A stretch of 64,000 bases of DNA, from assembly GCA_035048485.1 (NCBI GenBank), contig CM068590.1, positions 5,580,093-5,644,092 of the forward strand, given 5' to 3'. Shown here in pieces: positions 1 to 64,000 of the stretch. The position numbers were made by a program, and so were the translations under genes. This DNA is from Pteria penguin. Lineage: Eukaryota; Mollusca; Bivalvia; Pterioida; Pteriidae. The notes beneath the pieces are model-generated. The model had not been told where the DNA came from, ran no database searches, and was given only the letters and a program-made list of their open reading frames with translations. Position 1 is the stretch's first letter. Every line of letters starts with the position of its first letter.

Positions 1-275
1 AAACGAACCTGCAGAGTACACATTTCCCATGAAATTCGCTCAACCCATTTTCTTCTCTTTACAATTACCTGTCTGTTTCCTTTAGTCCCCTGTATTTATT
101 GTTATCGATGTAGTTATCTGTTACTGGGATCTTTTTTAATATCCGGTTACCCTGAAGTACCTTTAGAGAACATCTATTTCTTTAGCATTCAGGGTATTTT
201 TCTATGACAATAGATTAAAAGATTCTCATGTTTGTCTTTCCAAAATGAACTTTTCTTTTTATTTGTGTTTAACAG
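1..275. other. Intronic sequence of gene A
   Basis: AT-rich sequence upstream of the first visible exon. I see no exon or repeat in it. Confidence 0.5.
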
Positions 276-361
276 CAAATGTGATTAACGGTCCAACATG
301 GATAGCTCTCAATGATATTGATAAAGAAGGGAAATTTGTATGGACGATTAAGAATGAAAAG
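276..361 (+). CDS. Gene A exon: CTLD middle part
   Basis: Acceptor AG at 274-275 and donor GTAACT at 362. It encodes about 28 residues with the CTLD signature TWIALND followed by GKFVW, the conserved WIGLxD core of the fold. It enters with two bases of a split codon and leaves in phase 0. Confidence 0.8.
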
Positions 362-418
362 GTAACTCTTAAAACTATACATGAAAATGAGAAATATATA
401 TATATAAAGCACAAATAG

Positions 419-631
419 AATCAGTGAAACACCTGGGAGTCATATGGACCTTGGATCTCCGAAGAAAATAAAGACAAATTAGACAAACATATAAAGCACA
501 AAGACACTACAGTTAACAAGGCACCCTATATTTCACTTATATTCGTTCCCCGTCTGGGACTCGAACCCACGACCTATGGTACCGAATCACCTAGCTGCCA
601 TGCATCCGACCCTCTAACCGACTGAGCTACC

Positions 632-633
<2 letters not shown>
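419..633 (-). mobile_element. tRNA-headed SINE, family 1, copy 1
   Basis: Read on the - strand, the head carries an A-box-like TAGCTCAGTCGGTTAGAGG and a B-box-like GGTTCGAGTCCC, then a body ending TTCACTGATTCTATTT. A second copy on the + strand is at 26918-27157. The head abuts a (TA)n tract. It lies in gene A's first visible intron. Confidence 0.85.

Positions 634-715
<82 letters not shown>
634..715. repeat. (TA)n microsatellite
   Basis: About 82 bases of pure TA repeat adjoining the SINE. Confidence 0.95.
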
Positions 716-717
<2 letters not shown>

Positions 718-880
718 AATTATTCAATGTGCATAATTGTTGTTAGTTCATTGATGTTTCAATGCAGTACTGGGGAAGTCTAGAATATTTAAGTAATATG
801 ATCACCACATTAACTTACAATAGGAGGTGGTAACATCGTAAGTGAGAGGCAATATATAAGTGAAACAAAATACTCCTCAA

Positions 881-1250
881 GGGGGGGGGGGGTAAGAATC
901 ACTATGTCCGTCTATCCGTCTGTCTGTCCGTCCGTCCAGATTCGTGTCCGCTGCATTACTTTTGTACCGTAGGAATAATAATGATCAAACCTGGTATGTG
1001 GATACATCATGGGAAGGGGATGTGTCATCTACCAAAAATAGGTGACTTTGACCTTGACATTGGCTTTGGACTTCTTTCATATTATACCTGGGCCACTTCG
1101 TGTCCGGTGCATAACTTTTGAATCATAGCACCTAGGTTTATCAAACGTGTGGATGCATCATGGGAAGGGAATATGTCACATACCAACACTAGGTCACTGT
1201 GGCCTTTATTTTGACCTTCGACCTCTATGGTAATAAATACCACCTAAGAT
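881..1250 (+). repeat. Poly-G, (GTCC)n and a ~155-bp tandem duplication
   Basis: A G12 run (881-892) is followed by GTCC/GTCT tetranucleotide repeats (about 907-938). Two diverged copies of a unit follow (about 940-1094 and 1095-1250), each with 'TCGTGTCCG(C/G)TGCAT', 'CATCATGGGAAGGG' and 'TTGACCTT'. A weaker third unit may extend to about 1400. Confidence 0.7.
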
Positions 1251-2099
1251 TATTATACCTGTTCTATGAAAATATGTTATATGAAAAGTTGAAAACTTTT
1301 GCACATGTGTTTCTTAAAGAGTATTGTAACTGCTCTATGGATGCCTCATGGGCTGTCATAAAGGGATGCATGTCTCCAATTAGTTGCCACGGGGGTATTT
1401 GTCTCATTAGGACAGTTCTAGTTTTATTCGATTTTGGTTTTTGTTTCGGTGATATATTCGAAATCTGAACATTCCACATATTTTCTCGTATCGGGCAAGT
1501 TTTAAGAATGCTTATAAAATTACAGAATACCATAAATATCAATATCACTAACAGATAATTTACCGAATTACATTTTCGAGTATATACAGGTATTTAAAAA
1601 AAATAAACAAACGTTACATTCAAGATATCGATGTAGGCTAGAACACGTATTAAAGAAACGAGTATTAATAGTACATGGATTCACAGTTTATGACAATATT
1701 AACTTTATGGAATGTTTTATCAGTTGTAAACATTAACTGTCTAACGTTAATACAGTAGCGTTGTTTATGTGTTAAAGCTGTTTCGGGTATTGACAGTGGT
1801 GGTGTTTACTAGGAAGAAGAGATTTTCTCTTCTAGCGTTGCTGGTTTCATCTTGAACCCGATATCTGTGAATGTTGAAGACGAAAAGATGCTGTGGGTAC
1901 CACATCGCTATTGTGTTAGTTTTATCATTTGATGTTTCTTTTTTGACTATTAGTTTTTAGGAAAATATGAGATAAACAATCATTTCATCTAAAAGAGAAT
2001 ATTGCATCGTCCATGTCTAATGATCTCGAATTCAAATGAAATGCTTATTTAATCACAAAATGTACCGATTTAAAATTCATGCCTTTTCATTGAATTTAG

Positions 2100-2274
2100 A
2101 TCAGCTTATCTTTCGATAAATGGGATAATGGTGAGCCAAATAACGACGATGATGAAGACTGCGTGCATATACTTAGTAATGAACCTTCCTGGAATGATTT
2201 ACGCTGTAACGTAGAACTGCCATTCCTGTGCTCAAAATGCAAACCGGGACTTACCGGGTGGAATTGTGATGTTG
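2100..2274 (+). CDS. Gene A exon: CTLD C-terminal half plus Cys-rich start
   Basis: Acceptor TTTAG before 2100, donor GTGAGA after 2274. It encodes WDNGEPNN, EDCV, SWNDLRC and LPFLC, the classic C-terminal CTLD half. Both Ca2+/sugar motifs are present: EPN (mannose-type in characterised lectins) and WND. The exon ends with CKPGLTGWNC, an EGF/laminin-like Cys turn. It leaves in phase 1. Confidence 0.85.
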
Positions 2275-2569
2275 GTGAGAATGTAAAAACATAAAAATGA
2301 TGTGAACGATTTATGACATCAGAATAACTATATGTTATGCTTATCTAAAGTATAATCTTTCTACTGCCAAAAAGTTGTTCATCCTTTTTAGACGATTGTT
2401 TCTCGCACGGCTTGCTTATGTTGATGTCGCCTTACATATTATTATCTTATAAACGTTTCGTGTGTAATAAAATTTTTATGACCTCTCTTCTTGAGAAACT
2501 TGTTGATCCTTGTTCTCTGTAATTTATATTTTTTTTTAAATGTGTGTTCTTTGACTGTGTTGCTTTGGC

Positions 2570-2790
2570 GATGAGTGGGAATGTGGGCCCCCGTAAACCG
2601 GTTAACCACACCAATTGAATGGAGTTTGTTCCTTCAATTGACCGTCCTAAGTCGATATCGGGGCTGCAGCACGATCGAATATTTCTGTATTGTTTTTTCG
2701 TGTGTATTCTACTGTTATCATTTTTATGTGCATGCGATGGTGATTTGTGTCATACAACTTTGACAGATGTCTTCTGATATCTCATGTTAA
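2570..2790 (-). mobile_element. PLE-2 3' coding tail fragment
   Basis: The block matches the tail modules at 34165-34377, 47300-47505, 47935-48110 and 50950-51210 (shared GTAAACCGGTTAACCACACC and CCTAAGTCGRTATCG). Its - strand corresponds to the 3' end of the PLE-2 frame (motif GYDTDLG), which is in sense orientation at 6.71-6.80 kb. Confidence 0.6.
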
Positions 2791-2837
2791 ACTGGGCTTA
2801 TGCATGTTTTCGCTGTCAATGCAAAGGCATTTAATAT

Positions 2838-2925
2838 AGCATTCCGATATATTGATGATGCATTATTTATATATGATAAAGGCTTTGATACATATATACA
2901 ATATATATCCTAACGAACTCGAAAT
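2838..2925 (+). mobile_element. PLE reverse-transcriptase fragment
   Basis: Short relic encoding FRYIDD, the RT catalytic box, followed after a frameshift by NELEIR, as in the PLE-2 copies. No intact frame. It lies in an intron of gene A. Confidence 0.55.
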
Positions 2926-2949
2926 AAGAGGCATTTTCTGTAAATTCTA

Positions 2950-3062
2950 AGAAAGACAATTTGAAAATTCTGGCCGGAACCGGGAATCGAACTCAGAACC
3001 TTCCGATATGAAGACGGACGCTGTTACATTTGAGCTATCAGGTCCGATACCGGCAACCGTCA
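2950..3062 (-). mobile_element. tRNA-headed SINE, family 2
   Basis: On the - strand the head has an A-box-like TGATAGCTCAAATGTAACAG and a B-box-like GTTCGATTCCC. The anticodon-region fold was not checked. It is intronic to gene A. Confidence 0.6.
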
Positions 3063-3601
3063 CACTTCTCCCTGCCAGAGGTTTCCAATCCTCGAAACCC
3101 AACCGGGAAATTACCTAGTTGTCCTTCACATGAGGGTCAAACTCATAACATCAAATGTTTAATGGATAACGATATTTTTCACAAACTGGTGCTCTGTATT
3201 TCACTTATCTTCCTTACATGATGAATTCTTGAAATATAAAATAATTTTTCTACTTAATTGAACTGCAGAAATATATTTACATTAAATTCAGTTTATTCGA
3301 TCCAAATAAATGGTAAACCTGGTTATAGAAATCATTACATTTTCATGGCACTAAAATATCGTTTAAGTAATATGATTTTCAACTTAGGGATCTAAAGTGC
3401 ACTGTACTTATAATACAGTAATATTTATTCAAAATATATCAGATATATTTAAAAATGTGAAATTAATGCCTTTTGTACCCTTTATTTACGACATCGATAA
3501 ACAACAAACCAAGCCATGAATATATCATTTCTAATAGAAATGTGCTTTTGAGACCTTAATATATCTAACAAAATGAAATGATTGTTTTCTTTTTATTTCA
3601 G

Positions 3602-3730
3602 ACATTGATGAATGTCAGAGCAATCCATGTTACAATGGTAACAAGTGTACAGATGGTAGGGAACATGGAAGACTGGATTGGTTTGAATGCCATTGCATAC
3701 CGGGTCACAAAGGATCGGTATGCGAATTAG
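3602..3730 (+). CDS. Gene A exon: calcium-binding EGF-like domain
   Basis: Acceptor TTTCAG, donor GTACAC, 129 bases, phase 1 at both ends, so it is a symmetrical and shuffle-competent module. It begins [10 protein letters not shown], the cbEGF calcium consensus, and carries six cysteines ending in HKGSVC. Confidence 0.85.
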
Positions 3731-3739
3731 GTACACTTA

Positions 3740-4085
3740 CCTGCTATGGATGAATACCCGAGGGCATCATAAGTCTAGTGTTTAGTGCTTTTGTACTGAA
3801 AGTCTACTTGTCAGTGCTTTTGTGTTGACATGAAATATATACTTAAAATTCTCAGTCATCAAATTATGTAAATCGCTATAAAACTAAGAAGTATCTCCCT
3901 CATGCATAGCTGTGTCCTAAGATTGATTCTTTGGTTCACGTTTCGGTCATTTCGGTTTTAACACTGCTCTTCAAATAGTTATATCTTATGTTAATTCCAA
4001 TCATTCGGCCACGGGCATCACTGAAGATACATAACTTGTCGAAATGCGCATCTGGTGCACAAAATTGAAAGGTATATATGTTCTG
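3740..4085 (+). repeat. ~340-bp dispersed repeat R340, copy 1
   Basis: It shares AAGTCTAG, GAGTATCTCCCTCATGCAT-like, TCTTTGGTTCAC, ACTGCTCTTCAAAT, GGCCACG and TGTCGAAATGCGCAT blocks with the 343-bp tandem array at 34421-35490 and the copy at 37375-37720. It has no coding frame. It begins just after gene A's EGF exon. Confidence 0.75.
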
Positions 4086-4123
4086 TATTCATTAATAAGG
4101 AAACAAGACAAGAAAGATGATTA

Positions 4124-4128
<5 letters not shown>

Positions 4129-4209
<81 letters not shown>
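4129..4209. repeat. (TA)n microsatellite
   Basis: About 81 bases of TA repeat in an intron of gene A. Confidence 0.95.
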
Positions 4210-4213
<4 letters not shown>

Positions 4214-4452
4214 TCATGAAAAGAATTAACTTAAACTCATATGCATTTATGAAATATATGCATAAATGCCATGAAAATACTGACAAATAATAATTTCAAT
4301 AGTAAGATATATAAGGAATGTTTTAAATTATTTCCTTCTAAGATATGGTAATTAATTTAAGTATCGTTTTCGCTTTTTTGTCCTGATATGTATATGGATC
4401 GACATATCGTATAATAACGTCATAAGACTTTGAACAACTTTATTTTCCTTAG

Positions 4453-4745
4453 ATTGCAGACCAGGACCGACAGATATAATATTCCTTGTGGATATATCCT
4501 CAAGTCAAAATGGAACAGAACAGAAAGCGGTCAACTTCATAAAAAATTTCATCAGCGGAATCCCAATTGGTCCAAACGACATTCAAATCGCAGTAGCAAC
4601 GTACGCATCCGATGTAGCTTTCTTAATAAAGTTCAATAAGAGCAGAACTAAATCTTCTCTTATGAATGAGATTGAAAACCTGTCATTTGGAGAAATGAAA
4701 GGAGGCCCTACTCTGACGTCATTAGCCCTCTCAAGGAGTGAAAAG
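4453..4745 (+). CDS. Gene A exon: first vWA domain, N-terminal half
   Basis: Acceptor TTAG before 4453, donor GTACTA after 4745. It encodes DIIFLVDISSS, the first beta strand and the MIDAS motif DxSxS of a vWA domain. It continues through IQIAVATYASDV and GGPTLTSL, which supplies the MIDAS threonine. It leaves in phase 0. Confidence 0.88.
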
Positions 4746-4763
4746 GTACTATGAATAAATATA

Positions 4764-5030
4764 TTGATTGATTTTTGTTTAAAGTCACACCACGAATATT
4801 TCACGTGTAAGGTGACGGCATCTGCCTGATGCGGGGCATACAAATTTTGACCTTTGCAACGGACCCACCTGAAGCAGTGAGGGATCTTTAACGTGCCATG
4901 CATACCACGACACGGGACCTCGTTATTTAGTCTCATCCGAAAGACAGAACACCGGCATGGCCAGAGCGGGACTCGAACCCCGGCCTCCTGATCAGGAGTC
5001 CAGCACGATAGAACTAGGCCACGCCGGCTT
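4764..5030 (-). mobile_element. SINE, family V, copy 1 with target duplication
   Basis: The - strand tRNA-like head includes GTGGCCTAG and GGGGTTCGAGTCCC; the body carries a conserved block (AACGGACCCACCTGAAGCAG on the + strand). It is flanked by a 12-bp direct repeat TGAATAAATATA (4752-4763 and 5031-5042). It starts about 20 bases past the splice donor of the first vWA exon. Confidence 0.85.
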
Positions 5031-6094
5031 TGAATAAATATACAGTTTATATACATGTATTTATTTTCGACAAGTAATGACTGTTTAGTGTTGCTCCTGA
5101 GGAAATATTAAGTTTAAATTTTTGAATAGCAAACTTATTACAGAACTGACCTCAGCGTTAGTGACAAAGAACCAGTCTTTTGACAGGGCAAGGCATGTGG
5201 GAGTTACTATTTTTTACATTTTACTCAGAAAATTTGAAATGCACATTTAGGACATTAGAGAAGCACTTAATGAAACCCTTTTCTTTTTTTTTTTTTTTTT
5301 TGTGGTGATTGGGACGGTGGGTATGTAAACCAACTTTTGTATATATTTTATGTGCTTCTTCTTTGATCTGGATTTCCGTTTTGACCTCTATCCTCTAATT
5401 CAAATGTGTATTTTCTTTTCTTCTAGTCTCGTAATCTCAGACTCATACAACTGAATTTGTAACATGGACTCATTATAAGATTAATTACTCTCCAAATGGT
5501 TAATATGGCAAATTGATGACCCTACGGTCTCGGTCTGGACAGACCACCGGGTCAACGGTAATAAATAGGAAGTATTGACCTCACATAGAGTAATAACTTG
5601 TTTTATTATACCAAAATGTACATGTATATAAAGAATATTCAGTAAAACGTACATGCCATTTAATTATTATGCTATCTAAGGACAAAGTGTAAATGTTGAA
5701 AGAAGACATTTATTACACAGAGGCAGAAAGCAAAGTGATCTGAAAAACCCGACATATTTGAGAAACACGATCGTCGACAAATTGGACTTCTGCGTTGGTG
5801 ATATTGTGGCGGTCATTAATAATAATGACCGGTCTTTATATCATCTTCCGGTCATTACATATTGGTTTTGGTAAATTTTATCCTAAATTTCGCTATTTAA
5901 TGTTTTTTTCGCATTGAGTAAACGGGATAAAACTTGTCAAAATATTCTTACACTCTCACAACATTGAAACTGTGAAGTTGAGATGAAGTAAATATATATC
6001 TCTAACTGTTGACAATTTCTAACTATGAGCCTTATTATGGCTTTAAGTATTCATAAACCCCCCCAAAAAAGGACAAAAATATGTCTATATAGTG

Positions 6095-7240
6095 TTCATT
6101 CTTTTGGCCGACATATTTTTTACTCTTACGAAGCAGAATTGATACAGTCTCTGCTCTCTAAAACAATAAACAATTAGTATCTCGGTTCTTCTTTACATAC
6201 AGATACATCGATGATGTTTTGTCAATTAATAACCCTGTATTTGAGGATCACCTCAACAGCATATATCCAAAGGAATTCGAAATAAAATATACTTCTGCTT
6301 CATACCTGGATATACTCCTATCAATTAGTGGCGATGGTTTATCAGTAACCTATTTCTACGACAAACGTGACGATTTCAATTTCATTATTACCTTCCCTTT
6401 TCTGAGTAGCAACATACCTTCCTCTCCCGCATAAGGTGTCTTCATTTCACAACTTATACGCTATGCCAGGGCATGCTCTAAATACGAAAATTTTGTCCTA
6501 AGGGCGAGGCTTCTTGCCACGAAACTACTCTCACAAGGATATATTGAGGAACGTTTGAAACTGTCACTGAGTAAGTTCTATAGTCTTTATAGAGAGCTAT
6601 TGAAATTTCAGATTCCTCTTTCAAAGAGAAAAAAAGAAGACATCTGACAAAGCTGTATGACACAAATCACCAAGGCCTGCACAAAAAAAAATGACAATAG
6701 CATAATATACACGGAACGACATTACAAAAATATTCCATTGTGCTGCGGTTACGATACCGATTTAGGACGGTCAGTTGAAGTAACAAACGTCACTCAAATG
6801 TTAACCGATATTTTGGGACCTGACCATAGAAAATAACCATTTTTTTCACTATACTTGATTTGACAAAATACGTATATGTATGTATATACAGACATTTGGT
6901 AACCTGCGTTTCCGACACCGGAATTTCATGCAGGCAGGATTTCTTGCCTTGAATGTGAAAATTTGACTTAGTGTTCCTGTCTCCTTCCTATGTTCATGCA
7001 TATATATTTATGTATTTACCTCCTCGATTCGAAACGTTGTTGCAGGACTTTCCAATGGGTGTTGCATACAACTAGGGGACGCTTACTCTTCCAGGGAACC
7101 TGGTCTCACCTCGATTTTATATTTTATTGGGGTTCGCATTTGTCTGAATATGACACTAAACAGGATATTGTCCTTTTCATTCCATGGACTATGAGATATG
7201 GTTTACCCTTCGGTACTTCTTCGTTTTTTTTACTTTAATC
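6095..7240 (+). pseudogene. PLE-2 retroelement 3' portion, copy 1
   Basis: Broken reverse-transcriptase frame: YSYEAE, then (frameshifted) YIDDVLSINNP, YLDILLSI, YDKRDDFNFII and FISQLIRYARA, ending GYDTDLGRSVEVTNV and ILGPDHRK. These are the RT catalytic YxDD box and thumb-side motifs of this PLE family. A 3' untranslated part follows to about 7240 and includes the dispersed block also seen at 61480-61790. It carries at least two frameshifts and a TAA within the conserved region. It sits in the intron that separates the two halves of gene A's first vWA domain. A second copy is at 60.63-61.79 kb. Confidence 0.8.
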
Positions 7241-7398
7241 AAGCAAAATACTAGATATCTCGTAGACATGTTGAGATATGATAAGTACATTCAGCAGATT
7301 CGGCAGTGGCCATCACTGAAATAATATGAGATGTTGAATTGTGCACTAACTTAATATACGTATAAATGTCCTTACATCTATCATATATTTTCACGTAG

Positions 7399-7690
7399 AT
7401 ACTCTTTGACCCTTCCTCTGGTGCTAGAACAGACGAATCATACACGTTTCGGTACATTTATCTGATATCTGACGGACTGTCCACTGACCGCCAAGATGCT
7501 GTCACAACAGCTCAAAATCTCCGCAATAGTGTGAAACTTTACACAGTGGCTCTAGGGACACAAATCGATCACTCAGAACTCTACAGAATGTCCAAAAGAG
7601 CACGGATGTCTTCTCTGCCTGTTTTTGCCATCAATGGTGATGCTGCACTAAAAACGTTTTGGTTCGAAAGCTCTGATGCTGGTTGTACAG
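7399..7690 (+). CDS. Gene A exon: first vWA domain, C-terminal half
   Basis: Acceptor CGTAG before 7399, donor GTAAAA after 7690. It encodes YIYLISDGLSTD, the third MIDAS element (SDG), then AQNLRNSVKLYTVALG and ELYRMSK, matching the last strands and helix of a vWA fold. With the previous exon the domain is complete and its metal-site motifs (DISSS, GGPT, SDG) look intact. Confidence 0.85.
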
Positions 7691-8194
7691 GTAAAATATA
7701 TCTCTTTATCACTTGTATTATCTATCGAACAATGCTTGATATCAAACTAACAATAAAAAATTCATGGTACTCGATAAAAGGCAGAGCTCTCTATAATGAC
7801 ACAGTCTGCATATAGAGGTTTTCATTGAGTGCTGTGTTAACATTTCTTTTGTTGTATTGGATTTACCATTTTTATATTGATATTGACATCGATAGGAATG
7901 TGTCTCCTTCATGGACCTGACCCACATGTATTGCAAACTATTTTATGAACTATTTATCAATGCTTTAATGATTCATTTATCATCTCCATCAAATCTCGTG
8001 TTTAACATTTACGCCGTAAATCTAAACGTGGTTATAAGGTACGTAAAAATTTAAGTGTACAGCTTAGTGTTAATAAAATGTAAAATACAACACTGCTTGG
8101 TGCTAGCTATTTGCTGAAATAAAAATAAGGTATGTGTATAATGATGCAGTAAATTGATATATATTTTGAATCAATTTCTAAAAAAATATTTCAG

Positions 8195-8835
8195 AATGTA
8201 ATAAAACCAGCATCGTGGATCTCATACTCCTGGTGGACACGTCAACAGATGTACCTTTACAAAAGTTTGTTAGAACGGTCACCTATACGATTCCACGACT
8301 TCTGGATCTGATGAAAATGCCACTGCCTGAAATGAAACTTTCTTTGGCGTCATTTGATCAAACTGTGCGTGTTATTTTCAACTTTTCGCAGTGTTTAACA
8401 TTGCAATATATGCATGCACAATGTTCTTTATTATCCAGGGGTGAAACGTCGGGTAATGTTACCAATGCAATATATTACATTGAAAAACTCTTTGACCAAA
8501 AAAATGGCGGGCGGTCAGATGCACGAAAGAAAATTTTTCTCTTCACGAATGGTCTGTGGAAGGACAACGATGATGTAAAGACTGCAATAGAGAGACTAAA
8601 CTCCAGTAACATTGAAGTATCACTAATCGTTACCGCAAACCGTAACTTAAGTGATGAGGAAGATGCAATTGATTTTAATAATATTCTTGACGTGGTTTCT
8701 GATCCATTCAATGTGTACTATATACATGATGACATAGGAGGTAAATACCGTTCTTCTGATGACGTTTTACATACTCTAGCAGATTCCACATGGCACATTT
8801 CATGTAACATACCCGATTTACAAAATATACCTTAA
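8195..8835 (+). CDS. Gene A terminal exon: second vWA domain and stop
   Basis: Acceptor TTTCAG before 8195; TAA at 8833-8835. It encodes a whole second vWA domain in one exon: VDLILLVDTSTD, MKLSLASFDQTV, KKIFLFTNGLW and IEVSLIVTANRN. The MIDAS looks degenerate: DTSTD replaces DxSxS and FTNG replaces the usual TDG or SDG, so metal binding is doubtful. A hydrophilic tail of about 50 residues follows. No transmembrane segment is present. Confidence 0.85.
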
Positions 8836-9611
8836 AGTATTTTGATTAATAATTCGATTTAGTACATAGTAGATTTCATTTTCAAAAAAAAAAAACATAA
8901 TGTGACGTCTTATAGTTAGATACTCTGACAGAATTTGTATTAAACAAAGTATTAAGAAACCCAACGGTAGTCTATAGGGTACATCTATTCTCTAAACAAA
9001 ATAGAGATCAAGGTTATAGAGGGCATCTCTAGGAACTAGAAGTGGGATCATGGTCTTTCGCCATAAACTAAGAATATACTTAAGTCAAATATTTCATTTT
9101 AATTTATTCCATTGTCAAACGTTCAATAAATTCTCATGCAGAGTGATTTAATTCTATTTATCAAAAGAATAAAACTAAATGAAATCTAAATCCCAGTTAT
9201 TAATTCATTGATGAACCGAAGAATATGAAAATTTGACTTAAGTATATTCTCAGTTCATGACGCTGGAGCCAGGTAGCATGGAGGAGCAGGTGTTAATGGA
9301 GCTTCAAAGAAATATTTAAAGTTAGTTTCATTGATCCTGCAAAGAAAAGGGTTGTAAATAATTTTCGATAAATCAGTAGAAAACGGATGTCAACTGACGC
9401 TGACGAATGGCTGTTTGTTATGCTCTACGCCGTAAAGGGTTCTAACAACAATAGTCATCGCTATTAAACGAGAATTGACCAAGGGTTTAAAGCGCAAAAT
9501 TATCTGTACATTGCGCAGTATGGGGCGTATGCTTTTGTTGTTCTATTAAAACCCAGCAGGAATATGCCGGTCATATATCCAAGTTAAACACAAATGTAGA
9601 AATGGTTGAAA
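8836..9611. other. Gene A downstream flank
   Basis: AT-rich sequence with an A12 run at about 8886 and an AATAAA at about 9125. I see no gene or clear repeat. Confidence 0.4.
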
Positions 9612-12432
9612 TAGTCGGTGATGTAACACGTAGTTGGCTTCATCTTCCCCAACCCCCCCCCCCCCCCTTGATCCTCTGAAACTTTACTTTTATGTAGGAT
9701 TAACAGGTTAACAGGAAATTTCCATTGCGAAAGTGGTGTTTTGGGTAAAAAACATGCATTTTAAGACAAAAATCGCTAAAAACAGGAAAATCGCTCTAGG
9801 ATGTTTACTATTTAAAGATTCGAAATTTCTAAAGGTATGAAATTGCAGTGTTTATTGTGCCCTTTAAAATAATGTATCATATGCTGATAAATTGTTGATA
9901 AATGGGAAATATTTTTGTACAAAAGTTGAAATTTTACAAATTTTCATATTTCTTTTCCAAACATAATTTTTATATCGTTCCCTGACACCCAGGACATTGA
10001 GTCTGACCGATGTTAAACTATTTCAAAAACTTCCTTAAAATCTACCCTATAAATTCATATATCATACATTAAGATAGTCCTTTGCATAAGAGCCACAATC
10101 AAGTTTATTTTTTATGAAATAGTTGTTTTTTATTAAAAATCACTGAAATCGGAGAAATGTAAAAATGATGGATAAATCCAAACCATAAGTATAAATATCA
10201 TGAAACCAGAAGACATACAAAATCAGTGAAAATGAAAAACAAGTGGAAAATAACAAAATATGTCTACTTGAAGAGCATATGTGAACCCCTGTGATGGAGT
10301 AAGATCGGGTGCCCGGGGAGAGTGAGCATCTCCTGCTTGCTAGCAACACCCGTCACATAGACCCAGTAGAAAGAGTCAAATCGTGTAAATTCCATATGTA
10401 TTTATATATGGAGAATTCAAAGTAGGTAACCTTCTAGTATAGAAGGTGTCAACTCTGTGTACAATGATCGGAATCGGTCTCAGTCCAGAATATCATTTAA
10501 AAGTCTGGATAACGAAATATCATATGGAGTAATAAGAGTCTCGTAACGACCGTAGAACTTCCTCAGTGACGTTGCTAGTCTAGCACATAAATAACCCTGG
10601 TTGAGCAGCTTAACTGAAAGTCGCTAAGCCCTCAGAACAAAGTCACTGTAATTTGAACATGCTCTGGAATAACGTATTAACTGAGATATGAATGTATTTA
10701 TTTTTGGAATCAGAACGTTCCTTAACAAAGTAAGTTTTATCATGGCCTATAACTATATATTTGAATTTGCGGCTTCCGTTTTTACTCGTAAATGCATTTT
10801 GAATGATTTCCGCTAATCTGTCTTAATTTCTGATGAGGGATCGTTGTGTAAAGAGTCGAAAAGTCAAAAGACTTGATGGAGTGAATTTTAGTAAAACTTT
10901 TTGATTTTAGATGTTCTAACAACTCTTTTGAATTTTTTTTAAGGATCAACATTTGATTAATTCCACTTCTAGAATAAACTGTTTCGCAATATCTATGAAG
11001 GCCAGATTTAATTTCTGATAATATTTTTGTGAGTAGCATCGATACAGATTTTGTGGAACACTTCGAGGAACCAGCGATAAAGCGTTGTTTGTAAGCATTT
11101 TTGTGCATTTTAGGAATGCAGTAAAAATATGGAAGTTCTAAAGTTAGTTTATTTGTGTCAATACCAAACGTATAGAGGACAGATTTATGATTCTCAAGTA
11201 CTTCCGAAACCTAAAAGTTAGTGAGAGGATAAGTAGGATTTCCTGGAGCTGAATTTAACTCCTAATTCTTTCATTAGGCTGTCAAAGTAATATTTCTTAC
11301 AGGTAAATGTATAATTATTAGATGCTTTATCTGCTGGTGTAAAGATATAATGTTCTTGGAGGAAAGTAAGTTCTCTGACAACATCAGGATCTTTAAAAAT
11401 AGATTCGAATCTGGTGTTTACAGAGACTTGTAATTTTTAAATTTTTGATCTCAGCAGTACTGCAATAGATTTTATCCATTCCGAAAGAGTGTCGACCTGT
11501 ACTTCCTTTCTTTTTGCCCATCGTGTGGCATATTCCTCGCAGCAGTTCATAATATTCATAGAAAATTTAAAACTTCATAGCCATATAAGATTTTTTTTTT
11601 ACGAATCAACCAAAAAAAAAAAAGCTTAAGTTTTAATGCAAAGAACAATGTAAGTGTTTGATATATTAAAATAGAAGAACTACTTTATAATTGTATTTGG
11701 AATAATTTAATACCAGTCAAAGTCATTATCATAGGTGGCAAGGGACGATATATCTTTGTAACGTAAAACAGTGATTTTAACAAAATTTTGACTATCCCCT
11801 TATTCATACCTACATTTTGATATATTTTGGGTGGCCGTATCGTATATGGTTATGAAGTCGTAAACTTTCTCCGATTTTCTGCGATTTTTATTGAAAAAAC
11901 AACCATTTCATAAAAAAAGAACTTGATTGTGGCTCTTATGCAAAAGACTATCTTAGTGTATGATATATGAATTTAAAGAGTAGATTTTAAGGAAGTTTTT
12001 GAAATAGTTTACCATCGGTCAGAGTCAAAGGCCTGGGTGTCAGGGGACAATATGAAAATTATTTTTGGAGAAAAAATATGAACATTTGTAAAATTTCAAA
12101 TTTTGTACAAACATTTTCCCATTTATCAACAATTTTTTAATGCCTATGATACATCATTTTAAAGGGCACAATAAACACTACAATTCCATACCTTTAGAAA
12201 TTTCGAATCTTTAATAGTAAACATTCTAGAGCGATTTTCCTGTTTTTAGCGATTTTTGCCTTAAAATATATGTTTCTCCTCCAAAACACCACTTTCGCAA
12301 TGGAAATTTCCTGTTAACCTTTTATATTCTAAAAGAATGCAAAACGTCCTACAAGAAAAGTCAAGTTTCAGAGGATCAAGGGGGGGGGGGGGGGGGGTGG
12401 ATGAAGCCAACTACGTGTTACATCCCCGACTA
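9612..12432. mobile_element. Long inverted-repeat element (~550-bp arms)
   Basis: Left arm about 9612-10162 and right arm about 11860-12432 are reverse complements at roughly 80-90% by eye. The outer ends are TAGTCGG...GATGTAACACGTAG and its complement. Each arm has a homopolymer (C15 on the left, G17 on the right) next to TTGATCCTCTGAAAC or its complement. The 1.7-kb centre holds a - strand PLE-2 fragment. No transposase and no convincing target duplication were seen. It could be a foldback-type DNA element or an inverted duplication around a PLE. Confidence 0.8.
10270..11570 (-). pseudogene. PLE-2 reverse transcriptase, internally deleted
   Basis: On the - strand: FTPADKASNNYTFTCKKYY, KQRFIAGSSKCSTKS and SFDFSTLYTTIPH (RT motif A), then about 10.7 kb KYIVIGHDKTYFVKE. 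The frame then jumps straight to the thumb-side region (read as SQLIRY, then KFYGRY, in shifted frames). The stretch that should hold the PMGT box and the catalytic YIDD box is missing, so the copy is dead. It ends in the 3' block shared with 7.05 and 61.63 kb (10270-10380). Stops and frameshifts are scattered through it. Confidence 0.75.
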
Positions 12433-14246
12433 AAACTTTTGTTGACATTTGGTAAAGATAATGAAAAGATAACACTATGTCAACCAAGAAAGATTGAATT
12501 AAACGCTAGTTCATGTACTTCTTTTATATATAACGTTGCACAGTTTAAATGTTAAATAACATTTTTTTACAAACTATAAATATATAAATTTTGAGGAAAA
12601 TATATATCCACCTACTGGATATCGAAATCTGTAAAGTATTACTAGGAAGTAAAACTAGTGTAAACAACAATCCCGAGTTTAATAAAATACACAAATATAT
12701 AAAAGTCAAAATATGAATAATATTCATTGATTCATTTATTGGATATTTTATTAAATAAAAATTAATATTAACACACACAATAGTCAAGTAGGAAGTGCTA
12801 AAGCAGATAATATAAAATAAATATCGGTAAGACAAGACTTATCTGTCTTAAGATGAACTGAATTTTCTCATTTTGCAAATTTAAACAGGCTACATATTCT
12901 AATCTGTATTCATGCCATCATTATTTAATCACCACGTACATTCTTTGCATATAAAGTACTAATAAAATAAAAATTACATGTCTTTGTAATGAAATGGTGA
13001 AGACAATTCTCGTATAGATTTAAAACATGTATAGCCTTTAGAAATCAATATCGAAGAAGTACCAAACCGTTAATCATTCTCAAAGTCCAAGGACAGATAC
13101 AAAATCGTGTAAGTTTCAAAAAGTAACTGTTGTGAACCCCGAAATACTGAAAAATTCCGAGGTGAGTCCAGGTGCCCGAGGAGAGTAAGCGTCTCTTGTT
13201 TGCGTGCATCACCCGTCACAGCAGTTCTTAAGAAACATGTCAAAATCAAGAGGTTTTGGTTTCCTAATTGTACATACGAAATTGCAGGCACCAAACTTTA
13301 CTTATTTCTATAAGTGATAGATTTCTAAATCCTTAGACTCACGTGTTCAAAAACTGACAAGATGGTTGCCTACTTGCATATAAGATTTATTCATTTTTGC
13401 AGAATCCTAAGTTGGACGACTACTTAATTCCGGGTAAGTCCGAGAAATTAAATGGTGGAATATTATGCCATGTTATTTCTATATTTAGAACTTCATTCAA
13501 TTCGTTTGATACCTTTTCGTGTAGTTGAATGTGGACATCTACTTGATTGTTTACAGATGATATTTACTCCAGATTAGGGAATGGAATTTTCCATGCTTTC
13601 CCTGTTTTATTTTCCATGCTTACCCTGTTTCATCTTGGTTAAATCCCACGCAATTGGCTAATAGCGTACCAAGTGCCATTTACTATTATCCGATTTGCAG
13701 TTTCGTTCAGGGAATACCTTGATACTAACCAATTAATAATATTAGTTAATACTTCACTGTCTATGTATATTTCATCATCGTATACATGGCAATATCAGTA
13801 TTTTTTGTCTGTCTGTCATATAATTTAGTTATAATAATGACAGCTTAAGTGCCAGTAAGCGCACATGAGTCAGGTGCAGTCACAGTTATAGATAAAATGG
13901 TTCTACCTGTCTTAATTAATCAGCAAACGAGTGGATTTTCCTGTGGCCTCAGCATAGCAAGGACTGAGAGAGACATTTATGCATTACTTTGTCCATGATC
14001 TATCTGTTATGTCCATTTGCCTGTCATTTATACTGTATAATCTACCTTCTATAGGCAACACATTCTCCTCCAACACTCCTGTAAAAGAAAAACTATTTCG
14101 AAAGGAGGTCTTGTTCAGTGAAATAAATTCAACAGTTGCTTTTATAGTGGGAAATATTAAAGTAGAAGAGCAGGCTATATCAGCCAGGAGGTACTGTCCC
14201 AGACCCAACGTAGGTTGATCTTCATTGATATTGCCCTCTATATAAG
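12433..14246. other. Spacer with one PLE-2 3' block
   Basis: AT-rich sequence. At 13120-13225 (- orientation) lies the block 'GGTGAGTCCAGGTGCCCGAG' with GAGAGTAAGCGTCTC, as in the PLE-2 3' regions. I see no host gene. Confidence 0.5.
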
Positions 14247-14519
14247 CATTATGATTGATTGATTTTTGTTTTACGTCACACCACGAATATTTCACGTATA
14301 TGGTGATCTGCCTGATGCGGTGCATACAAATTTTGACCTTTGCAACGGACCCACCCGAAGCAGTGAGGGATCTTTAACGTGCCATGCATACCACGACACG
14401 GGGCCTCGGTTTTTACTGTCTCATCCGAAAGACCTTACACCGGCATGACCAGGGCGAGACTCGAACCCCGGCCTCCCGATCAGGAGTCCGACGCGATACC
14501 ACTAGGCCACGCGGGCTTA
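14247..14519 (-). mobile_element. SINE, family V, copy 2 with target duplication
   Basis: Closely similar to the copy at 4764-5030. It is flanked by the 13-bp direct repeat CCCTCTATATAAG (14234-14246 and 14520-14532), a hallmark of target-primed insertion. Confidence 0.85.
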
Positions 14520-14987
14520 CCCTCTATATAAGTAACTACTGCATAAGTAGTTACATGCAGTGTCATATTCTGGAACATACAAAATCATTGTAGATAACTG
14601 CTCCAATCACAATTCATTTTTACTTTTCGCCAAATAACTTAGTTCTATATTAAAATATATGATATTTTGAGAACATCTGACAGAACATTCAAAAACGGAT
14701 ATATCACTACATGCCATTTACACTCTCTTTGATAATATACTTCATATTATATTCAATCTTAACTGTAAAGCCTTTTTTATGATACACATAACATGGAATA
14801 TTTACTAAAGGTGTACTTCGTGGCAGAATTTTTACATAAAAAATAATAAAAAAGGTGTAATTGAAGAAGGATCGTATGTTCATTCGAAGGCTCGGTCTCC
14901 GTGCGTAAAATGATTTTTCACTTTTACGACTTTTCAATGCATTTTGACCGCCAAGAAGGTGTGGGCGAGGATATTATCTTTGAATTA

Positions 14988-15205
14988 GATGGATTGATTT
15001 GTTACTTATTGTTTTACGTCACTCCTCGATTATTTTACGTATATGGTTACGGCATCTGCTTCATGCATTGCATACAATTTCAGACCTTTCCAACAGACCC
15101 ACCTGAAGCAGTGAGGGATATTTTACGTGCCACGCATACTGAAAGACAGAACACCGGTGTGTCCAGGACAAGAGTCGAACCCGGGACTTCTCCATCAGGA
15201 GCAGA
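14988..15205 (-). mobile_element. SINE, family V, copy 3 (diverged)
   Basis: It shares the GATTGATTTGTTA end, ACGTCACTCCTCGAT and ACCCACCTGAAGCAGTGAGG, and a damaged tRNA-like head ending near GAGCAGACC. The middle has lost the CACGACACGGG segment seen in copies 1 and 2. Confidence 0.75.
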
Positions 15206-15209
15206 CCTT

Positions 15210-18200
15210 GAATTAGACAAAGATAGGAATATAACTAATACCAATAAGGCAAATGAGCATCAAACTGATTTTAGCGATGCAGTAACTTTGTTTCGAACAT
15301 TATTAAAATCAATGTGAAAAATATATATATATGAACATACATAGGAAATATACGGCATGTGTTTATAGGCGAAGGGAATAAGCTACAGTTAATATTTAAC
15401 TTTTACATTGTTGACGATCTGAAGCTAATTCTGAAGTGTTTTGGATACATCTTCGTGGGGAGCTACTCTAATCACCAAAGATATCGATAAAATTAAAACT
15501 AGAAAGAAGAATAATGGAATAGAGGATGCTTTCGTAGTCGGTTGCCGCACTGTATCAGAATGCAAAACGGATTAAAATTGCAGACGACAAGAAAATGATT
15601 CGAAGTGTGGAGCAGAGAGCTCTCAAAATCAAAAATGGTCAAAAGTTGTCGTAGATTTCATCTCTACGGCGGTGCAACCCACAACTCTACAGTACCTAGT
15701 GCAGTTGTATGTTGTGCTGCTCAAATGTATAGTATACTACGTCTTTTTCTAATATTACTTTTCCTAAGTTCAAAGAGTCCTCTCGCGGATATCAGGACAA
15801 GAGTTACCCACCCTGCCCATGAACCTCTATTTTTTTTTCTTTTGTTTCCAGCCAGTCCAATGAAAAGAAAGAAAGAAAAAAAAAACAAACACAAGCTCTA
15901 TATCTAACCCTTCAGTATCCAAATTACCAGGACAAGGATAAGCATATCTATAGTGAGTATGAGACACATAATAGGTTTTTTTTAAGATAAGAGTGAAAAA
16001 AAAGCTTTTGGTCATACAGTATTTAAAAGTACTTCTGGAAAGGGATGAGTACAAACGATTATACCATTGAAACTGTCAACAACGGCTTTGTAGTACTTTT
16101 AGTCAGTCATTTCCAAAGATAAAATAAAGGAAAAATAAATTAGCTCCAAAAAAAGAAGATTTCGTGACAGAAACTGGGACAGCTAAGCATTAGTATGTTA
16201 AAGAGAACTTGAGCTTTCAATTGTCTGTTTCCAAAAATGTTAATATTTAACTTTCTTTTATAGCGTTGTACTATTATTTATTTTTAAAAATATCACTTCA
16301 CTTCCTATATACTTGTTTTGTTGACTTTGTAAATATTTATATTACTTTGAGTGAAACGAATAGGAATATTACTAATGATTGTCTTTCAACAGAATCCTCT
16401 AGCCTTATATAGAAATTAAGGAGTGTCTTACCAAAGTTAATTTTAGTATATATAATGCAAGGATCAAAACAATGATCCAGCAATTTTTAATCCATAATGA
16501 TAAAATGTCTCAACGAAAGAAGGCTTCACTTTAAATAAAAAGTTAAAGAACACAAATTTTCGGCCTCGTGACCTTTAAGAGATATATAAGCTTATGTATT
16601 TTTGAATTATAAACATGAATTTTATATACCTTTATATTCGGTCGTGAGTCCGAAAACTTGCAATAGAGTGTGTTTGATTTGATTCCCTTTTTATGTACAG
16701 TGCTACCATTTGGAGAACTACATAGAATCTTTTCTTTACAATTTCTTTTTTAAAAATGACCTCTTTTAAGTGAAATTTTCCTTAGAAAGATGTAATCATA
16801 TATATGTGACTAATTGTCCTTCTCCATCAGGTCCCTTTTTTATATGAATTATATGGTAACAACCCACTTATATATCCTCATAAAGGTGTTTGTGAGTTCT
16901 GAATTATGATCCTTAACATGAAATTTAGAAAGAAATACTTACTGTCTATCAATGTTCATGTTTTTAATCATTAGATTTCTATTTATGTTAAATACGAAAC
17001 TATATATTTTCATATTTGTTAGTACCGTAGTCATGTGACACCAGTTACATTCGTATTTTACATTTAACCCCCCCCCCCCACCTCTTTCATCCTCTCTCTA
17101 GTGGGCGTATTGTGGGTAGATTTGAAAGAAGGGGGGGGGGGGGGCGTTATGGGCGCTTAAGAAAGGGACACTCAATTAAGGTTCTGAGATTTATGCTATA
17201 GAATAAGAAATCAAAGATTCCAGCGATAAACATAACTCCCATTAATACCTAGCATTTAGCTAGAATACAACAATGACCAAATCCCTACCAAAATATAATA
17301 AAAATGACGATTTCCTATTTCTCTGTAGTCATATACCATAATAGAAATTGAGCTATCTGCACTTTAATCGAAAGGTTTTGTGATGTTGTTATGGGGTTTT
17401 CTGATTCTTTATTTCTTCAGTTTTCTCTTTTGTTTTTGTTTCTGTTTGCTTCATTTTGTTTTTGTTTTTGTTTTGTTTTTGTTTTTGTTTTTTTTTTCTT
17501 TTTTAAGGGGGGGGGTGTTTGTTTTTGGGTTTTGGGGTTTTTTTGGGGGGGGTAGGTGGGTTGGTGTTTGATTTTGGTTTTTGTTTGTTTGTTTGTTTTT
17601 TTATTTTTTTTTTTGGGGGGGGGGGGGGTTAATTCTGTGTTCTTGCATGCATACGGCTGTGTCAGATGCAAGTCTTTTCCGTTGTACATTTATGTATAAT
17701 GAAAAAACCCGTTTAGTTAAATGAGTAATAATTCATAGATAGGGAGGCCCAAACTCTTTCCTTAAAACACATGAGATACACTTTTTAGATACCTATAAAT
17801 AATTTATTTGTATCACAATATACCAAAGAATAAATATGTTACAAAAGCATGTTTTATAGCCAACAAACTCTGAAAATTTCATGAATGCTTTTTTACTTTG
17901 ATGAAAATGACGAAGTCCAAGGTCATTTTTCTAAAAACTTATACAAGGATTCATAATGATGTAAAACTTGTTTAAAATGGTTATTTATAAGGATATTTGA
18001 AGGAATTTAGATTGTATAAAAATAAGCTCGGTATAAGCAAAAACATTTTTACCTAAATCAATGGCGGATAACTCTTTTAAACATTGTGAAAAATATCACA
18101 TACCTTTTAATTTATCATAGTATAGCTTAATTTTTTATATTAATCTACTATATGTATTATATTCATTATTTTAAAAACATAAAAACTTTTAATAAAGGTG

Positions 18201-18890
18201 TTATAATCTCAAATATAAACTCTTCATAAATACAAATTGTCGTAAAGTTTGGCTGATTTCAATTCCTGTTCTTTATGTCTCCTTATGGTAATCCTTCACA
18301 ATAAACAGGAAACCTGATAATTAGTCCTCGTCTTTCATTAATATGAATACCCAGATTATTAAGATCGCTAATTAATATCTTGAAAGCTGTTAAAATGTAC
18401 GAAATGAAGGTTGATATTTGCTGGGTCAGACAGCCGGTTGAGGTGATATTACGTAATAATTTAGCCGCACAGGTGACCGGTGATCGCCCTAGATGATGTT
18501 ACCCCGATATACCCTCGATATATTGAAAATATTGCAACTTGATTAGGAAGTCAACTATTAAAGATATTATAGAATTCGTCTTGGGATTTGCCATCTGATT
18601 GCACATGACGAAGAGTCATCGTTGTCGCTGGTGTGTTCATGCGAGCTTTACTGAAAAACACACGTTTTCGAGTGCCAATTACAGCTATATCGGGGGAATA
18701 TTAAAATTATAATTATTTTCTATAAAGTCTTCAATACACAGTTATCTAAATAAAAAATTACAAATTTAAAACCTTTATTTCTTTTTTTTTTTTTCGTGAA
18801 TCTTGGGTCACGCGACGATTGGCGTTTCGTAGTACATTAACATAACTTGTTCTCTAATCGTTATATACTTGTTCTCTCATTTTAATATCT
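15210..18890. other. Spacer, no gene recognised
   Basis: AT-rich, with a poly-C run (about 17069-17079), a G-run (about 17131-17144) and a GTTTTT-rich low-complexity tract with G-runs (about 17400-17640). Short open frames here come from low-complexity sequence. I see no conserved domain. Confidence 0.5.
17400..17640 (+). repeat. Low-complexity G/T tract with a G-quadruplex motif
   Basis: (GTTTTT)n grades into G-runs. At 17527-17560 the pattern G3-T4-G4-T7-G8-N5-G3 satisfies the canonical G3+N1-7 quadruplex rule; a G13-class run follows at about 17615-17628. Confidence 0.8.
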
Positions 18891-18893
18891 CCA

Positions 18894-19055
18894 GTGGCGG
18901 ATTTATAAGGGTCGCTCTCCCTTTTTGCCACAATTATGAGTAAATCTTCAGATTTCGCCCCTAAATTGGCAGAGTATTTTGGTTTATATTGGACTTTCAC
19001 TTGTGCACCTCCCCCGCCACCCACTTCCCATTTCGGAAATTCTAGATTCGCCACT
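18894..19055. mobile_element. Short TIR element, hAT-like termini (MITE)
   Basis: The ends are CAGTGGCGGAT and its near-complement ATTCGCCACTG, giving an 11-bp terminal inverted repeat around about 160 bp. CAGTGGCG ends resemble hAT-superfamily termini. I could not confirm an 8-bp target duplication. Confidence 0.6.
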
Positions 19056-22000
19056 GATTTAATTACCAAAATTAATTAAAGAGGATTAAAACCAAATCAT
19101 TTCAAAAGAGGCTCTTAGTCTCGTCATTTTTCCTTTAACAAAAAACATGAATAAATTACACCCCCCCCCCCCCCAACCTTCCTTTCGCAGAAGTCTAGAC
19201 TTATCTGCAATTAAAATGTAAGTCTGAAGTTGTAAACAGTGGGGTCATTGTAAACTAAATGATGAAATGATGTCTTATTTTATCGCACAATATATGTCTT
19301 GGTATTTATTACATTGAAATGTGTATTTCTGTACATAATTCTATACGACAATACGTGGAGGTCGCCCTGAGTTAGAGGAAATATGTGTAAAATCGTATTA
19401 ATAGAGCTACAAAATTACCATAAACTATATGAAATCGTCAAATATTTAATTAATGTAAATACCAATAATTATCAATTCGAATATAAAAATCGTTCATGGT
19501 AAGTATTAACCCACGCTGTTTTTAAATTACATAATGAATGATGAAATGAAACTATTGAGAAATAACTTTGTAAATAATAGCTACGGGGTAATTTTTTTCA
19601 CAAATAAGATAATCATATTTACTTCCATAGACATTGTTTTCGTTATGTGTTCTCTTATTTGAGAACTTTATAATGTACTATTGTTAATTATCTATCTCGA
19701 TGTGATCAAATGACTCGTGAAAACAATATGGCGGACCGTTGTTTTGGCAATGAGGAAGACGCTATCTTTTTTATTTTCAAATGTTTGTAGTCATTTCTAG
19801 GTTTATTTTCATCAAAATGGTATCAAATGAATCGGGGAAAACATGCTTATCGCATATAATGGGCCGGTAGAAATAAATTAAAAACTGAAAATTATATATT
19901 TAAAAAACTTATGTGTGCCCGCATCGCAGATCGTTTTCGCTTCGGCGATAAGCTGTTTACATTTAATGGACGTATCTACCCGAAAAACCTCACTTCACTG
20001 GATTTGATACAACCGTGACCCCGAACAACGCCAGTGAACATATCGCTTTTATGCTCATTGATTCTAAGCGCGCCGTCAATTATAAGGCAAAATAAACATC
20101 TCGCTGTACCGCCGCGGTATCGTTAGATATTTTAATGATTTTAGCTATTTTCAAATTGCCTAATTTCTTTATTTCTACTCAAAATGAGATGAAATTTGAG
20201 AAATGTGAAGAAAATAAAATGAATATTCTAGTGATATGATTTGGATTTACATGTTAAAAATATTTCTCGATAAATCGTTGATTCCAAAATTGCAAACAAC
20301 GCATTTTGATTAATTTGAACTTAGTCATTTGCGATGGGCCTCACTATCATAGAATTACTCATTACAAGTGGAGTCCATTACAACTGATTGTATGCTGTAT
20401 TTAGATCATTTGTTTGTAATAAAAATAAATGTTAACCAATCTTAGTCTTATCATTGAGAATGCGAAGTGGATGACAATCCCCGCCCTCGGTTACGACGGC
20501 CTTAAATTCATATAACTTTGAAAACTGAAATATATTGTAAGCATCCTTCAAAATGGTTACGGTTAAATCCTATCACTGAAAGTTAGCCCGTTATATGAAA
20601 CATATATACACAGTAGCTTTTACTTTTTCACTGTTGGGTATTATTTGTTTACATTATTTGAAGTTTAAAAAACAAAAAACAAAAACAAAAACAAAAAAAA
20701 AAAAAAAAATTAACCCCCCCCCCCTATTCCAAACAAACAAAGCCCGATACAGTGATAATATATGTTATATTTAACTGCCTGACAGGAAACTTTTTGTTTT
20801 ATTTGGATTTCTTATTTATGGTGAAACATAAAGAAATGCCTACTATTAACTATATTGTTATAATATCTTAAGTCATTTCTTAACGTGGATACATTTTAAA
20901 ATTTGTTTGATAGATATTTATAGCTATTAAATTCAATTTCAGAATAATTGCTTATTTCGTGCATGCCAATATTAATTTCATATATATTAAATCAGCTTAA
21001 GTCATCGATATAATTTATCATACACAAATATCTAGTACAATACATGTACATCATGAGCCTTTCTTCTAGCATCTAAATTTATATACAGACAAAACACAAA
21101 GCATCCATAGAACAAAATTTTGCAATATACATCAATAGTCATGATATTAAAATTACACAATGGATACGAAACAAAAGTTTCTAATTTAGAAATCACTGCA
21201 TACACTTCTTAACTATATGCTTGCCAGTATATGACAATTTTGATATTCAGTAAAATATCTGAATAGAAAACAAAATATTTGCCTGAGCTTATATTAAACT
21301 TGGAACTTTTATTAATCGCCATGCATTTTGTTCTTTTTTGAAATTGCTTCTCCTTATATTAAAATCTTTTGTTAAAATATTGGCTTATTGGAATTATACT
21401 GGAGTTCAATTGTATGTCCCTTTTACCTACTAAATTATCAAATAGAAGGAGTGGTGCATTTTTGTTTGAAATAAAATATGCTGCAATGTAACTTTAGTAT
21501 GATACATGGTCTTTACATGTTTTTGACTCGTGCTGGTCTAGCCAGATGCACACTCTTCCTATCGCATTGTCATTTGAAGTTCCGTCTTTCCACTTACTAC
21601 TTTTGACTTTCCAAGTCTTAATTACTATTCAGCATTGACGTCATGTACTTTCCGAGCGTTATCCGTATGGATTGTTCAGGCTGAAATTGATCAGCCCTTG
21701 GATTTCGAGCTTGTTATTCATCCTTTTGATGGCTTTATTTCTACTATATAAGCACATTTCCCCAAAATCAATTCGAAAGAGTATTTTGTACAGAAAAATA
21801 GAAATGATTTGGAAACAAAGTGCTGATACTATTTTGAATAGAACTTATCTATAGAAACAAATACTTTTAACGCGATCAATGTTCACGATATCAACAATGC
21901 TCGTGTAAACATACAGTTGAACTCAGTTTGTTCTCTAAATGTATATAAATAATGTTGATTTTGATCTTGATTAACTTCAGGATAAAGTGCTATATATGTT

Positions 22001-22296
22001 TAGGTACAGAACTACAATACACAAATATATCAAACAATAATGTTCTAATGAGATAGTATTGAACAGGTATATATTTATATTGTCTTCAATAAATCAGGAT
22101 TGGTTGTTTTCCATCAATAATGATAATGATTCCATATTGAATCTATATTATAATTCCCCAGATTTAACAAAGGATGATTACCCTGTGTATTTCAGTCTAA
22201 ATTGTCTATTTTGTAAGAAAGATGAAAGGAGGAGTTCTCGTTCTATGTTTAGGACTGTAGTATATCTTGATTTAAGTGGAACAGTTGCACCAAAAC
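19056..22296. other. Upstream flank of gene B
   Basis: AT-rich sequence with a CpG-dense island at about 19915-20120 and an A-rich plus poly-C tract at about 20660-20725. About 21885-21925 resembles 44437-44480 upstream of gene D, so it is probably part of the duplicated unit. I see no domain-bearing frame. Confidence 0.5.
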
Positions 22297-22351
22297 ATGT
22301 TTGTGTTTAAAGTAGCATCGGCTTTTTTATTATTTTGTCGGATAATTGCAG
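22297..22351 (+). CDS. Gene B exon 1: signal peptide
   Basis: ATG at 22297, encoding MFVFKVASAFLLFCRIIA and then a phase-1 split codon before donor GTAAGA. The hydrophobic core SAFLLF suits a signal peptide and the phase matches exon 2. It does not resemble the MTPKPM exon of genes C and D, so this start is less certain than theirs. Confidence 0.6.
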
Positions 22352-22659
22352 GTAAGATATCTGCTTTGATATGTATTTAGTCTATTATTTCAAGAAAATG
22401 TTCAATCATTTTACTACATTGTACGTCCAGATCTTGTTTTCAGTCCATGGACGCCTTAATGCGATACTTCTGTAGGTCTTGCATTCTAACAGGGCAATAG
22501 TCTAAACTTTTATGGGGAAATAACGAACCGAACCTTATGGAGTACCTTATGGACCTTATTCCGCAAAAGCACAATTGACTCATGTTAATATCACTTTATT
22601 TATTTTTGATATTTAAGTTATTCCATCACAATATTTTCGTCCATATTTTAAGACCTCTT

Positions 22660-22800
22660 GATTCGTGTAACCTGTCGATCCTTTGCAGATTGTCCCTTAA
22701 CTAAAGAGTGGCAATTGTCACTTCAATTGACCGTTCTTAGTCAGTACGGCACTGAATTACAACAAAATATTTTGTAATATCTTTATACGTGCTATTTTTT
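22660..22800 (-). mobile_element. Diverged PLE-2 tail fragment in gene B intron 1
   Basis: ACTTCAATTGACCGTTCTTAG and GTCAGTACGGCA-type blocks match the tail module seen at 51.03 kb, with several substitutions. Confidence 0.45.
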
Positions 22801-22989
22801 ATGTCTTTTTCTCAAACAGCTGAGAGGCAGACATTCTCTGTCTTTTCCTTCCTTTATCGTATTTCCAAGATCTAATCAATTTTAAACTTTTGTCATATTT
22901 AAAGCAGAGTTGTGAACCGTAAAGTGCATTTTCATATTTTATAATTTTTCTTTAGATATAATTTTATACATTCCTCGGTTTTTAAAATA

Positions 22990-23012
22990 TAATAATAATA
23001 ATAATAATAATA

Positions 23013-23063
<51 letters not shown>

Positions 23064-23082
23064 GTTAATATCATCATCATTA

Positions 23083-23122
<40 letters not shown>
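22990..23122. repeat. (ATA)n/(TTA)n microsatellite
   Basis: About 130 bases of AAT/ATT repeat with a few ATC interruptions, in intron 1 of gene B. It creates a spurious poly-Asn frame on the - strand. Confidence 0.95.
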
Positions 23123-23560
23123 CTTCATCATCATCATTATTATCATTATTGTTAGTTTTCATTAATTTATTTATTTGTTCATAATCATTATTTTTAATTG
23201 ATTAGATTGACTTAAAACCAAGACTGCTTGTGTTCGCCGTGCTACTTAAAAATTTCTCTACCTCGGATGGACCCTTTGAAAAAGTCGTCACTTTTCGACA
23301 TTTACTGGCCGAAGCCTCAGTCATAAAAGTAAAATAGTGTTGGCATAAATTTAACATTACGTAATGCCCAGCTGTTGTCTTTTCGTTTAACTGCATCACG
23401 TATTAATCACGTCAAAGCAACATTCAAGTTTTGTAATTTCTTCATGTTTTTACAATCATCTACCCGAATTTTCATTAGTAAATTTTCTAACATATTATAC
23501 AGTCTGTCTTTGTGTTAAAGAAATTAAACTTGTGCAATGATAGTATTTGTTTCATTTCAG

Positions 23561-23702
23561 GCGGTAGTGTATTAGCATTTGTAGATATTGAAAAAAATTA
23601 TGACGACGCCAGCAATTTTTGTCAAAAGTTTGGATTCATATTAGCAAGAATAAATAACAACCAGGTCTTTAATGAAGTAAAACAAATAACGCAAGCATCA
23701 AA
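23561..23702 (+). CDS. Gene B exon 2: CTLD N-terminal half
   Basis: Acceptor TTTCAG, donor GTAAGT. It encodes LAFVDIEKNYDDASNFCQKF and FILARINN, the first helix and conserved Cys of a CTLD. The usual N-terminal beta-hairpin cysteines of long-form CTLDs are absent. Confidence 0.85.
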
Positions 23703-24293
23703 GTAAGTTGGTTCGTTTGATGGTATTTTTCATCAAGAATTCCAATAGCATTCATACATTGCATACTGAAGATTTACGGTGAGCTGTATAACGATACACT
23801 CTTAAACAGTTTGTAAGAACTCCTGTGAAATGTTCTACTGTATCTTAAATATTGATGGATGAATAGGTATTAAGATGCATTGATTCATTGTTTGGTTCAT
23901 GTATCGATTAATTGAAAGTTTCATTCATTAAATCATTATACTCTACCAATACCATACAATCTAGTGCTTTGTTATATACAATTTGCCCCCTGCTAAATGA
24001 ACATCTGAAGCAGTAATGGGTTTGTTTGACGTCAGATATGACTTCTTACAGTCTCGTTCATCGGAACATCGTTCAAATCTCTGCAGGATTAGAAACCCGG
24101 AAATCTCATGTTCTCAGCCAAACATTAAACCATTCAATAGAATGGTGTCCATTCCATAGAGTCACATATTATAATAGATACCACGCCATCACAGTTAATA
24201 ACTACGGCAATAGACAACTAGTTTTGTTTTGTTGCACAAGGCATTACTGATGTGAACACATTTTAGAATTTGATTATTTTCCTCTTTTTTCAG

Positions 24294-24496
24294 TCCACAG
24301 TTTTGGATAGGGATGCGCCTTGATATCTCTCAATTGCCTACATATACATATGTGTATGAAACTGGAGAACCAGCATACTTCACTGCGTGGGCATACGATG
24401 AACCGGATGCTCAGCAATCTGATCAATGTGTGAGGATAAAAGACGGGGAATTTAGGACAAAAGAATGTAACAAAAACTACTACTTCTTGTGTCAAA
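24294..24496 (+). CDS. Gene B exon 3: CTLD C-terminal half
   Basis: Acceptor TTTCAG, donor GTACGT. It encodes QFWIGMRL, YETGEPAYFTAW, DEPDAQQSDQCVRI and YYFLCQ. The EPN site reads EPD and the WND position is FRT, so canonical Ca2+-dependent sugar binding is unlikely. Confidence 0.87.
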
Positions 24497-25398
24497 GTAC
24501 GTCAATGTTTATAGAAACGTTATCGACTGCGATTTACTGTTTTGTAAGTAGAAGAGGCGAGCGCAATTAGCGCATGTCATATTACAATGATTGTTTAACA
24601 CAATATGCAAAGAAATGCAGTTTTTCCAGTTGTATGTATAATTTTTGTTCTAATATCACTTTTTATGCGGTGGAACCTATGCAGTAGATTTATCGGCCAG
24701 TGCTAGATTTGAATTTCACATGTATCCTGTTGGTGTCCTTTCTTTTATATCAGAGAGAAAAAAACGAAATACCCATGTTACTTTACATGTTGTTTTACAA
24801 AATTTACCAAAAACAGGCCATACTCAATTGTACAACAAAACAAAACTGGCTATTAATTTTGTTATGAGTATTTGTCCTTTTCTAATGAGTCTCTGCAGAG
24901 GACACGTCATAGAATTATTGGAAGACACTCGGTTTGAATTTTCTGTATAGCTCGTTGGCTTTCTCTTGTTCGGATGAGTACATCCAAACACCCATTTTGC
25001 CAATAACCCATCACTTCTTTATTTATAACAATTATTTTAGTCTAAAATTCTGTACAATACATAAGCAGCTGCCTTTACTATAGACATGAAGAAAAAGCCT
25101 TGAACTGACGTGAAACAAAGAACATATAAATAAGCTTATTTATTTCGAAGCCTATGGTGTTTTGTGCTTAGATTGATAGCTTATAAGGATTGCCTGCTTC
25201 CAGAGCTTACGTTTGTGATTCTGGTTTCCAGTAGTCACAAGTGTCCACCACAATGACTCTCTGCTGGTTATTTTCCTTTTTTGGCAGTACAGGTCCTGTT
25301 TACAATACCTTCTGGACAAATTCCGACTCTTTCTTTTGAAACTAATGGAAGCAATGATCATTTGTGGCACTAAAATATATGCTTTGTTGCTGTTTTAG

Positions 25399-25790
25399 AG
25401 ATAACAGAAGAACCAATTACAACGACCGCCTCGGGTACCACATCTGTTTCTTCACTTTCCACAGTTCATTATCACACAACATCGCATGGTGACGATGGCA
25501 CTACGGATATGACATTCTTCACAACCGTTTACCACAACACGGAAATACCTGCAAATAATAAGACATTACCTTTGCTTGGAAAGAGATTGGAAGATATCAA
25601 AAATAACTTGACCGTTGATAAAACATCCCTGACCTTGAATCGAATGCGACTCGTCTGTGCCTCGGACGACCGTACCTCCTCCTATTCCATTGGCATGGTT
25701 GGTGCCGCCATCATTTTCATTGTCATAGCTATGATGATAATTGGCGATTTGTTTAAGGTTCTACTCTGGTTAAAACAGAATTTGTGTTAA
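25399..25790 (+). CDS. Gene B exon 4: stalk, membrane span, tail
   Basis: Acceptor TTTTAG, stop TAA at 25788-25790. A Thr/Ser-rich stalk of about 50 residues is followed by LGKRLEDIKNNLTVDK, RMRLVCASDDRTSSYS, the membrane span and a short tail. The segment after the stalk is nearly identical in genes C and D. Confidence 0.88.
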
Positions 25791-25856
25791 AACAAATGTG
25801 CGGCATGCAAGGTGTTTTATAAACCGAGGAACAACAGTTCTAAAGTCAAATGGATG

Positions 25857-25870
25857 AATAAAATAATAAA
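25857..25870 (+). promoter_or_regulatory. Overlapping AATAAA polyadenylation signals
   Basis: AATAAA at 25857-25862 and 25865-25870, about 70-80 bases after gene B's stop codon. Confidence 0.6.
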
Positions 25871-26449
25871 AGATATATATTCTATTTCAGTCGATTATTA
25901 TTTGTATACTTCTATGTATAAAGTGACATTTACATAAAAAGTTATTTTCAAGTAACCGGAATGAACCGTTAAAAACCTAGATTTAACAACTCAGACTACG
26001 AACAACTGATTGTGACGTCATACTTGGTAGAAGCACTGACATTATGTATCCAAAGATAAGATTATTACGTCATAAATAAAATATCGCCAAAGTATGCAAT
26101 GTCTGTAGTTTGGATATAACTCGGAAATCGTCTATTTTGTAAATAGAAATAATATTGTTATAAATGTAAATGTTTGCGAAGATAGAGAAAAAACACAAAG
26201 GAAACTAAGTGAACGGATAGATTCTTTTCTTCTGCCGTAAAACATTCACCTGGTGTTAAATATTTAAGTTTTCGTTGTTGTCTGTAATAGATACGAGAAG
26301 TGCAAAATTACAGGCAGTTCGGTCTAGTAGTCACACACTTGACTCGAACGGAAAGACTGATCCCAGCTAGCTAGTAAATATATTCTGCAGTACTACATAA
26401 GACTTCGTTAAAAGAGCCAACCAGCTTTCTTCAAAATTACGGTGTGGTA
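25871..26449. other. Gene B downstream flank
   Basis: AT-rich sequence with two TGACGTCA/TTACGTCA-like words (about 26012 and 26067). I see no gene. Confidence 0.35.
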
Positions 26450-27378
26450 CATGTACAATTCTGACATAACAATATGTTAACGCCGCGTGATCGTGACGTT
26501 TGTTTTTTCTCGTGCGACAATGACTTCTGAGCACAGGCGTTAACGCAGGTTTCTATATGAGCTTAAATTCGACACCATGATAACGCTATTGTTTGTCGCG
26601 TGAAGACCCTTCACAGACACGTCCGCTTGCTTACGACTTAAAATTTTTATTCACACGTATATGTAGAAAAAATTGAAGAAGATAGCTGTTTACATTGTAC
26701 ATATAAATATAAAAACACGCAAGTGTGTAACATTGAACGTGATGAAATTTATTCTTATGTTACAACAACAACAACAACAATAATAATAATAAAATTAATA
26801 TTATTAATAATAATTAAATATATGTCTATATATATAGGGATTTACCCGACGTAATACTTTCACTTTCCGCGGCCGTGTTGTCATGCATACGATTAGCTAT
26901 TAAAGCTCTATTTTTGTGGAGCTCGGGTAGCTCAGTCGGTAAAGCGGTTGGATGTATGATAGCTAGGTGATTCAGTACTATAGGTTGTCGGTTCGAGTTC
27001 CCGTCGGGGAACGAATATAAGTGAAATATAGGGTGCCTTGTTAACTGTAGTATCTTTGTGCTTTATATGTTTGTCTAATTTTTCTTTATTTCTACCGGTG
27101 GTTCTTCGGAGATCCAAGGTTCATTGTACTACCGGGTGTTTCACTGTTTCTATATATATACATAGATAGATAGATAGATAAATAGACAAAATCAAAAAAT
27201 ATTTATGCTTAGTTTTCTTAAATACTTTATTACATGTGATTTAATTACATCCATTTTATTTGTTATATCCGCGCAACAAACGCGCGCCGATGTCCGGTCA
27301 AGCAGTCTTGGCAAGTGTGCTAAAGAGGTCCTTATCACTGCTTTTCACGTTCACGTGCATATTATATTAGGACTGCAC
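26450..27378. mobile_element. TIR element T1, copy 1 (diverged)
   Basis: The right end 'TTAGGACTGCACTA' and CpG-rich subterminal sequence match the element at 45216-46107. The left end (CTGACATAACAATATGTTAACGCCGCG) resembles its TIR but is diverged. A family 1 SINE and a (CAA)n/(TAA)n tract are nested inside. No transposase. Confidence 0.55.
26918..27157 (+). mobile_element. tRNA-headed SINE, family 1, copy 2
   Basis: The head has GGTAGCTCAGTCGG (A box) and GGTTCGAGTTCC (B box); the body has AACGAATATAAGTG, GGGTGCCTTGTTAACTGTAG and CTTCGGAGATCCAAGG, ending GTTTCACTGTTTCTATATA. It matches the copy at 419-633 almost throughout. Confidence 0.85.
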
Positions 27379-27477
27379 TATCTGTAAGTGAATACAAGCT
27401 TAACGTGTTCATAGGTCTTCTATAATATTGGATCATAATCAAGATAAATTGATTTTTAGATATTCAGATCTACTGTC

Positions 27478-27660
27478 TTTTGTGAGCGCTCCAATCAAAA
27501 TGTCCAGATATTGTATAGCGGATAAAGACATAAAAATCCATACTTTCTAATAATAGAAAAAGTGAGGATTGTCATTCGTTGTATGGAGAACAAACCACAA
27601 AGAAGTAAATATGATCCTATCCACTATGAGCTGAGTGTGTCACAGGTAATGTTAATATTA
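27478..27660 (+). repeat. Duplicated flank segment of the lectin unit
   Basis: CTTTTGTGAGCGCTCCAATC and GAGCTGAGTGTGTCACAGG-like blocks recur in order at 41890-42070. The two lie about 1.7 kb after gene B's stop and 1.4 kb after gene C's stop, consistent with a tandem segmental duplication. Confidence 0.6.
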
Positions 27661-27767
27661 TTGTATATGTATCACTCAAAACTTTGATGTTATAAAACGC
27701 TTGCGTTGAGGTGAAAAGTGAAAGTAATCTGTCATCTCATTTCTCAGTTAATAAAGAACTCTTTCTG

Positions 27768-27805
27768 CAACGTTTCAGCCTCAAAGGTCTTTATCGAGGT
27801 AAAAC
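27768..27805 (-). ncRNA. Hammerhead-ribozyme-like remnant of the PLE
   Basis: On the - strand a CTCGATA-like core, a small hairpin (AGACC-TTTG-AGGCT) and GAAAC follow in order, recalling the CUGAUGA-stem II-GAAA plan of PLE hammerheads. The first core is mismatched, so activity is unlikely. Confidence 0.35.
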
Positions 27806-28115
27806 AAAAATGGAATTAGCGTCACATCATTTAATTTGTCACTTCTGTAAATTCACAACATTTGTATTGCAAAGTTATTTGTCCTTCTTGCTTATGACGT
27901 CATTATGTAACCGTCGACGTCGGCGGGAATGCCTGGTTCCATGGTGGCGGTGTTTTCATAATCTGACCAAAGTATTCTTAATTTCGATTTTATATTCAGT
28001 CCGAATGGTGCAAACGCATTTAATTTTTCATCCAAAAGATCTCCTTTCCTTTTCTATCATACGCCGATTTTGAATAGCATTTTTCCAAAATTAGAAACTT
28101 AATATCCTTCTCTAA

Positions 28116-28281
28116 ATGAAATAACACAAACACTCTTTGCCGCAAATTTTTGAGAAGCTTGTTTATCTTAGACATGTAAAAATGGATTTTACGTAGATCT
28201 ACTGTACTATTCTAACTATTGCTTGATAAAGGCCAGGAGGCCGAAAATTTGTGGCAAAGAGTGTTTGTGTTATTTCTTTTA
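28116..28281. repeat. Inverted repeat, ~34-bp arms
   Basis: GAAATAACACAAACACTCTT...GCAAATTTT (from about 28119) pairs with AAAATTTGTGG...GTGTTATTTC (to about 28278). The loop includes GGCC-AGGA-GGCC-GAAA. Confidence 0.75.
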
Positions 28282-30639
28282 CTTCCCTTTGGAGGACTAC
28301 TTATTTTATCTTAACTGAATGGTCTGTAGATTTTCTACTGCTTTGATCCTTTTGTGTTTAATATCCCCTAAGTGTCCTTTTGCCCGTTCTGCTTGCTCCC
28401 TGTCCGTTTCCCCGATATACATGATTTTCTCGCATGACCTGCATCTTATTCCATACACTACGTTTTGTAACTTGCCCCTTGGTCCAAAATTTAGCAAACG
28501 ACGCAATTCTGTTCGCATCTATATGTTGAGCTTTTGTTTTGGTTGTTTTAAATGTTTTGTTGAGCTTTCCATGAACTAAAATGTCTGTTAGGTTCCTGTC
28601 TCGCTTGAATGCCACAATCGACGGATCCGAAAATGTTTTCCATTGTTGGTGACTTGTGTACATGTAGTAAGCTCATATGATTTTGGGTTATTTTTGTATA
28701 TCTGGTAAGTGTTTTGAATATGTAATTACAAGCTGGACTCTGTTTTTCTTTTGTTTTGTTTTTTGGTTTTTTTTTTTTTTTTTTTTTTGGTTTGATTTGT
28801 AATTCAAAAGGTTTAATCTATCAAGATTATCAACTTTCCTAAATTCTCGTTCAATGAATCTTCCACTGTATTCCCGTTTTCTCAGTTAAATTTTAAGTTC
28901 TTTCCAACGTTTTTAGTAGTCTGAATCTCTGCTACAGATTCTTCTTATCCTGATTCCAAAGCCGTAAGGTAGTGATTTTTAATGCTCGAAGGGGGGTTGG
29001 AATTTCTATGCATATATATATATGTATGTGCTTGTCTGTTGGTTTGGAGTTCAGATCTGTTTTGCAACTTATTGGCTTCTATGATAACCATCGTGTCTAC
29101 GAATTCTTTTCTTTCCTTGCTGAATCGGAGTTACACTTTGATGATTAGATGGATCTAATTTGTAAATTGGTGAAATTCATTTAGCGATTGTTCTCCGTGC
29201 GTCCAAATGCCAAAATCGTCATCTATATATCTTACATAAAATTTTTGTTGTCTTTCGAATTTTGTTAGTTCTTCATCCCATTTTCTCATGTATGCGCATG
29301 CATAATGTCTTCCTAATTTTGATCCGATTGCTACGCCGTCAGTTTGAATATATTGTTTGTTGTTGAATCCGAAAACATTGTTTTCTCAAACTGCCTAAAT
29401 CATTTCTTTTACGGCTTTTGTACTGATAGATTTGTCTATCCTTTGTTCTAATGCTTCTTCGTAGGCCTGCAGTCCTTCTTCCTTTGGCATCGAAGGGTAT
29501 AGTTTTTCTACGTCAAAACAAAATAAAATTGCATCCTGAGGAAGTTGTTCTTTCATTTCATTTAATTTGCTAAGAAAATCTGTCGTATCTTTATAAAGCT
29601 TGGGGATTCTTCTACATACCGATTTAGTTGCTTCTTTGCTATTTCCGCCATGTTTTCAGTGGGGGCATTTCTTCCGCTTACTATAGTCCGCATCGGTTTT
29701 TCTATTTTGTTGAGTTTTGGATTACCTGTCAGTTTTCCCGGTTGGTTCAACTTTGACATTAGATACTTTTTCATTTCCCTTCTTATATGTCGATTCTAGT
29801 GCATTTTGTTTACACTTTTTCTTACTAGTTTCTCCGCTTTATGGTATTGTTCTTTGGTATGTGTCTATATGATTTGTTTTTTCTCATTTCTGCCTCCAAA
29901 CCCTCTATATAGTTTCCCGTATCCAATACTACAATACCTGACCCTTTGTCAGCCGGCTTTATAACAATCTTGCTATCTATACATGTAAGTAGGGATTTCA
30001 TCGCTTTCTCCTCTTCCTTATAAAAGTTTTTCTAATTACTTTTCATGCCCTCTATTACATCTTTTTTCACGGCCTCTATGTAACTGTTCAACCATTTGTC
30101 CCTCCCAGGTCTTGGTGTGAAGTTACTTTGGGGGGTTTTTTTTCTGCCTGACCAAATTAATGTCATCTTATTTCTCTTTGTCTATTTTATCCTCATCGTT
30201 TTCTTCTTTATCTGCAAAATATTCCTTCAGCCTCATGCGCATTTCCAATCAGCGAGTTCACTTTGTATTTTCAAAATATTTAGCTTATGCTGAGTAGGTA
30301 TAAAGGACAAGCCTTTACTAAGCAATTCTTCCTCTGCTTCGTTTAATGACAAGTTTGTTACAATGTGATTGGAGGCGTCTTTAGCCCGTTCCGTTTTCTT
30401 TTATCTGACTTAGCAGGCCTCTGCACATTCTTGCTTGTTTGTCGTATTTCCGTTTCAACGTCTACGCTCAAGTTATTTGTGTCATCAATTTCAGTTTCAT
30501 TCTTGTTCCTTTGGGGTGGGGAGGTTGTTATTGTCTTTTGTGTGTATAATTTTTATTATTATTAATTATTATTATCCTTCAAGTGATTCACATAGTCTTG
30601 GTTGTCATCAAAGTAAATTAATCCTTATAAACTAATACT

Positions 30640-30890
30640 GATGTAAAAGATGAAAGTAACTGGTGTCACGTGACTATGATACTTATATCAATGTAACTCA
30701 GTGGACATTCACGGTACCTTGAAATTCAGAAGTAAGACCAGTGTCCGGGATGAGTGAGCGTCTCTTGTTTTGAATGCGTTGAATGCCTTTACATACAGAC
30801 GAAACTAAAATAACTCAGCATAGTATATATACACGAATGTGAACAGACACTGTAGAAAGTGACTGCCACATAACATCATATTAATTAAGT
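30640..30890 (-). repeat. Dispersed PLE-2-type 3' repeat, - copy
   Basis: Reverse complement of the repeats at 40590-40870 and 40920-41205: GTAACTGGTGTCACGTGAC, GGACATTCACGG, GAGTGAGCGTCTC and the ACTGCCACATAACA end. Confidence 0.65.
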
Positions 30891-31093
30891 TGAACTCTCC
30901 GCTTGGAACTTTTATACCAGCCTACACTGCAGAGGAAATAAATGTGATGTTAATGTATAGTACCAAAGTAAGAATTGTTAGATATCTCATACAATGAATA
31001 ATGCGATTACAGAACAATAAATGCATCACATGTCAAAATATATCGAATTTATCTTACAAATTGAGATGATCGCCTTTGTATTTGATATTATTT

Positions 31094-34000
31094 AAACATT
31101 CACACCTATAAATATTACAGAGCTGTCAATTCTATACGCAGAGGGTATTCTAAGATTAATAAGTGCAACGCCAAGAAATGTCTTAATTGCCATCATTCAA
31201 GCTGCAAGTACAGTATTGAATCTTCAGTTAATGGAAATAAAAATATCACTAAATTAGACAAAGACATAGATTGAAATACTGTCAATGTTATATATGTCAT
31301 CACTTGAGAAGCTAGAGGATGTGGGGCTCAATATGTCGGGGAAACGTTAAAACAATGTTTTCGGAATCATTCCTATAAAATTCGTAATAATTCACGATGT
31401 AAATACCAGAATTTTCTTTATAACCATTTTAATAAATACCAACATAATATTAACAATGTGAAAATAACTCCAGTAGTAAATTACCAGGTGATACGAAATC
31501 AGATGTTAAAAAACAACTTTTGGAAGCCGAACTCTACTGGATTAAACAACTACAAACCCTATACCCTCTCGGTCTCAACGATCAAATATATCGACAAGGT
31601 AATATTTCTTCTCATCAGAATAAGATCAATAGTTTTACATTAAGACATAATATTTTTTAGAAAACGTAATAGTTTAAATAGGTCATTAAACGATCTTCTA
31701 TTTATCGCAAAACTTAATGGCCGTCATGAACTTTTGCATGCACTATCCTCTATTCCGGTAAATAAATTGAAACCTACCGTGGACGAAGCTGATCTTCGAA
31801 ATTTACCCAATTCTGATTGATATAAATTCAAATTGATTTTTTTGTTTTCATATAAAAAACTCTTTCCTCGTATTCCGTCTCTTCCACCCATGCAGCAATT
31901 TCTCAAAATTAATTTTATTAATAAAGGCTTCGATCTACTTAACATTTCAAATATTTTCCGTGATCATAGAGTAACTTCTAAAATCCCCCAATATTTTGAG
32001 GATATAGAACCTCCACTTATTTGTTACCAGTACAAAAAGCCTATAAGAAATCTTATTTTAAATTATAATAAAGTTACATCTAACCCTAATATTTCAGACT
32101 TTTTTTTTCGTCGTGTTCTTGTGAAAATTCTAAATATTTTTATAAACCGGCAGGTCATTTTATTACTGGTGACCTAAACTGTATTTCGGACAAGAAATTG
32201 CGCACCCTTTTTGGAAAAGGACCTAAATATAGGTTACCGTCCAGGATAGATTTCAATAAATGCCGTGACGTTATAGAAGATGCTTCAACTACATATCGTA
32301 AACGTTGGTGTAAAAAAGAACAGGTAAAGGTTCATGCTCTTAATGGTTGGAAATACGAGATTTTAAGAATTGTCGATATCCGTATTAAGAACGGAAAATC
32401 CACATTTATTTCAACAGCCTAATACATTGATGGCAAATTCTATTAAAACGAGGATAGCTGATTTACATGCTAAATATGTCTTTGCTCCTGCTGATAAAGC
32501 AGGTAATAACATAATAGTTGTTTGAAAACTATATTATATTGAAGTACTTAAAACAGATTAAACTCCACTCATACATATGCGGAAAGCCCTACCTCAAAAG
32601 ACAGTACCTTGCACGATCACCTCATGACCATGTCCGACTTCAAAATTAAAACTGATAAATCTGATCTACCAACCATGTATTGGCTCCAAAAACTACATAA
32701 AAGTCCATATAAATCACGTTTCATATCTTATTCTAGCCACTGCTCTATTACGGTACTATCGAAACATATTACGTCTGCTCTAACTGCTATAAAAGATCAT
32801 ATTATTAAATATTGTGATGTTGCATTTCATAATAGTAACATCAATTACTTTTGGTCAATTAAAAATTCTCAGGAAGTTAAAGACAAACTTCTTTCACTAA
32901 ATTTCAAAGCGACTCAAATTTCTACTTTTGATTTTTCTACACTTTATTCATCTCTGCCTCATGATTTGATTAAAAGCAAGTTGCTGTCTCTTATACAAAG
33001 GTGTTTTTTACAGCGAATCTAAAACTTACATATGTACTGCCAATAACTCCGGATTCTTTTCCACAAACAATATACTTCATATAAATACTGGATTTGCAAG
33101 GAATTATGTAAAGCACTAGATTTTCTCATGAATAATATTTTTGTGCAATTTGATGGCAAGATATATCAACAAATAGTTGGGATTCCTATGGGTACTAACT
33201 GCTTGCCTCTGAGAGCAGATTTATTTCTTTATTGTTATGAGAGGGATTTTAAGGTTTCTATTCAAAAATCAAAACGTTTCGACCTCATTGACAAATTTAA
33301 TAATACTTGCAGATATCTGGATGACATTTTGGTTATCGACAACCCTGAATTTGAACAATTTATATCAGAAATATATCCACCAGAGCTCAAATTGGATAAA
33401 GCTAATACTTGGAGATAAATCTACACCTTTCTTAGATTGAACATCAAAATTATCAACCACCTAATATATACTAATATTTATGATAAACGTGAGGATTTTG
33501 GATTTTCTATTGTAAATTTTCCTTACTTGGATGGCGATGTCCCTCGACTCCCATCATATGGTATCTATATATCTCAATTAGTTCGATTTGTCAAAGGCTG
33601 CACCGATGTTTTGGACTTTCATAAACGAAATTTACAAATTACTACTAAACTTTTAACTGAGGGTTACAGATATCACAAATTAAGAAAAACATTCGGCAAA
33701 TTCTTCAGATCTTATTCAGAACTTTTATCTAAATTTGGAAATATTTCTTTTCAACACTATGTATCCAATGGTATTTCCTATCCTTATTTTTACAGTGATC
33801 TCGTACATAAACTAAGGAAAGTAAAGGGCTCAGATAACGTTATTTCATCTTGTAATAAAATAGTCAAACGTCTTCTAAACAGACAATATGACATTGAAGA
33901 TCATCAAAAAGACTCGTCCCCTCTGACTGTAAGTCGGGACTCCTACAGATCTAGGGTCTTAGCTCGCTTTCAGACTGGCAGAGCATGGTTTATCATGTTG

Positions 34001-34377
34001 ATGTCGCATATATTTTTATATCATTATGTGTTTTACAATACCTACGTGTTTATATTTTTATGACCTCTCAATATGCGATACCTGTTGACCCTTGTTCTTT
34101 ACATGGAGGATTATATATAAAATTTTAAATGTACGCCCCTTGATTGTTCTGCTGTTACGGTGAGTGGGAAGCTAGGCCCGTAAACCGGTTAACCACACCA
34201 TTTGTTTGGCTTTTGTCAAATTAAATGACCGTCCTAAGTCGGTATCGTAATTGTACTACAATTAAATATTTTTGTAATGTGTTATATGTACTAGGAAATT
34301 ATTTATATTCATGTATTGTATAGCTTCATGGTGACTTCTGCCACATAACTAAGCCAGTAACTCATCCTTTTTCTTTC
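31094..34377 (+). pseudogene. Naiad-like PLE copy A (N-terminal GIY-YIG, CxC, RT)
   Basis: Order on the + strand: Cys/His motif CNAKKCLNCHHSSC (31203 region), GIY-YIG nuclease NVIYVIT...GCGAQYVGET, a basic segment, the CxC linker CSC (codons 32114-32122), then RT: ADKAGNN, LPTMYWLQKLHK, TFDFSTLYSSLPH (motif A), GIPMGTNC (motif B), CRYLDDIL (motif C) and YLDGDVPRLPSYGIYIS. An endonuclease ahead of the RT with a CxC linker is the published signature of Naiad PLEs. In-frame TGAs at 31272, 31305, 31818 and 32523 are shared with copy B; frameshifts (about 31485, 32100 and 33410) are private. The edges are set by comparison with the unoccupied flank of gene D (44.6 kb). It is 5'-shorter than copy B. 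Confidence 0.88.
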
Positions 34378-34420
34378 AGATTAAGAGATAAAATTTGTGA
34401 TATAATGTTACATGGTGCAC

Positions 34421-35490
34421 TAAATTAAAAAGTATACATGTTCTATATTTATTATAACCAGTAGGCCGGTGTCACTGCTGGTGAACTGATAGTTCCCGAT
34501 GGCATCATAAGTCTAGTTTTCAGTGCTTTTGTACTGACATTAAATATATACTTTTCAGTATTCAAATTCAGTAAATCATTCTAAAACTAAGGAGTATCTC
34601 CCTCATGCATATCTCTGTCCTTAGATAGATTCTTTGGTTCACTTTTCAGTCATTTTGGTTTCAACACTGCTCTTCAAATATTTATATATTTTGAGAATCC
34701 CAATCATTTGGCCACGAGCATCATAGGAGAGACATAAGTTGTCGAAATGCGCATATGGTTTACTAAATTAAAAACTATATATGTTCTATACTTATTATAA
34801 CCACTAGGCAAGTGTCACTGCTGGTGGACTTATAGCCCCGATGGCATCATAAGTCTAGTTTTCAGTGCTTTTGTACTGACATTAAATATATACTTTTCAG
34901 TATTCAAATTCAGTAAATCATTCTAAAACTAAGGAGTATCTCCCTCATGCATAGCTCTGTCCTTAGATAGATTCTTTGGTTCACTTTTCAGTCATTTTGG
35001 TTTCAACTCTGCTCTTCAAATATTTATATATTTTGAGGATCCCAATCATTTGGCCACGAGCATCATAGGAGAGACATAAGTTGTCGAAATGCGCATATGG
35101 TTTACTAAATTAAAAACTATATATGTTCTATATTTATTATAACCACTAGACAAGTGTCACTGCTGGTGGACTTATAGCCCCGAGGGCATCACAAGTCTAG
35201 TTTTCAGTGCTTTTGTACTGACATTAAATATATACTTCAAATTTTCAGTATTCAAATTCAGTAAATCACTCTAAAACTAAGGAGTATCTCCCTCATGCAT
35301 AGCTCTGTCCTTAGATAGATTCTTTGGTTCACTTTTCGGTCATTTTAGTTTCAACACAGCTCTTCAAATATTAATATATTTTGAGAATTCCAATCATTTG
35401 GCCACGAGCATCACTAAAGAGACATAAGTTGTCGAAATGCGCAGACGGTGCACTAAATTAAAAAGTATATATGTTCTATATTTATTACAG
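34421..35490 (+). repeat. R340 tandem array: three ~343-bp units
   Basis: Units start at about 34421, 34764 and 35106 and end near 35454 (periods 343, 342, 348). Each contains GTCACTGCTGGTG, AGTCTAGTTTTCAGTGCTTT, GGAGTATCTCCCTCATGCAT and TTGTCGAAATGCGCA. Solo copies are at 3740-4085 and 37375-37720. The array lies about 120 bp upstream of gene C's start codon. Confidence 0.9.
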
Positions 35491-35608
35491 AAGTAGCAAC
35501 GAATCTTTGAATTATGTTATTCATTGTTTGCTGTGTACAATAGTAAATAATTACGAATAAATAAGTTCAATATTTCAGGTTGTAATACAAGTTGAATTAA
35601 AACAGAAA

Positions 35609-35678
35609 ATGACACCGAAACCAATGCAATCGATTGGGGTAACAGTAATTCTTGTGATGATTTTTCTGAGAAGTACAA
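35609..35678 (+). CDS. Gene C exon 1: signal peptide
   Basis: ATG at 35609 with A at -3; encodes MTPKPMQSIG, then core VTVILVMIFL and RST; donor GTAAGA in phase 1. Same length and opening as gene D exon 1, which supports the start. Confidence 0.85.
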
Positions 35679-36439
35679 GTAAGATTTTTCGTTAAATTAC
35701 AAATAAGACAATAATTGTAGTAAGATAATAATTTGTCTACCTACCGTTACAGTAAAGATGTATAAAGGTCTTTAGCCTAGATGAATCGGTAAACTGAGTT
35801 TTGGGATTAAAAACAAAAAGACAAACAAACCAACAAAAAGCAAACAAGGTCTGGAAATTCTCCTTCGTAGCCACTAGAGGATACATTGCACACACTATAT
35901 TTTGTAACATTTACTGTTCGCAATTTCGACAGCTGCTTTCGTATTTTACATTAAATATTTTTCAAAATAACAATAATCATAATAATTAGTTTCTTTCGTA
36001 TTCAACGATTTTATTGTATATGTAATCAGCAAATAAAAGGTCATTAACAAAGGTTTAGGTTTTATATCAGTTCTGCGACAAATAAATTGATTCTGAATTT
36101 ATGTCGTCATTAGTTAATTTGTCACTCTTGTTAGAAATCAATATACCCAAGTACAGGAAATACATGTTTAACTGGAACTACATTTTTGTTATGATTATCA
36201 ACTCATATTTATGGAAATTTATTCATATTGGCGTCAGAGAATTTACTGGCTATTGTAGAAGATGCTGGGCTTTATAATTGACAATATATATGTTGTATTC
36301 GGTAACCAAGAAACCATCGATATTCCTATTGCTGCTAATAGTGCATCCATACTCTATACGCGGTGTTCTTTCATTAGATAGAAGCTGAATTTATATAACA
36401 CATTATGTGTTATCATAAAAAAACAACTGGTAAAAAGCT

Positions 36440-36740
36440 TTTGTTTATCATTCAGATTTATGGATGATATATTGTATATAAACAATGAAAATCGTGATAT
36501 GTACACACAGTATACCAAAACTCGAAATTTAAAATACAACAGTATACACTCCCGCACTTCTACTGAATGATGACCAAAATGGTATCTTACCACTACACTC
36601 TATGATGAACGTGAAGACTTCAATTTCCCTGTTAAAATTTCCATATACGTATGGCAATATTCCTTTATGACCTCTGTATGCTGTCTATATATCTCAATTG
36701 GTTCCATATACGAGAGCTTCTTTATAATACGTTTCTTTAA
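36440..36740 (+). pseudogene. PLE RT relic (third variant, PLE-3)
   Basis: Encodes FRFMDDILYINNEN and, after a shift, YDEREDFNFPV and an ISQLV-like end, aligning with the YxDD and thumb motifs of the other PLEs here but distinct from PLE-2. Intronic to gene C. A related piece is at 46215-46400. Confidence 0.6.
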
Positions 36741-37374
36741 TTTACCGATACAGGCTACTGAGTGAAATGACAAAGTGATAGAAGAATGTTCACATTTTTC
36801 TATACAATGTGCGTATCTACATACAAAAGTCGCTAAAAATTGCACTGCTGCATGACTCCAGTCTCGCGATATATACAATAATCCATAAAAGGCTTGGTGG
36901 ACTTATTTCAGTCGTTAATCTTCGTAATATGTGACGTTAGAAGTTGTACCAATGCTACTTTTCCTTAGGTTTTAATTTTGACGTGAATGTTTGCATTGTG
37001 ATGTCACAGTAAAATGACGTTAAAAGTTGTACAGCAAGTTGTACAGGCGGCCTGTATTTTACTCTGGGTTTCCCGCAAGATCGGGCAAATGGATATTTTC
37101 AGATATCTCACAGAGAAATACTAAAGCAGAGGGAACACTAATTTTTATGAATTAGGATTTTAGGAAAATACAAAATCTCCCAGCATTCTAATAGCACTTT
37201 AATATCACAAGTTTACGATAAACCACGTTTTAAGTCTATGTTATGTAAATTTTACAGTCGATATAAAGGCCTTTTTGTGCTTATCAGAAAAGATTCTGAT
37301 ATTCTGACTTGTTTTTATCTATTTACTTGTGTTCCTTGTTAAACCATTTATACCTGGAAAATACAATATTACAC

Positions 37375-37720
37375 ATTTTACTTTGTCACTGCTGGTGGAC
37401 TGATAGTGCTGGAGGACAAAATAAGTCTAGTTTTCAGTACTTTTGCACTGACGGTCTATTTTTCAGTACTTTTATAATGACATGAATTATATACTTAAAA
37501 TTTTCAGTCATAAAATTTTGGAAATCACTAAAATTAAGGAATATCTTCCTAATGTATAGCGCTGTTCTTATATCTATTCTTTGGTTTACTTTTTCGGTCA
37601 TTTTAGTTTCAACACTGCTCTTCAAATATTTATATGTTATGAGAATTCCAATCATTCTGCCTTGAGCATCACTGAAGAGTCATAAGTTGTCCAAATGCAC
37701 AAAATTTAAAGGTATATATA
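37375..37720 (+). repeat. R340 solo copy in gene C intron 1
   Basis: CACTGCTGGTGGACTGATAG, AGTCTAGTTTTCAGTACTTT, ACACTGCTCTTCAAATATTT and AGTTGTCCAAATGCA match the tandem units, with more divergence. Confidence 0.8.
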
Positions 37721-38036
37721 TAAGGAGTAAGACTAGGTTATCGTTACCACCTCATTTGATTACGAGTTATACTACCTCAAATCACAATATAACATTGCAG
37801 TGTGGCCGGTTAACATGCGACATATATTCCTTTATGGCATCTGAACTTATCCCTGGTTTTTTCCGTAATAGGCAATATCTCTATTTTCTAGTGTAAGGGA
37901 TGTTGCTTATCGACTATTTGCCGGTCTATTAGTACTTTACTGTAGCTACTACTGTGATGCTTTTGTTGTTAGTGCCATATTCATGTGACACCATTCGTAA
38001 TTTACTTTACTGTAGTAATCTTTGTTTCATTTTCAG

Positions 38037-38184
38037 GAGGAAATAATTTTGCGTTTGTGGATTGTGAAAAAACTTATGACGATGCCAACGCAATGTGTGA
38101 GAAGTTTGGTTTTATACTAGCAAGAGTAAACAATATGTATATCTTGAGTGAAATAGTGCAAATGGTGCAACAGGAAGTTCGTGG
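38037..38184 (+). CDS. Gene C exon 2: CTLD N-terminal half
   Basis: Acceptor TTTCAG. Encodes [19 protein letters not shown] and FILARVNN. I place the donor at GTGCGT (38185), which gives the phase 2 needed by exon 3; an upstream GTTCGT would break the frame. It is two codons longer than gene B's exon and has an extra Cys (VDC). Confidence 0.82.
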
Positions 38185-38405
38185 GTGCGTTTGATAATCA
38201 ATATAAATTTAACGTTCCTATACAATTCTATATATTCATATATATTACTTGTATTTATAAGATTTTTGTCCAAAGACGCGATCTTGAAATCCTTTATGTG
38301 TGTGTGTGTGTGGGGGGGGGGGGTTAATTGTGTGTGTTCCTTTGATTTGTTAGGGGGATTTATTTGATTTTGGTGGTGGGGGTTATTTCTTCTTTCTCCT
38401 TTGTT

Positions 38406-38568
<163 letters not shown>

Positions 38569-39276
38569 ACTACAAAACAAAGTAAAATAAATACATTATG
38601 AATGTAGCCAATGCTGTCAGTATAGCAATGAAATCATCGGACTCTGTTCTTATACACCAGAGTCAGAGGAAGTTCGTTCTTTCTGATTTTTTTACTCAGT
38701 TGCAAACATCTATACTCCTTCCCTTATGTCATTCTGTCATTTCGTAAAACGCTCTTCTTTTATCATTATATTTTTGGTATCTTTAAATCTTAGGGAATTG
38801 GAACTAAAAATAATTTTTGATGGACTTTTTCATCCAAAAGTAAAACAAGCATTTTATATTCTGCATACTTACTTTCAAGACATAATTTATTTCAGTAAAT
38901 CTTACGGTACCTTGTTTAATCTACTTTGATTTATTAGTTGATCGATTCACTGATTAATTGATCGAGTTGTTAACCGATTCATTCATTCGTGAACGAAGCA
39001 TTATTCTATGCTGTATTGCTGTATACTGTTTGCTAAATGTGCATATCAAGCAGCGATGCGTTTGTATGGCATCAGATATGAATGCTTACTGTCTCATCGT
39101 TCAAACTTTTGGAGGATTTGAAACCGGAATCTATCAGATTGTTGATCGAACCTTGAACCACTCAGTCATCAAATTATGATAGTTATTTACTATCAAAATG
39201 GCCACACATGTAATGTTGTTGCTCAAGGCATATCTTCATTGAACACATTTAAACATTCGATTATTTTCTTTTTCAG

Positions 39277-39479
39277 TGCAGAGTTTTGGATAGGGATGCG
39301 CCTTAATACCTCTGATTTGCCTAACTTTACTTATGTGTATGAAACGGGAGAACCAGCATATTTCACTGCGTGGGCAGATAAGGAACCAAATAACCAAGAC
39401 TCTGATCAATGCGTGAGGATACAAAACGGGGAGTTTAAAACAATAGGCTGTACCAGGAAGTACTACTTCATGTGTCAAA
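39277..39479 (+). CDS. Gene C exon 3: CTLD C-terminal half
   Basis: Acceptor TTTCAG, donor GTATGT, 203 bases like gene B. Encodes EFWIGMRL, YETGEPAYFTAW, KEPNNQDSDQCVRI and YYFMCQ. EPN is present; the WND site is FKT. Confidence 0.88.
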
Positions 39480-40091
39480 GTATGTATATGTTTATAGAAA
39501 TGTTATCGACTACGATTCACAGTTTTATTGACCATAAAACCGAGCATAATGAGCAAATAATATGTAACAATATTGTTTAACAAAATATACAAAGAAGGGC
39601 AGTGTATCCAGCTATATGTATAATATTTGTTCTAATGACACTTTCTATACAGTAGATTTATTGGTAAATAATGGGTCAGAATTTTGACGGGACAGTAAAA
39701 ACCAAACTACTATGCCACGGAAAAACCATCAGTTCTTTGGGCATATCTGTATTAAACTTCTGCGCAGTGCACGTTGCCGTTACCGTATATGTCAATATCA
39801 TCTTGGACTGACTAGAAGCAACAAACAATTTTATAAACATGTATGCAGCGCTTGATTATTTCGAAGTCTGTTTTGTCTAGATTATTTATAGCTGATATGG
39901 TATTCCTTCTTCCACGACATCAGTTTATCATTCTGCTTTCAGTGGGGATATGTGTCCACCACAATGACTCCGCACTGGTTTTTTTTTTTACTTTTTGACA
40001 ATGAAGGCCCTGTTTACAATACCTTCTATAACAATTCAGACTCTTACTTTTGAAACTGAAAAACAAAATTAAACTTTTTTTTCTGTTTTAG

Positions 40092-40483
40092 AGATAACAG
40101 AAGAATTAACCACTGCAGACTCATTTGGTATTACATCTGTTTCTTCACTTCCCTCAGTCTATTTTCATACAACATCGCACGGTGACGATGACACTATGGA
40201 TGCGACATTGTTCACCACCGCTTACCATAACACGGGAATACCTACAAGAGATAAGGCATTATCTTCCCTGGAAAAAAGATTGGAAAATATTCGAAGTAAC
40301 TTAACCATCGACAAATCATCGCTGACCTTGAACAAAATGCGACTCGTCTGTGCCACTGACGATCGTACCTCCTCCTATTCCATAGGCATGGTTGGTGCCG
40401 CCATCATTTTCATTGTCATAGCTATTATAATTATTGGTGATGTGCTGAAACTGCTACTCTGGTGGAAACAGAATTGGCGTTAA
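40092..40483 (+). CDS. Gene C exon 4: stalk, membrane span, tail
   Basis: Acceptor TTTTAG, TAA stop. Stalk with SVSSLPSV and TTSHGDDD, then LEKRLENIRSNLTIDK, RLVCATDDRTSSYS, span and tail. 392 bases, as in gene B. Confidence 0.9.
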
Positions 40484-40589
40484 AAGAAATGTGCCTCATA
40501 CATTAAATTCTTGTATGACGACTACAGAGATAATGTCAAGTGTTTGAACAAAATGATAAGACGAAATAATGATAATTTTTCTCTGATTT

Positions 40590-41205
40590 TAAAATGACAC
40601 TTGCAGTGTTATTATACCCTTTTTTATGTTATATGGCAGTGGCACTTTCTATACAGTGTTCACATTAAATTATATATGCAGTGTTGAATTATATTTATTT
40701 CGTAAGTATGTAAGGGTATTCACGGCGGGTGTGGCTAGACAAACATGAAACGCTTACCTTGTCACCAGGTCTTACCTTTGAATTTCAGGGGCCGGTGAAT
40801 GGGAACGTCCACTTGGGTACGTTGTTGTTTGTGCTATAGTCATGTTACTTTCGTATATTACATTAATGTCACACTTATTCCCTTTGCAATGTGGAAATCG
40901 TAAAAAAGTTCCCCGCGGAGGGTTTGACTGAAGTGTTATTATACCTTTTTATTGTGTTATGTGGCTTTTACACTCTCCACACAGTGTTTATACACATTAA
41001 TGTTTATATACAACGATGAAATATATTCTTTTGTCTGTATGTAAGGAAATTCACGGCAGTGTGACTAGGCATACAGGAGATGCTCACTCCTCCTGGGCAC
41101 CTGGCCTGACCTCTGGGTTTCAGGGGTCCGTGAATGTCCACTGTGGATCATTAGTGCCATAATCATGTGATACCAGTTATTTTCGTTTTTTACATTACAT
41201 AAGTA
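40590..41205 (+). repeat. Two tandem copies of a dispersed ~280-330-bp repeat
   Basis: Copies at about 40590-40870 and 40920-41205 each run AGTGTTATTATACC, ATTCACGGC, GCTTACC/GCTCACTCC, 'ACCTGGCCTGACCT'-like, CATGT(T/G)A and end in TTACATTA. An inverted copy is at 30640-30890. The central block is the PLE-2 3' block. Just downstream of gene C. Confidence 0.7.
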
Positions 41206-42662
41206 TGTTAATAGAAATTGTGTCATTATGAATGTTAATGTAAGTAGAGAAGCAAGAAGAACACAGGTACTTTGAATGGAGAAATTATTATTTTCTGACA
41301 CAGGCAATTTACCTTATTTTGTCTGTATTTTCCACAGTATTTACTATATAAGCTGTAGTTATAATCAATATATAGTATAGTTAACAGTTACGAAAAGTGC
41401 TCACACGTTCTCCCAGATATGAGACCATAGATTAATGTTTCTCGTTGTCACATATTATTTATTTATGGCCATAGATTACGTATCTCGTTATGACAGATAA
41501 TTAATCTGTTGCCATAGATTAAGTAATTCTTTCCAACAATTAAACTAGTTATAGAGCGACTGATGAAAGAAGTCCGGTAACTTTGGTGTAGCAGGTCGAG
41601 GGTTTGAAGTACTGCTGGGAACAAATTTAGGGTGTAATGTGTAAGATCATTATTCAAAGAGATGGGTGAGGACGAAAGACATATATCTTGTATGACGGCA
41701 ATAAAATAAATACACATAGCATACTCCCTCTGTCAATCAGACTTCAAATCGACCTCGATAACAATATCCCAAAATATATTGTTTGCCAACAACACTATTT
41801 CATACACTAAGCAAGAACAATTTAGAAAACTGCGCAGAGGAAAGGGGTGGGGATTAGATGACTATAGAAAGATATATACATGTAATTCATCTTTCTTTTG
41901 TAAGCGCTCCAATCAAATCAAAATATGCAAGTTGTGGCTTATTAATTCATGGGGAATTTATACTCTGCTAACATGTAAAAGGCTAAAAATGTCACTCGGT
42001 GTATGTAGAATAGATCGCAGCGAACTGAAGATGATCATATTCAATATTAGCTGAGTCTGTCACAGGTTTGATAATACTATTTCAAATGATTTATCAAGAT
42101 TACAGTCAGTGTTGCATGCAACAATCGTCCCTCGTCACGTCATCAGTGTGTTTGAGGCAAATGAATTAACTGGTTGTAACAACGCATAGGAAATTAACAC
42201 TAGTGAACCAGTTACCACTACAATCCAATATTTTTTGTACATACGATATTAAAGGAGGTTTTCACTTATGCAAAAGACTCCGATATTATGGTAACATTGA
42301 CAATACAAATCAGTTGATAAATATGCAGAGGAGTTTTGTTGTATGTTTGAAGCAAATTAAAACAGAAACATACAGAAGCTATATTATATAAGTACATTGT
42401 ATTTAACTGGGGAGCAGTCTATGTGTTATAGTAATTCCATCTATGATTGCTGAGATGGGATGGTGGTTCTAGTGATTCTGTGGCATATTTTATACAGAAA
42501 CCTGTATATAGTCTGTTAAGAATTGAGCACAGTTGGTGTCTAGGGTCTTGAATACCAGGGCTCTCACTTCGTTCTCATTTTCATGCACAATGTTGATACG
42601 CAAGTTGAAGTCACTTTGATTACATATTTCTAAGCATTACTGACCTACATATTTGGCCTTCT
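41206..42662. other. Spacer between genes C and D, part 1
   Basis: AT-rich, with the duplicated flank segment at 41890-42070 (match to 27478-27660). No gene recognised. Confidence 0.45.
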
Positions 42663-42930
42663 GATTGATTGATTAATTGATTGATTACTGATTTACGTCA
42701 CTTCACGGTTTTTGTGTGGTGACGACATGCCTGATGCATTGCGTAGAAATTTCTACCTTTGCAACGGACCCATCTGAAACAATAAGGGATTTTTTACATG
42801 CCACGCCGACCGTGACATGGGACCTCTGTGTTTATTGTCTTATCCAGTACAGAACACCGATTCGCCCAGGGAACTCAGGACGTCTGGGTCACGAGCCGAG
42901 CACCTCATCCACTAAGCCACACCGGCTGGG
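42663..42930 (-). mobile_element. SINE, family V, copy 4 (old)
   Basis: GATTGATTGATTA end, ACGTCACTTCACGGTTT, TTTGCAACGGACCCATCTGA and CACTAAGCCACACCGGCT match the other copies with many changes. Confidence 0.75.
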
Positions 42931-44436
42931 CCTTCTGAGCCTATAGTCATTCCCACACTAGACCTCGTCCTAAACCATATGATATTAAGTTTCAAAATGA
43001 ATTTATCATTCTTAACTGGAATCTGAAATCCCAAACTTAATTTTTATCAAGCGACCTAAATGATTGACCTTTTGACCCCACACTCAATCCCATATTAGTA
43101 TTAACTACGTATCAACTAAATTAGTTCCTAAATCAAGTTATCAGTAGGAGAACTTAAAATCAATTTTTAGCAACAGTGACGTACAAGTTGACTCCAGTCA
43201 CTATGCTGTGGAAGTACTCTTCATAAACTTTAACTGTGTGAAATTTTACCAATATTGGTCTATCCTAAACCAATCTCTATCCCATCCTGACTGATAGACA
43301 ACGTTATAGTCCCCACCGGTTTCACCGACAGGAGACAAATATAAATGCTTAGTTTGGAGTGTTGGTAATCTCGGGATAACGCCATTATGCTTGTATGCTT
43401 GTATATACAGCTACATTGTAGCGTTTGGGTGAGGATGTTGCTAACAGCGACGTACAACATACATTAACTGATCAACGGCAACAAATTCCGAAAATCAAGA
43501 TATAAACTTAAATTTGAACAGTTTAAAATAACCTAAACGCGATTTTCTTTACCTTTTGCATTTTGCAATTATCTCTGCGGGTTTGTCAATATAAAGATAT
43601 AATTTATGTATGTACAGAATTTATGGATGTTCGAAAGGGAAAATTGTTGTCAGTAATAGAAGTGACAGCCATTAAAGTTGTGAATGTGATTTTTATTGGA
43701 AATTACGTTGTTCAGAAAGTTTAAATTTCAACAAGGCCTCTTTAATAGTAATCACCATGTGGCGTATTCATTTCGCTAGAAATATGTCGTGTCAAAGGAC
43801 ATTCGATTCACGATTTCTTCGTTCTAATGCCCCCCCTTCCCCCCCCCCCCCCAAATAAAATAAAATAAAAAACCAAAACAAAACAAAGCAAATATATATA
43901 CATAATAATAATAATAAAATAAACTGTCAGATAAGCTGATCAGCAAGAAACTTTTAAGACGTTGAACAATAACATCTTTGATGATGATCTTTGGTAAATA
44001 CTGGAGGCTCTATAAATTTCGTTGTCACGAGTATTTAATGTTGTTTTGGATTCGAACCTAAATTGAACCTGGAAATGCATGTATCACCCTCCATAGTATT
44101 TACTGGATTCGACATCTCAAAAACAACCAAATTACCTCAGACCTCGGGCTGTTAATTTCCTTAATTTTCCCCCTCGACTGGTTCTGTTTTTCCTTTTTTC
44201 AAAGGGAAAGGGGTTTTTTTTTTATTTTTAGGGTTTTTTTTTTATTTTATATTAGTCTTGGATTTAGGGGATGCTTACGTTTTGGAGGGTTTTTATGGAT
44301 TTGTGCATTTTTAAATAAATTTGTTTCTTTTTTGGTTTATTTTTAACATTTATTTTATCCTCGACTATACATGGGGGACACTCTATTGTCATTATTTTAC
44401 AAGCATCAATAAAAACACATACTTCTAACAATCACG
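42931..44436. other. Spacer between genes C and D, part 2
   Basis: AT-rich, with a C-rich/poly-C run (about 43831-43851) followed by A-rich sequence, and T-rich low complexity (44180-44350). No gene recognised. Confidence 0.45.
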
Positions 44437-44783
44437 TTCGTGATATGAACAATGCATTTGTGAACATACGATTGCGTTGCACCAGAGATTTGATTGTGAT
44501 TAAAGATCCATAGGATAATTCATACGTCTATTGATGCGATAACAAAGGAATGAATGCATCAAACGTCAATGAACAACTTTTAAACAAAAATATCGAATTT
44601 ATCGGAAAAATTGAAAATATCGTCCTTGTTTCTGGTATTATTTTCAGATTAAGCGACAAAAGAGTATGATTTGATATACATGTTGCTCACACTGTACTGT
44701 CTACAAAAGGAATTTAACACGGGTTAAGGAGTTAAACATTTGTTTTGATACTGCAATACAGGTTGAATTCATACAAAAAAAAA
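44437..44783 (+). promoter_or_regulatory. Putative 5' flank of gene D, shared with genes B and C
   Basis: CGTGATATGAACAATGC and TGTGAACATACGATTG resemble 21885-21925 upstream of gene B. ATATCGAATTTATC and TATTATTTTCAGATTAAG match the two sides of Naiad copy A upstream of gene C (31040-31093 and 34374 on). Conservation over three paralogues suggests regulatory or 5' UTR sequence; no core motif was assigned. Confidence 0.5.
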
Positions 44784-44853
44784 ATGACACCAAAACCAAT
44801 GCATGCGATAGAGGTAGCATTTATCTTTGTGATGAATTTCCAGAGAAGTAAAG
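44784..44853 (+). CDS. Gene D exon 1: signal peptide
   Basis: ATG at 44784 after an A-run; MTPKPMHAIEVAFIFVMNFQ then RSK; donor GTAAGA in phase 1. The hydrophobic core (VAFIFVM) is shorter than gene C's. Confidence 0.82.
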
Positions 44854-44907
44854 GTAAGATTTTTCTTAAAGTACAAATCACACATTAATTTCCGTAAGAT
44901 GTTCAAC

Positions 44908-44910
<3 letters not shown>

Positions 44911-44963
<53 letters not shown>
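44911..44963. repeat. (TTA)n microsatellite
   Basis: About 53 bases of ATT repeat just inside gene D intron 1. Confidence 0.95.
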
Positions 44964-44965
<2 letters not shown>

Positions 44966-45215
44966 TGCCTTCTTATTTACTTTATAAAAGAAATTTTAAT
45001 CAACATATACTATCTGTAAAATAATAGGTAAATTGGCAGAGACGTTTTGGGATCTTTTTCAAAGATTGGAACCGTACATGTAACCAGGGAATAAGAGGTC
45101 ATTAAAAACAGTGTAGCTTTTGTATATGTCGTTAGATCGTTCCTGCGACAAAGGAATTTATTGTTTATCTATGACGTCATAAGTAAGAATTTGTTTCTCT
45201 TGTAGGATACAGATG

Positions 45216-45801
45216 GGTGCAGTCCTAACATAGCATGCACGTTAACGCGATAAGGAGTCACGAGGGCCGCTTTAGTACACAACTGCTCGACCGGACGCCC
45301 GTGCGCTCCTCGCTTTAACGCAGGAGGAAATTTGCGTAAACGCGATTTATTCCCGCTTGCGCTCGGTCCAGTCGCACGTTCACATGCCTTCATTTGTAAT
45401 TCTCTATACAGTGGTACTGATGGAGGAAATAAAAAGGGATCTAATTAAATTTCTGCAAATTTCGTCATATATACGTGTATTAAAAGTAATGTTAAAATGA
45501 CAACCCGCATTAAGGGTTTCATAAGTAATATAATAATGGAAATTACCGTGTAGACATGCATTAAGGTATTTATGAAAAAATGTGAGTTTATACTATAAGG
45601 AATCTAGGATGATTACATACTAATTCTATTCTATTTATTTATTTTTAATTAAACTATATATTTATTTCTTATTTGTTTATTTATTTATCATTTATTTATG
45701 TTTTTTTTATTTATGTGTTTATTATTATCATTTTTTTAATTTAGCTATTTTTCATAATATATGAATATCATGATGATCATCATTATTATTATTTTCATTA
45801 A

Positions 45802-45832
<31 letters not shown>

Positions 45833-45843
45833 TTTAGAATATA

Positions 45844-45929
<86 letters not shown>

Positions 45930-46107
45930 TCTCCTTCAAATTCCTCTCTTCATATTAATGTAAATCTTAAGTTGTAAGCAAGCGAACGCGGCAGGCAAGC
46001 GAAATCTGCGTTAACGCAAACACGTGTGCTCAGCAGTCCTGAACGCACGAGGAAAGCAAACTTCACCTTAACGCGACGTTAACGTAATGTTATGTTAGGA
46101 CTGCACC
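45216..46107. mobile_element. TIR element T1, copy 2
   Basis: Left end GGTGCAGTCCTAACATAG and right end TATGTTAGGACTGCACC are inverted repeats. The match continues into GTTAACG-rich subterminal DNA, giving a TIR of about 36 bp. CpG-rich ends enclose an AT-rich core with TTTA, ATT and an 80-base (TA)n tract (45846-45926). No transposase, so non-autonomous. In gene D intron 1. Confidence 0.8.
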
Positions 46108-46214
46108 TTACTGTATCAATATACCTGAGTATATTGTCTACAAATGATAAAAATGGTGATACATGTACTCGCAATATTAGAACTATTTACGATACAACTG
46201 TTACCGCTCTTGGT

Positions 46215-46400
46215 ACTTAAAAGTTTCTACTACATATTGAACAAGACGGCAAAATTACTATCATTTTATAATAACCGTGATGATTCTTGTTAAATATTCC
46301 ATATGTGTATAGCAATATTCCTTCATTACCTGTGCATCGTGTCTATATATCTTAACTAATCCGATATGGTAGAACTTCTTCAGACTATGGGTCTTTCATA
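46215..46400 (+). pseudogene. PLE-3 relic fused to Naiad copy C
   Basis: Broken frame with YNNRDD, SIYLN and an FPYVYGNIP-like stretch, similar to the PLE-3 relic at 36440-36740. It ends where Naiad copy C begins (about 46401). Confidence 0.45.
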
Positions 46401-46401
46401 T

Positions 46402-47505
46402 TGAGATAAATCTACACCTTTCTTCGATTTAAACATCAAAATTATCAACCACCTAATATATAATAATATTTATGATAAACGTGAGGATTTTGGATTTCCT
46501 ATTGTAAATTTCCCTTACTTGGATGGCGATGTCCCTCAACTCCCATCATACGGTATCTATATATCTCAATTAGTTCGATTTGTCAGAGGCTGCACCGATG
46601 TTTTGGACTTTCATAAACGAAATTTACAAATTACTACTAAACTTATAACTCAGGGTTACAGATATCACAAGCTAAGAAAAACATTCGGCAAATTCTTCAG
46701 ATCTTATTCAGAACTTCTATCTAAATTTGGAAATATTTCTTTTCAACAGTATGTATCCAATGGAATATCCCATCCTAATTTTTACGGTGATCTCGTATAT
46801 AAACTAAGGAAAGTAAAAGGCTCCGATAACGTTATTTTATCATGTAATAAAATAGTCAAACGTCTTCTAAATAGACTATATGATAATGAGATCATCAAAA
46901 AGACTACAGGTCTTGTATTTGACCCCTCTACAGCCTTATGCAGACTTTTACTTGAACGTTGCACGCTGACTAACAGGGCGGTGGGCACTATATGACGGGC
47001 CTTGTCCAAACCTTTTTCAGAGGAGACATGGTCCTGAACCTCGTCCCCTCTGACTGTTAGTAGGGACTCCTACAGATTTAGGGTCTTAGCTCGCTTTCAG
47101 ACTGGCAGAGCACGGTTTATCAAGTTGATGTCGCATATATTTTTATACCATTATGTGTTTTACAATACCTTACGTGTTTATATTTTTATGACCTCTCAAT
47201 ATGCGATACCTGTTGACCATTGTTCTTTACATGGAGGATTATTTATAAATTTTTAAATGTACGTCCTTTGATTGTTCTGCTGTTACGGTGAGTAGGAAGC
47301 TGGGCCCGTAAACCGGTTAACCACACCATTTGTTTGGCTTTTGTCAAATTAAATGACCGTCCTAAGTCGGTATCGTAATTGCACTACAATGAAATAGTTT
47401 TGTAATGTGTTATATGTTCTAGTATATTATTTATATTCATGTATTGTATAGCTCCATGGTGACTTCTGCCACATAACTGAGTCAGTAACTCCTCTTTTTT
47501 CTTTC
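46402..47505 (+). pseudogene. Naiad-like PLE copy C (3' part)
   Basis: 5'-truncated within the RT thumb. It continues DLNIKIINH, YLDGDVPQLPSYGIYIS, FHKRNLQITTKL and KLRKTFGKFFRSYSELL, about 90% or more identical to copy A by eye, to a 3' end ending CTTTC. In-frame TGAs at 46993 and 47035 are conserved in copy B at 52473 and 52431, with open frame between and after them. In gene D intron 1. Confidence 0.85.
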
Positions 47506-47735
47506 ATTACCGAAAGAAGTGTCTGAATGAAAAATTAATATCAAAACGATATTAGCTCACTAGGGCGTTATCGTTCAGCAGGGAAACTTACAACTCTGTG
47601 ACATATTCTCCCACCTCTGACTCCTCCAGTGTTCAGATATCGCCTATATTCTGTCTAGTATAGTGGATGATGCTTGGTGGCTACTACTTGGTCTTTCAAC
47701 ACTTTATTACAGTAACTATCTGTACTTTATTTTAG

Positions 47736-47871
47736 GAGGAAATAGTTTTGCGTTTGTGGATTCTGCAAAAAATTATGATGATGCCAGTGCGCTCTGTAGG
47801 AAATTTGGTTTTATTCTAGCGAGAATAAATAATGAAAATATCCTGAATGAAGTTATGCAAAAGGCGCAAAA
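47736..47871 (+). CDS. Gene D exon 2: CTLD N-terminal half
   Basis: Acceptor TTTTAG, donor GTAAGT. Encodes NSFAFVDSAKNYDDASALC and FILARINN; closest to gene B in layout. Confidence 0.87.
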
Positions 47872-47934
47872 GTAAGTTAAGTAGTGCTTAGCGCATTGTA
47901 TCAAATTTGACCTTCCTGTATAATGTATATATTC

Positions 47935-48110
47935 GACGTTTGTTACTTTAATTGACTGTTCTAAGTCGGTATCGTAACTGCAGTACAATCGAATAATGTA
48001 ATGTTTTGTTCTGTGTTTATTTTCACTATCATCAAGTTTTATGTGTTGATAAATGTCATACAACTTGGGCAGATGTCTTCCGTTCTCTTTTGTAATGGAT
48101 TTATAGTTAT
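47935..48110 (-). mobile_element. PLE-2 tail fragment in gene D intron 2
   Basis: 'TCTAAGTCGGTATCGTAACT' and CAGATGTCTTCCGTTCTCT match the 51.03-51.16 kb tail; the - strand reads YDTDLEQSIKVTNV, cf. GYDTDLGRSVEVTNV at 6.75 kb. Confidence 0.6.
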
Positions 48111-48399
48111 AAATATGTTTATTATTATTATTTGTTTTCTTTCGGGGGGGGGGGGGGTGTACTATTTGACAAAGATTTTTTTTCTTCAATGATGCTCAAG
48201 GACTGAACTGTTGAAAAGGAAAATACAAATTAAAACTCGGACAAAGTTGTGTAAAGCTTCAGGAAGGAAGAGGCACGAAAAAAGGTTAAAGGGATGCCTT
48301 TCTGATATAATTTACCAATGTAAGACTTTGCTGAAGTATGCTTGCACCACTGAGCCAGACTCCATAACTTTTTGTCATGGAAACTTTTGATGTTACAGC

Positions 48400-48549
48400 A
48401 ATTCCGCTATACTATTTACATTGAACTTTAATTACGATATACTATATTCATTGACATTCAATTCCGATATACTATATACATTGGCATTTAATTACGGTAT
48501 ACTATATACATTGGCATTTAATTACGATATAATATATACATTGACATTT
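48400..48549 (+). repeat. 30-bp minisatellite, five copies
   Basis: Units of the form AATTACGATATACTATATAC plus ATTGGCATTT repeat five times with minor changes, ending 55 bases before gene D exon 3. Confidence 0.9.
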
Positions 48550-48604
48550 CATGTTTTTTCATTTATGGAATAAAGTTATGGGTGAATTTTATGGTTTTTT
48601 TCAG

Positions 48605-48804
48605 TTCCGAGTTTTGGATAGGAATGCGCCTATTGGATACATCTTATCCTCCACATTATATTTATGAAACTGGGGAACCAGCCAATTATGCTGTTTGGGC
48701 ACGAGGTGAACCAAATGACAAGGACACTGATCGATGCGTTAGGATAAAAGATGGAGCTTTCAAAACAATGAAATGCAACAGAGACTACTCCTTCATGTGT
48801 CAAA
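48605..48804 (+). CDS. Gene D exon 3: CTLD C-terminal half
   Basis: Acceptor TTTCAG. Encodes EFWIGMRL, YETGEPANYAVW, GEPNDKDTDRCVRI and YSFMCQ. The donor is GTTCTT, poor compared with GTACGT and GTATGT in the paralogues. Confidence 0.87.
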
Positions 48805-49611
48805 GTTCTTGTCTATTAATTATAACTACTTTTAGAGCCACATCTTTATTGATATAAGATACGGGCACATTTAAGCATTTTTAACAATAGTATTGTACAA
48901 TAAGAATCCAATTTTATCCAACCCCCCCCCCCCCCCCAAAAAAAAAAAACCAACCAAACATGATTAAAAGAACGTTTAAAAATAATAAGAAAAGTGTCTT
49001 CATAAGCTCCTGATCTCTTTGTTAAGGTGGGCATTAGGCAGTATTTGTAGTATGTGTAAATGAAGGTTTTGGTTTTCATGTAAATCTACAATTTTAAGGT
49101 TATTTTTTATCAATTTAGTTTTTTATAATAATTACAATTTGGAAAACCAAGTAAAAAGGTATTTGTTAGTCTCGTTAAGGAAAACTTGAAGAAATAAAAA
49201 CAACAGTCAAATATATTCGAGCCCTTAAACTTTATCAAGTCGAATTTTACATCGACAAGGTTAGGAAAGTCCTGTGTCTGCCAGCGATATACCTTGGTAC
49301 CAGTAAAACCGAAATGACTATAGTGTATCGGCATCTACTATGCAGGTTTCTTGTCTTTCGTTTTAGACAAAAACATAAAAAAAAAACTAAAAACAACAAC
49401 AACAACAACAACAAAAAACCCAAAACAAATAAAAAACCAAAAAAAAAAAAAAAACCACTCGAAGATCCATTCCAAGGTAGAATTGGTCCGTAAATATCCA
49501 TTAATGCTTCTAGTGTGTCCGCTGCGCATATTACTTTTCTCATTCTATCTCATTAGACTTTTGACATCATCACATATAAGTCTGAACTAACTAAATGTAT
49601 TTTTATCGTAG
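48805..49611. other. Gene D intron 3
   Basis: Contains a C17/A11 run (about 48921-48949) and an A-rich (ACA)n/(AAC)n stretch (about 49373-49457). No gene. Confidence 0.6.
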
Positions 49612-50015
49612 AGATTAAAGAGGAGCTGACCTATTTACAGACTACAAACTCAACGACAACTACATCTGGTCCTGCCTTTTATACAATACCTCGAGACACA
49701 ACAACATATGGCAACGATGTCACGACACATGAAAGACCATCTACTTCTTTCACTTATGCCACAAGGAAACCTACAAATAATCAAACGATTCCTTTGCTGG
49801 AAAAAAGATTGGAAGATATTAGAAACATCTTAACCATCGATAAAAAATCGTTAACCCTAACTCAAATGCGGCTGGTCTGCGCTACGGACAATCGTACCTC
49901 CTCCTACTCCATAGGCATGATGGGTTCCTCCATTATTATCATAGTAATGTCTATGCTGATTATTGGAGATGTTCTGAAAGTGCTTCTCTGGATAAAAGAG
50001 AATGTCGTTTACTAA
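49612..50015 (+). CDS. Gene D exon 4: stalk, membrane span, tail
   Basis: Acceptor CGTAG, TAA stop at 50013-50015. Thr-rich stalk, then LEKRLEDIRNILTIDK, RLVCATDNRTSSYS, span and tail. 404 bases, four codons longer than genes B and C. Confidence 0.9.
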
Positions 50016-50949
50016 TAAACTGGTGGTTTAATAGTGAAATGAATAATCAAGGTTGATAATGAGTAGTGATTGATATTTTGGTTACTTATGTACTTCTTTT
50101 CTTATTTGCTGTTGACTATTCGAGCAGGAAATACTTTTCTCGCGAACATTAAATCAACATATTAGCCAAGGAGAGATGTCAGTAAGAGGCTTCATCTACT
50201 AAGAGCAAGATACACAGTGTTGGTAGCAAAAGCAAAAGAGGAGAGAAATACTGCGTTCAAATGTGTAATTTGTAATGTGCTTACTCCCAATCATATCATG
50301 GTATATATGATCTATATTTTTTTATATTGATAATCATTTTCGTTTAGTGTAAAAGTTCAAATATATTCTACTTCAATAACAAATGGCTAATTTTGCATCA
50401 GTATAAGTTTTATAACTGTGTATTTGATGTCTATAAAAAAATTGCATTGTACCATTAATATTACTTTTCTTCTTCTTCTTCTTATTATTATTATTATTAT
50501 TATGGAATTGTCGTCGCCATATGGGTGAAATATACCCGGCGCGTTGTAAAACAATAATATATCTATCTATCTATCTTTTATAGAATGTTATATTCACTGC
50601 ATAACACTCAAATATTTTTGTTATGTTATTTTTTTGCTTATTATAATTAATAGTTTTTATCAATATGGCATATTTTTTCATACGACTGAATTTGATGTGT
50701 TCTTCCTTTCTTGTTGATTCGCATACTGAAATGTGATTGCAAGCTATTAAACGAGCATGTTCCTGCCAAGAGGGACCATCCGCACGCATTGGCCAACGAA
50801 AGCATCATAAAAAAATTCCTCGGCAACAAACTCAGTCTAAGGACTTATAAGATATAAAGCTGTTATATAAGTATTTACAGGTGTAGCTGTTTTACTTTCA
50901 TTTTCAATAAAAGTAAAATGTTGTGAGACTTAAAGTTCCACCAGTTCGC
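50016..50949. other. Gene D downstream flank
   Basis: AT-rich with a (TTC)n(TTA)n tract at about 50466-50503. An AATAAA overlaps the stop codon; no clearer polyadenylation signal seen. Confidence 0.4.
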
Positions 50950-51210
50950 TTTTATTCTTATAAAGTGGGTAGGTGGGCGCTAGTAAACCGGTTCACCACA
51001 ACAATTGAGTGACGTTTGTTACTTCAATTGACCATCCTAAGTCGGTATCGTAACCGCAGCACAATCGAATACTTTTGTAATGACGTTCCTTGTATATCCT
51101 TGTATGTGTGCAGGTCCTTGGTGATTTGTACAGCTTTGTCAGATGTCTTCTGTTTTCTATTTCATAACCCACAGATGTACTGTTTGTAATATATGCCCTA
51201 AAATTCACAC
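50950..51210 (-). mobile_element. PLE-2 tail fragment
   Basis: Contains GTAAACCGGTTCACCACAAC and CCTAAGTCGGTATCGTAACC. The - strand reads ERHYKS, LCCGYDTDLG and IEVTNVTQ, homologous in sense to the end of the PLE-2 frame at 6.71-6.80 kb. Confidence 0.7.
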
Positions 51211-51962
51211 CGCCAATACTGTGACAACGTTTGCTATCGAAGTTATCAATCGAATGGAATGTGAATTCTCTAGATGGAAACTAAGAAATTGTAAATTAAA
51301 TTTCCAGATTTAAACGAGGATATCCTGCTTTTGACCTTTTGACTTATCACAGGGCAGAGTGACAGCATGATCTTCTTCCTATTATTATAACCATTGCGGT
51401 AATCCTCTGCAAGTGTAAGAGAGATTATCATAAGCATTTATCTTTTTTTTTTCATTTTTAGCGTGATGGTGAATAAGTTTTCAGATTTTTAATATATATA
51501 TATACACATGAACGTATCAGATCTCGTTCTAAAATATTAAAAGTCACCTTTTATTGATGCCCTATAAAATTGTCATGTTGAAATGTCCACAATAGAAATT
51601 GCATTTTTACATAGAACAAGGTCCGAACAGTTAAACCAAGATACATGAAATTGCATTTAATAATATAATCATAGATATTAATAATTTACAATATTTTCAG
51701 CCATAAACTCAAAGCTGTTCATCATTTGACAGTTGAAAAACTTCATAATCATTCTTTAATGTGTACTATTAGAATTTCTTTTCCAATGATGTTTGCCGTG
51801 CTATAAGGGAAAATCAATCGTATATTCAGGAGTATAGAGGAAATGAAGTTTGATAAATTCGTTGTTCATAATATAAATCGACAAAGGAAAACATTCCTGA
51901 CAGCTGAGAGAATTGTACAAAAAAGGTTTTAATTTACGAAATGATCCCTGTTTTAGGAATAG
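51211..51962. other. Spacer, nothing recognised
   Basis: AT-rich sequence without a domain-bearing frame or repeat I could match. Confidence 0.35.
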
Positions 51963-54553
51963 GAAAGAAAAAAGAGGAGTTACTGGCTCAGTTATGTGGC
52001 AGAAGTCACGATGGAGCTATACAATACATGAATATAAATAATATACTAGCACATATAACACATTACAAAAATATTTCATTGTAGTACAAATACGATACCG
52101 ACTTAGGACGGTTATTTAATTTGACAAAAGCCAAACAAATGGTGTGGTTAACCGGTTTACGGACCCAGCTTCCCACTCACCGTAACAGCAGAACAATCAA
52201 AGGACGTACATTTAAAAATTTATAAATAATCCTCCATGTAAAAAACAAGGGTCAACAGGTATCGCATATAGAGAGGTCATAAAAATATAAACACGTAAGG
52301 TATTGTAAAACACATAATGATATAAAAATATATGCGACATCAACATGATAAACCATGCTCTGCCAGTCTGAAAGAGAGCTAAGACCCTAGATCTGTAGGA
52401 GTCCCGGCTAACAGTCAGAGGGGACGAGGTTCAGGACCATGTCTCCTCTAAAAGAGGTTTGGACAAGGTCTGTCATATAGTCCCCACCGCCCTGTTAGTC
52501 AGCGTGCAACGTTCAAATAAAAGTCTGCATAAGGCTGTAGAGGGGCCAAATACAGGACTTACAGTCTTTTTGATGATCTTAATGTCATATTGTCTATTCA
52601 GGAGACGTTTGACTAATTTCTTTCATGATAAAATAACGTTGTCGGAGCCTTTTACTTTCCTTAGTTTATATACGAGATCACCGTAAAAATTAGGATGGGA
52701 AATTCCATTGGATACATAATGTTGAAAAGAAATATTTCCAAATTTAGATAGCAGTTCTGAAGAATTTGCCGAATGTTTTTCTTAGCTTGTGATATTTGTA
52801 ACCCTGAGTCAAAAGTTTAGTAGTAATTTGTAAATTTCGTTTATGAAAGTCCAAAACATCGGTGCAGCCTCCGACAAATCGAACTAATTGAGATATATAG
52901 ATACCATATGATGGGAGTCGAGGGACATCGCCATCCAAGTAAGGAACATTTACAATAGGAAATCCAAAATCCTCACGTTTATCATAAATATTAGTATATA
53001 TTAGGTGGTTGATAATTTTGATGTTCAAATCTAAGAAAGGTGTAGATTTATCTCAAGTATTAGCTTTATTCAATGTGAGCTCTGGTGGATATATTTGTGA
53101 TATAAATTGTTCGAGTAAATAAAGAATTCAGGGTTGGCGATAACCAAAATATCATCCAGATATCTGCAGGTATTATTAAATTTGTCAATGAGGCCAAAAC
53201 GTTTTGACTTTTCAATAGAAACCATAAAATCCCTCTCATAACAATAAAGAAATAAATCTGCTATCAGAGGCGCGCAGTTAGTACCCATAGGAACCCCAAC
53301 TATTTGTTGATATATCTTGCTATAAAATTGCACAAAAATATTATTCATGAGAAAATCTAGTGCTTTACATAATTCTTTGTAAGTCCAGTACTTATATGAA
53401 GTATATTGCTTGTTGGAAAAGAATCCGGAGTTATTGGAAGTAGATATGTAAGTTTTAGATTCTCTGTGAAAACACCATTGTATAAGAGACAACAACTTGG
53501 TCCTAATCGAATCATGAGGTAGAGATGTATAAAGTTTAGAAAAATCAAATGCAAAAATTTAGTGAAAGAAGTGTGTGTCTATAACTTCATCAGAATTTTT
53601 AATTGACCAAAAGTAATTGATGTTACTATTATGAAATGCGACATCACGATATTTGATGTGATCTTTTATAGCAGTTAGAGCAGACGTAATATGCTTCGAT
53701 AGTACCGTAGTAGAGCAGTGGCTAGAATTATAGAATTAGATATGAAACGTGATTTATATGGACTTTTATGTAGTATTGGCAGCCAATACATGGTTGGTAG
53801 ATCAGATTTATCAGTTGTAATTTTGAAGTCGGATATGGTCATGAGGTGATCGTGCAAGATGCTCTCTTTTGAGGTAGGGCTTTCCACATGTGTATGAGTA
53901 GAGTTTAATTCGTTTTTAACCACTTCAGTATAATATCGTTTTCAAACAACTATTATGTTATTACCTGCTTTATCAGCAGGAACAAAGACATATTTAGCAT
54001 GTAAGTCAGCTATCTTCTTTTTAATAGAATTTGCCGTCAATGTATTAGGCTGTTGAAATAAATGCGGATTTTCCGTAAAGTTCTTAATACGGATATCGAC
54101 AATTCTTTAATACTCGTATTTCCAATCATTAAGAGCATGAACCTTTTCCTGTTGTTTTTTACACCAACGTTTACAATATGTAGTTGAAGCATCTTCTATA
54201 ACGTCACGGCATTTATTGAAATATATCATATGAAATATATATGGACGGTAACCTATATTAAGGTCCTTTTCCGAAAAGGGTACGCAATTTCTTGTGCGAA
54301 ATACAGTTTAGGTCACCAGTAATAACATGACCTGCCGGTTTATAAACATATTTAGAATGTTCACAAGAACACGACGAAGTAATAGAGTCTGAAACATTAG
54401 GGTTAGATGCAACTTTATCATAATTTAAAATAAGATTTCTTATAGGAGTTTTGTACTGGTAACAAATAACTGGAGGTTCTAAATTCTGAAAATATTGGGG
54501 GATTTTAGATGTGACTCTGTCATCACGGAAAATATTAGAAATGTTAAGTAGAT
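51963..54553 (-). pseudogene. Naiad-like PLE copy B, 3' portion
   Basis: Continues (- strand) from 59377 after the LTR element. CxC linker CSC (54363-54371), YKPAGHVITGDLNC, ADKAGNNIIVV, LPTMYW, GVPMGTNCAPL, CRYLDDILVI and YLDGDVPRLPSYGIYIS. It keeps the catalytic YLDD. In-frame TGAs at 53942 (at a position that is Cys in PLE-2), 53053, 52473 and 52431. Private damage includes a TAA at about 54258 and frameshifts near 53730 and 53520. The 3' end (- strand) is CCTC...CTTTC at 51963. Confidence 0.88.
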
Positions 54554-54725
54554 TGTAATGGTTCTTGTGGTTAGGATGCTGACAAACTCTGAGGGATCCA
54601 GTTTTATAAACACGAGGACACTTAGTGGCGGCAATACTTCTTTTTATTATTCTGACTGTGTGCATGTTCAAGCATACTGTATAACAGACATTTCAACATA
54701 AAACAATTCGTGTTATATTATAACA
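54554..54725 (-). repeat. LTR (3' LTR of the gypsy element)
   Basis: 172 bp, beginning TGTAATGG and ending ATAACA on the + strand. It differs from the other LTR by a handful of substitutions and small indels (about 95% identity by eye), so the insertion is not very recent. Confidence 0.93.
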
Positions 54726-54736
54726 TCTCCCTTTAT
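54726..54736 (-). other. Polypurine tract
   Basis: AAAGGGAGA on the - strand immediately before the 3' LTR, the expected plus-strand primer. Confidence 0.75.
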
Positions 54737-55029
54737 TATAAAATGTGAATGAAATTTACATTTTGAAATAATACCCTTATAATTCAAACAATATGATAAT
54801 GTGTATTACGCCAATTGATTTTTTGAACAAACTGAACATGTAGTTAATCATTGAATAAATTGAGATTAACAAATCAAGTGTTTTTAGTGTTCTCGATTCA
54901 CTATGGAGTGTCTGTAATTTTTCTGCAATAAAGAAATAACATGGTAAACAAACATTAACTGATTAAGTGAAATCATATTGATAAGCTTATCTAGCTTCCA
55001 AGTATAATTAGTGTTGCATGAAATTTGTT
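54737..55029. other. 3' non-coding part of the gypsy element
   Basis: AT-rich stretch between the end of pol and the polypurine tract; no frame. Confidence 0.6.
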
Positions 55030-56208
55030 AAAGATCAAGTTTCTTAGGTGCCTTAATAACTCGGCCTGATCTTGTAATATAGGTTTCTGAAGGGTTAGAA
55101 ATAGGTGGTGCAGGATTTTCTACTGAGCAATCGGTAACTGGAGGGGTAGCATCAATGGGTTGATTAGAAATATTAGTAATTGGGGCATTACTTGTCTGGG
55201 GGTTATCTAGGCATTGAATGTTGGGGGTGTAATTGGTAACCTTATCCCTTGAGCCAATATGACGGTTGTTTCTGCGATACATTGCACCATCTTTGGTTTG
55301 TACAGTACATGACCTTTCAATATTTGAGGTAACAACAATAGCAGGGGTCCATTTCTTGGAATCTTGGAGTGTATTTGGACTCTAACAGGGTCTCCGGATT
55401 TCAAGGGTGGAGATGACCTTGAAGAGCTGTCAAACAAAGTTTTAGATTTGACCTTGTTTTTAAAGATAGAACTATGTACAACATGATGGTCTATGACTTG
55501 GGGTTTCAAAACAGAAGGTAGGGTGGGAAGGTTAGTCCTTAATCTTCTTGACATGAGCAACTGAGAAGGGGAAAAACCAAAGCTAAGGGGTGTCATACGA
55601 TATGCTAAAATAGACATAAAGGGGTTTTGTCCATCATCCCTGAATTTAGTTAGGAGTCTTTTGACAGTCTGTACTGTCCTTTCTGCTAAGCCATTGCTTT
55701 GGGGGTATTTGGGACTAGAGGTGATATGAGTGAAGTTCCATTCCTTTGCAAATTTTTGAAATTCTGAACTAGCGTATTGGGGTCCATTATCAGATACAAC
55801 TCTTTCGGGTATTCCGTATCTGGAGAATGTTTCTTGTAACTTAGAAATGATATTGTGACTTGTGGTGTTTTGTAATTTGAAAATTTCAAACCAACGACTG
55901 TAATAATCAACAATCAAGATATAATCATGTTCATTCCAATGGAAAAGAGCAGTGGCGACCACTTGCATAGGGTAATCTGGTATATCATGTGGTTTCAGGG
56001 GTTCCTTGGGTTTAGAATTCCTATTGGTAAGGCAAGTATTACATGAGAGTATGATGTCCTTGACCTGCTGAGTGATACCTGGCCAAAATACAGTATCACG
56101 AGCCTTACCTAATGATCTTTCAATTCCTGGGTGTCCTGTATGAAGAATATTAAGCAACTTGGGGCGGAGAGAAACTGGAATAAAAATGCGTTGACCTTTC
56201 ATGACAAT
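55030..56208 (-). pseudogene. int: Integrase
   Basis: Zinc-binding HTGHPG...CNTC (HHCC), core with VDYYSRW, VVSDNGPQY and SNGLAERTVQ: the second Asp and the Glu of the DDE triad are present, but the first reads TALFHW where a D is usual. After KIPRNGP (about 55355) the frame shifts: the C-terminal region (YRRNNRHIGS, TRSGRVIKAPKKLDL) runs in another frame to 55030. Integrates the cDNA by family; this copy is inactive. Confidence 0.9.
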
Positions 56209-57630
56209 TTAATCAATAACAGACAACTCTTCTCTAAAATTCCAAAATTCTTTAACAATGTGGGGACATTGAGAAAATGAGTCTGGCCAACCATTAAGGA
56301 TAATACTAGAGAAAGCAGCAAGCTGAGGGTCATTCATGGTTTCGGTTCGAATCTCTTCTAATCGGATATTGCTTATAGGTAGGCTAGTAGTTACCATATG
56401 GACTTGTGCGTCAAGATCGCAGGACAATGAGGGTAATGTGCCAGGTAAGAAATTTCTGGACAAAGTGTCCGCGACAGGTATGTCTTTGCCTGGAACATGA
56501 ACTAATTTGAGATTATACTTTTGAAGTAAGAGTATCATTTGCTGTAATCTAGCAGGTGCGGAGTGAATAGATTTCTGCATGATAGCGACTAGGGGTTTAT
56601 GGTCTGTCTGTACAATGATGTCTTTACCATAAATATATTGGTGAAAGTGTCGACAGCCAAAAACAATTGCATACATTTCTTTCTCAATTTGTGCGTAATT
56701 GATTTCTATTTGAGTAAGTGCCTTTGAGGCATATGATACAGGCTTTCCTTCCTGTAGGAGAGTAGCTCCAAGCCCATGCTTTGATGCATCTACTTGTAAT
56801 GTGATTTCCTTCTTGGGGTCAAAGTACATGAGTACAGGGCCTGGTGACCTTGTGAGTATGGCCTTGACCTTATTTAAAGCTTCCTCTTGGGGTGAATCCC
56901 AGATAAATACAGACTTTGATGATAGTAACTGTCTCATGCGGGAGGTTACTTCAGAGAGATTTGTGGCAAATTTTGTAAGGTATGTTATCATGCCTAAGAG
57001 GGTCTCTAACTCACTACGATTGGTTGGCGAGTGCATTTCTTCTATCGCTCTGACATTTTTAGGGTCTGGTTTGAGACTTCGATTAGAAATTATGTGATCA
57101 AAATATGCCACTTCAGTTTGGCCTACATCAAGCTTTTCGTAGTTCAGCTTGATACCACGTTCTCTAGAGCGCTGGAGAGTAGTAAGAAGGTTAAGATCGT
57201 GCTCCTCTCTTGTCTTACCATAAATCAAGAGGTCGTCAACGAGAGCTCCAACACCTGGTAGGTCATTGAAACATTCGTCCATTTTACGTTGGAACTCATC
57301 TTGAGATGACTTTAAACCAAAAGGTAATCTCAGAAATCTATATCGGCCATAAGGGGTATTGAAAGTGGTAAGAAAACTTGAGTCTTCAGTAAGCTTGAGG
57401 GTCCAATATCCGCTACGCGCATCCAACTTTGTGAAGTATTTTGCTTCAGACAGTTGGGGTAACACATCATTAAGTGTTTTCATGGGGTAATGTGGTCGAC
57501 GGATAGCCTTATTTAGGTCTCGAGGGTCCAAACATATGCGTAAGGAGCCATTTGGCTTTTCAACTGTGACAAGCGAGTTTACACATGGTGTAGGGGTTTC
57601 AACCTTAGTGATAACCTTAAGTTCCTCCAT
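56209..57630 (-). pseudogene. pol: Reverse transcriptase and RNase H
   Basis: From MEELKVITKVETPTP: EKPNGSLRICLDPRDLN, YFTKLDARSGYW (motif A), LPFGLKSS, ALVDDLLIYG (catalytic VDD), then RNase H with LQVDASKHGLGA, KEMYAIVFGC and VQTDHKPL (D, E, D acids present). The frame is open until TAA at 56209-56211, after which the integrase continues in the same frame, so the stop is a point break inside pol. By family this is reverse transcription in the capsid. The bases upstream of MEELK in this frame are the other side of the inversion, not native coding sequence. Confidence 0.93.
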
Positions 57631-57636
57631 CCTATC

Positions 57637-58131
57637 CGGGTATGGAGGCTCCCCTATAAAATCTGTTGGTATATGTACTCTGAATGTTAATTGCAAAGGT
57701 CAAACGGTAGACACAGAGTTTCATGTTGTTGAAAGTAATGTAAGAGGTAGGAAACCACCCCCTATTCTTGGTCTTAAGTCATGTCTTGATCTTGGTCTTG
57801 TCAAGTTTATAGACTCAGTAAATTAAAAACCCTCTAACCAGAAACCCCTTGAGAAAGATTCTATCTTGAAAGAGTACAAGGATGTATTCACAGGTATTGG
57901 TTTGTTCCCAGGTGAGGTAAACATTGATTTGGACCCTTCCATTCAGCCAGTCATTCACCCCCCTCGCCGTGTACCCCATGTGATATCTGAGAAATTAAAA
58001 GTAGAACTTGATAGGTGAAAGGACGAACGAAGCGCTGTGACATCAGTCTTAACTTTGTCATATACATCAATAGGCAATACGTTCACTTGCGAACCAGTAT
58101 CAAGTTTACAATCTAGTTTACAATCTGATAT
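57637..58131. pseudogene. pro: Protease / RT N-terminus, partly inverted
   Basis: The - strand part (58016-58131) has the aspartic protease active site LDTGSQVNVLP. The next segment, 57637-58009, is flipped: on the + strand it reads YGGSPIKSVG, PILGLKSCLDLG (protease flap/C-terminal ILG) and EYKDVFTGIG, PPRRVPH (RT lead-in). A 6-bp inverted repeat CCTATC/GATAGG (57631-57636, 58010-58015) marks the breakpoints. A short tandem duplication (CKLDCKLD) precedes the active site. Confidence 0.88.
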
Positions 58132-59175
58132 TTACAAAGTGACAAAAGCTTCATTATTTTTAACATAGTTGCTAGAAATACAATCTATAAAGAAATAATT
58201 TCCATCTGAATGTACAGGTAAGTGATAGCTATGATTAACAATATGTGACTGATTTACACTTGACATTTGACATGTGACATTCATCATTTTCATGATCATC
58301 ATACACATATGATTCTTCACAAATTTCACTGACATTATGACTTCTACACATTTTTGCAAAATGATTATAACATTTACACTTGCTACACTGCTTTCCTCTG
58401 GCAGGACACGGTGCACTACGTGTGTGCGAAAAACCACAACTTCCACATATTCTTTGACTTGAATTGCCTTTCTGGTTATTTGGTTCCTCTTTCTTAGGAG
58501 TTGCGCGATCACCCGGATTTTGACTAGCGGAACTGTTAGCAGCTCGTCCTCTGCCACGTCATGATGTATTACCACGCCTACGGGGTCTTGTACGTAGTGT
58601 ACTTCCTGTTGAGGTTGCGATATAGCCGTTGCAGGTGTACCCATAGTTTTGAGTTGTTGTTGCGAGAACTCGAAGTTTTGAGCAATTTGGATACATTTAG
58701 TCAGTGTCAAACTTGCGCCTTCATTTATCAGCTTCTCCCTTACTTTAGCAGAGTTGGTGTCAAATACAATCCTGTCTCTGATCATTTCATCTTCGGCTGC
58801 GCCAAATGCACAATCCTTGGCTAGCAATCTAAGTTTTGTAACGTATTGTTCTATAGGATTAGCATTCTGGACTTCATTGTTGAATTTATAACGTGAGAAT
58901 ACTGGGTTCTGTTTCGGCTCAACGTATTCTTTGAATTTATTGTAATGGGTAGTTAGTGACTTACTTTCTTCTTCGGTGAGTGTCCATGTATTAAAGACAT
59001 CTCTTCCTTTTATGCCAACCCATAGAAGTAGGTAATTAATTTTCTCCTCTTCGTTTTTGCCAGCGAGTGGCCCGCCAAAAATGAGATCGACATGTTGATG
59101 GAATATTTTCCAAGCTTCTGGCAGATTGTCTGCCTCCCAATCCATGATTGGTTGAGGTATCCCGGTCAGATTCAT
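58132..59175 (-). pseudogene. gag: gag region (frameshifted)
   Basis: Opens MNLTGIPQPIMDWEADNLPE with a capsid-like core (EEKINYLLLWVG, QNPVFSRYKF, YVTKLRLLAKDC) through about 200 residues. From about 58.59 kb the frame runs out of phase: the nucleocapsid zinc knuckles (CGSCGFSH, then CSKCKCYNHFAKMC) lie in another frame at about 58330-58440, with a TGA upstream. The last 40 codons return to the protease frame and stop at TAA 58132. Capsid assembly role by family. The frameshift is most simply a mutation; the second frame change could reflect native gag-pro frameshifting. Confidence 0.85.
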
Positions 59176-59197
59176 GTTTATCTACTTGAAAATTTAT

Positions 59198-59208
59198 TTC
59201 TGACACCA
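59198..59208 (-). other. Primer-binding site
   Basis: The - strand reads TGGTGTCAGAA directly after the 5' LTR: TGG pairs with tRNA CCA, and the sequence suits a Leu-type tRNA 3' end (by analogy with other Ty3/gypsy elements). Confidence 0.75.
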
Positions 59209-59376
59209 TGTAATGGTTCTTGTGGTTAGGATGCTGACAAACTCTGATTCAGTTTAATAAACATGAGGACACTTAGTGGCGGCATTACTTCTTTTTATTA
59301 TTCTGACTGTACGCATGTTCAAGCATACTGTATAACAGACATTTCAACATAAAACAATTCGTGTTATATTATAACA
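59209..59376 (-). repeat. LTR (5' LTR of the gypsy element)
   Basis: 168 bp partner of the LTR at 54554. On the - strand it contains AATAAA (within AATAATAAAAAG), a likely polyadenylation signal. Confidence 0.93.
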
Positions 59377-60540
59377 TAGATCGAAGCCTTTATTAATGAA
59401 TTTAATTTTGAGAAATTGCTGCTTGGGTGGAAGAGACGGAATACGAGGAAAGAGTTTATTATATGAAACTAAAATAATCAATTTGAGTTTATATCAATCA
59501 GAATTGCGTAAACTTCGAAGATCAGCTTCGTCCAGGATAGGTTTCAATTTATTTACCGGAATAGAGGATAGTGCATGCAATAGTTCATGACGGCCATTAT
59601 TTTTTGCGATAAATAGAAGATGGTTTAATGACCTATTTAAACGATTACGTTTTCTGATGTTACGATTACGGCGACGACCATGTGACTTACGTTTTCTAAT
59701 AGTATTATGTCTTAATGTAAAAATATTTATCTTACTCTGACGAGAAGAAATATTACCTTGTCGATATATTTGGTCGTTGAGACCGAGAGAATATGGGGTT
59801 TGTAGTTGTTTAATCCAGCAGAGCTCGGCTTCCAAAAGTCGTTTTTTAACATCTGATTTCGTATCACCTGGTAATTTAGAGATATTTTCTACTGAAGTTA
59901 TTTTCACATTGTTAATATTATGTTGGTATTTATTAAAGTGGTTATAAAGAAAATTCTGGTATTTACGTCGTGAATTATGAGGAATTTTATAGGAATGATT
60001 CCGAAAACGTTGTTTCAAAGTTTGAGAAGTTTCCCCGACATATTGAGCCCCACATCCTCTAGCTTCTCAAGTGATGACATATATAACATTGGCAGTATTT
60101 CAATCTATGTCTTTGTCTAAGTTGATGTTATATGTATTTCCATTAATTGAAGATTCAATATTGGACTTGCAGCTTAAATGATGGCAAGTAAGACTTTCTT
60201 GGCGTTGCATTTATTAATCTTAGAATACCCTCTGCGTATAGAATTAACAGCTCTGTAAGAATTTATAGATGTGAATGTTTTTTGAAAATGAGATAGAACG
60301 TTTAATAGGGAAACTACTTGTAAGTGGAAAAATATGAACTTTAGTGGTGCCGATTAATTTTCTACAAGAAATACCAGGTATATGAAGAGTGGACACAGAG
60401 GGCAATCTAAGTGGTGTGATTATAACTTCAGGAGATTTGTATTTCAATTTTATTATATTTAAAGCCATTTTAATGAAAAGGGGGGATAAGGATGTACAAA
60501 CCCAGGGGAAAGCTCCCACACAACCAAGTCAGTAACTATT
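59377..60540 (-). pseudogene. Naiad-like PLE copy B, 5' portion (GIY-YIG nuclease)
   Basis: On the - strand from about 60.52 kb: a 5' extension with LSPLFIKMALNIIKLKY, a Cys-rich segment, NVIYVIT, the YIG-side GCGAQYVGET, RFRNHSYKI, then a basic region (KRKSHGRRRNRNIRKRN). In-frame TGAs at 60100, 60067 and 59494 match copy A. It extends about 260 bp further 5' than copy A and ends in a short sequence (60513-60538) that is an inverted copy of its own 3' end. Confidence 0.85.
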
Positions 60541-60629
60541 GGGTGAATAATAACACTTGAAACACCCAGACACGGGGAACCTTTTTACAGGCTCCACACT
60601 GCACCTGAGAATAAGTGTAGAAAAATCAA

Positions 60630-61790
60630 TTTTCTCAGGTATAAGTATCTCGATGTAGGCCACAACGACACATATTTTGTAAAAGAACAGTCTGATTCCA
60701 GCAGCAAATATAGAGAGAGCATCCACATGTTATAAGTGAACATCTAATTGTTAGAATTTCTTATAGATTATATTTTTGTGATATTTGGTGGGAAAGTGAT
60801 GTTTCAACAGATTGTTGGCATTCCTATGGGTACTAAATGCACGCAGCTCTTCTGGCTGACATATTTTTGTACTCTTACGAAGCAGAATTCATAAGTCTCT
60901 GCAGTCTAAAGGCAACAAGCAATTAGCATCCCGGTTCAACTTTACATACAGACACATCGATGATGTTTTGTCGATTAACAACCCTGTATTTGAGGATTAC
61001 CTCAACATCATATATTCAAAGGAACTCGAGATTAAAGATTCTACAGAGAGCTCACCTTCTGCTTCATACCTCGATATACTCCTATAAATTGTTGACGATG
61101 GTTCATTAGTAACCTTTCTCTATGACAAACGTGACGATTTCAATTTCATTATTACCAACTTCCCTTTTCTGAGTAGCTACATACCTTCCTTTCCCGCACA
61201 TTGCGTCTTCATTTCACAACTTATACGCTATGCCAGGGCAATATAATACAAAAACTTCGTCCTGAGAGCGAGGCTTTTTACCACGAAACTATTCTCTCAA
61301 GGATATATTGAGGAACATTTACGGTCGTTATAGGGATCTATTACAATTTCAGATTCCTCTTTCAAGAATGTTAACAGATATTATGGGACCTGACCGTACA
61401 AAATAACCATCTTAACTTTTTGACTATATTTGATTGGACATAATACGTATATACATGTATATACAGACATTGATTGATCTGCGTTTCCGACATCGGAATT
61501 TCAGGCAGGCAGCATTTCTTGCCTTGAATGGGAAATTTTGAATCCGTGTCCCTGTCTCCTTGGTATGTTCATGCGTATATATTTATGTATTTAACTCCTC
61601 GACTTGATATGTTATTGCAGAATTTTTGCGACGGGTGTTGCATGCAACCAAGTGACGCATACTCCTCCCGGGGACTTTGTCTCACCTTGATTTTATTGCG
61701 TTCCGCATTTGTCTGAATATGACACTAAACACGATATTGCTCCCTTTATTCCATGGACTATGAGATAATGTTTACCCTTCGGTACTTCTT
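60630..61790 (+). pseudogene. PLE-2 retroelement 3' portion, copy 2
   Basis: NDTYFVKEQSDSSSKY, FGGKVMFQQIVGIPMGTKC (motif B), RHIDDVLSINNP (motif C, Tyr to His), ASYLDILL, YDKRDDFNFIITNFPFLSS and FISQLIRYARA, then a deletion and the ILGPD-like end (YGT). 3' untranslated sequence matches 6830-7240. It lies head-to-head with Naiad copy B, about 90 bp away. Stops: TAA after DILL, plus frameshifts. Confidence 0.8.
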
Positions 61791-63850
61791 TTTTATTTTG
61801 AGGCATAAGTATAGGTAAATAATTCTCAAAATATAAAGGATAACGGCCTGTCAGATACGAATCAGACATCGTATGTCAAATTCATGAAACGTAATCCAAC
61901 TTCCTTCTCTATTATCTTTTAATTCACTTGTGTTTGTTTGTGTAGATTTTAGTTTTAGTATAAGTGGGTGTGATATCACACTGGTTATACATCAGAATAC
62001 CACAAATGATACATACCCAGAATGAGTTGAAGGCTAAATTCGATATTTAAAATAGATCGTACTGCAACTTTTCTGAATAATTATATACAAACAATAACTT
62101 TTTCAGTCAGAAAACTGCAAAATTCCTATAACATCTAATTTAATTTTTCATTAGCAGTTTCCTTCCCTTTGCCAATAACAATTTTTGCAGCATGCACGCA
62201 ATTCACGATGCAAATATATACATATAGATATAAATGTCAAATAACCTTAAATATCCCATATATCTGCAAGTGCCACATATATTCTTAAATGGCCACTCTG
62301 GTTCGCAGATTAAAATGTACTTTGTAGTAAAATCTTCAATAATGTAAATATCTGATTATAAATAATATAAAATTCATAAATCACAAATGTTTGACTGGTT
62401 ATTATCGAGAGGAAAACGCCAGATGGTAGTAGTGTGTGCAGCCATATTCATTCATTTTATTTGCTTGTCTTTGGTGATATGTGCCACACAGCTTCGTCAA
62501 ATATCTTCTGTTTTCTCTTTCATACATCGACTTCTGGAGGATTTTACTTGTACGAGTATGATTTTTTACAGTTTCCCGACGGACAGGAAAATCCTCTTAA
62601 CTGGAAAAGATTTTGTTATCTCACCCTCCTCTATCTCATCCTGTGGGCGTGGCTTAAATCTCAAGTTGACGAATTACTTCTTAGAACGTCAGTCACACGT
62701 TTTCGTCTTTTGCATTGTTAACATTTTCAACATGGATTTTTAATTACATGACATCGTTTTCTTATCTAATCAAGTTAAAAGGAGGATCGTCAATATAACG
62801 AGACCTTTAGGAACCTATCAGATTTATCATGCACAGTCTCTAAATGATGGAAGCATTCACACAATGGTAAAACATCAACTGGTAAAATTAGACAGTGAAC
62901 CATAATCACCCTCACCATATATCGATCTAATCAATAAACACCCAGAACTATATAATGAACAACCTAGACCTACAACACAACCTCTGGTAACCAAGTCGCT
63001 CTCGACTTTTACGACCGAATCCGCAAAAACTGTGACAACACGTTTCGTTCCCGTTGATGAAACGATGTAATGCAGTTTATTCAGGAGAATGAGAACCAAA
63101 ACACCTTACGAAAAACCCTTGGTCATGTTAAACTGGTCCAATTCTTGTTCCACAATGACGAACGTAGAGAAATCCATACTATACCCCAAGTGATCTAGAC
63201 CCTCTGCTGTCAAAGGTTATCTCAATTCGTCGAAGAGATGGGGCGAATAACCCAGCTACATTCGGGGTATCATTGAGAAATATCTATCGAGAGACATCAA
63301 TACGAAAGTTCTTCAAATGTTCTTACCTCGTCACCTTCATGTTCCTCGTCGTCAGTCTCGCAGAGTACATGTGAATTTTCCCAAAGCATTAATACTAGAA
63401 ATCCAATACACAGTATCTTCCATAATACATCAATTCATAGAGGCAGTTTCAAATACTGTCATAAATTATCACAATGAACACAAGCGTAAAAAAATCTCAA
63501 GATAACGATGAAGAAGAATGATTACTGTGTAACAAGGGCTGACATGCGGTGTGTATCTACGTGTTCAAATACGTGCGCGTTATGTACTTTTGTCAGCGGA
63601 ATAGTCCAAATTTTTTGTGTTTCCACCATGACCGTAATTACAACAATATACACTTTGAATTCTTGTTTAATAAGCTAACTGTTACGGAAATTCTTCTTAA
63701 TGTTATTTATATATACTTTGATAGGGACCTCTTTTTCTTTCGTAAGGTATTGGGCAGAGTCTGTCTGTAATTATATGAGTTGTCTTTCATTGACTGCCGA
63801 CAAAATTATAAACAGTGAAAAAGAGGAAATGTGAGAAAAATGATCAAAAC
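61790..63850. other. Spacer with one PLE tail
   Basis: About 62430-62540 resembles the tail at 51.1 kb (TTGGTGAT, GTCAAATATCTTCTGTTTTC). The rest (62540-63850) has short frames, such as one at 63317-63505 with basic RRQSRRVHV, that I cannot assign; it may be degraded mobile DNA. Confidence 0.4.
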
Positions 63851-63980
63851 ACCATGTTCTGGGAGGGACAAAGAAATCTCAATCCGAGTGCCCATACCTG
63901 TAGATACCCATGACGAGGCTTGCCGATCAATAAGCATGGACACGAGGATTGAGATTTCCCTGCCCCTCCCGAAACATGGT
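63851..63980. repeat. Hairpin-forming inverted repeat, ~45-bp arms
   Basis: Arms ACCATGTTCTGGGAGGGACA...GTGCCCAT (63851-63895) and its imperfect complement (63934-63980) enclose a 38-base loop. Arm identity about 80% by eye. No coding frame. It could be a short non-autonomous element or a transcribed hairpin. Confidence 0.75.
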
Positions 63981-64000
63981 TTAAGGTCCTATTAATCTCT

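Follow-up and report, generated by a model that had tools for sequence, protein, structure and literature searches.

The repeated family N1, of which copies A, B and C lie in the 64,000-nucleotide stretch of Pteria penguin DNA analysed here (the window), is very probably (with a probability of about 0.9) a Naiad-type Penelope-like element (PLE) coding for an endonuclease-reverse transcriptase with five selenocysteines (Sec), and its stop codon would be a UGA located in the core of its SECIS element. We infer from the sequence the actual insertion of Sec, the termination at the SECIS UGA and the mechanism of this termination. The single ORF would code for an N-terminal GIY-YIG-like endonuclease, followed by a CxC linker and the reverse transcriptase (RT), and its five UGAs would be decoded as Sec via a single SECIS located at the mRNA's own 3' end. 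This SECIS would begin before the coding sequence ends, within its last codons, and the UGA stop of the ORF would come from the AUGA core of the SECIS. The meaning of a UGA would depend on its position, as Sec far upstream of the SECIS and as stop inside it, where the ribosome itself would melt the hairpin. A sequence-only reading of the window had proposed that a Naiad-like element has Sec at its in-frame TGAs, and this proposal is strongly supported by the SECIS, by the constraint past the TGAs and by a sister family, N2.

N1 copies and their shared in-frame TGA codons

The genome containing the window has a size of ~838 Mb, and a first look yielded 1258 candidates for N1 and 5119 for N2 (loose counts, which may overlap). 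The comparison set consisted of 39 genomic N1 copies and of the copies A, B and C of the window (Table 1). Since the 39 fetched copies are the best-scoring of the 1258 candidates, they are young, with a median p-distance of 2.5% among the 28 longest copies, and a TGA shared among N1 copies therefore tells only what the source element contained. Several of the fetched copies are broken or truncated.

Table 1. Features of the N1 copies in the window
Feature	Position	Strand	Remarks
Copy A, family N1 (Naiad-like PLE)	31094..34377	+	decayed, SECIS deleted; self-BLAST and alignment
Copy B, N1	51963..60280	-	split by a nested LTR element (54554-59377)
Copy C, N1	46401..47505	+	5'-truncated, SECIS kept
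Deletion junction, copy A	33912..33913	+	SECIS removed; ~136 bp missing compared to B and C (alignment)
Candidate Sec codon 1 (family codon 123)	A 31272..31274; B 60100-60102	A +; B -	TGA in 36/36 comparable copies
Candidate Sec codon 2 (family codon 134)	A 31305..31307; B 60067-60069	A +; B -	TGA in 36/36
Candidate Sec codon 3 (family codon 325)	A 31818..31820; B 59494-59496	A +; B -	TGA in 35/36
Candidate Sec codon 4 (family codon 562)	A 32523..32525; B 53942-53944	A +; B -	TGA in 39/39
Candidate Sec codon 5 (family codon 858)	B 53053-53055; C 46402-46404	B -; C +	TGA in 35/35 readable copies, indel in 7
Private TGA, copy B	52623..52625	-	TGT in A and C
SECIS, copy C	46982..47047	+	Rfam SECIS_1, 29.8 bits, E 0.082; below gathering threshold of 35
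SECIS, copy B	52421..52484	-	Rfam SECIS_1, 33.2 bits, E 0.0096; below gathering threshold of 35
UGA in SECIS AUGA core (family codon 1055)	C 46993..46995; B 52473-52475	C +; B -	proposed N1 stop
UGA on 3' side of SECIS quartet	C 47035..47037; B 52431-52433	C +; B -	not a Sec codon

The six pairs of TGA codons listed by the sequence-only reading are all present where it placed them, its numbers for copy B being the lowest base of each codon. Four pairs, at codons 123, 134, 325 and 562, are in frame and were found as TGA in every comparable copy, with the sole exception of an AGA at codon 325 in one N1 copy. The suggested comparison of many genomic copies thus showed TGA retained at these four codons, and no TAA or TAG column comprised more than 2 copies. 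The two other pairs (46993/52473 and 47035/52431) had also been taken as Sec codons and proved to be the 5' UGA and the 3' UGA of the SECIS quartet, respectively, and a fifth shared site, codon 858, had been missed. Copy A has an extra G at ~33409, which breaks up the TGA of this fifth site.

Among codons 1-1054, TAA occurs in 24 columns (26 cells) and TAG in 9 (9 cells), and 9 columns (12 cells) have a TGA other than the shared ones. Over the full frame a TAA column was seen in at most 2 copies and a TAG column in at most 1, which bears out the earlier description of the TAAs as private. If the shared stops were drawn like the private ones (TGA in 12 of 47 cells), five TGAs out of five would be expected with P ~0.001. 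The TGA of copy B at 52623-52625 was also considered as a Sec site and rejected; being private to B, it was read as decay. Frames of 1056-1225 codons were found in six of the 39 fetched copies; they all contain the same five TGAs and are open only when TGA is read as sense. Five of these are open from the ATG to the SECIS UGA (1051-1054 codons), and the sixth (L020) has a frame shift shortly before it.

Architecture of N1 and its relatives

The endonuclease part is located upstream of the RT in the same ORF and contains at codons 127-147 the stretch NVIYVIT-U-EARGCGAQYVGET, which by eye is GIY/YIG-like, and the RT motifs PMGTNCAPL and YLDDIL are found at about codons 783-831. RVT_1 of Pfam matched a piece of copy B with an E value of 3.7e-5, below the Pfam cut-off, and no GIY-YIG match was obtained in Pfam with the endonuclease part of copy B or with the whole protein of L022. 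Between the endonuclease and the RT, the CxC is present as SSCSC (codons 422-426) in copy B and in two genomic copies (L018 and L030), L022 having CSF. A tandem, pseudo-LTR-like arrangement, in which the 3' part of one copy immediately precedes a full copy, was found at four loci (L011, L022, L032 and L036). A single-sequence structure prediction of the copy B endonuclease had a pLDDT of 38, useless as a fold, only weak matches were found in the PDB (best E 0.07, taken as chance), and scans of IMG/VR and of one GTDB contig confirmed no relatives.

The sequence-only reading had relied on TGAs occurring in independent copies. The TGAs are indeed common to the copies, but these are young and go back to one source, and it is N2 that is the older, independent evidence. 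N2 shares 72-76% DNA identity with N1 in the main matches. Between the two families dS is mostly 1.0-1.6 in the ORF. The main segments have a dN/dS of 0.07-0.14, and values of 0.21 and 0.25 were obtained for a piece of 22 codons and for the decayed copy L040, respectively. This shows purifying selection between and beyond the TGA sites, with dN/dS ~0.1. Three of the sites are readable in N2. TGA was found at codon 325 in one copy (L050/L053) and at codon 562 in two copies (L050 and L051), whereas at codon 858 N2, a homologous protein in the same genome, differs from N1 in having Ser.

These data bear on the possibility that an active relative amplified in trans a dead source element in which the five TGAs were nonsense codons, the shared TGAs being inherited damage. 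The youth and single source of the N1 copies, several of them broken or truncated, are compatible with such a history, which is nevertheless very unlikely, as the shared stops are all TGA and never TAA or TAG, the TGAs at 325 and 562 recur in N2 with low dN/dS on both sides, and a SECIS is present in N1 and N2 alike.

A second homologous protein of the same genome, PLE-2, is 39% identical to N1 over the aligned part of the protein. Unlike N1, it carries Cys at site 562, Glu at site 325 and Thr at site 858, and the 695 codons read of its copy L025 contain no in-frame TGA. The Cys of a PLE nuclease fragment at 28441-28461 aligns by eye with candidate Sec codon 2, and in one gapless hand comparison a relative has Gly at site 123. 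The earlier expectation of Cys opposite the TGAs therefore holds at 31305 and 32523, but not at 31818, where PLE-2 has Glu, nor at the fifth site, with Ser in N2 and Thr in PLE-2. Given the Glu at 325, the Ser or Thr at 858 and the Gly at 123, Sec at these sites would not be a simple replacement of a conserved Cys.

The SECIS element and the end of the ORF

A SECIS search had been suggested for the conserved 3' tail (34080-34377 in copy A and its equivalents). A SECIS was found, but just upstream of this tail, at the end of the ORF, on the same strand as the shared UGAs and downstream of them. The tail of copy A was rejected as a SECIS location, as the region 33900-34420 gave no match. Of the 20 loci searched, 16 reached at least the curated threshold of SECIS_1, which N1 as well as N2 copies exceeded, with a maximum of 45.9 bits in N2. 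Covariation within the SECIS was no higher than in shuffles, with one covarying pair (UA 4, AU 2, unpaired 6).

The TGAs might also be read by another route, such as a near-cognate tRNA or programmed readthrough, next to an incidental SECIS-like hairpin. The use of selenium is deduced from sequence, and the residues other than Cys in relatives at three sites would suit such decoding. We regard it as very unlikely, since a SECIS with an AUGA/AA/UGA core, scoring above the curated threshold, is found in both TGA-bearing families, no match beyond N1 copies B and C was obtained in the whole window at E values up to 1, and the Cys-type PLE-2 lacks in-frame TGAs in the codons read. The lack of a SECIS in PLE-2 is a weak control, since its pieces have no established 3' ends.

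At family codon 1055, the proposed stop, 29 of 33 N1 rows have TGA, the others having TAA (2), CGA (1) and TGG (1). Beyond the SECIS the N1 frame is open for ~86 codons, up to a TAA present in all 33 readable rows, and the SECIS might thus lie within coding sequence, translation running on to this shared TAA in N1, as the sequence-only reading implied, and in a shifted frame in N2. In N2-type copies, the UGA of codon 1055 is in the upstream coding frame in only two of five (L013 and L040); in the three others the ORF end is shifted by nearby indels, the upstream frame running past the first UGA and ending at the SECIS 3' UGA in L050 and L051 and traversing the SECIS in the third frame in L021. 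The third codon position past the SECIS is also still somewhat more variable in 4 of 5 N2 comparisons. However, the N2 copies contain TGA, TAA or TAG in the N1 extension frame, net indels disrupt the frame in 4 of 5 comparisons, and dS falls to 0.27-0.40, compared to about 1-1.6 in the ORF, with a dN/dS of 0.35-0.59, so that coding constraint largely vanishes past the SECIS. Moreover, a minimum UGA-SECIS spacing of 51 nt has been published (PMC3737529), and Sec at the UGA inside the SECIS, which lies below this spacing, is therefore disfavoured. Translation beyond the SECIS is thus unlikely, and termination at codon 1055 is the reading that we prefer for N1.

Multi-selenocysteine proteins and the two proposed meanings of UGA

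Craig et al. are said to have described multi-selenocysteine Naiad PLEs in clams and spiders. The known multi-Sec Naiads code for an N-terminal endonuclease, a CxC linker and an RT; they occur as tandem/pLTR copies and have a SECIS as well as several in-frame UGAs. N1 resembles them in all these features, by description only. Multi-Sec Naiads having reportedly been found before, N1 would be a well-supported member of this group, with an unusual overlap of stop codon and SECIS. An entry for Craig et al. 2021 (Mol Biol Evol 38:5005) stands in the reference list of PMC11167929. The ORF of selenoprotein P (SelP), like that of N1, contains several UGAs, with a 3' SECIS structure to serve them. The human SelP mRNA has two SECIS elements. 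The protein contains 10 Sec according to PMC3737529. N1 differs from it by its five predicted Sec, by the one SECIS found and by the overlap of this SECIS with the proposed stop codon.

UGA may thus have two meanings in N1, the five upstream codons specifying Sec and the sixth, in the SECIS AUGA core, specifying stop, with one structure both licensing readthrough and ending the ORF. Sec may also have been gained where the sister family has Ser, the elements adding Sec rather than merely exchanging it for an ancestral Cys. We consider the chances of this combined proposal to be about even.

An annotation treating every TGA as a stop would call the N1 copies pseudogenes. A five-Sec enzyme made by a repeated retrotransposon would tie its mobility to the selenium supply and to the Sec machinery of the host. 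The many N1 and N2 candidates constitute a natural series for the gain and loss of Sec codons, which may also tell whether Sec benefits the reverse transcriptase or the endonuclease, and how one mRNA separates UGA as Sec from UGA as stop.

Copies of the family and their in-frame TGA codons

Self-comparison of the window showed three copies (A, B and C) of one family of Penelope-like elements (PLEs), N1. The assembly (838,482,794 bases) was searched with the endonuclease region of copy A as DNA query, and the best 40 of 1258 first-look candidates, the window's own copy among them, were scored. The 39 fetched copies (loci with L numbers) were oriented by BLAST to copy B and aligned with A, B and C (42 rows), codons being counted from the ATG (MASNIIK...) of L022; for copies found in several BLAST pieces the best piece alone was aligned, which gives partial rows.

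TGA was found in 36/36 readable rows at codon 123, 36/36 at codon 134, 35/36 at codon 325 (AGA in one), 39/39 at codon 562 and 35/35 at codon 858, where seven rows have an indel. All other stops in codons 1-1054 are private (TAA, 26 cells in 24 columns; TAG, 9 in 9; TGA, 12 in 9), and five common stops drawn with this private mix would all be TGA with P ~0.001. The sequence-only reading had proposed six shared TGA pairs, between A and B or C and B, as candidate selenocysteine (Sec) codons. All six are present, and the first four (codons 123 to 562) have coding similarity on both sides in both copies and are retained in all readable rows apart from the single AGA, the TAAs being private as that reading had said. 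It had overlooked codon 858, hidden in A by an inserted G.

Long frames of 1056-1225 codons, which stay open only when TGA is a sense codon, occur in six of the fetched copies (L010, L018, L019, L020, L022 and L030, out of 39), each with the same five TGAs. In five of them the frame extends from the ATG as far as the SECIS UGA (1051-1054 codons), and in L020 it shifts a little before this UGA. Extra TGAs are found once within the ORF of L018, once past the frameshift of L020, and once each upstream of the ATG in L022 and L030.

Features of the window
Feature	Position	Strand	Basis or remark
N1 copy A	31094-34377	+	window self-comparison
N1 copy B	60280-51963	-	window self-comparison; split by LTR element
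N1 copy C	46401-47505	+	window self-comparison
SECIS of copy B	52484-52421	-	Rfam SECIS_1, 33.2 bits, E 0.0096, below gathering score 35
SECIS of copy C	46982-47047	+	Rfam SECIS_1, 29.8 bits, E 0.082, below gathering score 35
LTR retroelement nested in B	54554-59377	-	
Direct repeats of LTR element	54554-54726, 59209-59377		~170 bp, 94%
gag-like and pol-like ORFs between repeats	58132-59181, 56209-57699, 55207-56208		by eye
PLE-2 piece	11299-11319	-	
3' tail block	34054-34300, 47182-47430, 52286-52040, 2472-2720, 6800-6610, 50930-51158, 47900-48088		~70-82%
Three similar gene pieces	24229-25809, 39146-40502, 48596-50015		hydrophobic segment by eye, probably membrane-spanning
C-type lectin match within these	39146-39580		Pfam Lectin_C, E 5.1e-8
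von Willebrand factor A domain gene piece	8182-8835		Pfam VWA, E 2.4e-14

Constraint beyond the TGAs and residues in relatives

A sister family, N2, was reached via a fragment adjoining L018; its genome search gave 5119 first-look candidates, of which 41 rows were listed. Loci L049-L051, upstream pieces L052-L054 and fragments in L013, L019, L021, L040 and L048 were read and compared with N1 at codons 325, 562 and 858. In N2, codon 325 is TGA in one copy (L050/L053) and codon 562 is TGA in two (L050 and L051), whereas codon 858 encodes Ser (TCC in L049, L050 and L051, TCT in L048), with CCC in the L019 fragment. The dN/dS ratio (Nei-Gojobori, L022 against single N2 copies) was 0.14 for codons 174-324 (L053), 0.10 for 326-561 (L050, with 0.21 in a 22-codon piece and 0.07 in a 30-codon piece), 0.07-0.14 over four copies for 563-857, and 0.11-0.14, again over four copies, for 859-1050 (L040, which is decayed, gave 0.25), with a dS of 0.84-2.5, mostly 1.0-1.6, which is near saturation and therefore imprecise. 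Judged by these ratios, the sequence downstream of TGAs 325 and 562, common to both families, is under protein-level constraint, which argues that these TGAs are translated.

PLE-2, a Cys-type relative family in the same genome, is 39% identical to N1 over the aligned part (L025); its residues at codons 325, 562 and 858 are Glu, Cys and Thr, respectively. A PLE nuclease fragment of the window (28441-28461) has Cys at the position of codon 134 (VVYGIRC) and, in a gapless hand alignment, Gly at 123. The Cys partners claimed earlier for TGAs 31305 (codon 134) and 32523 (codon 562) are thus there, whereas the relatives compared show no Cys at 123, 325 and 858. In the available relatives, the proposed Sec is aligned with Cys at two sites and with other residues at three, and codon 858 looks like a gain of Sec in N1. 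PLE-2, also present in L038 and L015, has long frames; the portion of its RT that was read in L025 contains no in-frame TGA, which makes it a natural non-Sec control within the same genome.

The SECIS element and the end of the ORF

Twenty of the 54 loci were searched with SECIS_1 at the gathering score, and 16 were positive (18 matches), with 35.5-40.8 bits in N1 and 45.9 (L050) and 42.1 (L051) bits in N2; the L011 match belongs to an adjoining partial copy, the core of the full copy being mutated. No match at this threshold was found in L012, L013, L017 and L030 among the 20 loci. A SECIS, which the sequence-only reading had suggested searching for in the 3' tails, is matched in B and C but not in A, where it is missing through a deletion (junction 33912/33913). 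The pairs C46993/B52473 and C47035/B52431, previously taken for candidate Sec codons, correspond instead to the UGA pair within the SECIS quartet. Six examples folded as single strands gave the expected long hairpin surrounding an unpaired core, L051 lacking the apical helix; covariation in 12 rows was not above shuffles, the element being too conserved here for such a test.

Codon 1055, the SECIS UGA, is in frame in N1 and reads TGA in 29 of 33 rows, TAA in two, CGA in one and TGG in one. The N2 SECIS UGA aligns to it and is reached in the upstream coding frame only in L013, which has an internal deletion, and L040, which has an altered SECIS core, among five N2-type copies; in L050 and L051 a frame shift leads to an end at the SECIS 3' UGA instead, and L021 runs through the region in the third frame. 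From these frames, a stop codon embedded in the SECIS is well supported for N1 only, the N2 picture being mixed. A minimum UGA distance of 51 nt for Sec insertion, as cited in PMC3737529, fits termination at a UGA inside the SECIS. The ribosome would presumably melt the hairpin there.

Past the SECIS (codons 1073-1141, N1 versus N2), dS fell to 0.27-0.40 and dN/dS increased to 0.35-0.59, N2 copies contain TGA, TAA and TAG, and the frame is broken by net indels in four of five N2 comparisons, the fifth (L049) mixing two overlapping matches. However, the N1 frame stays open until a TAA in 33/33 rows, and third codon positions differ somewhat more (0.20-0.29 versus 0.13-0.16) in four of the five comparisons, L049 excepted. 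On balance, these comparisons favour a conserved untranslated tail. The 3' tail block, a module common to N1, N2 and otherwise different fragments, may serve RT recognition.

Family assignment

The domain order of N1 (endonuclease motif, CxC, RT), its tandem copies and its RT motifs fit descriptions of Naiad-type PLEs, to which N1 is provisionally assigned. Multi-Sec Naiads were reportedly described from clams and spiders by Craig et al. in 2021, and the first feature of N1 to be compared with these would be its putative SECIS-embedded stop.
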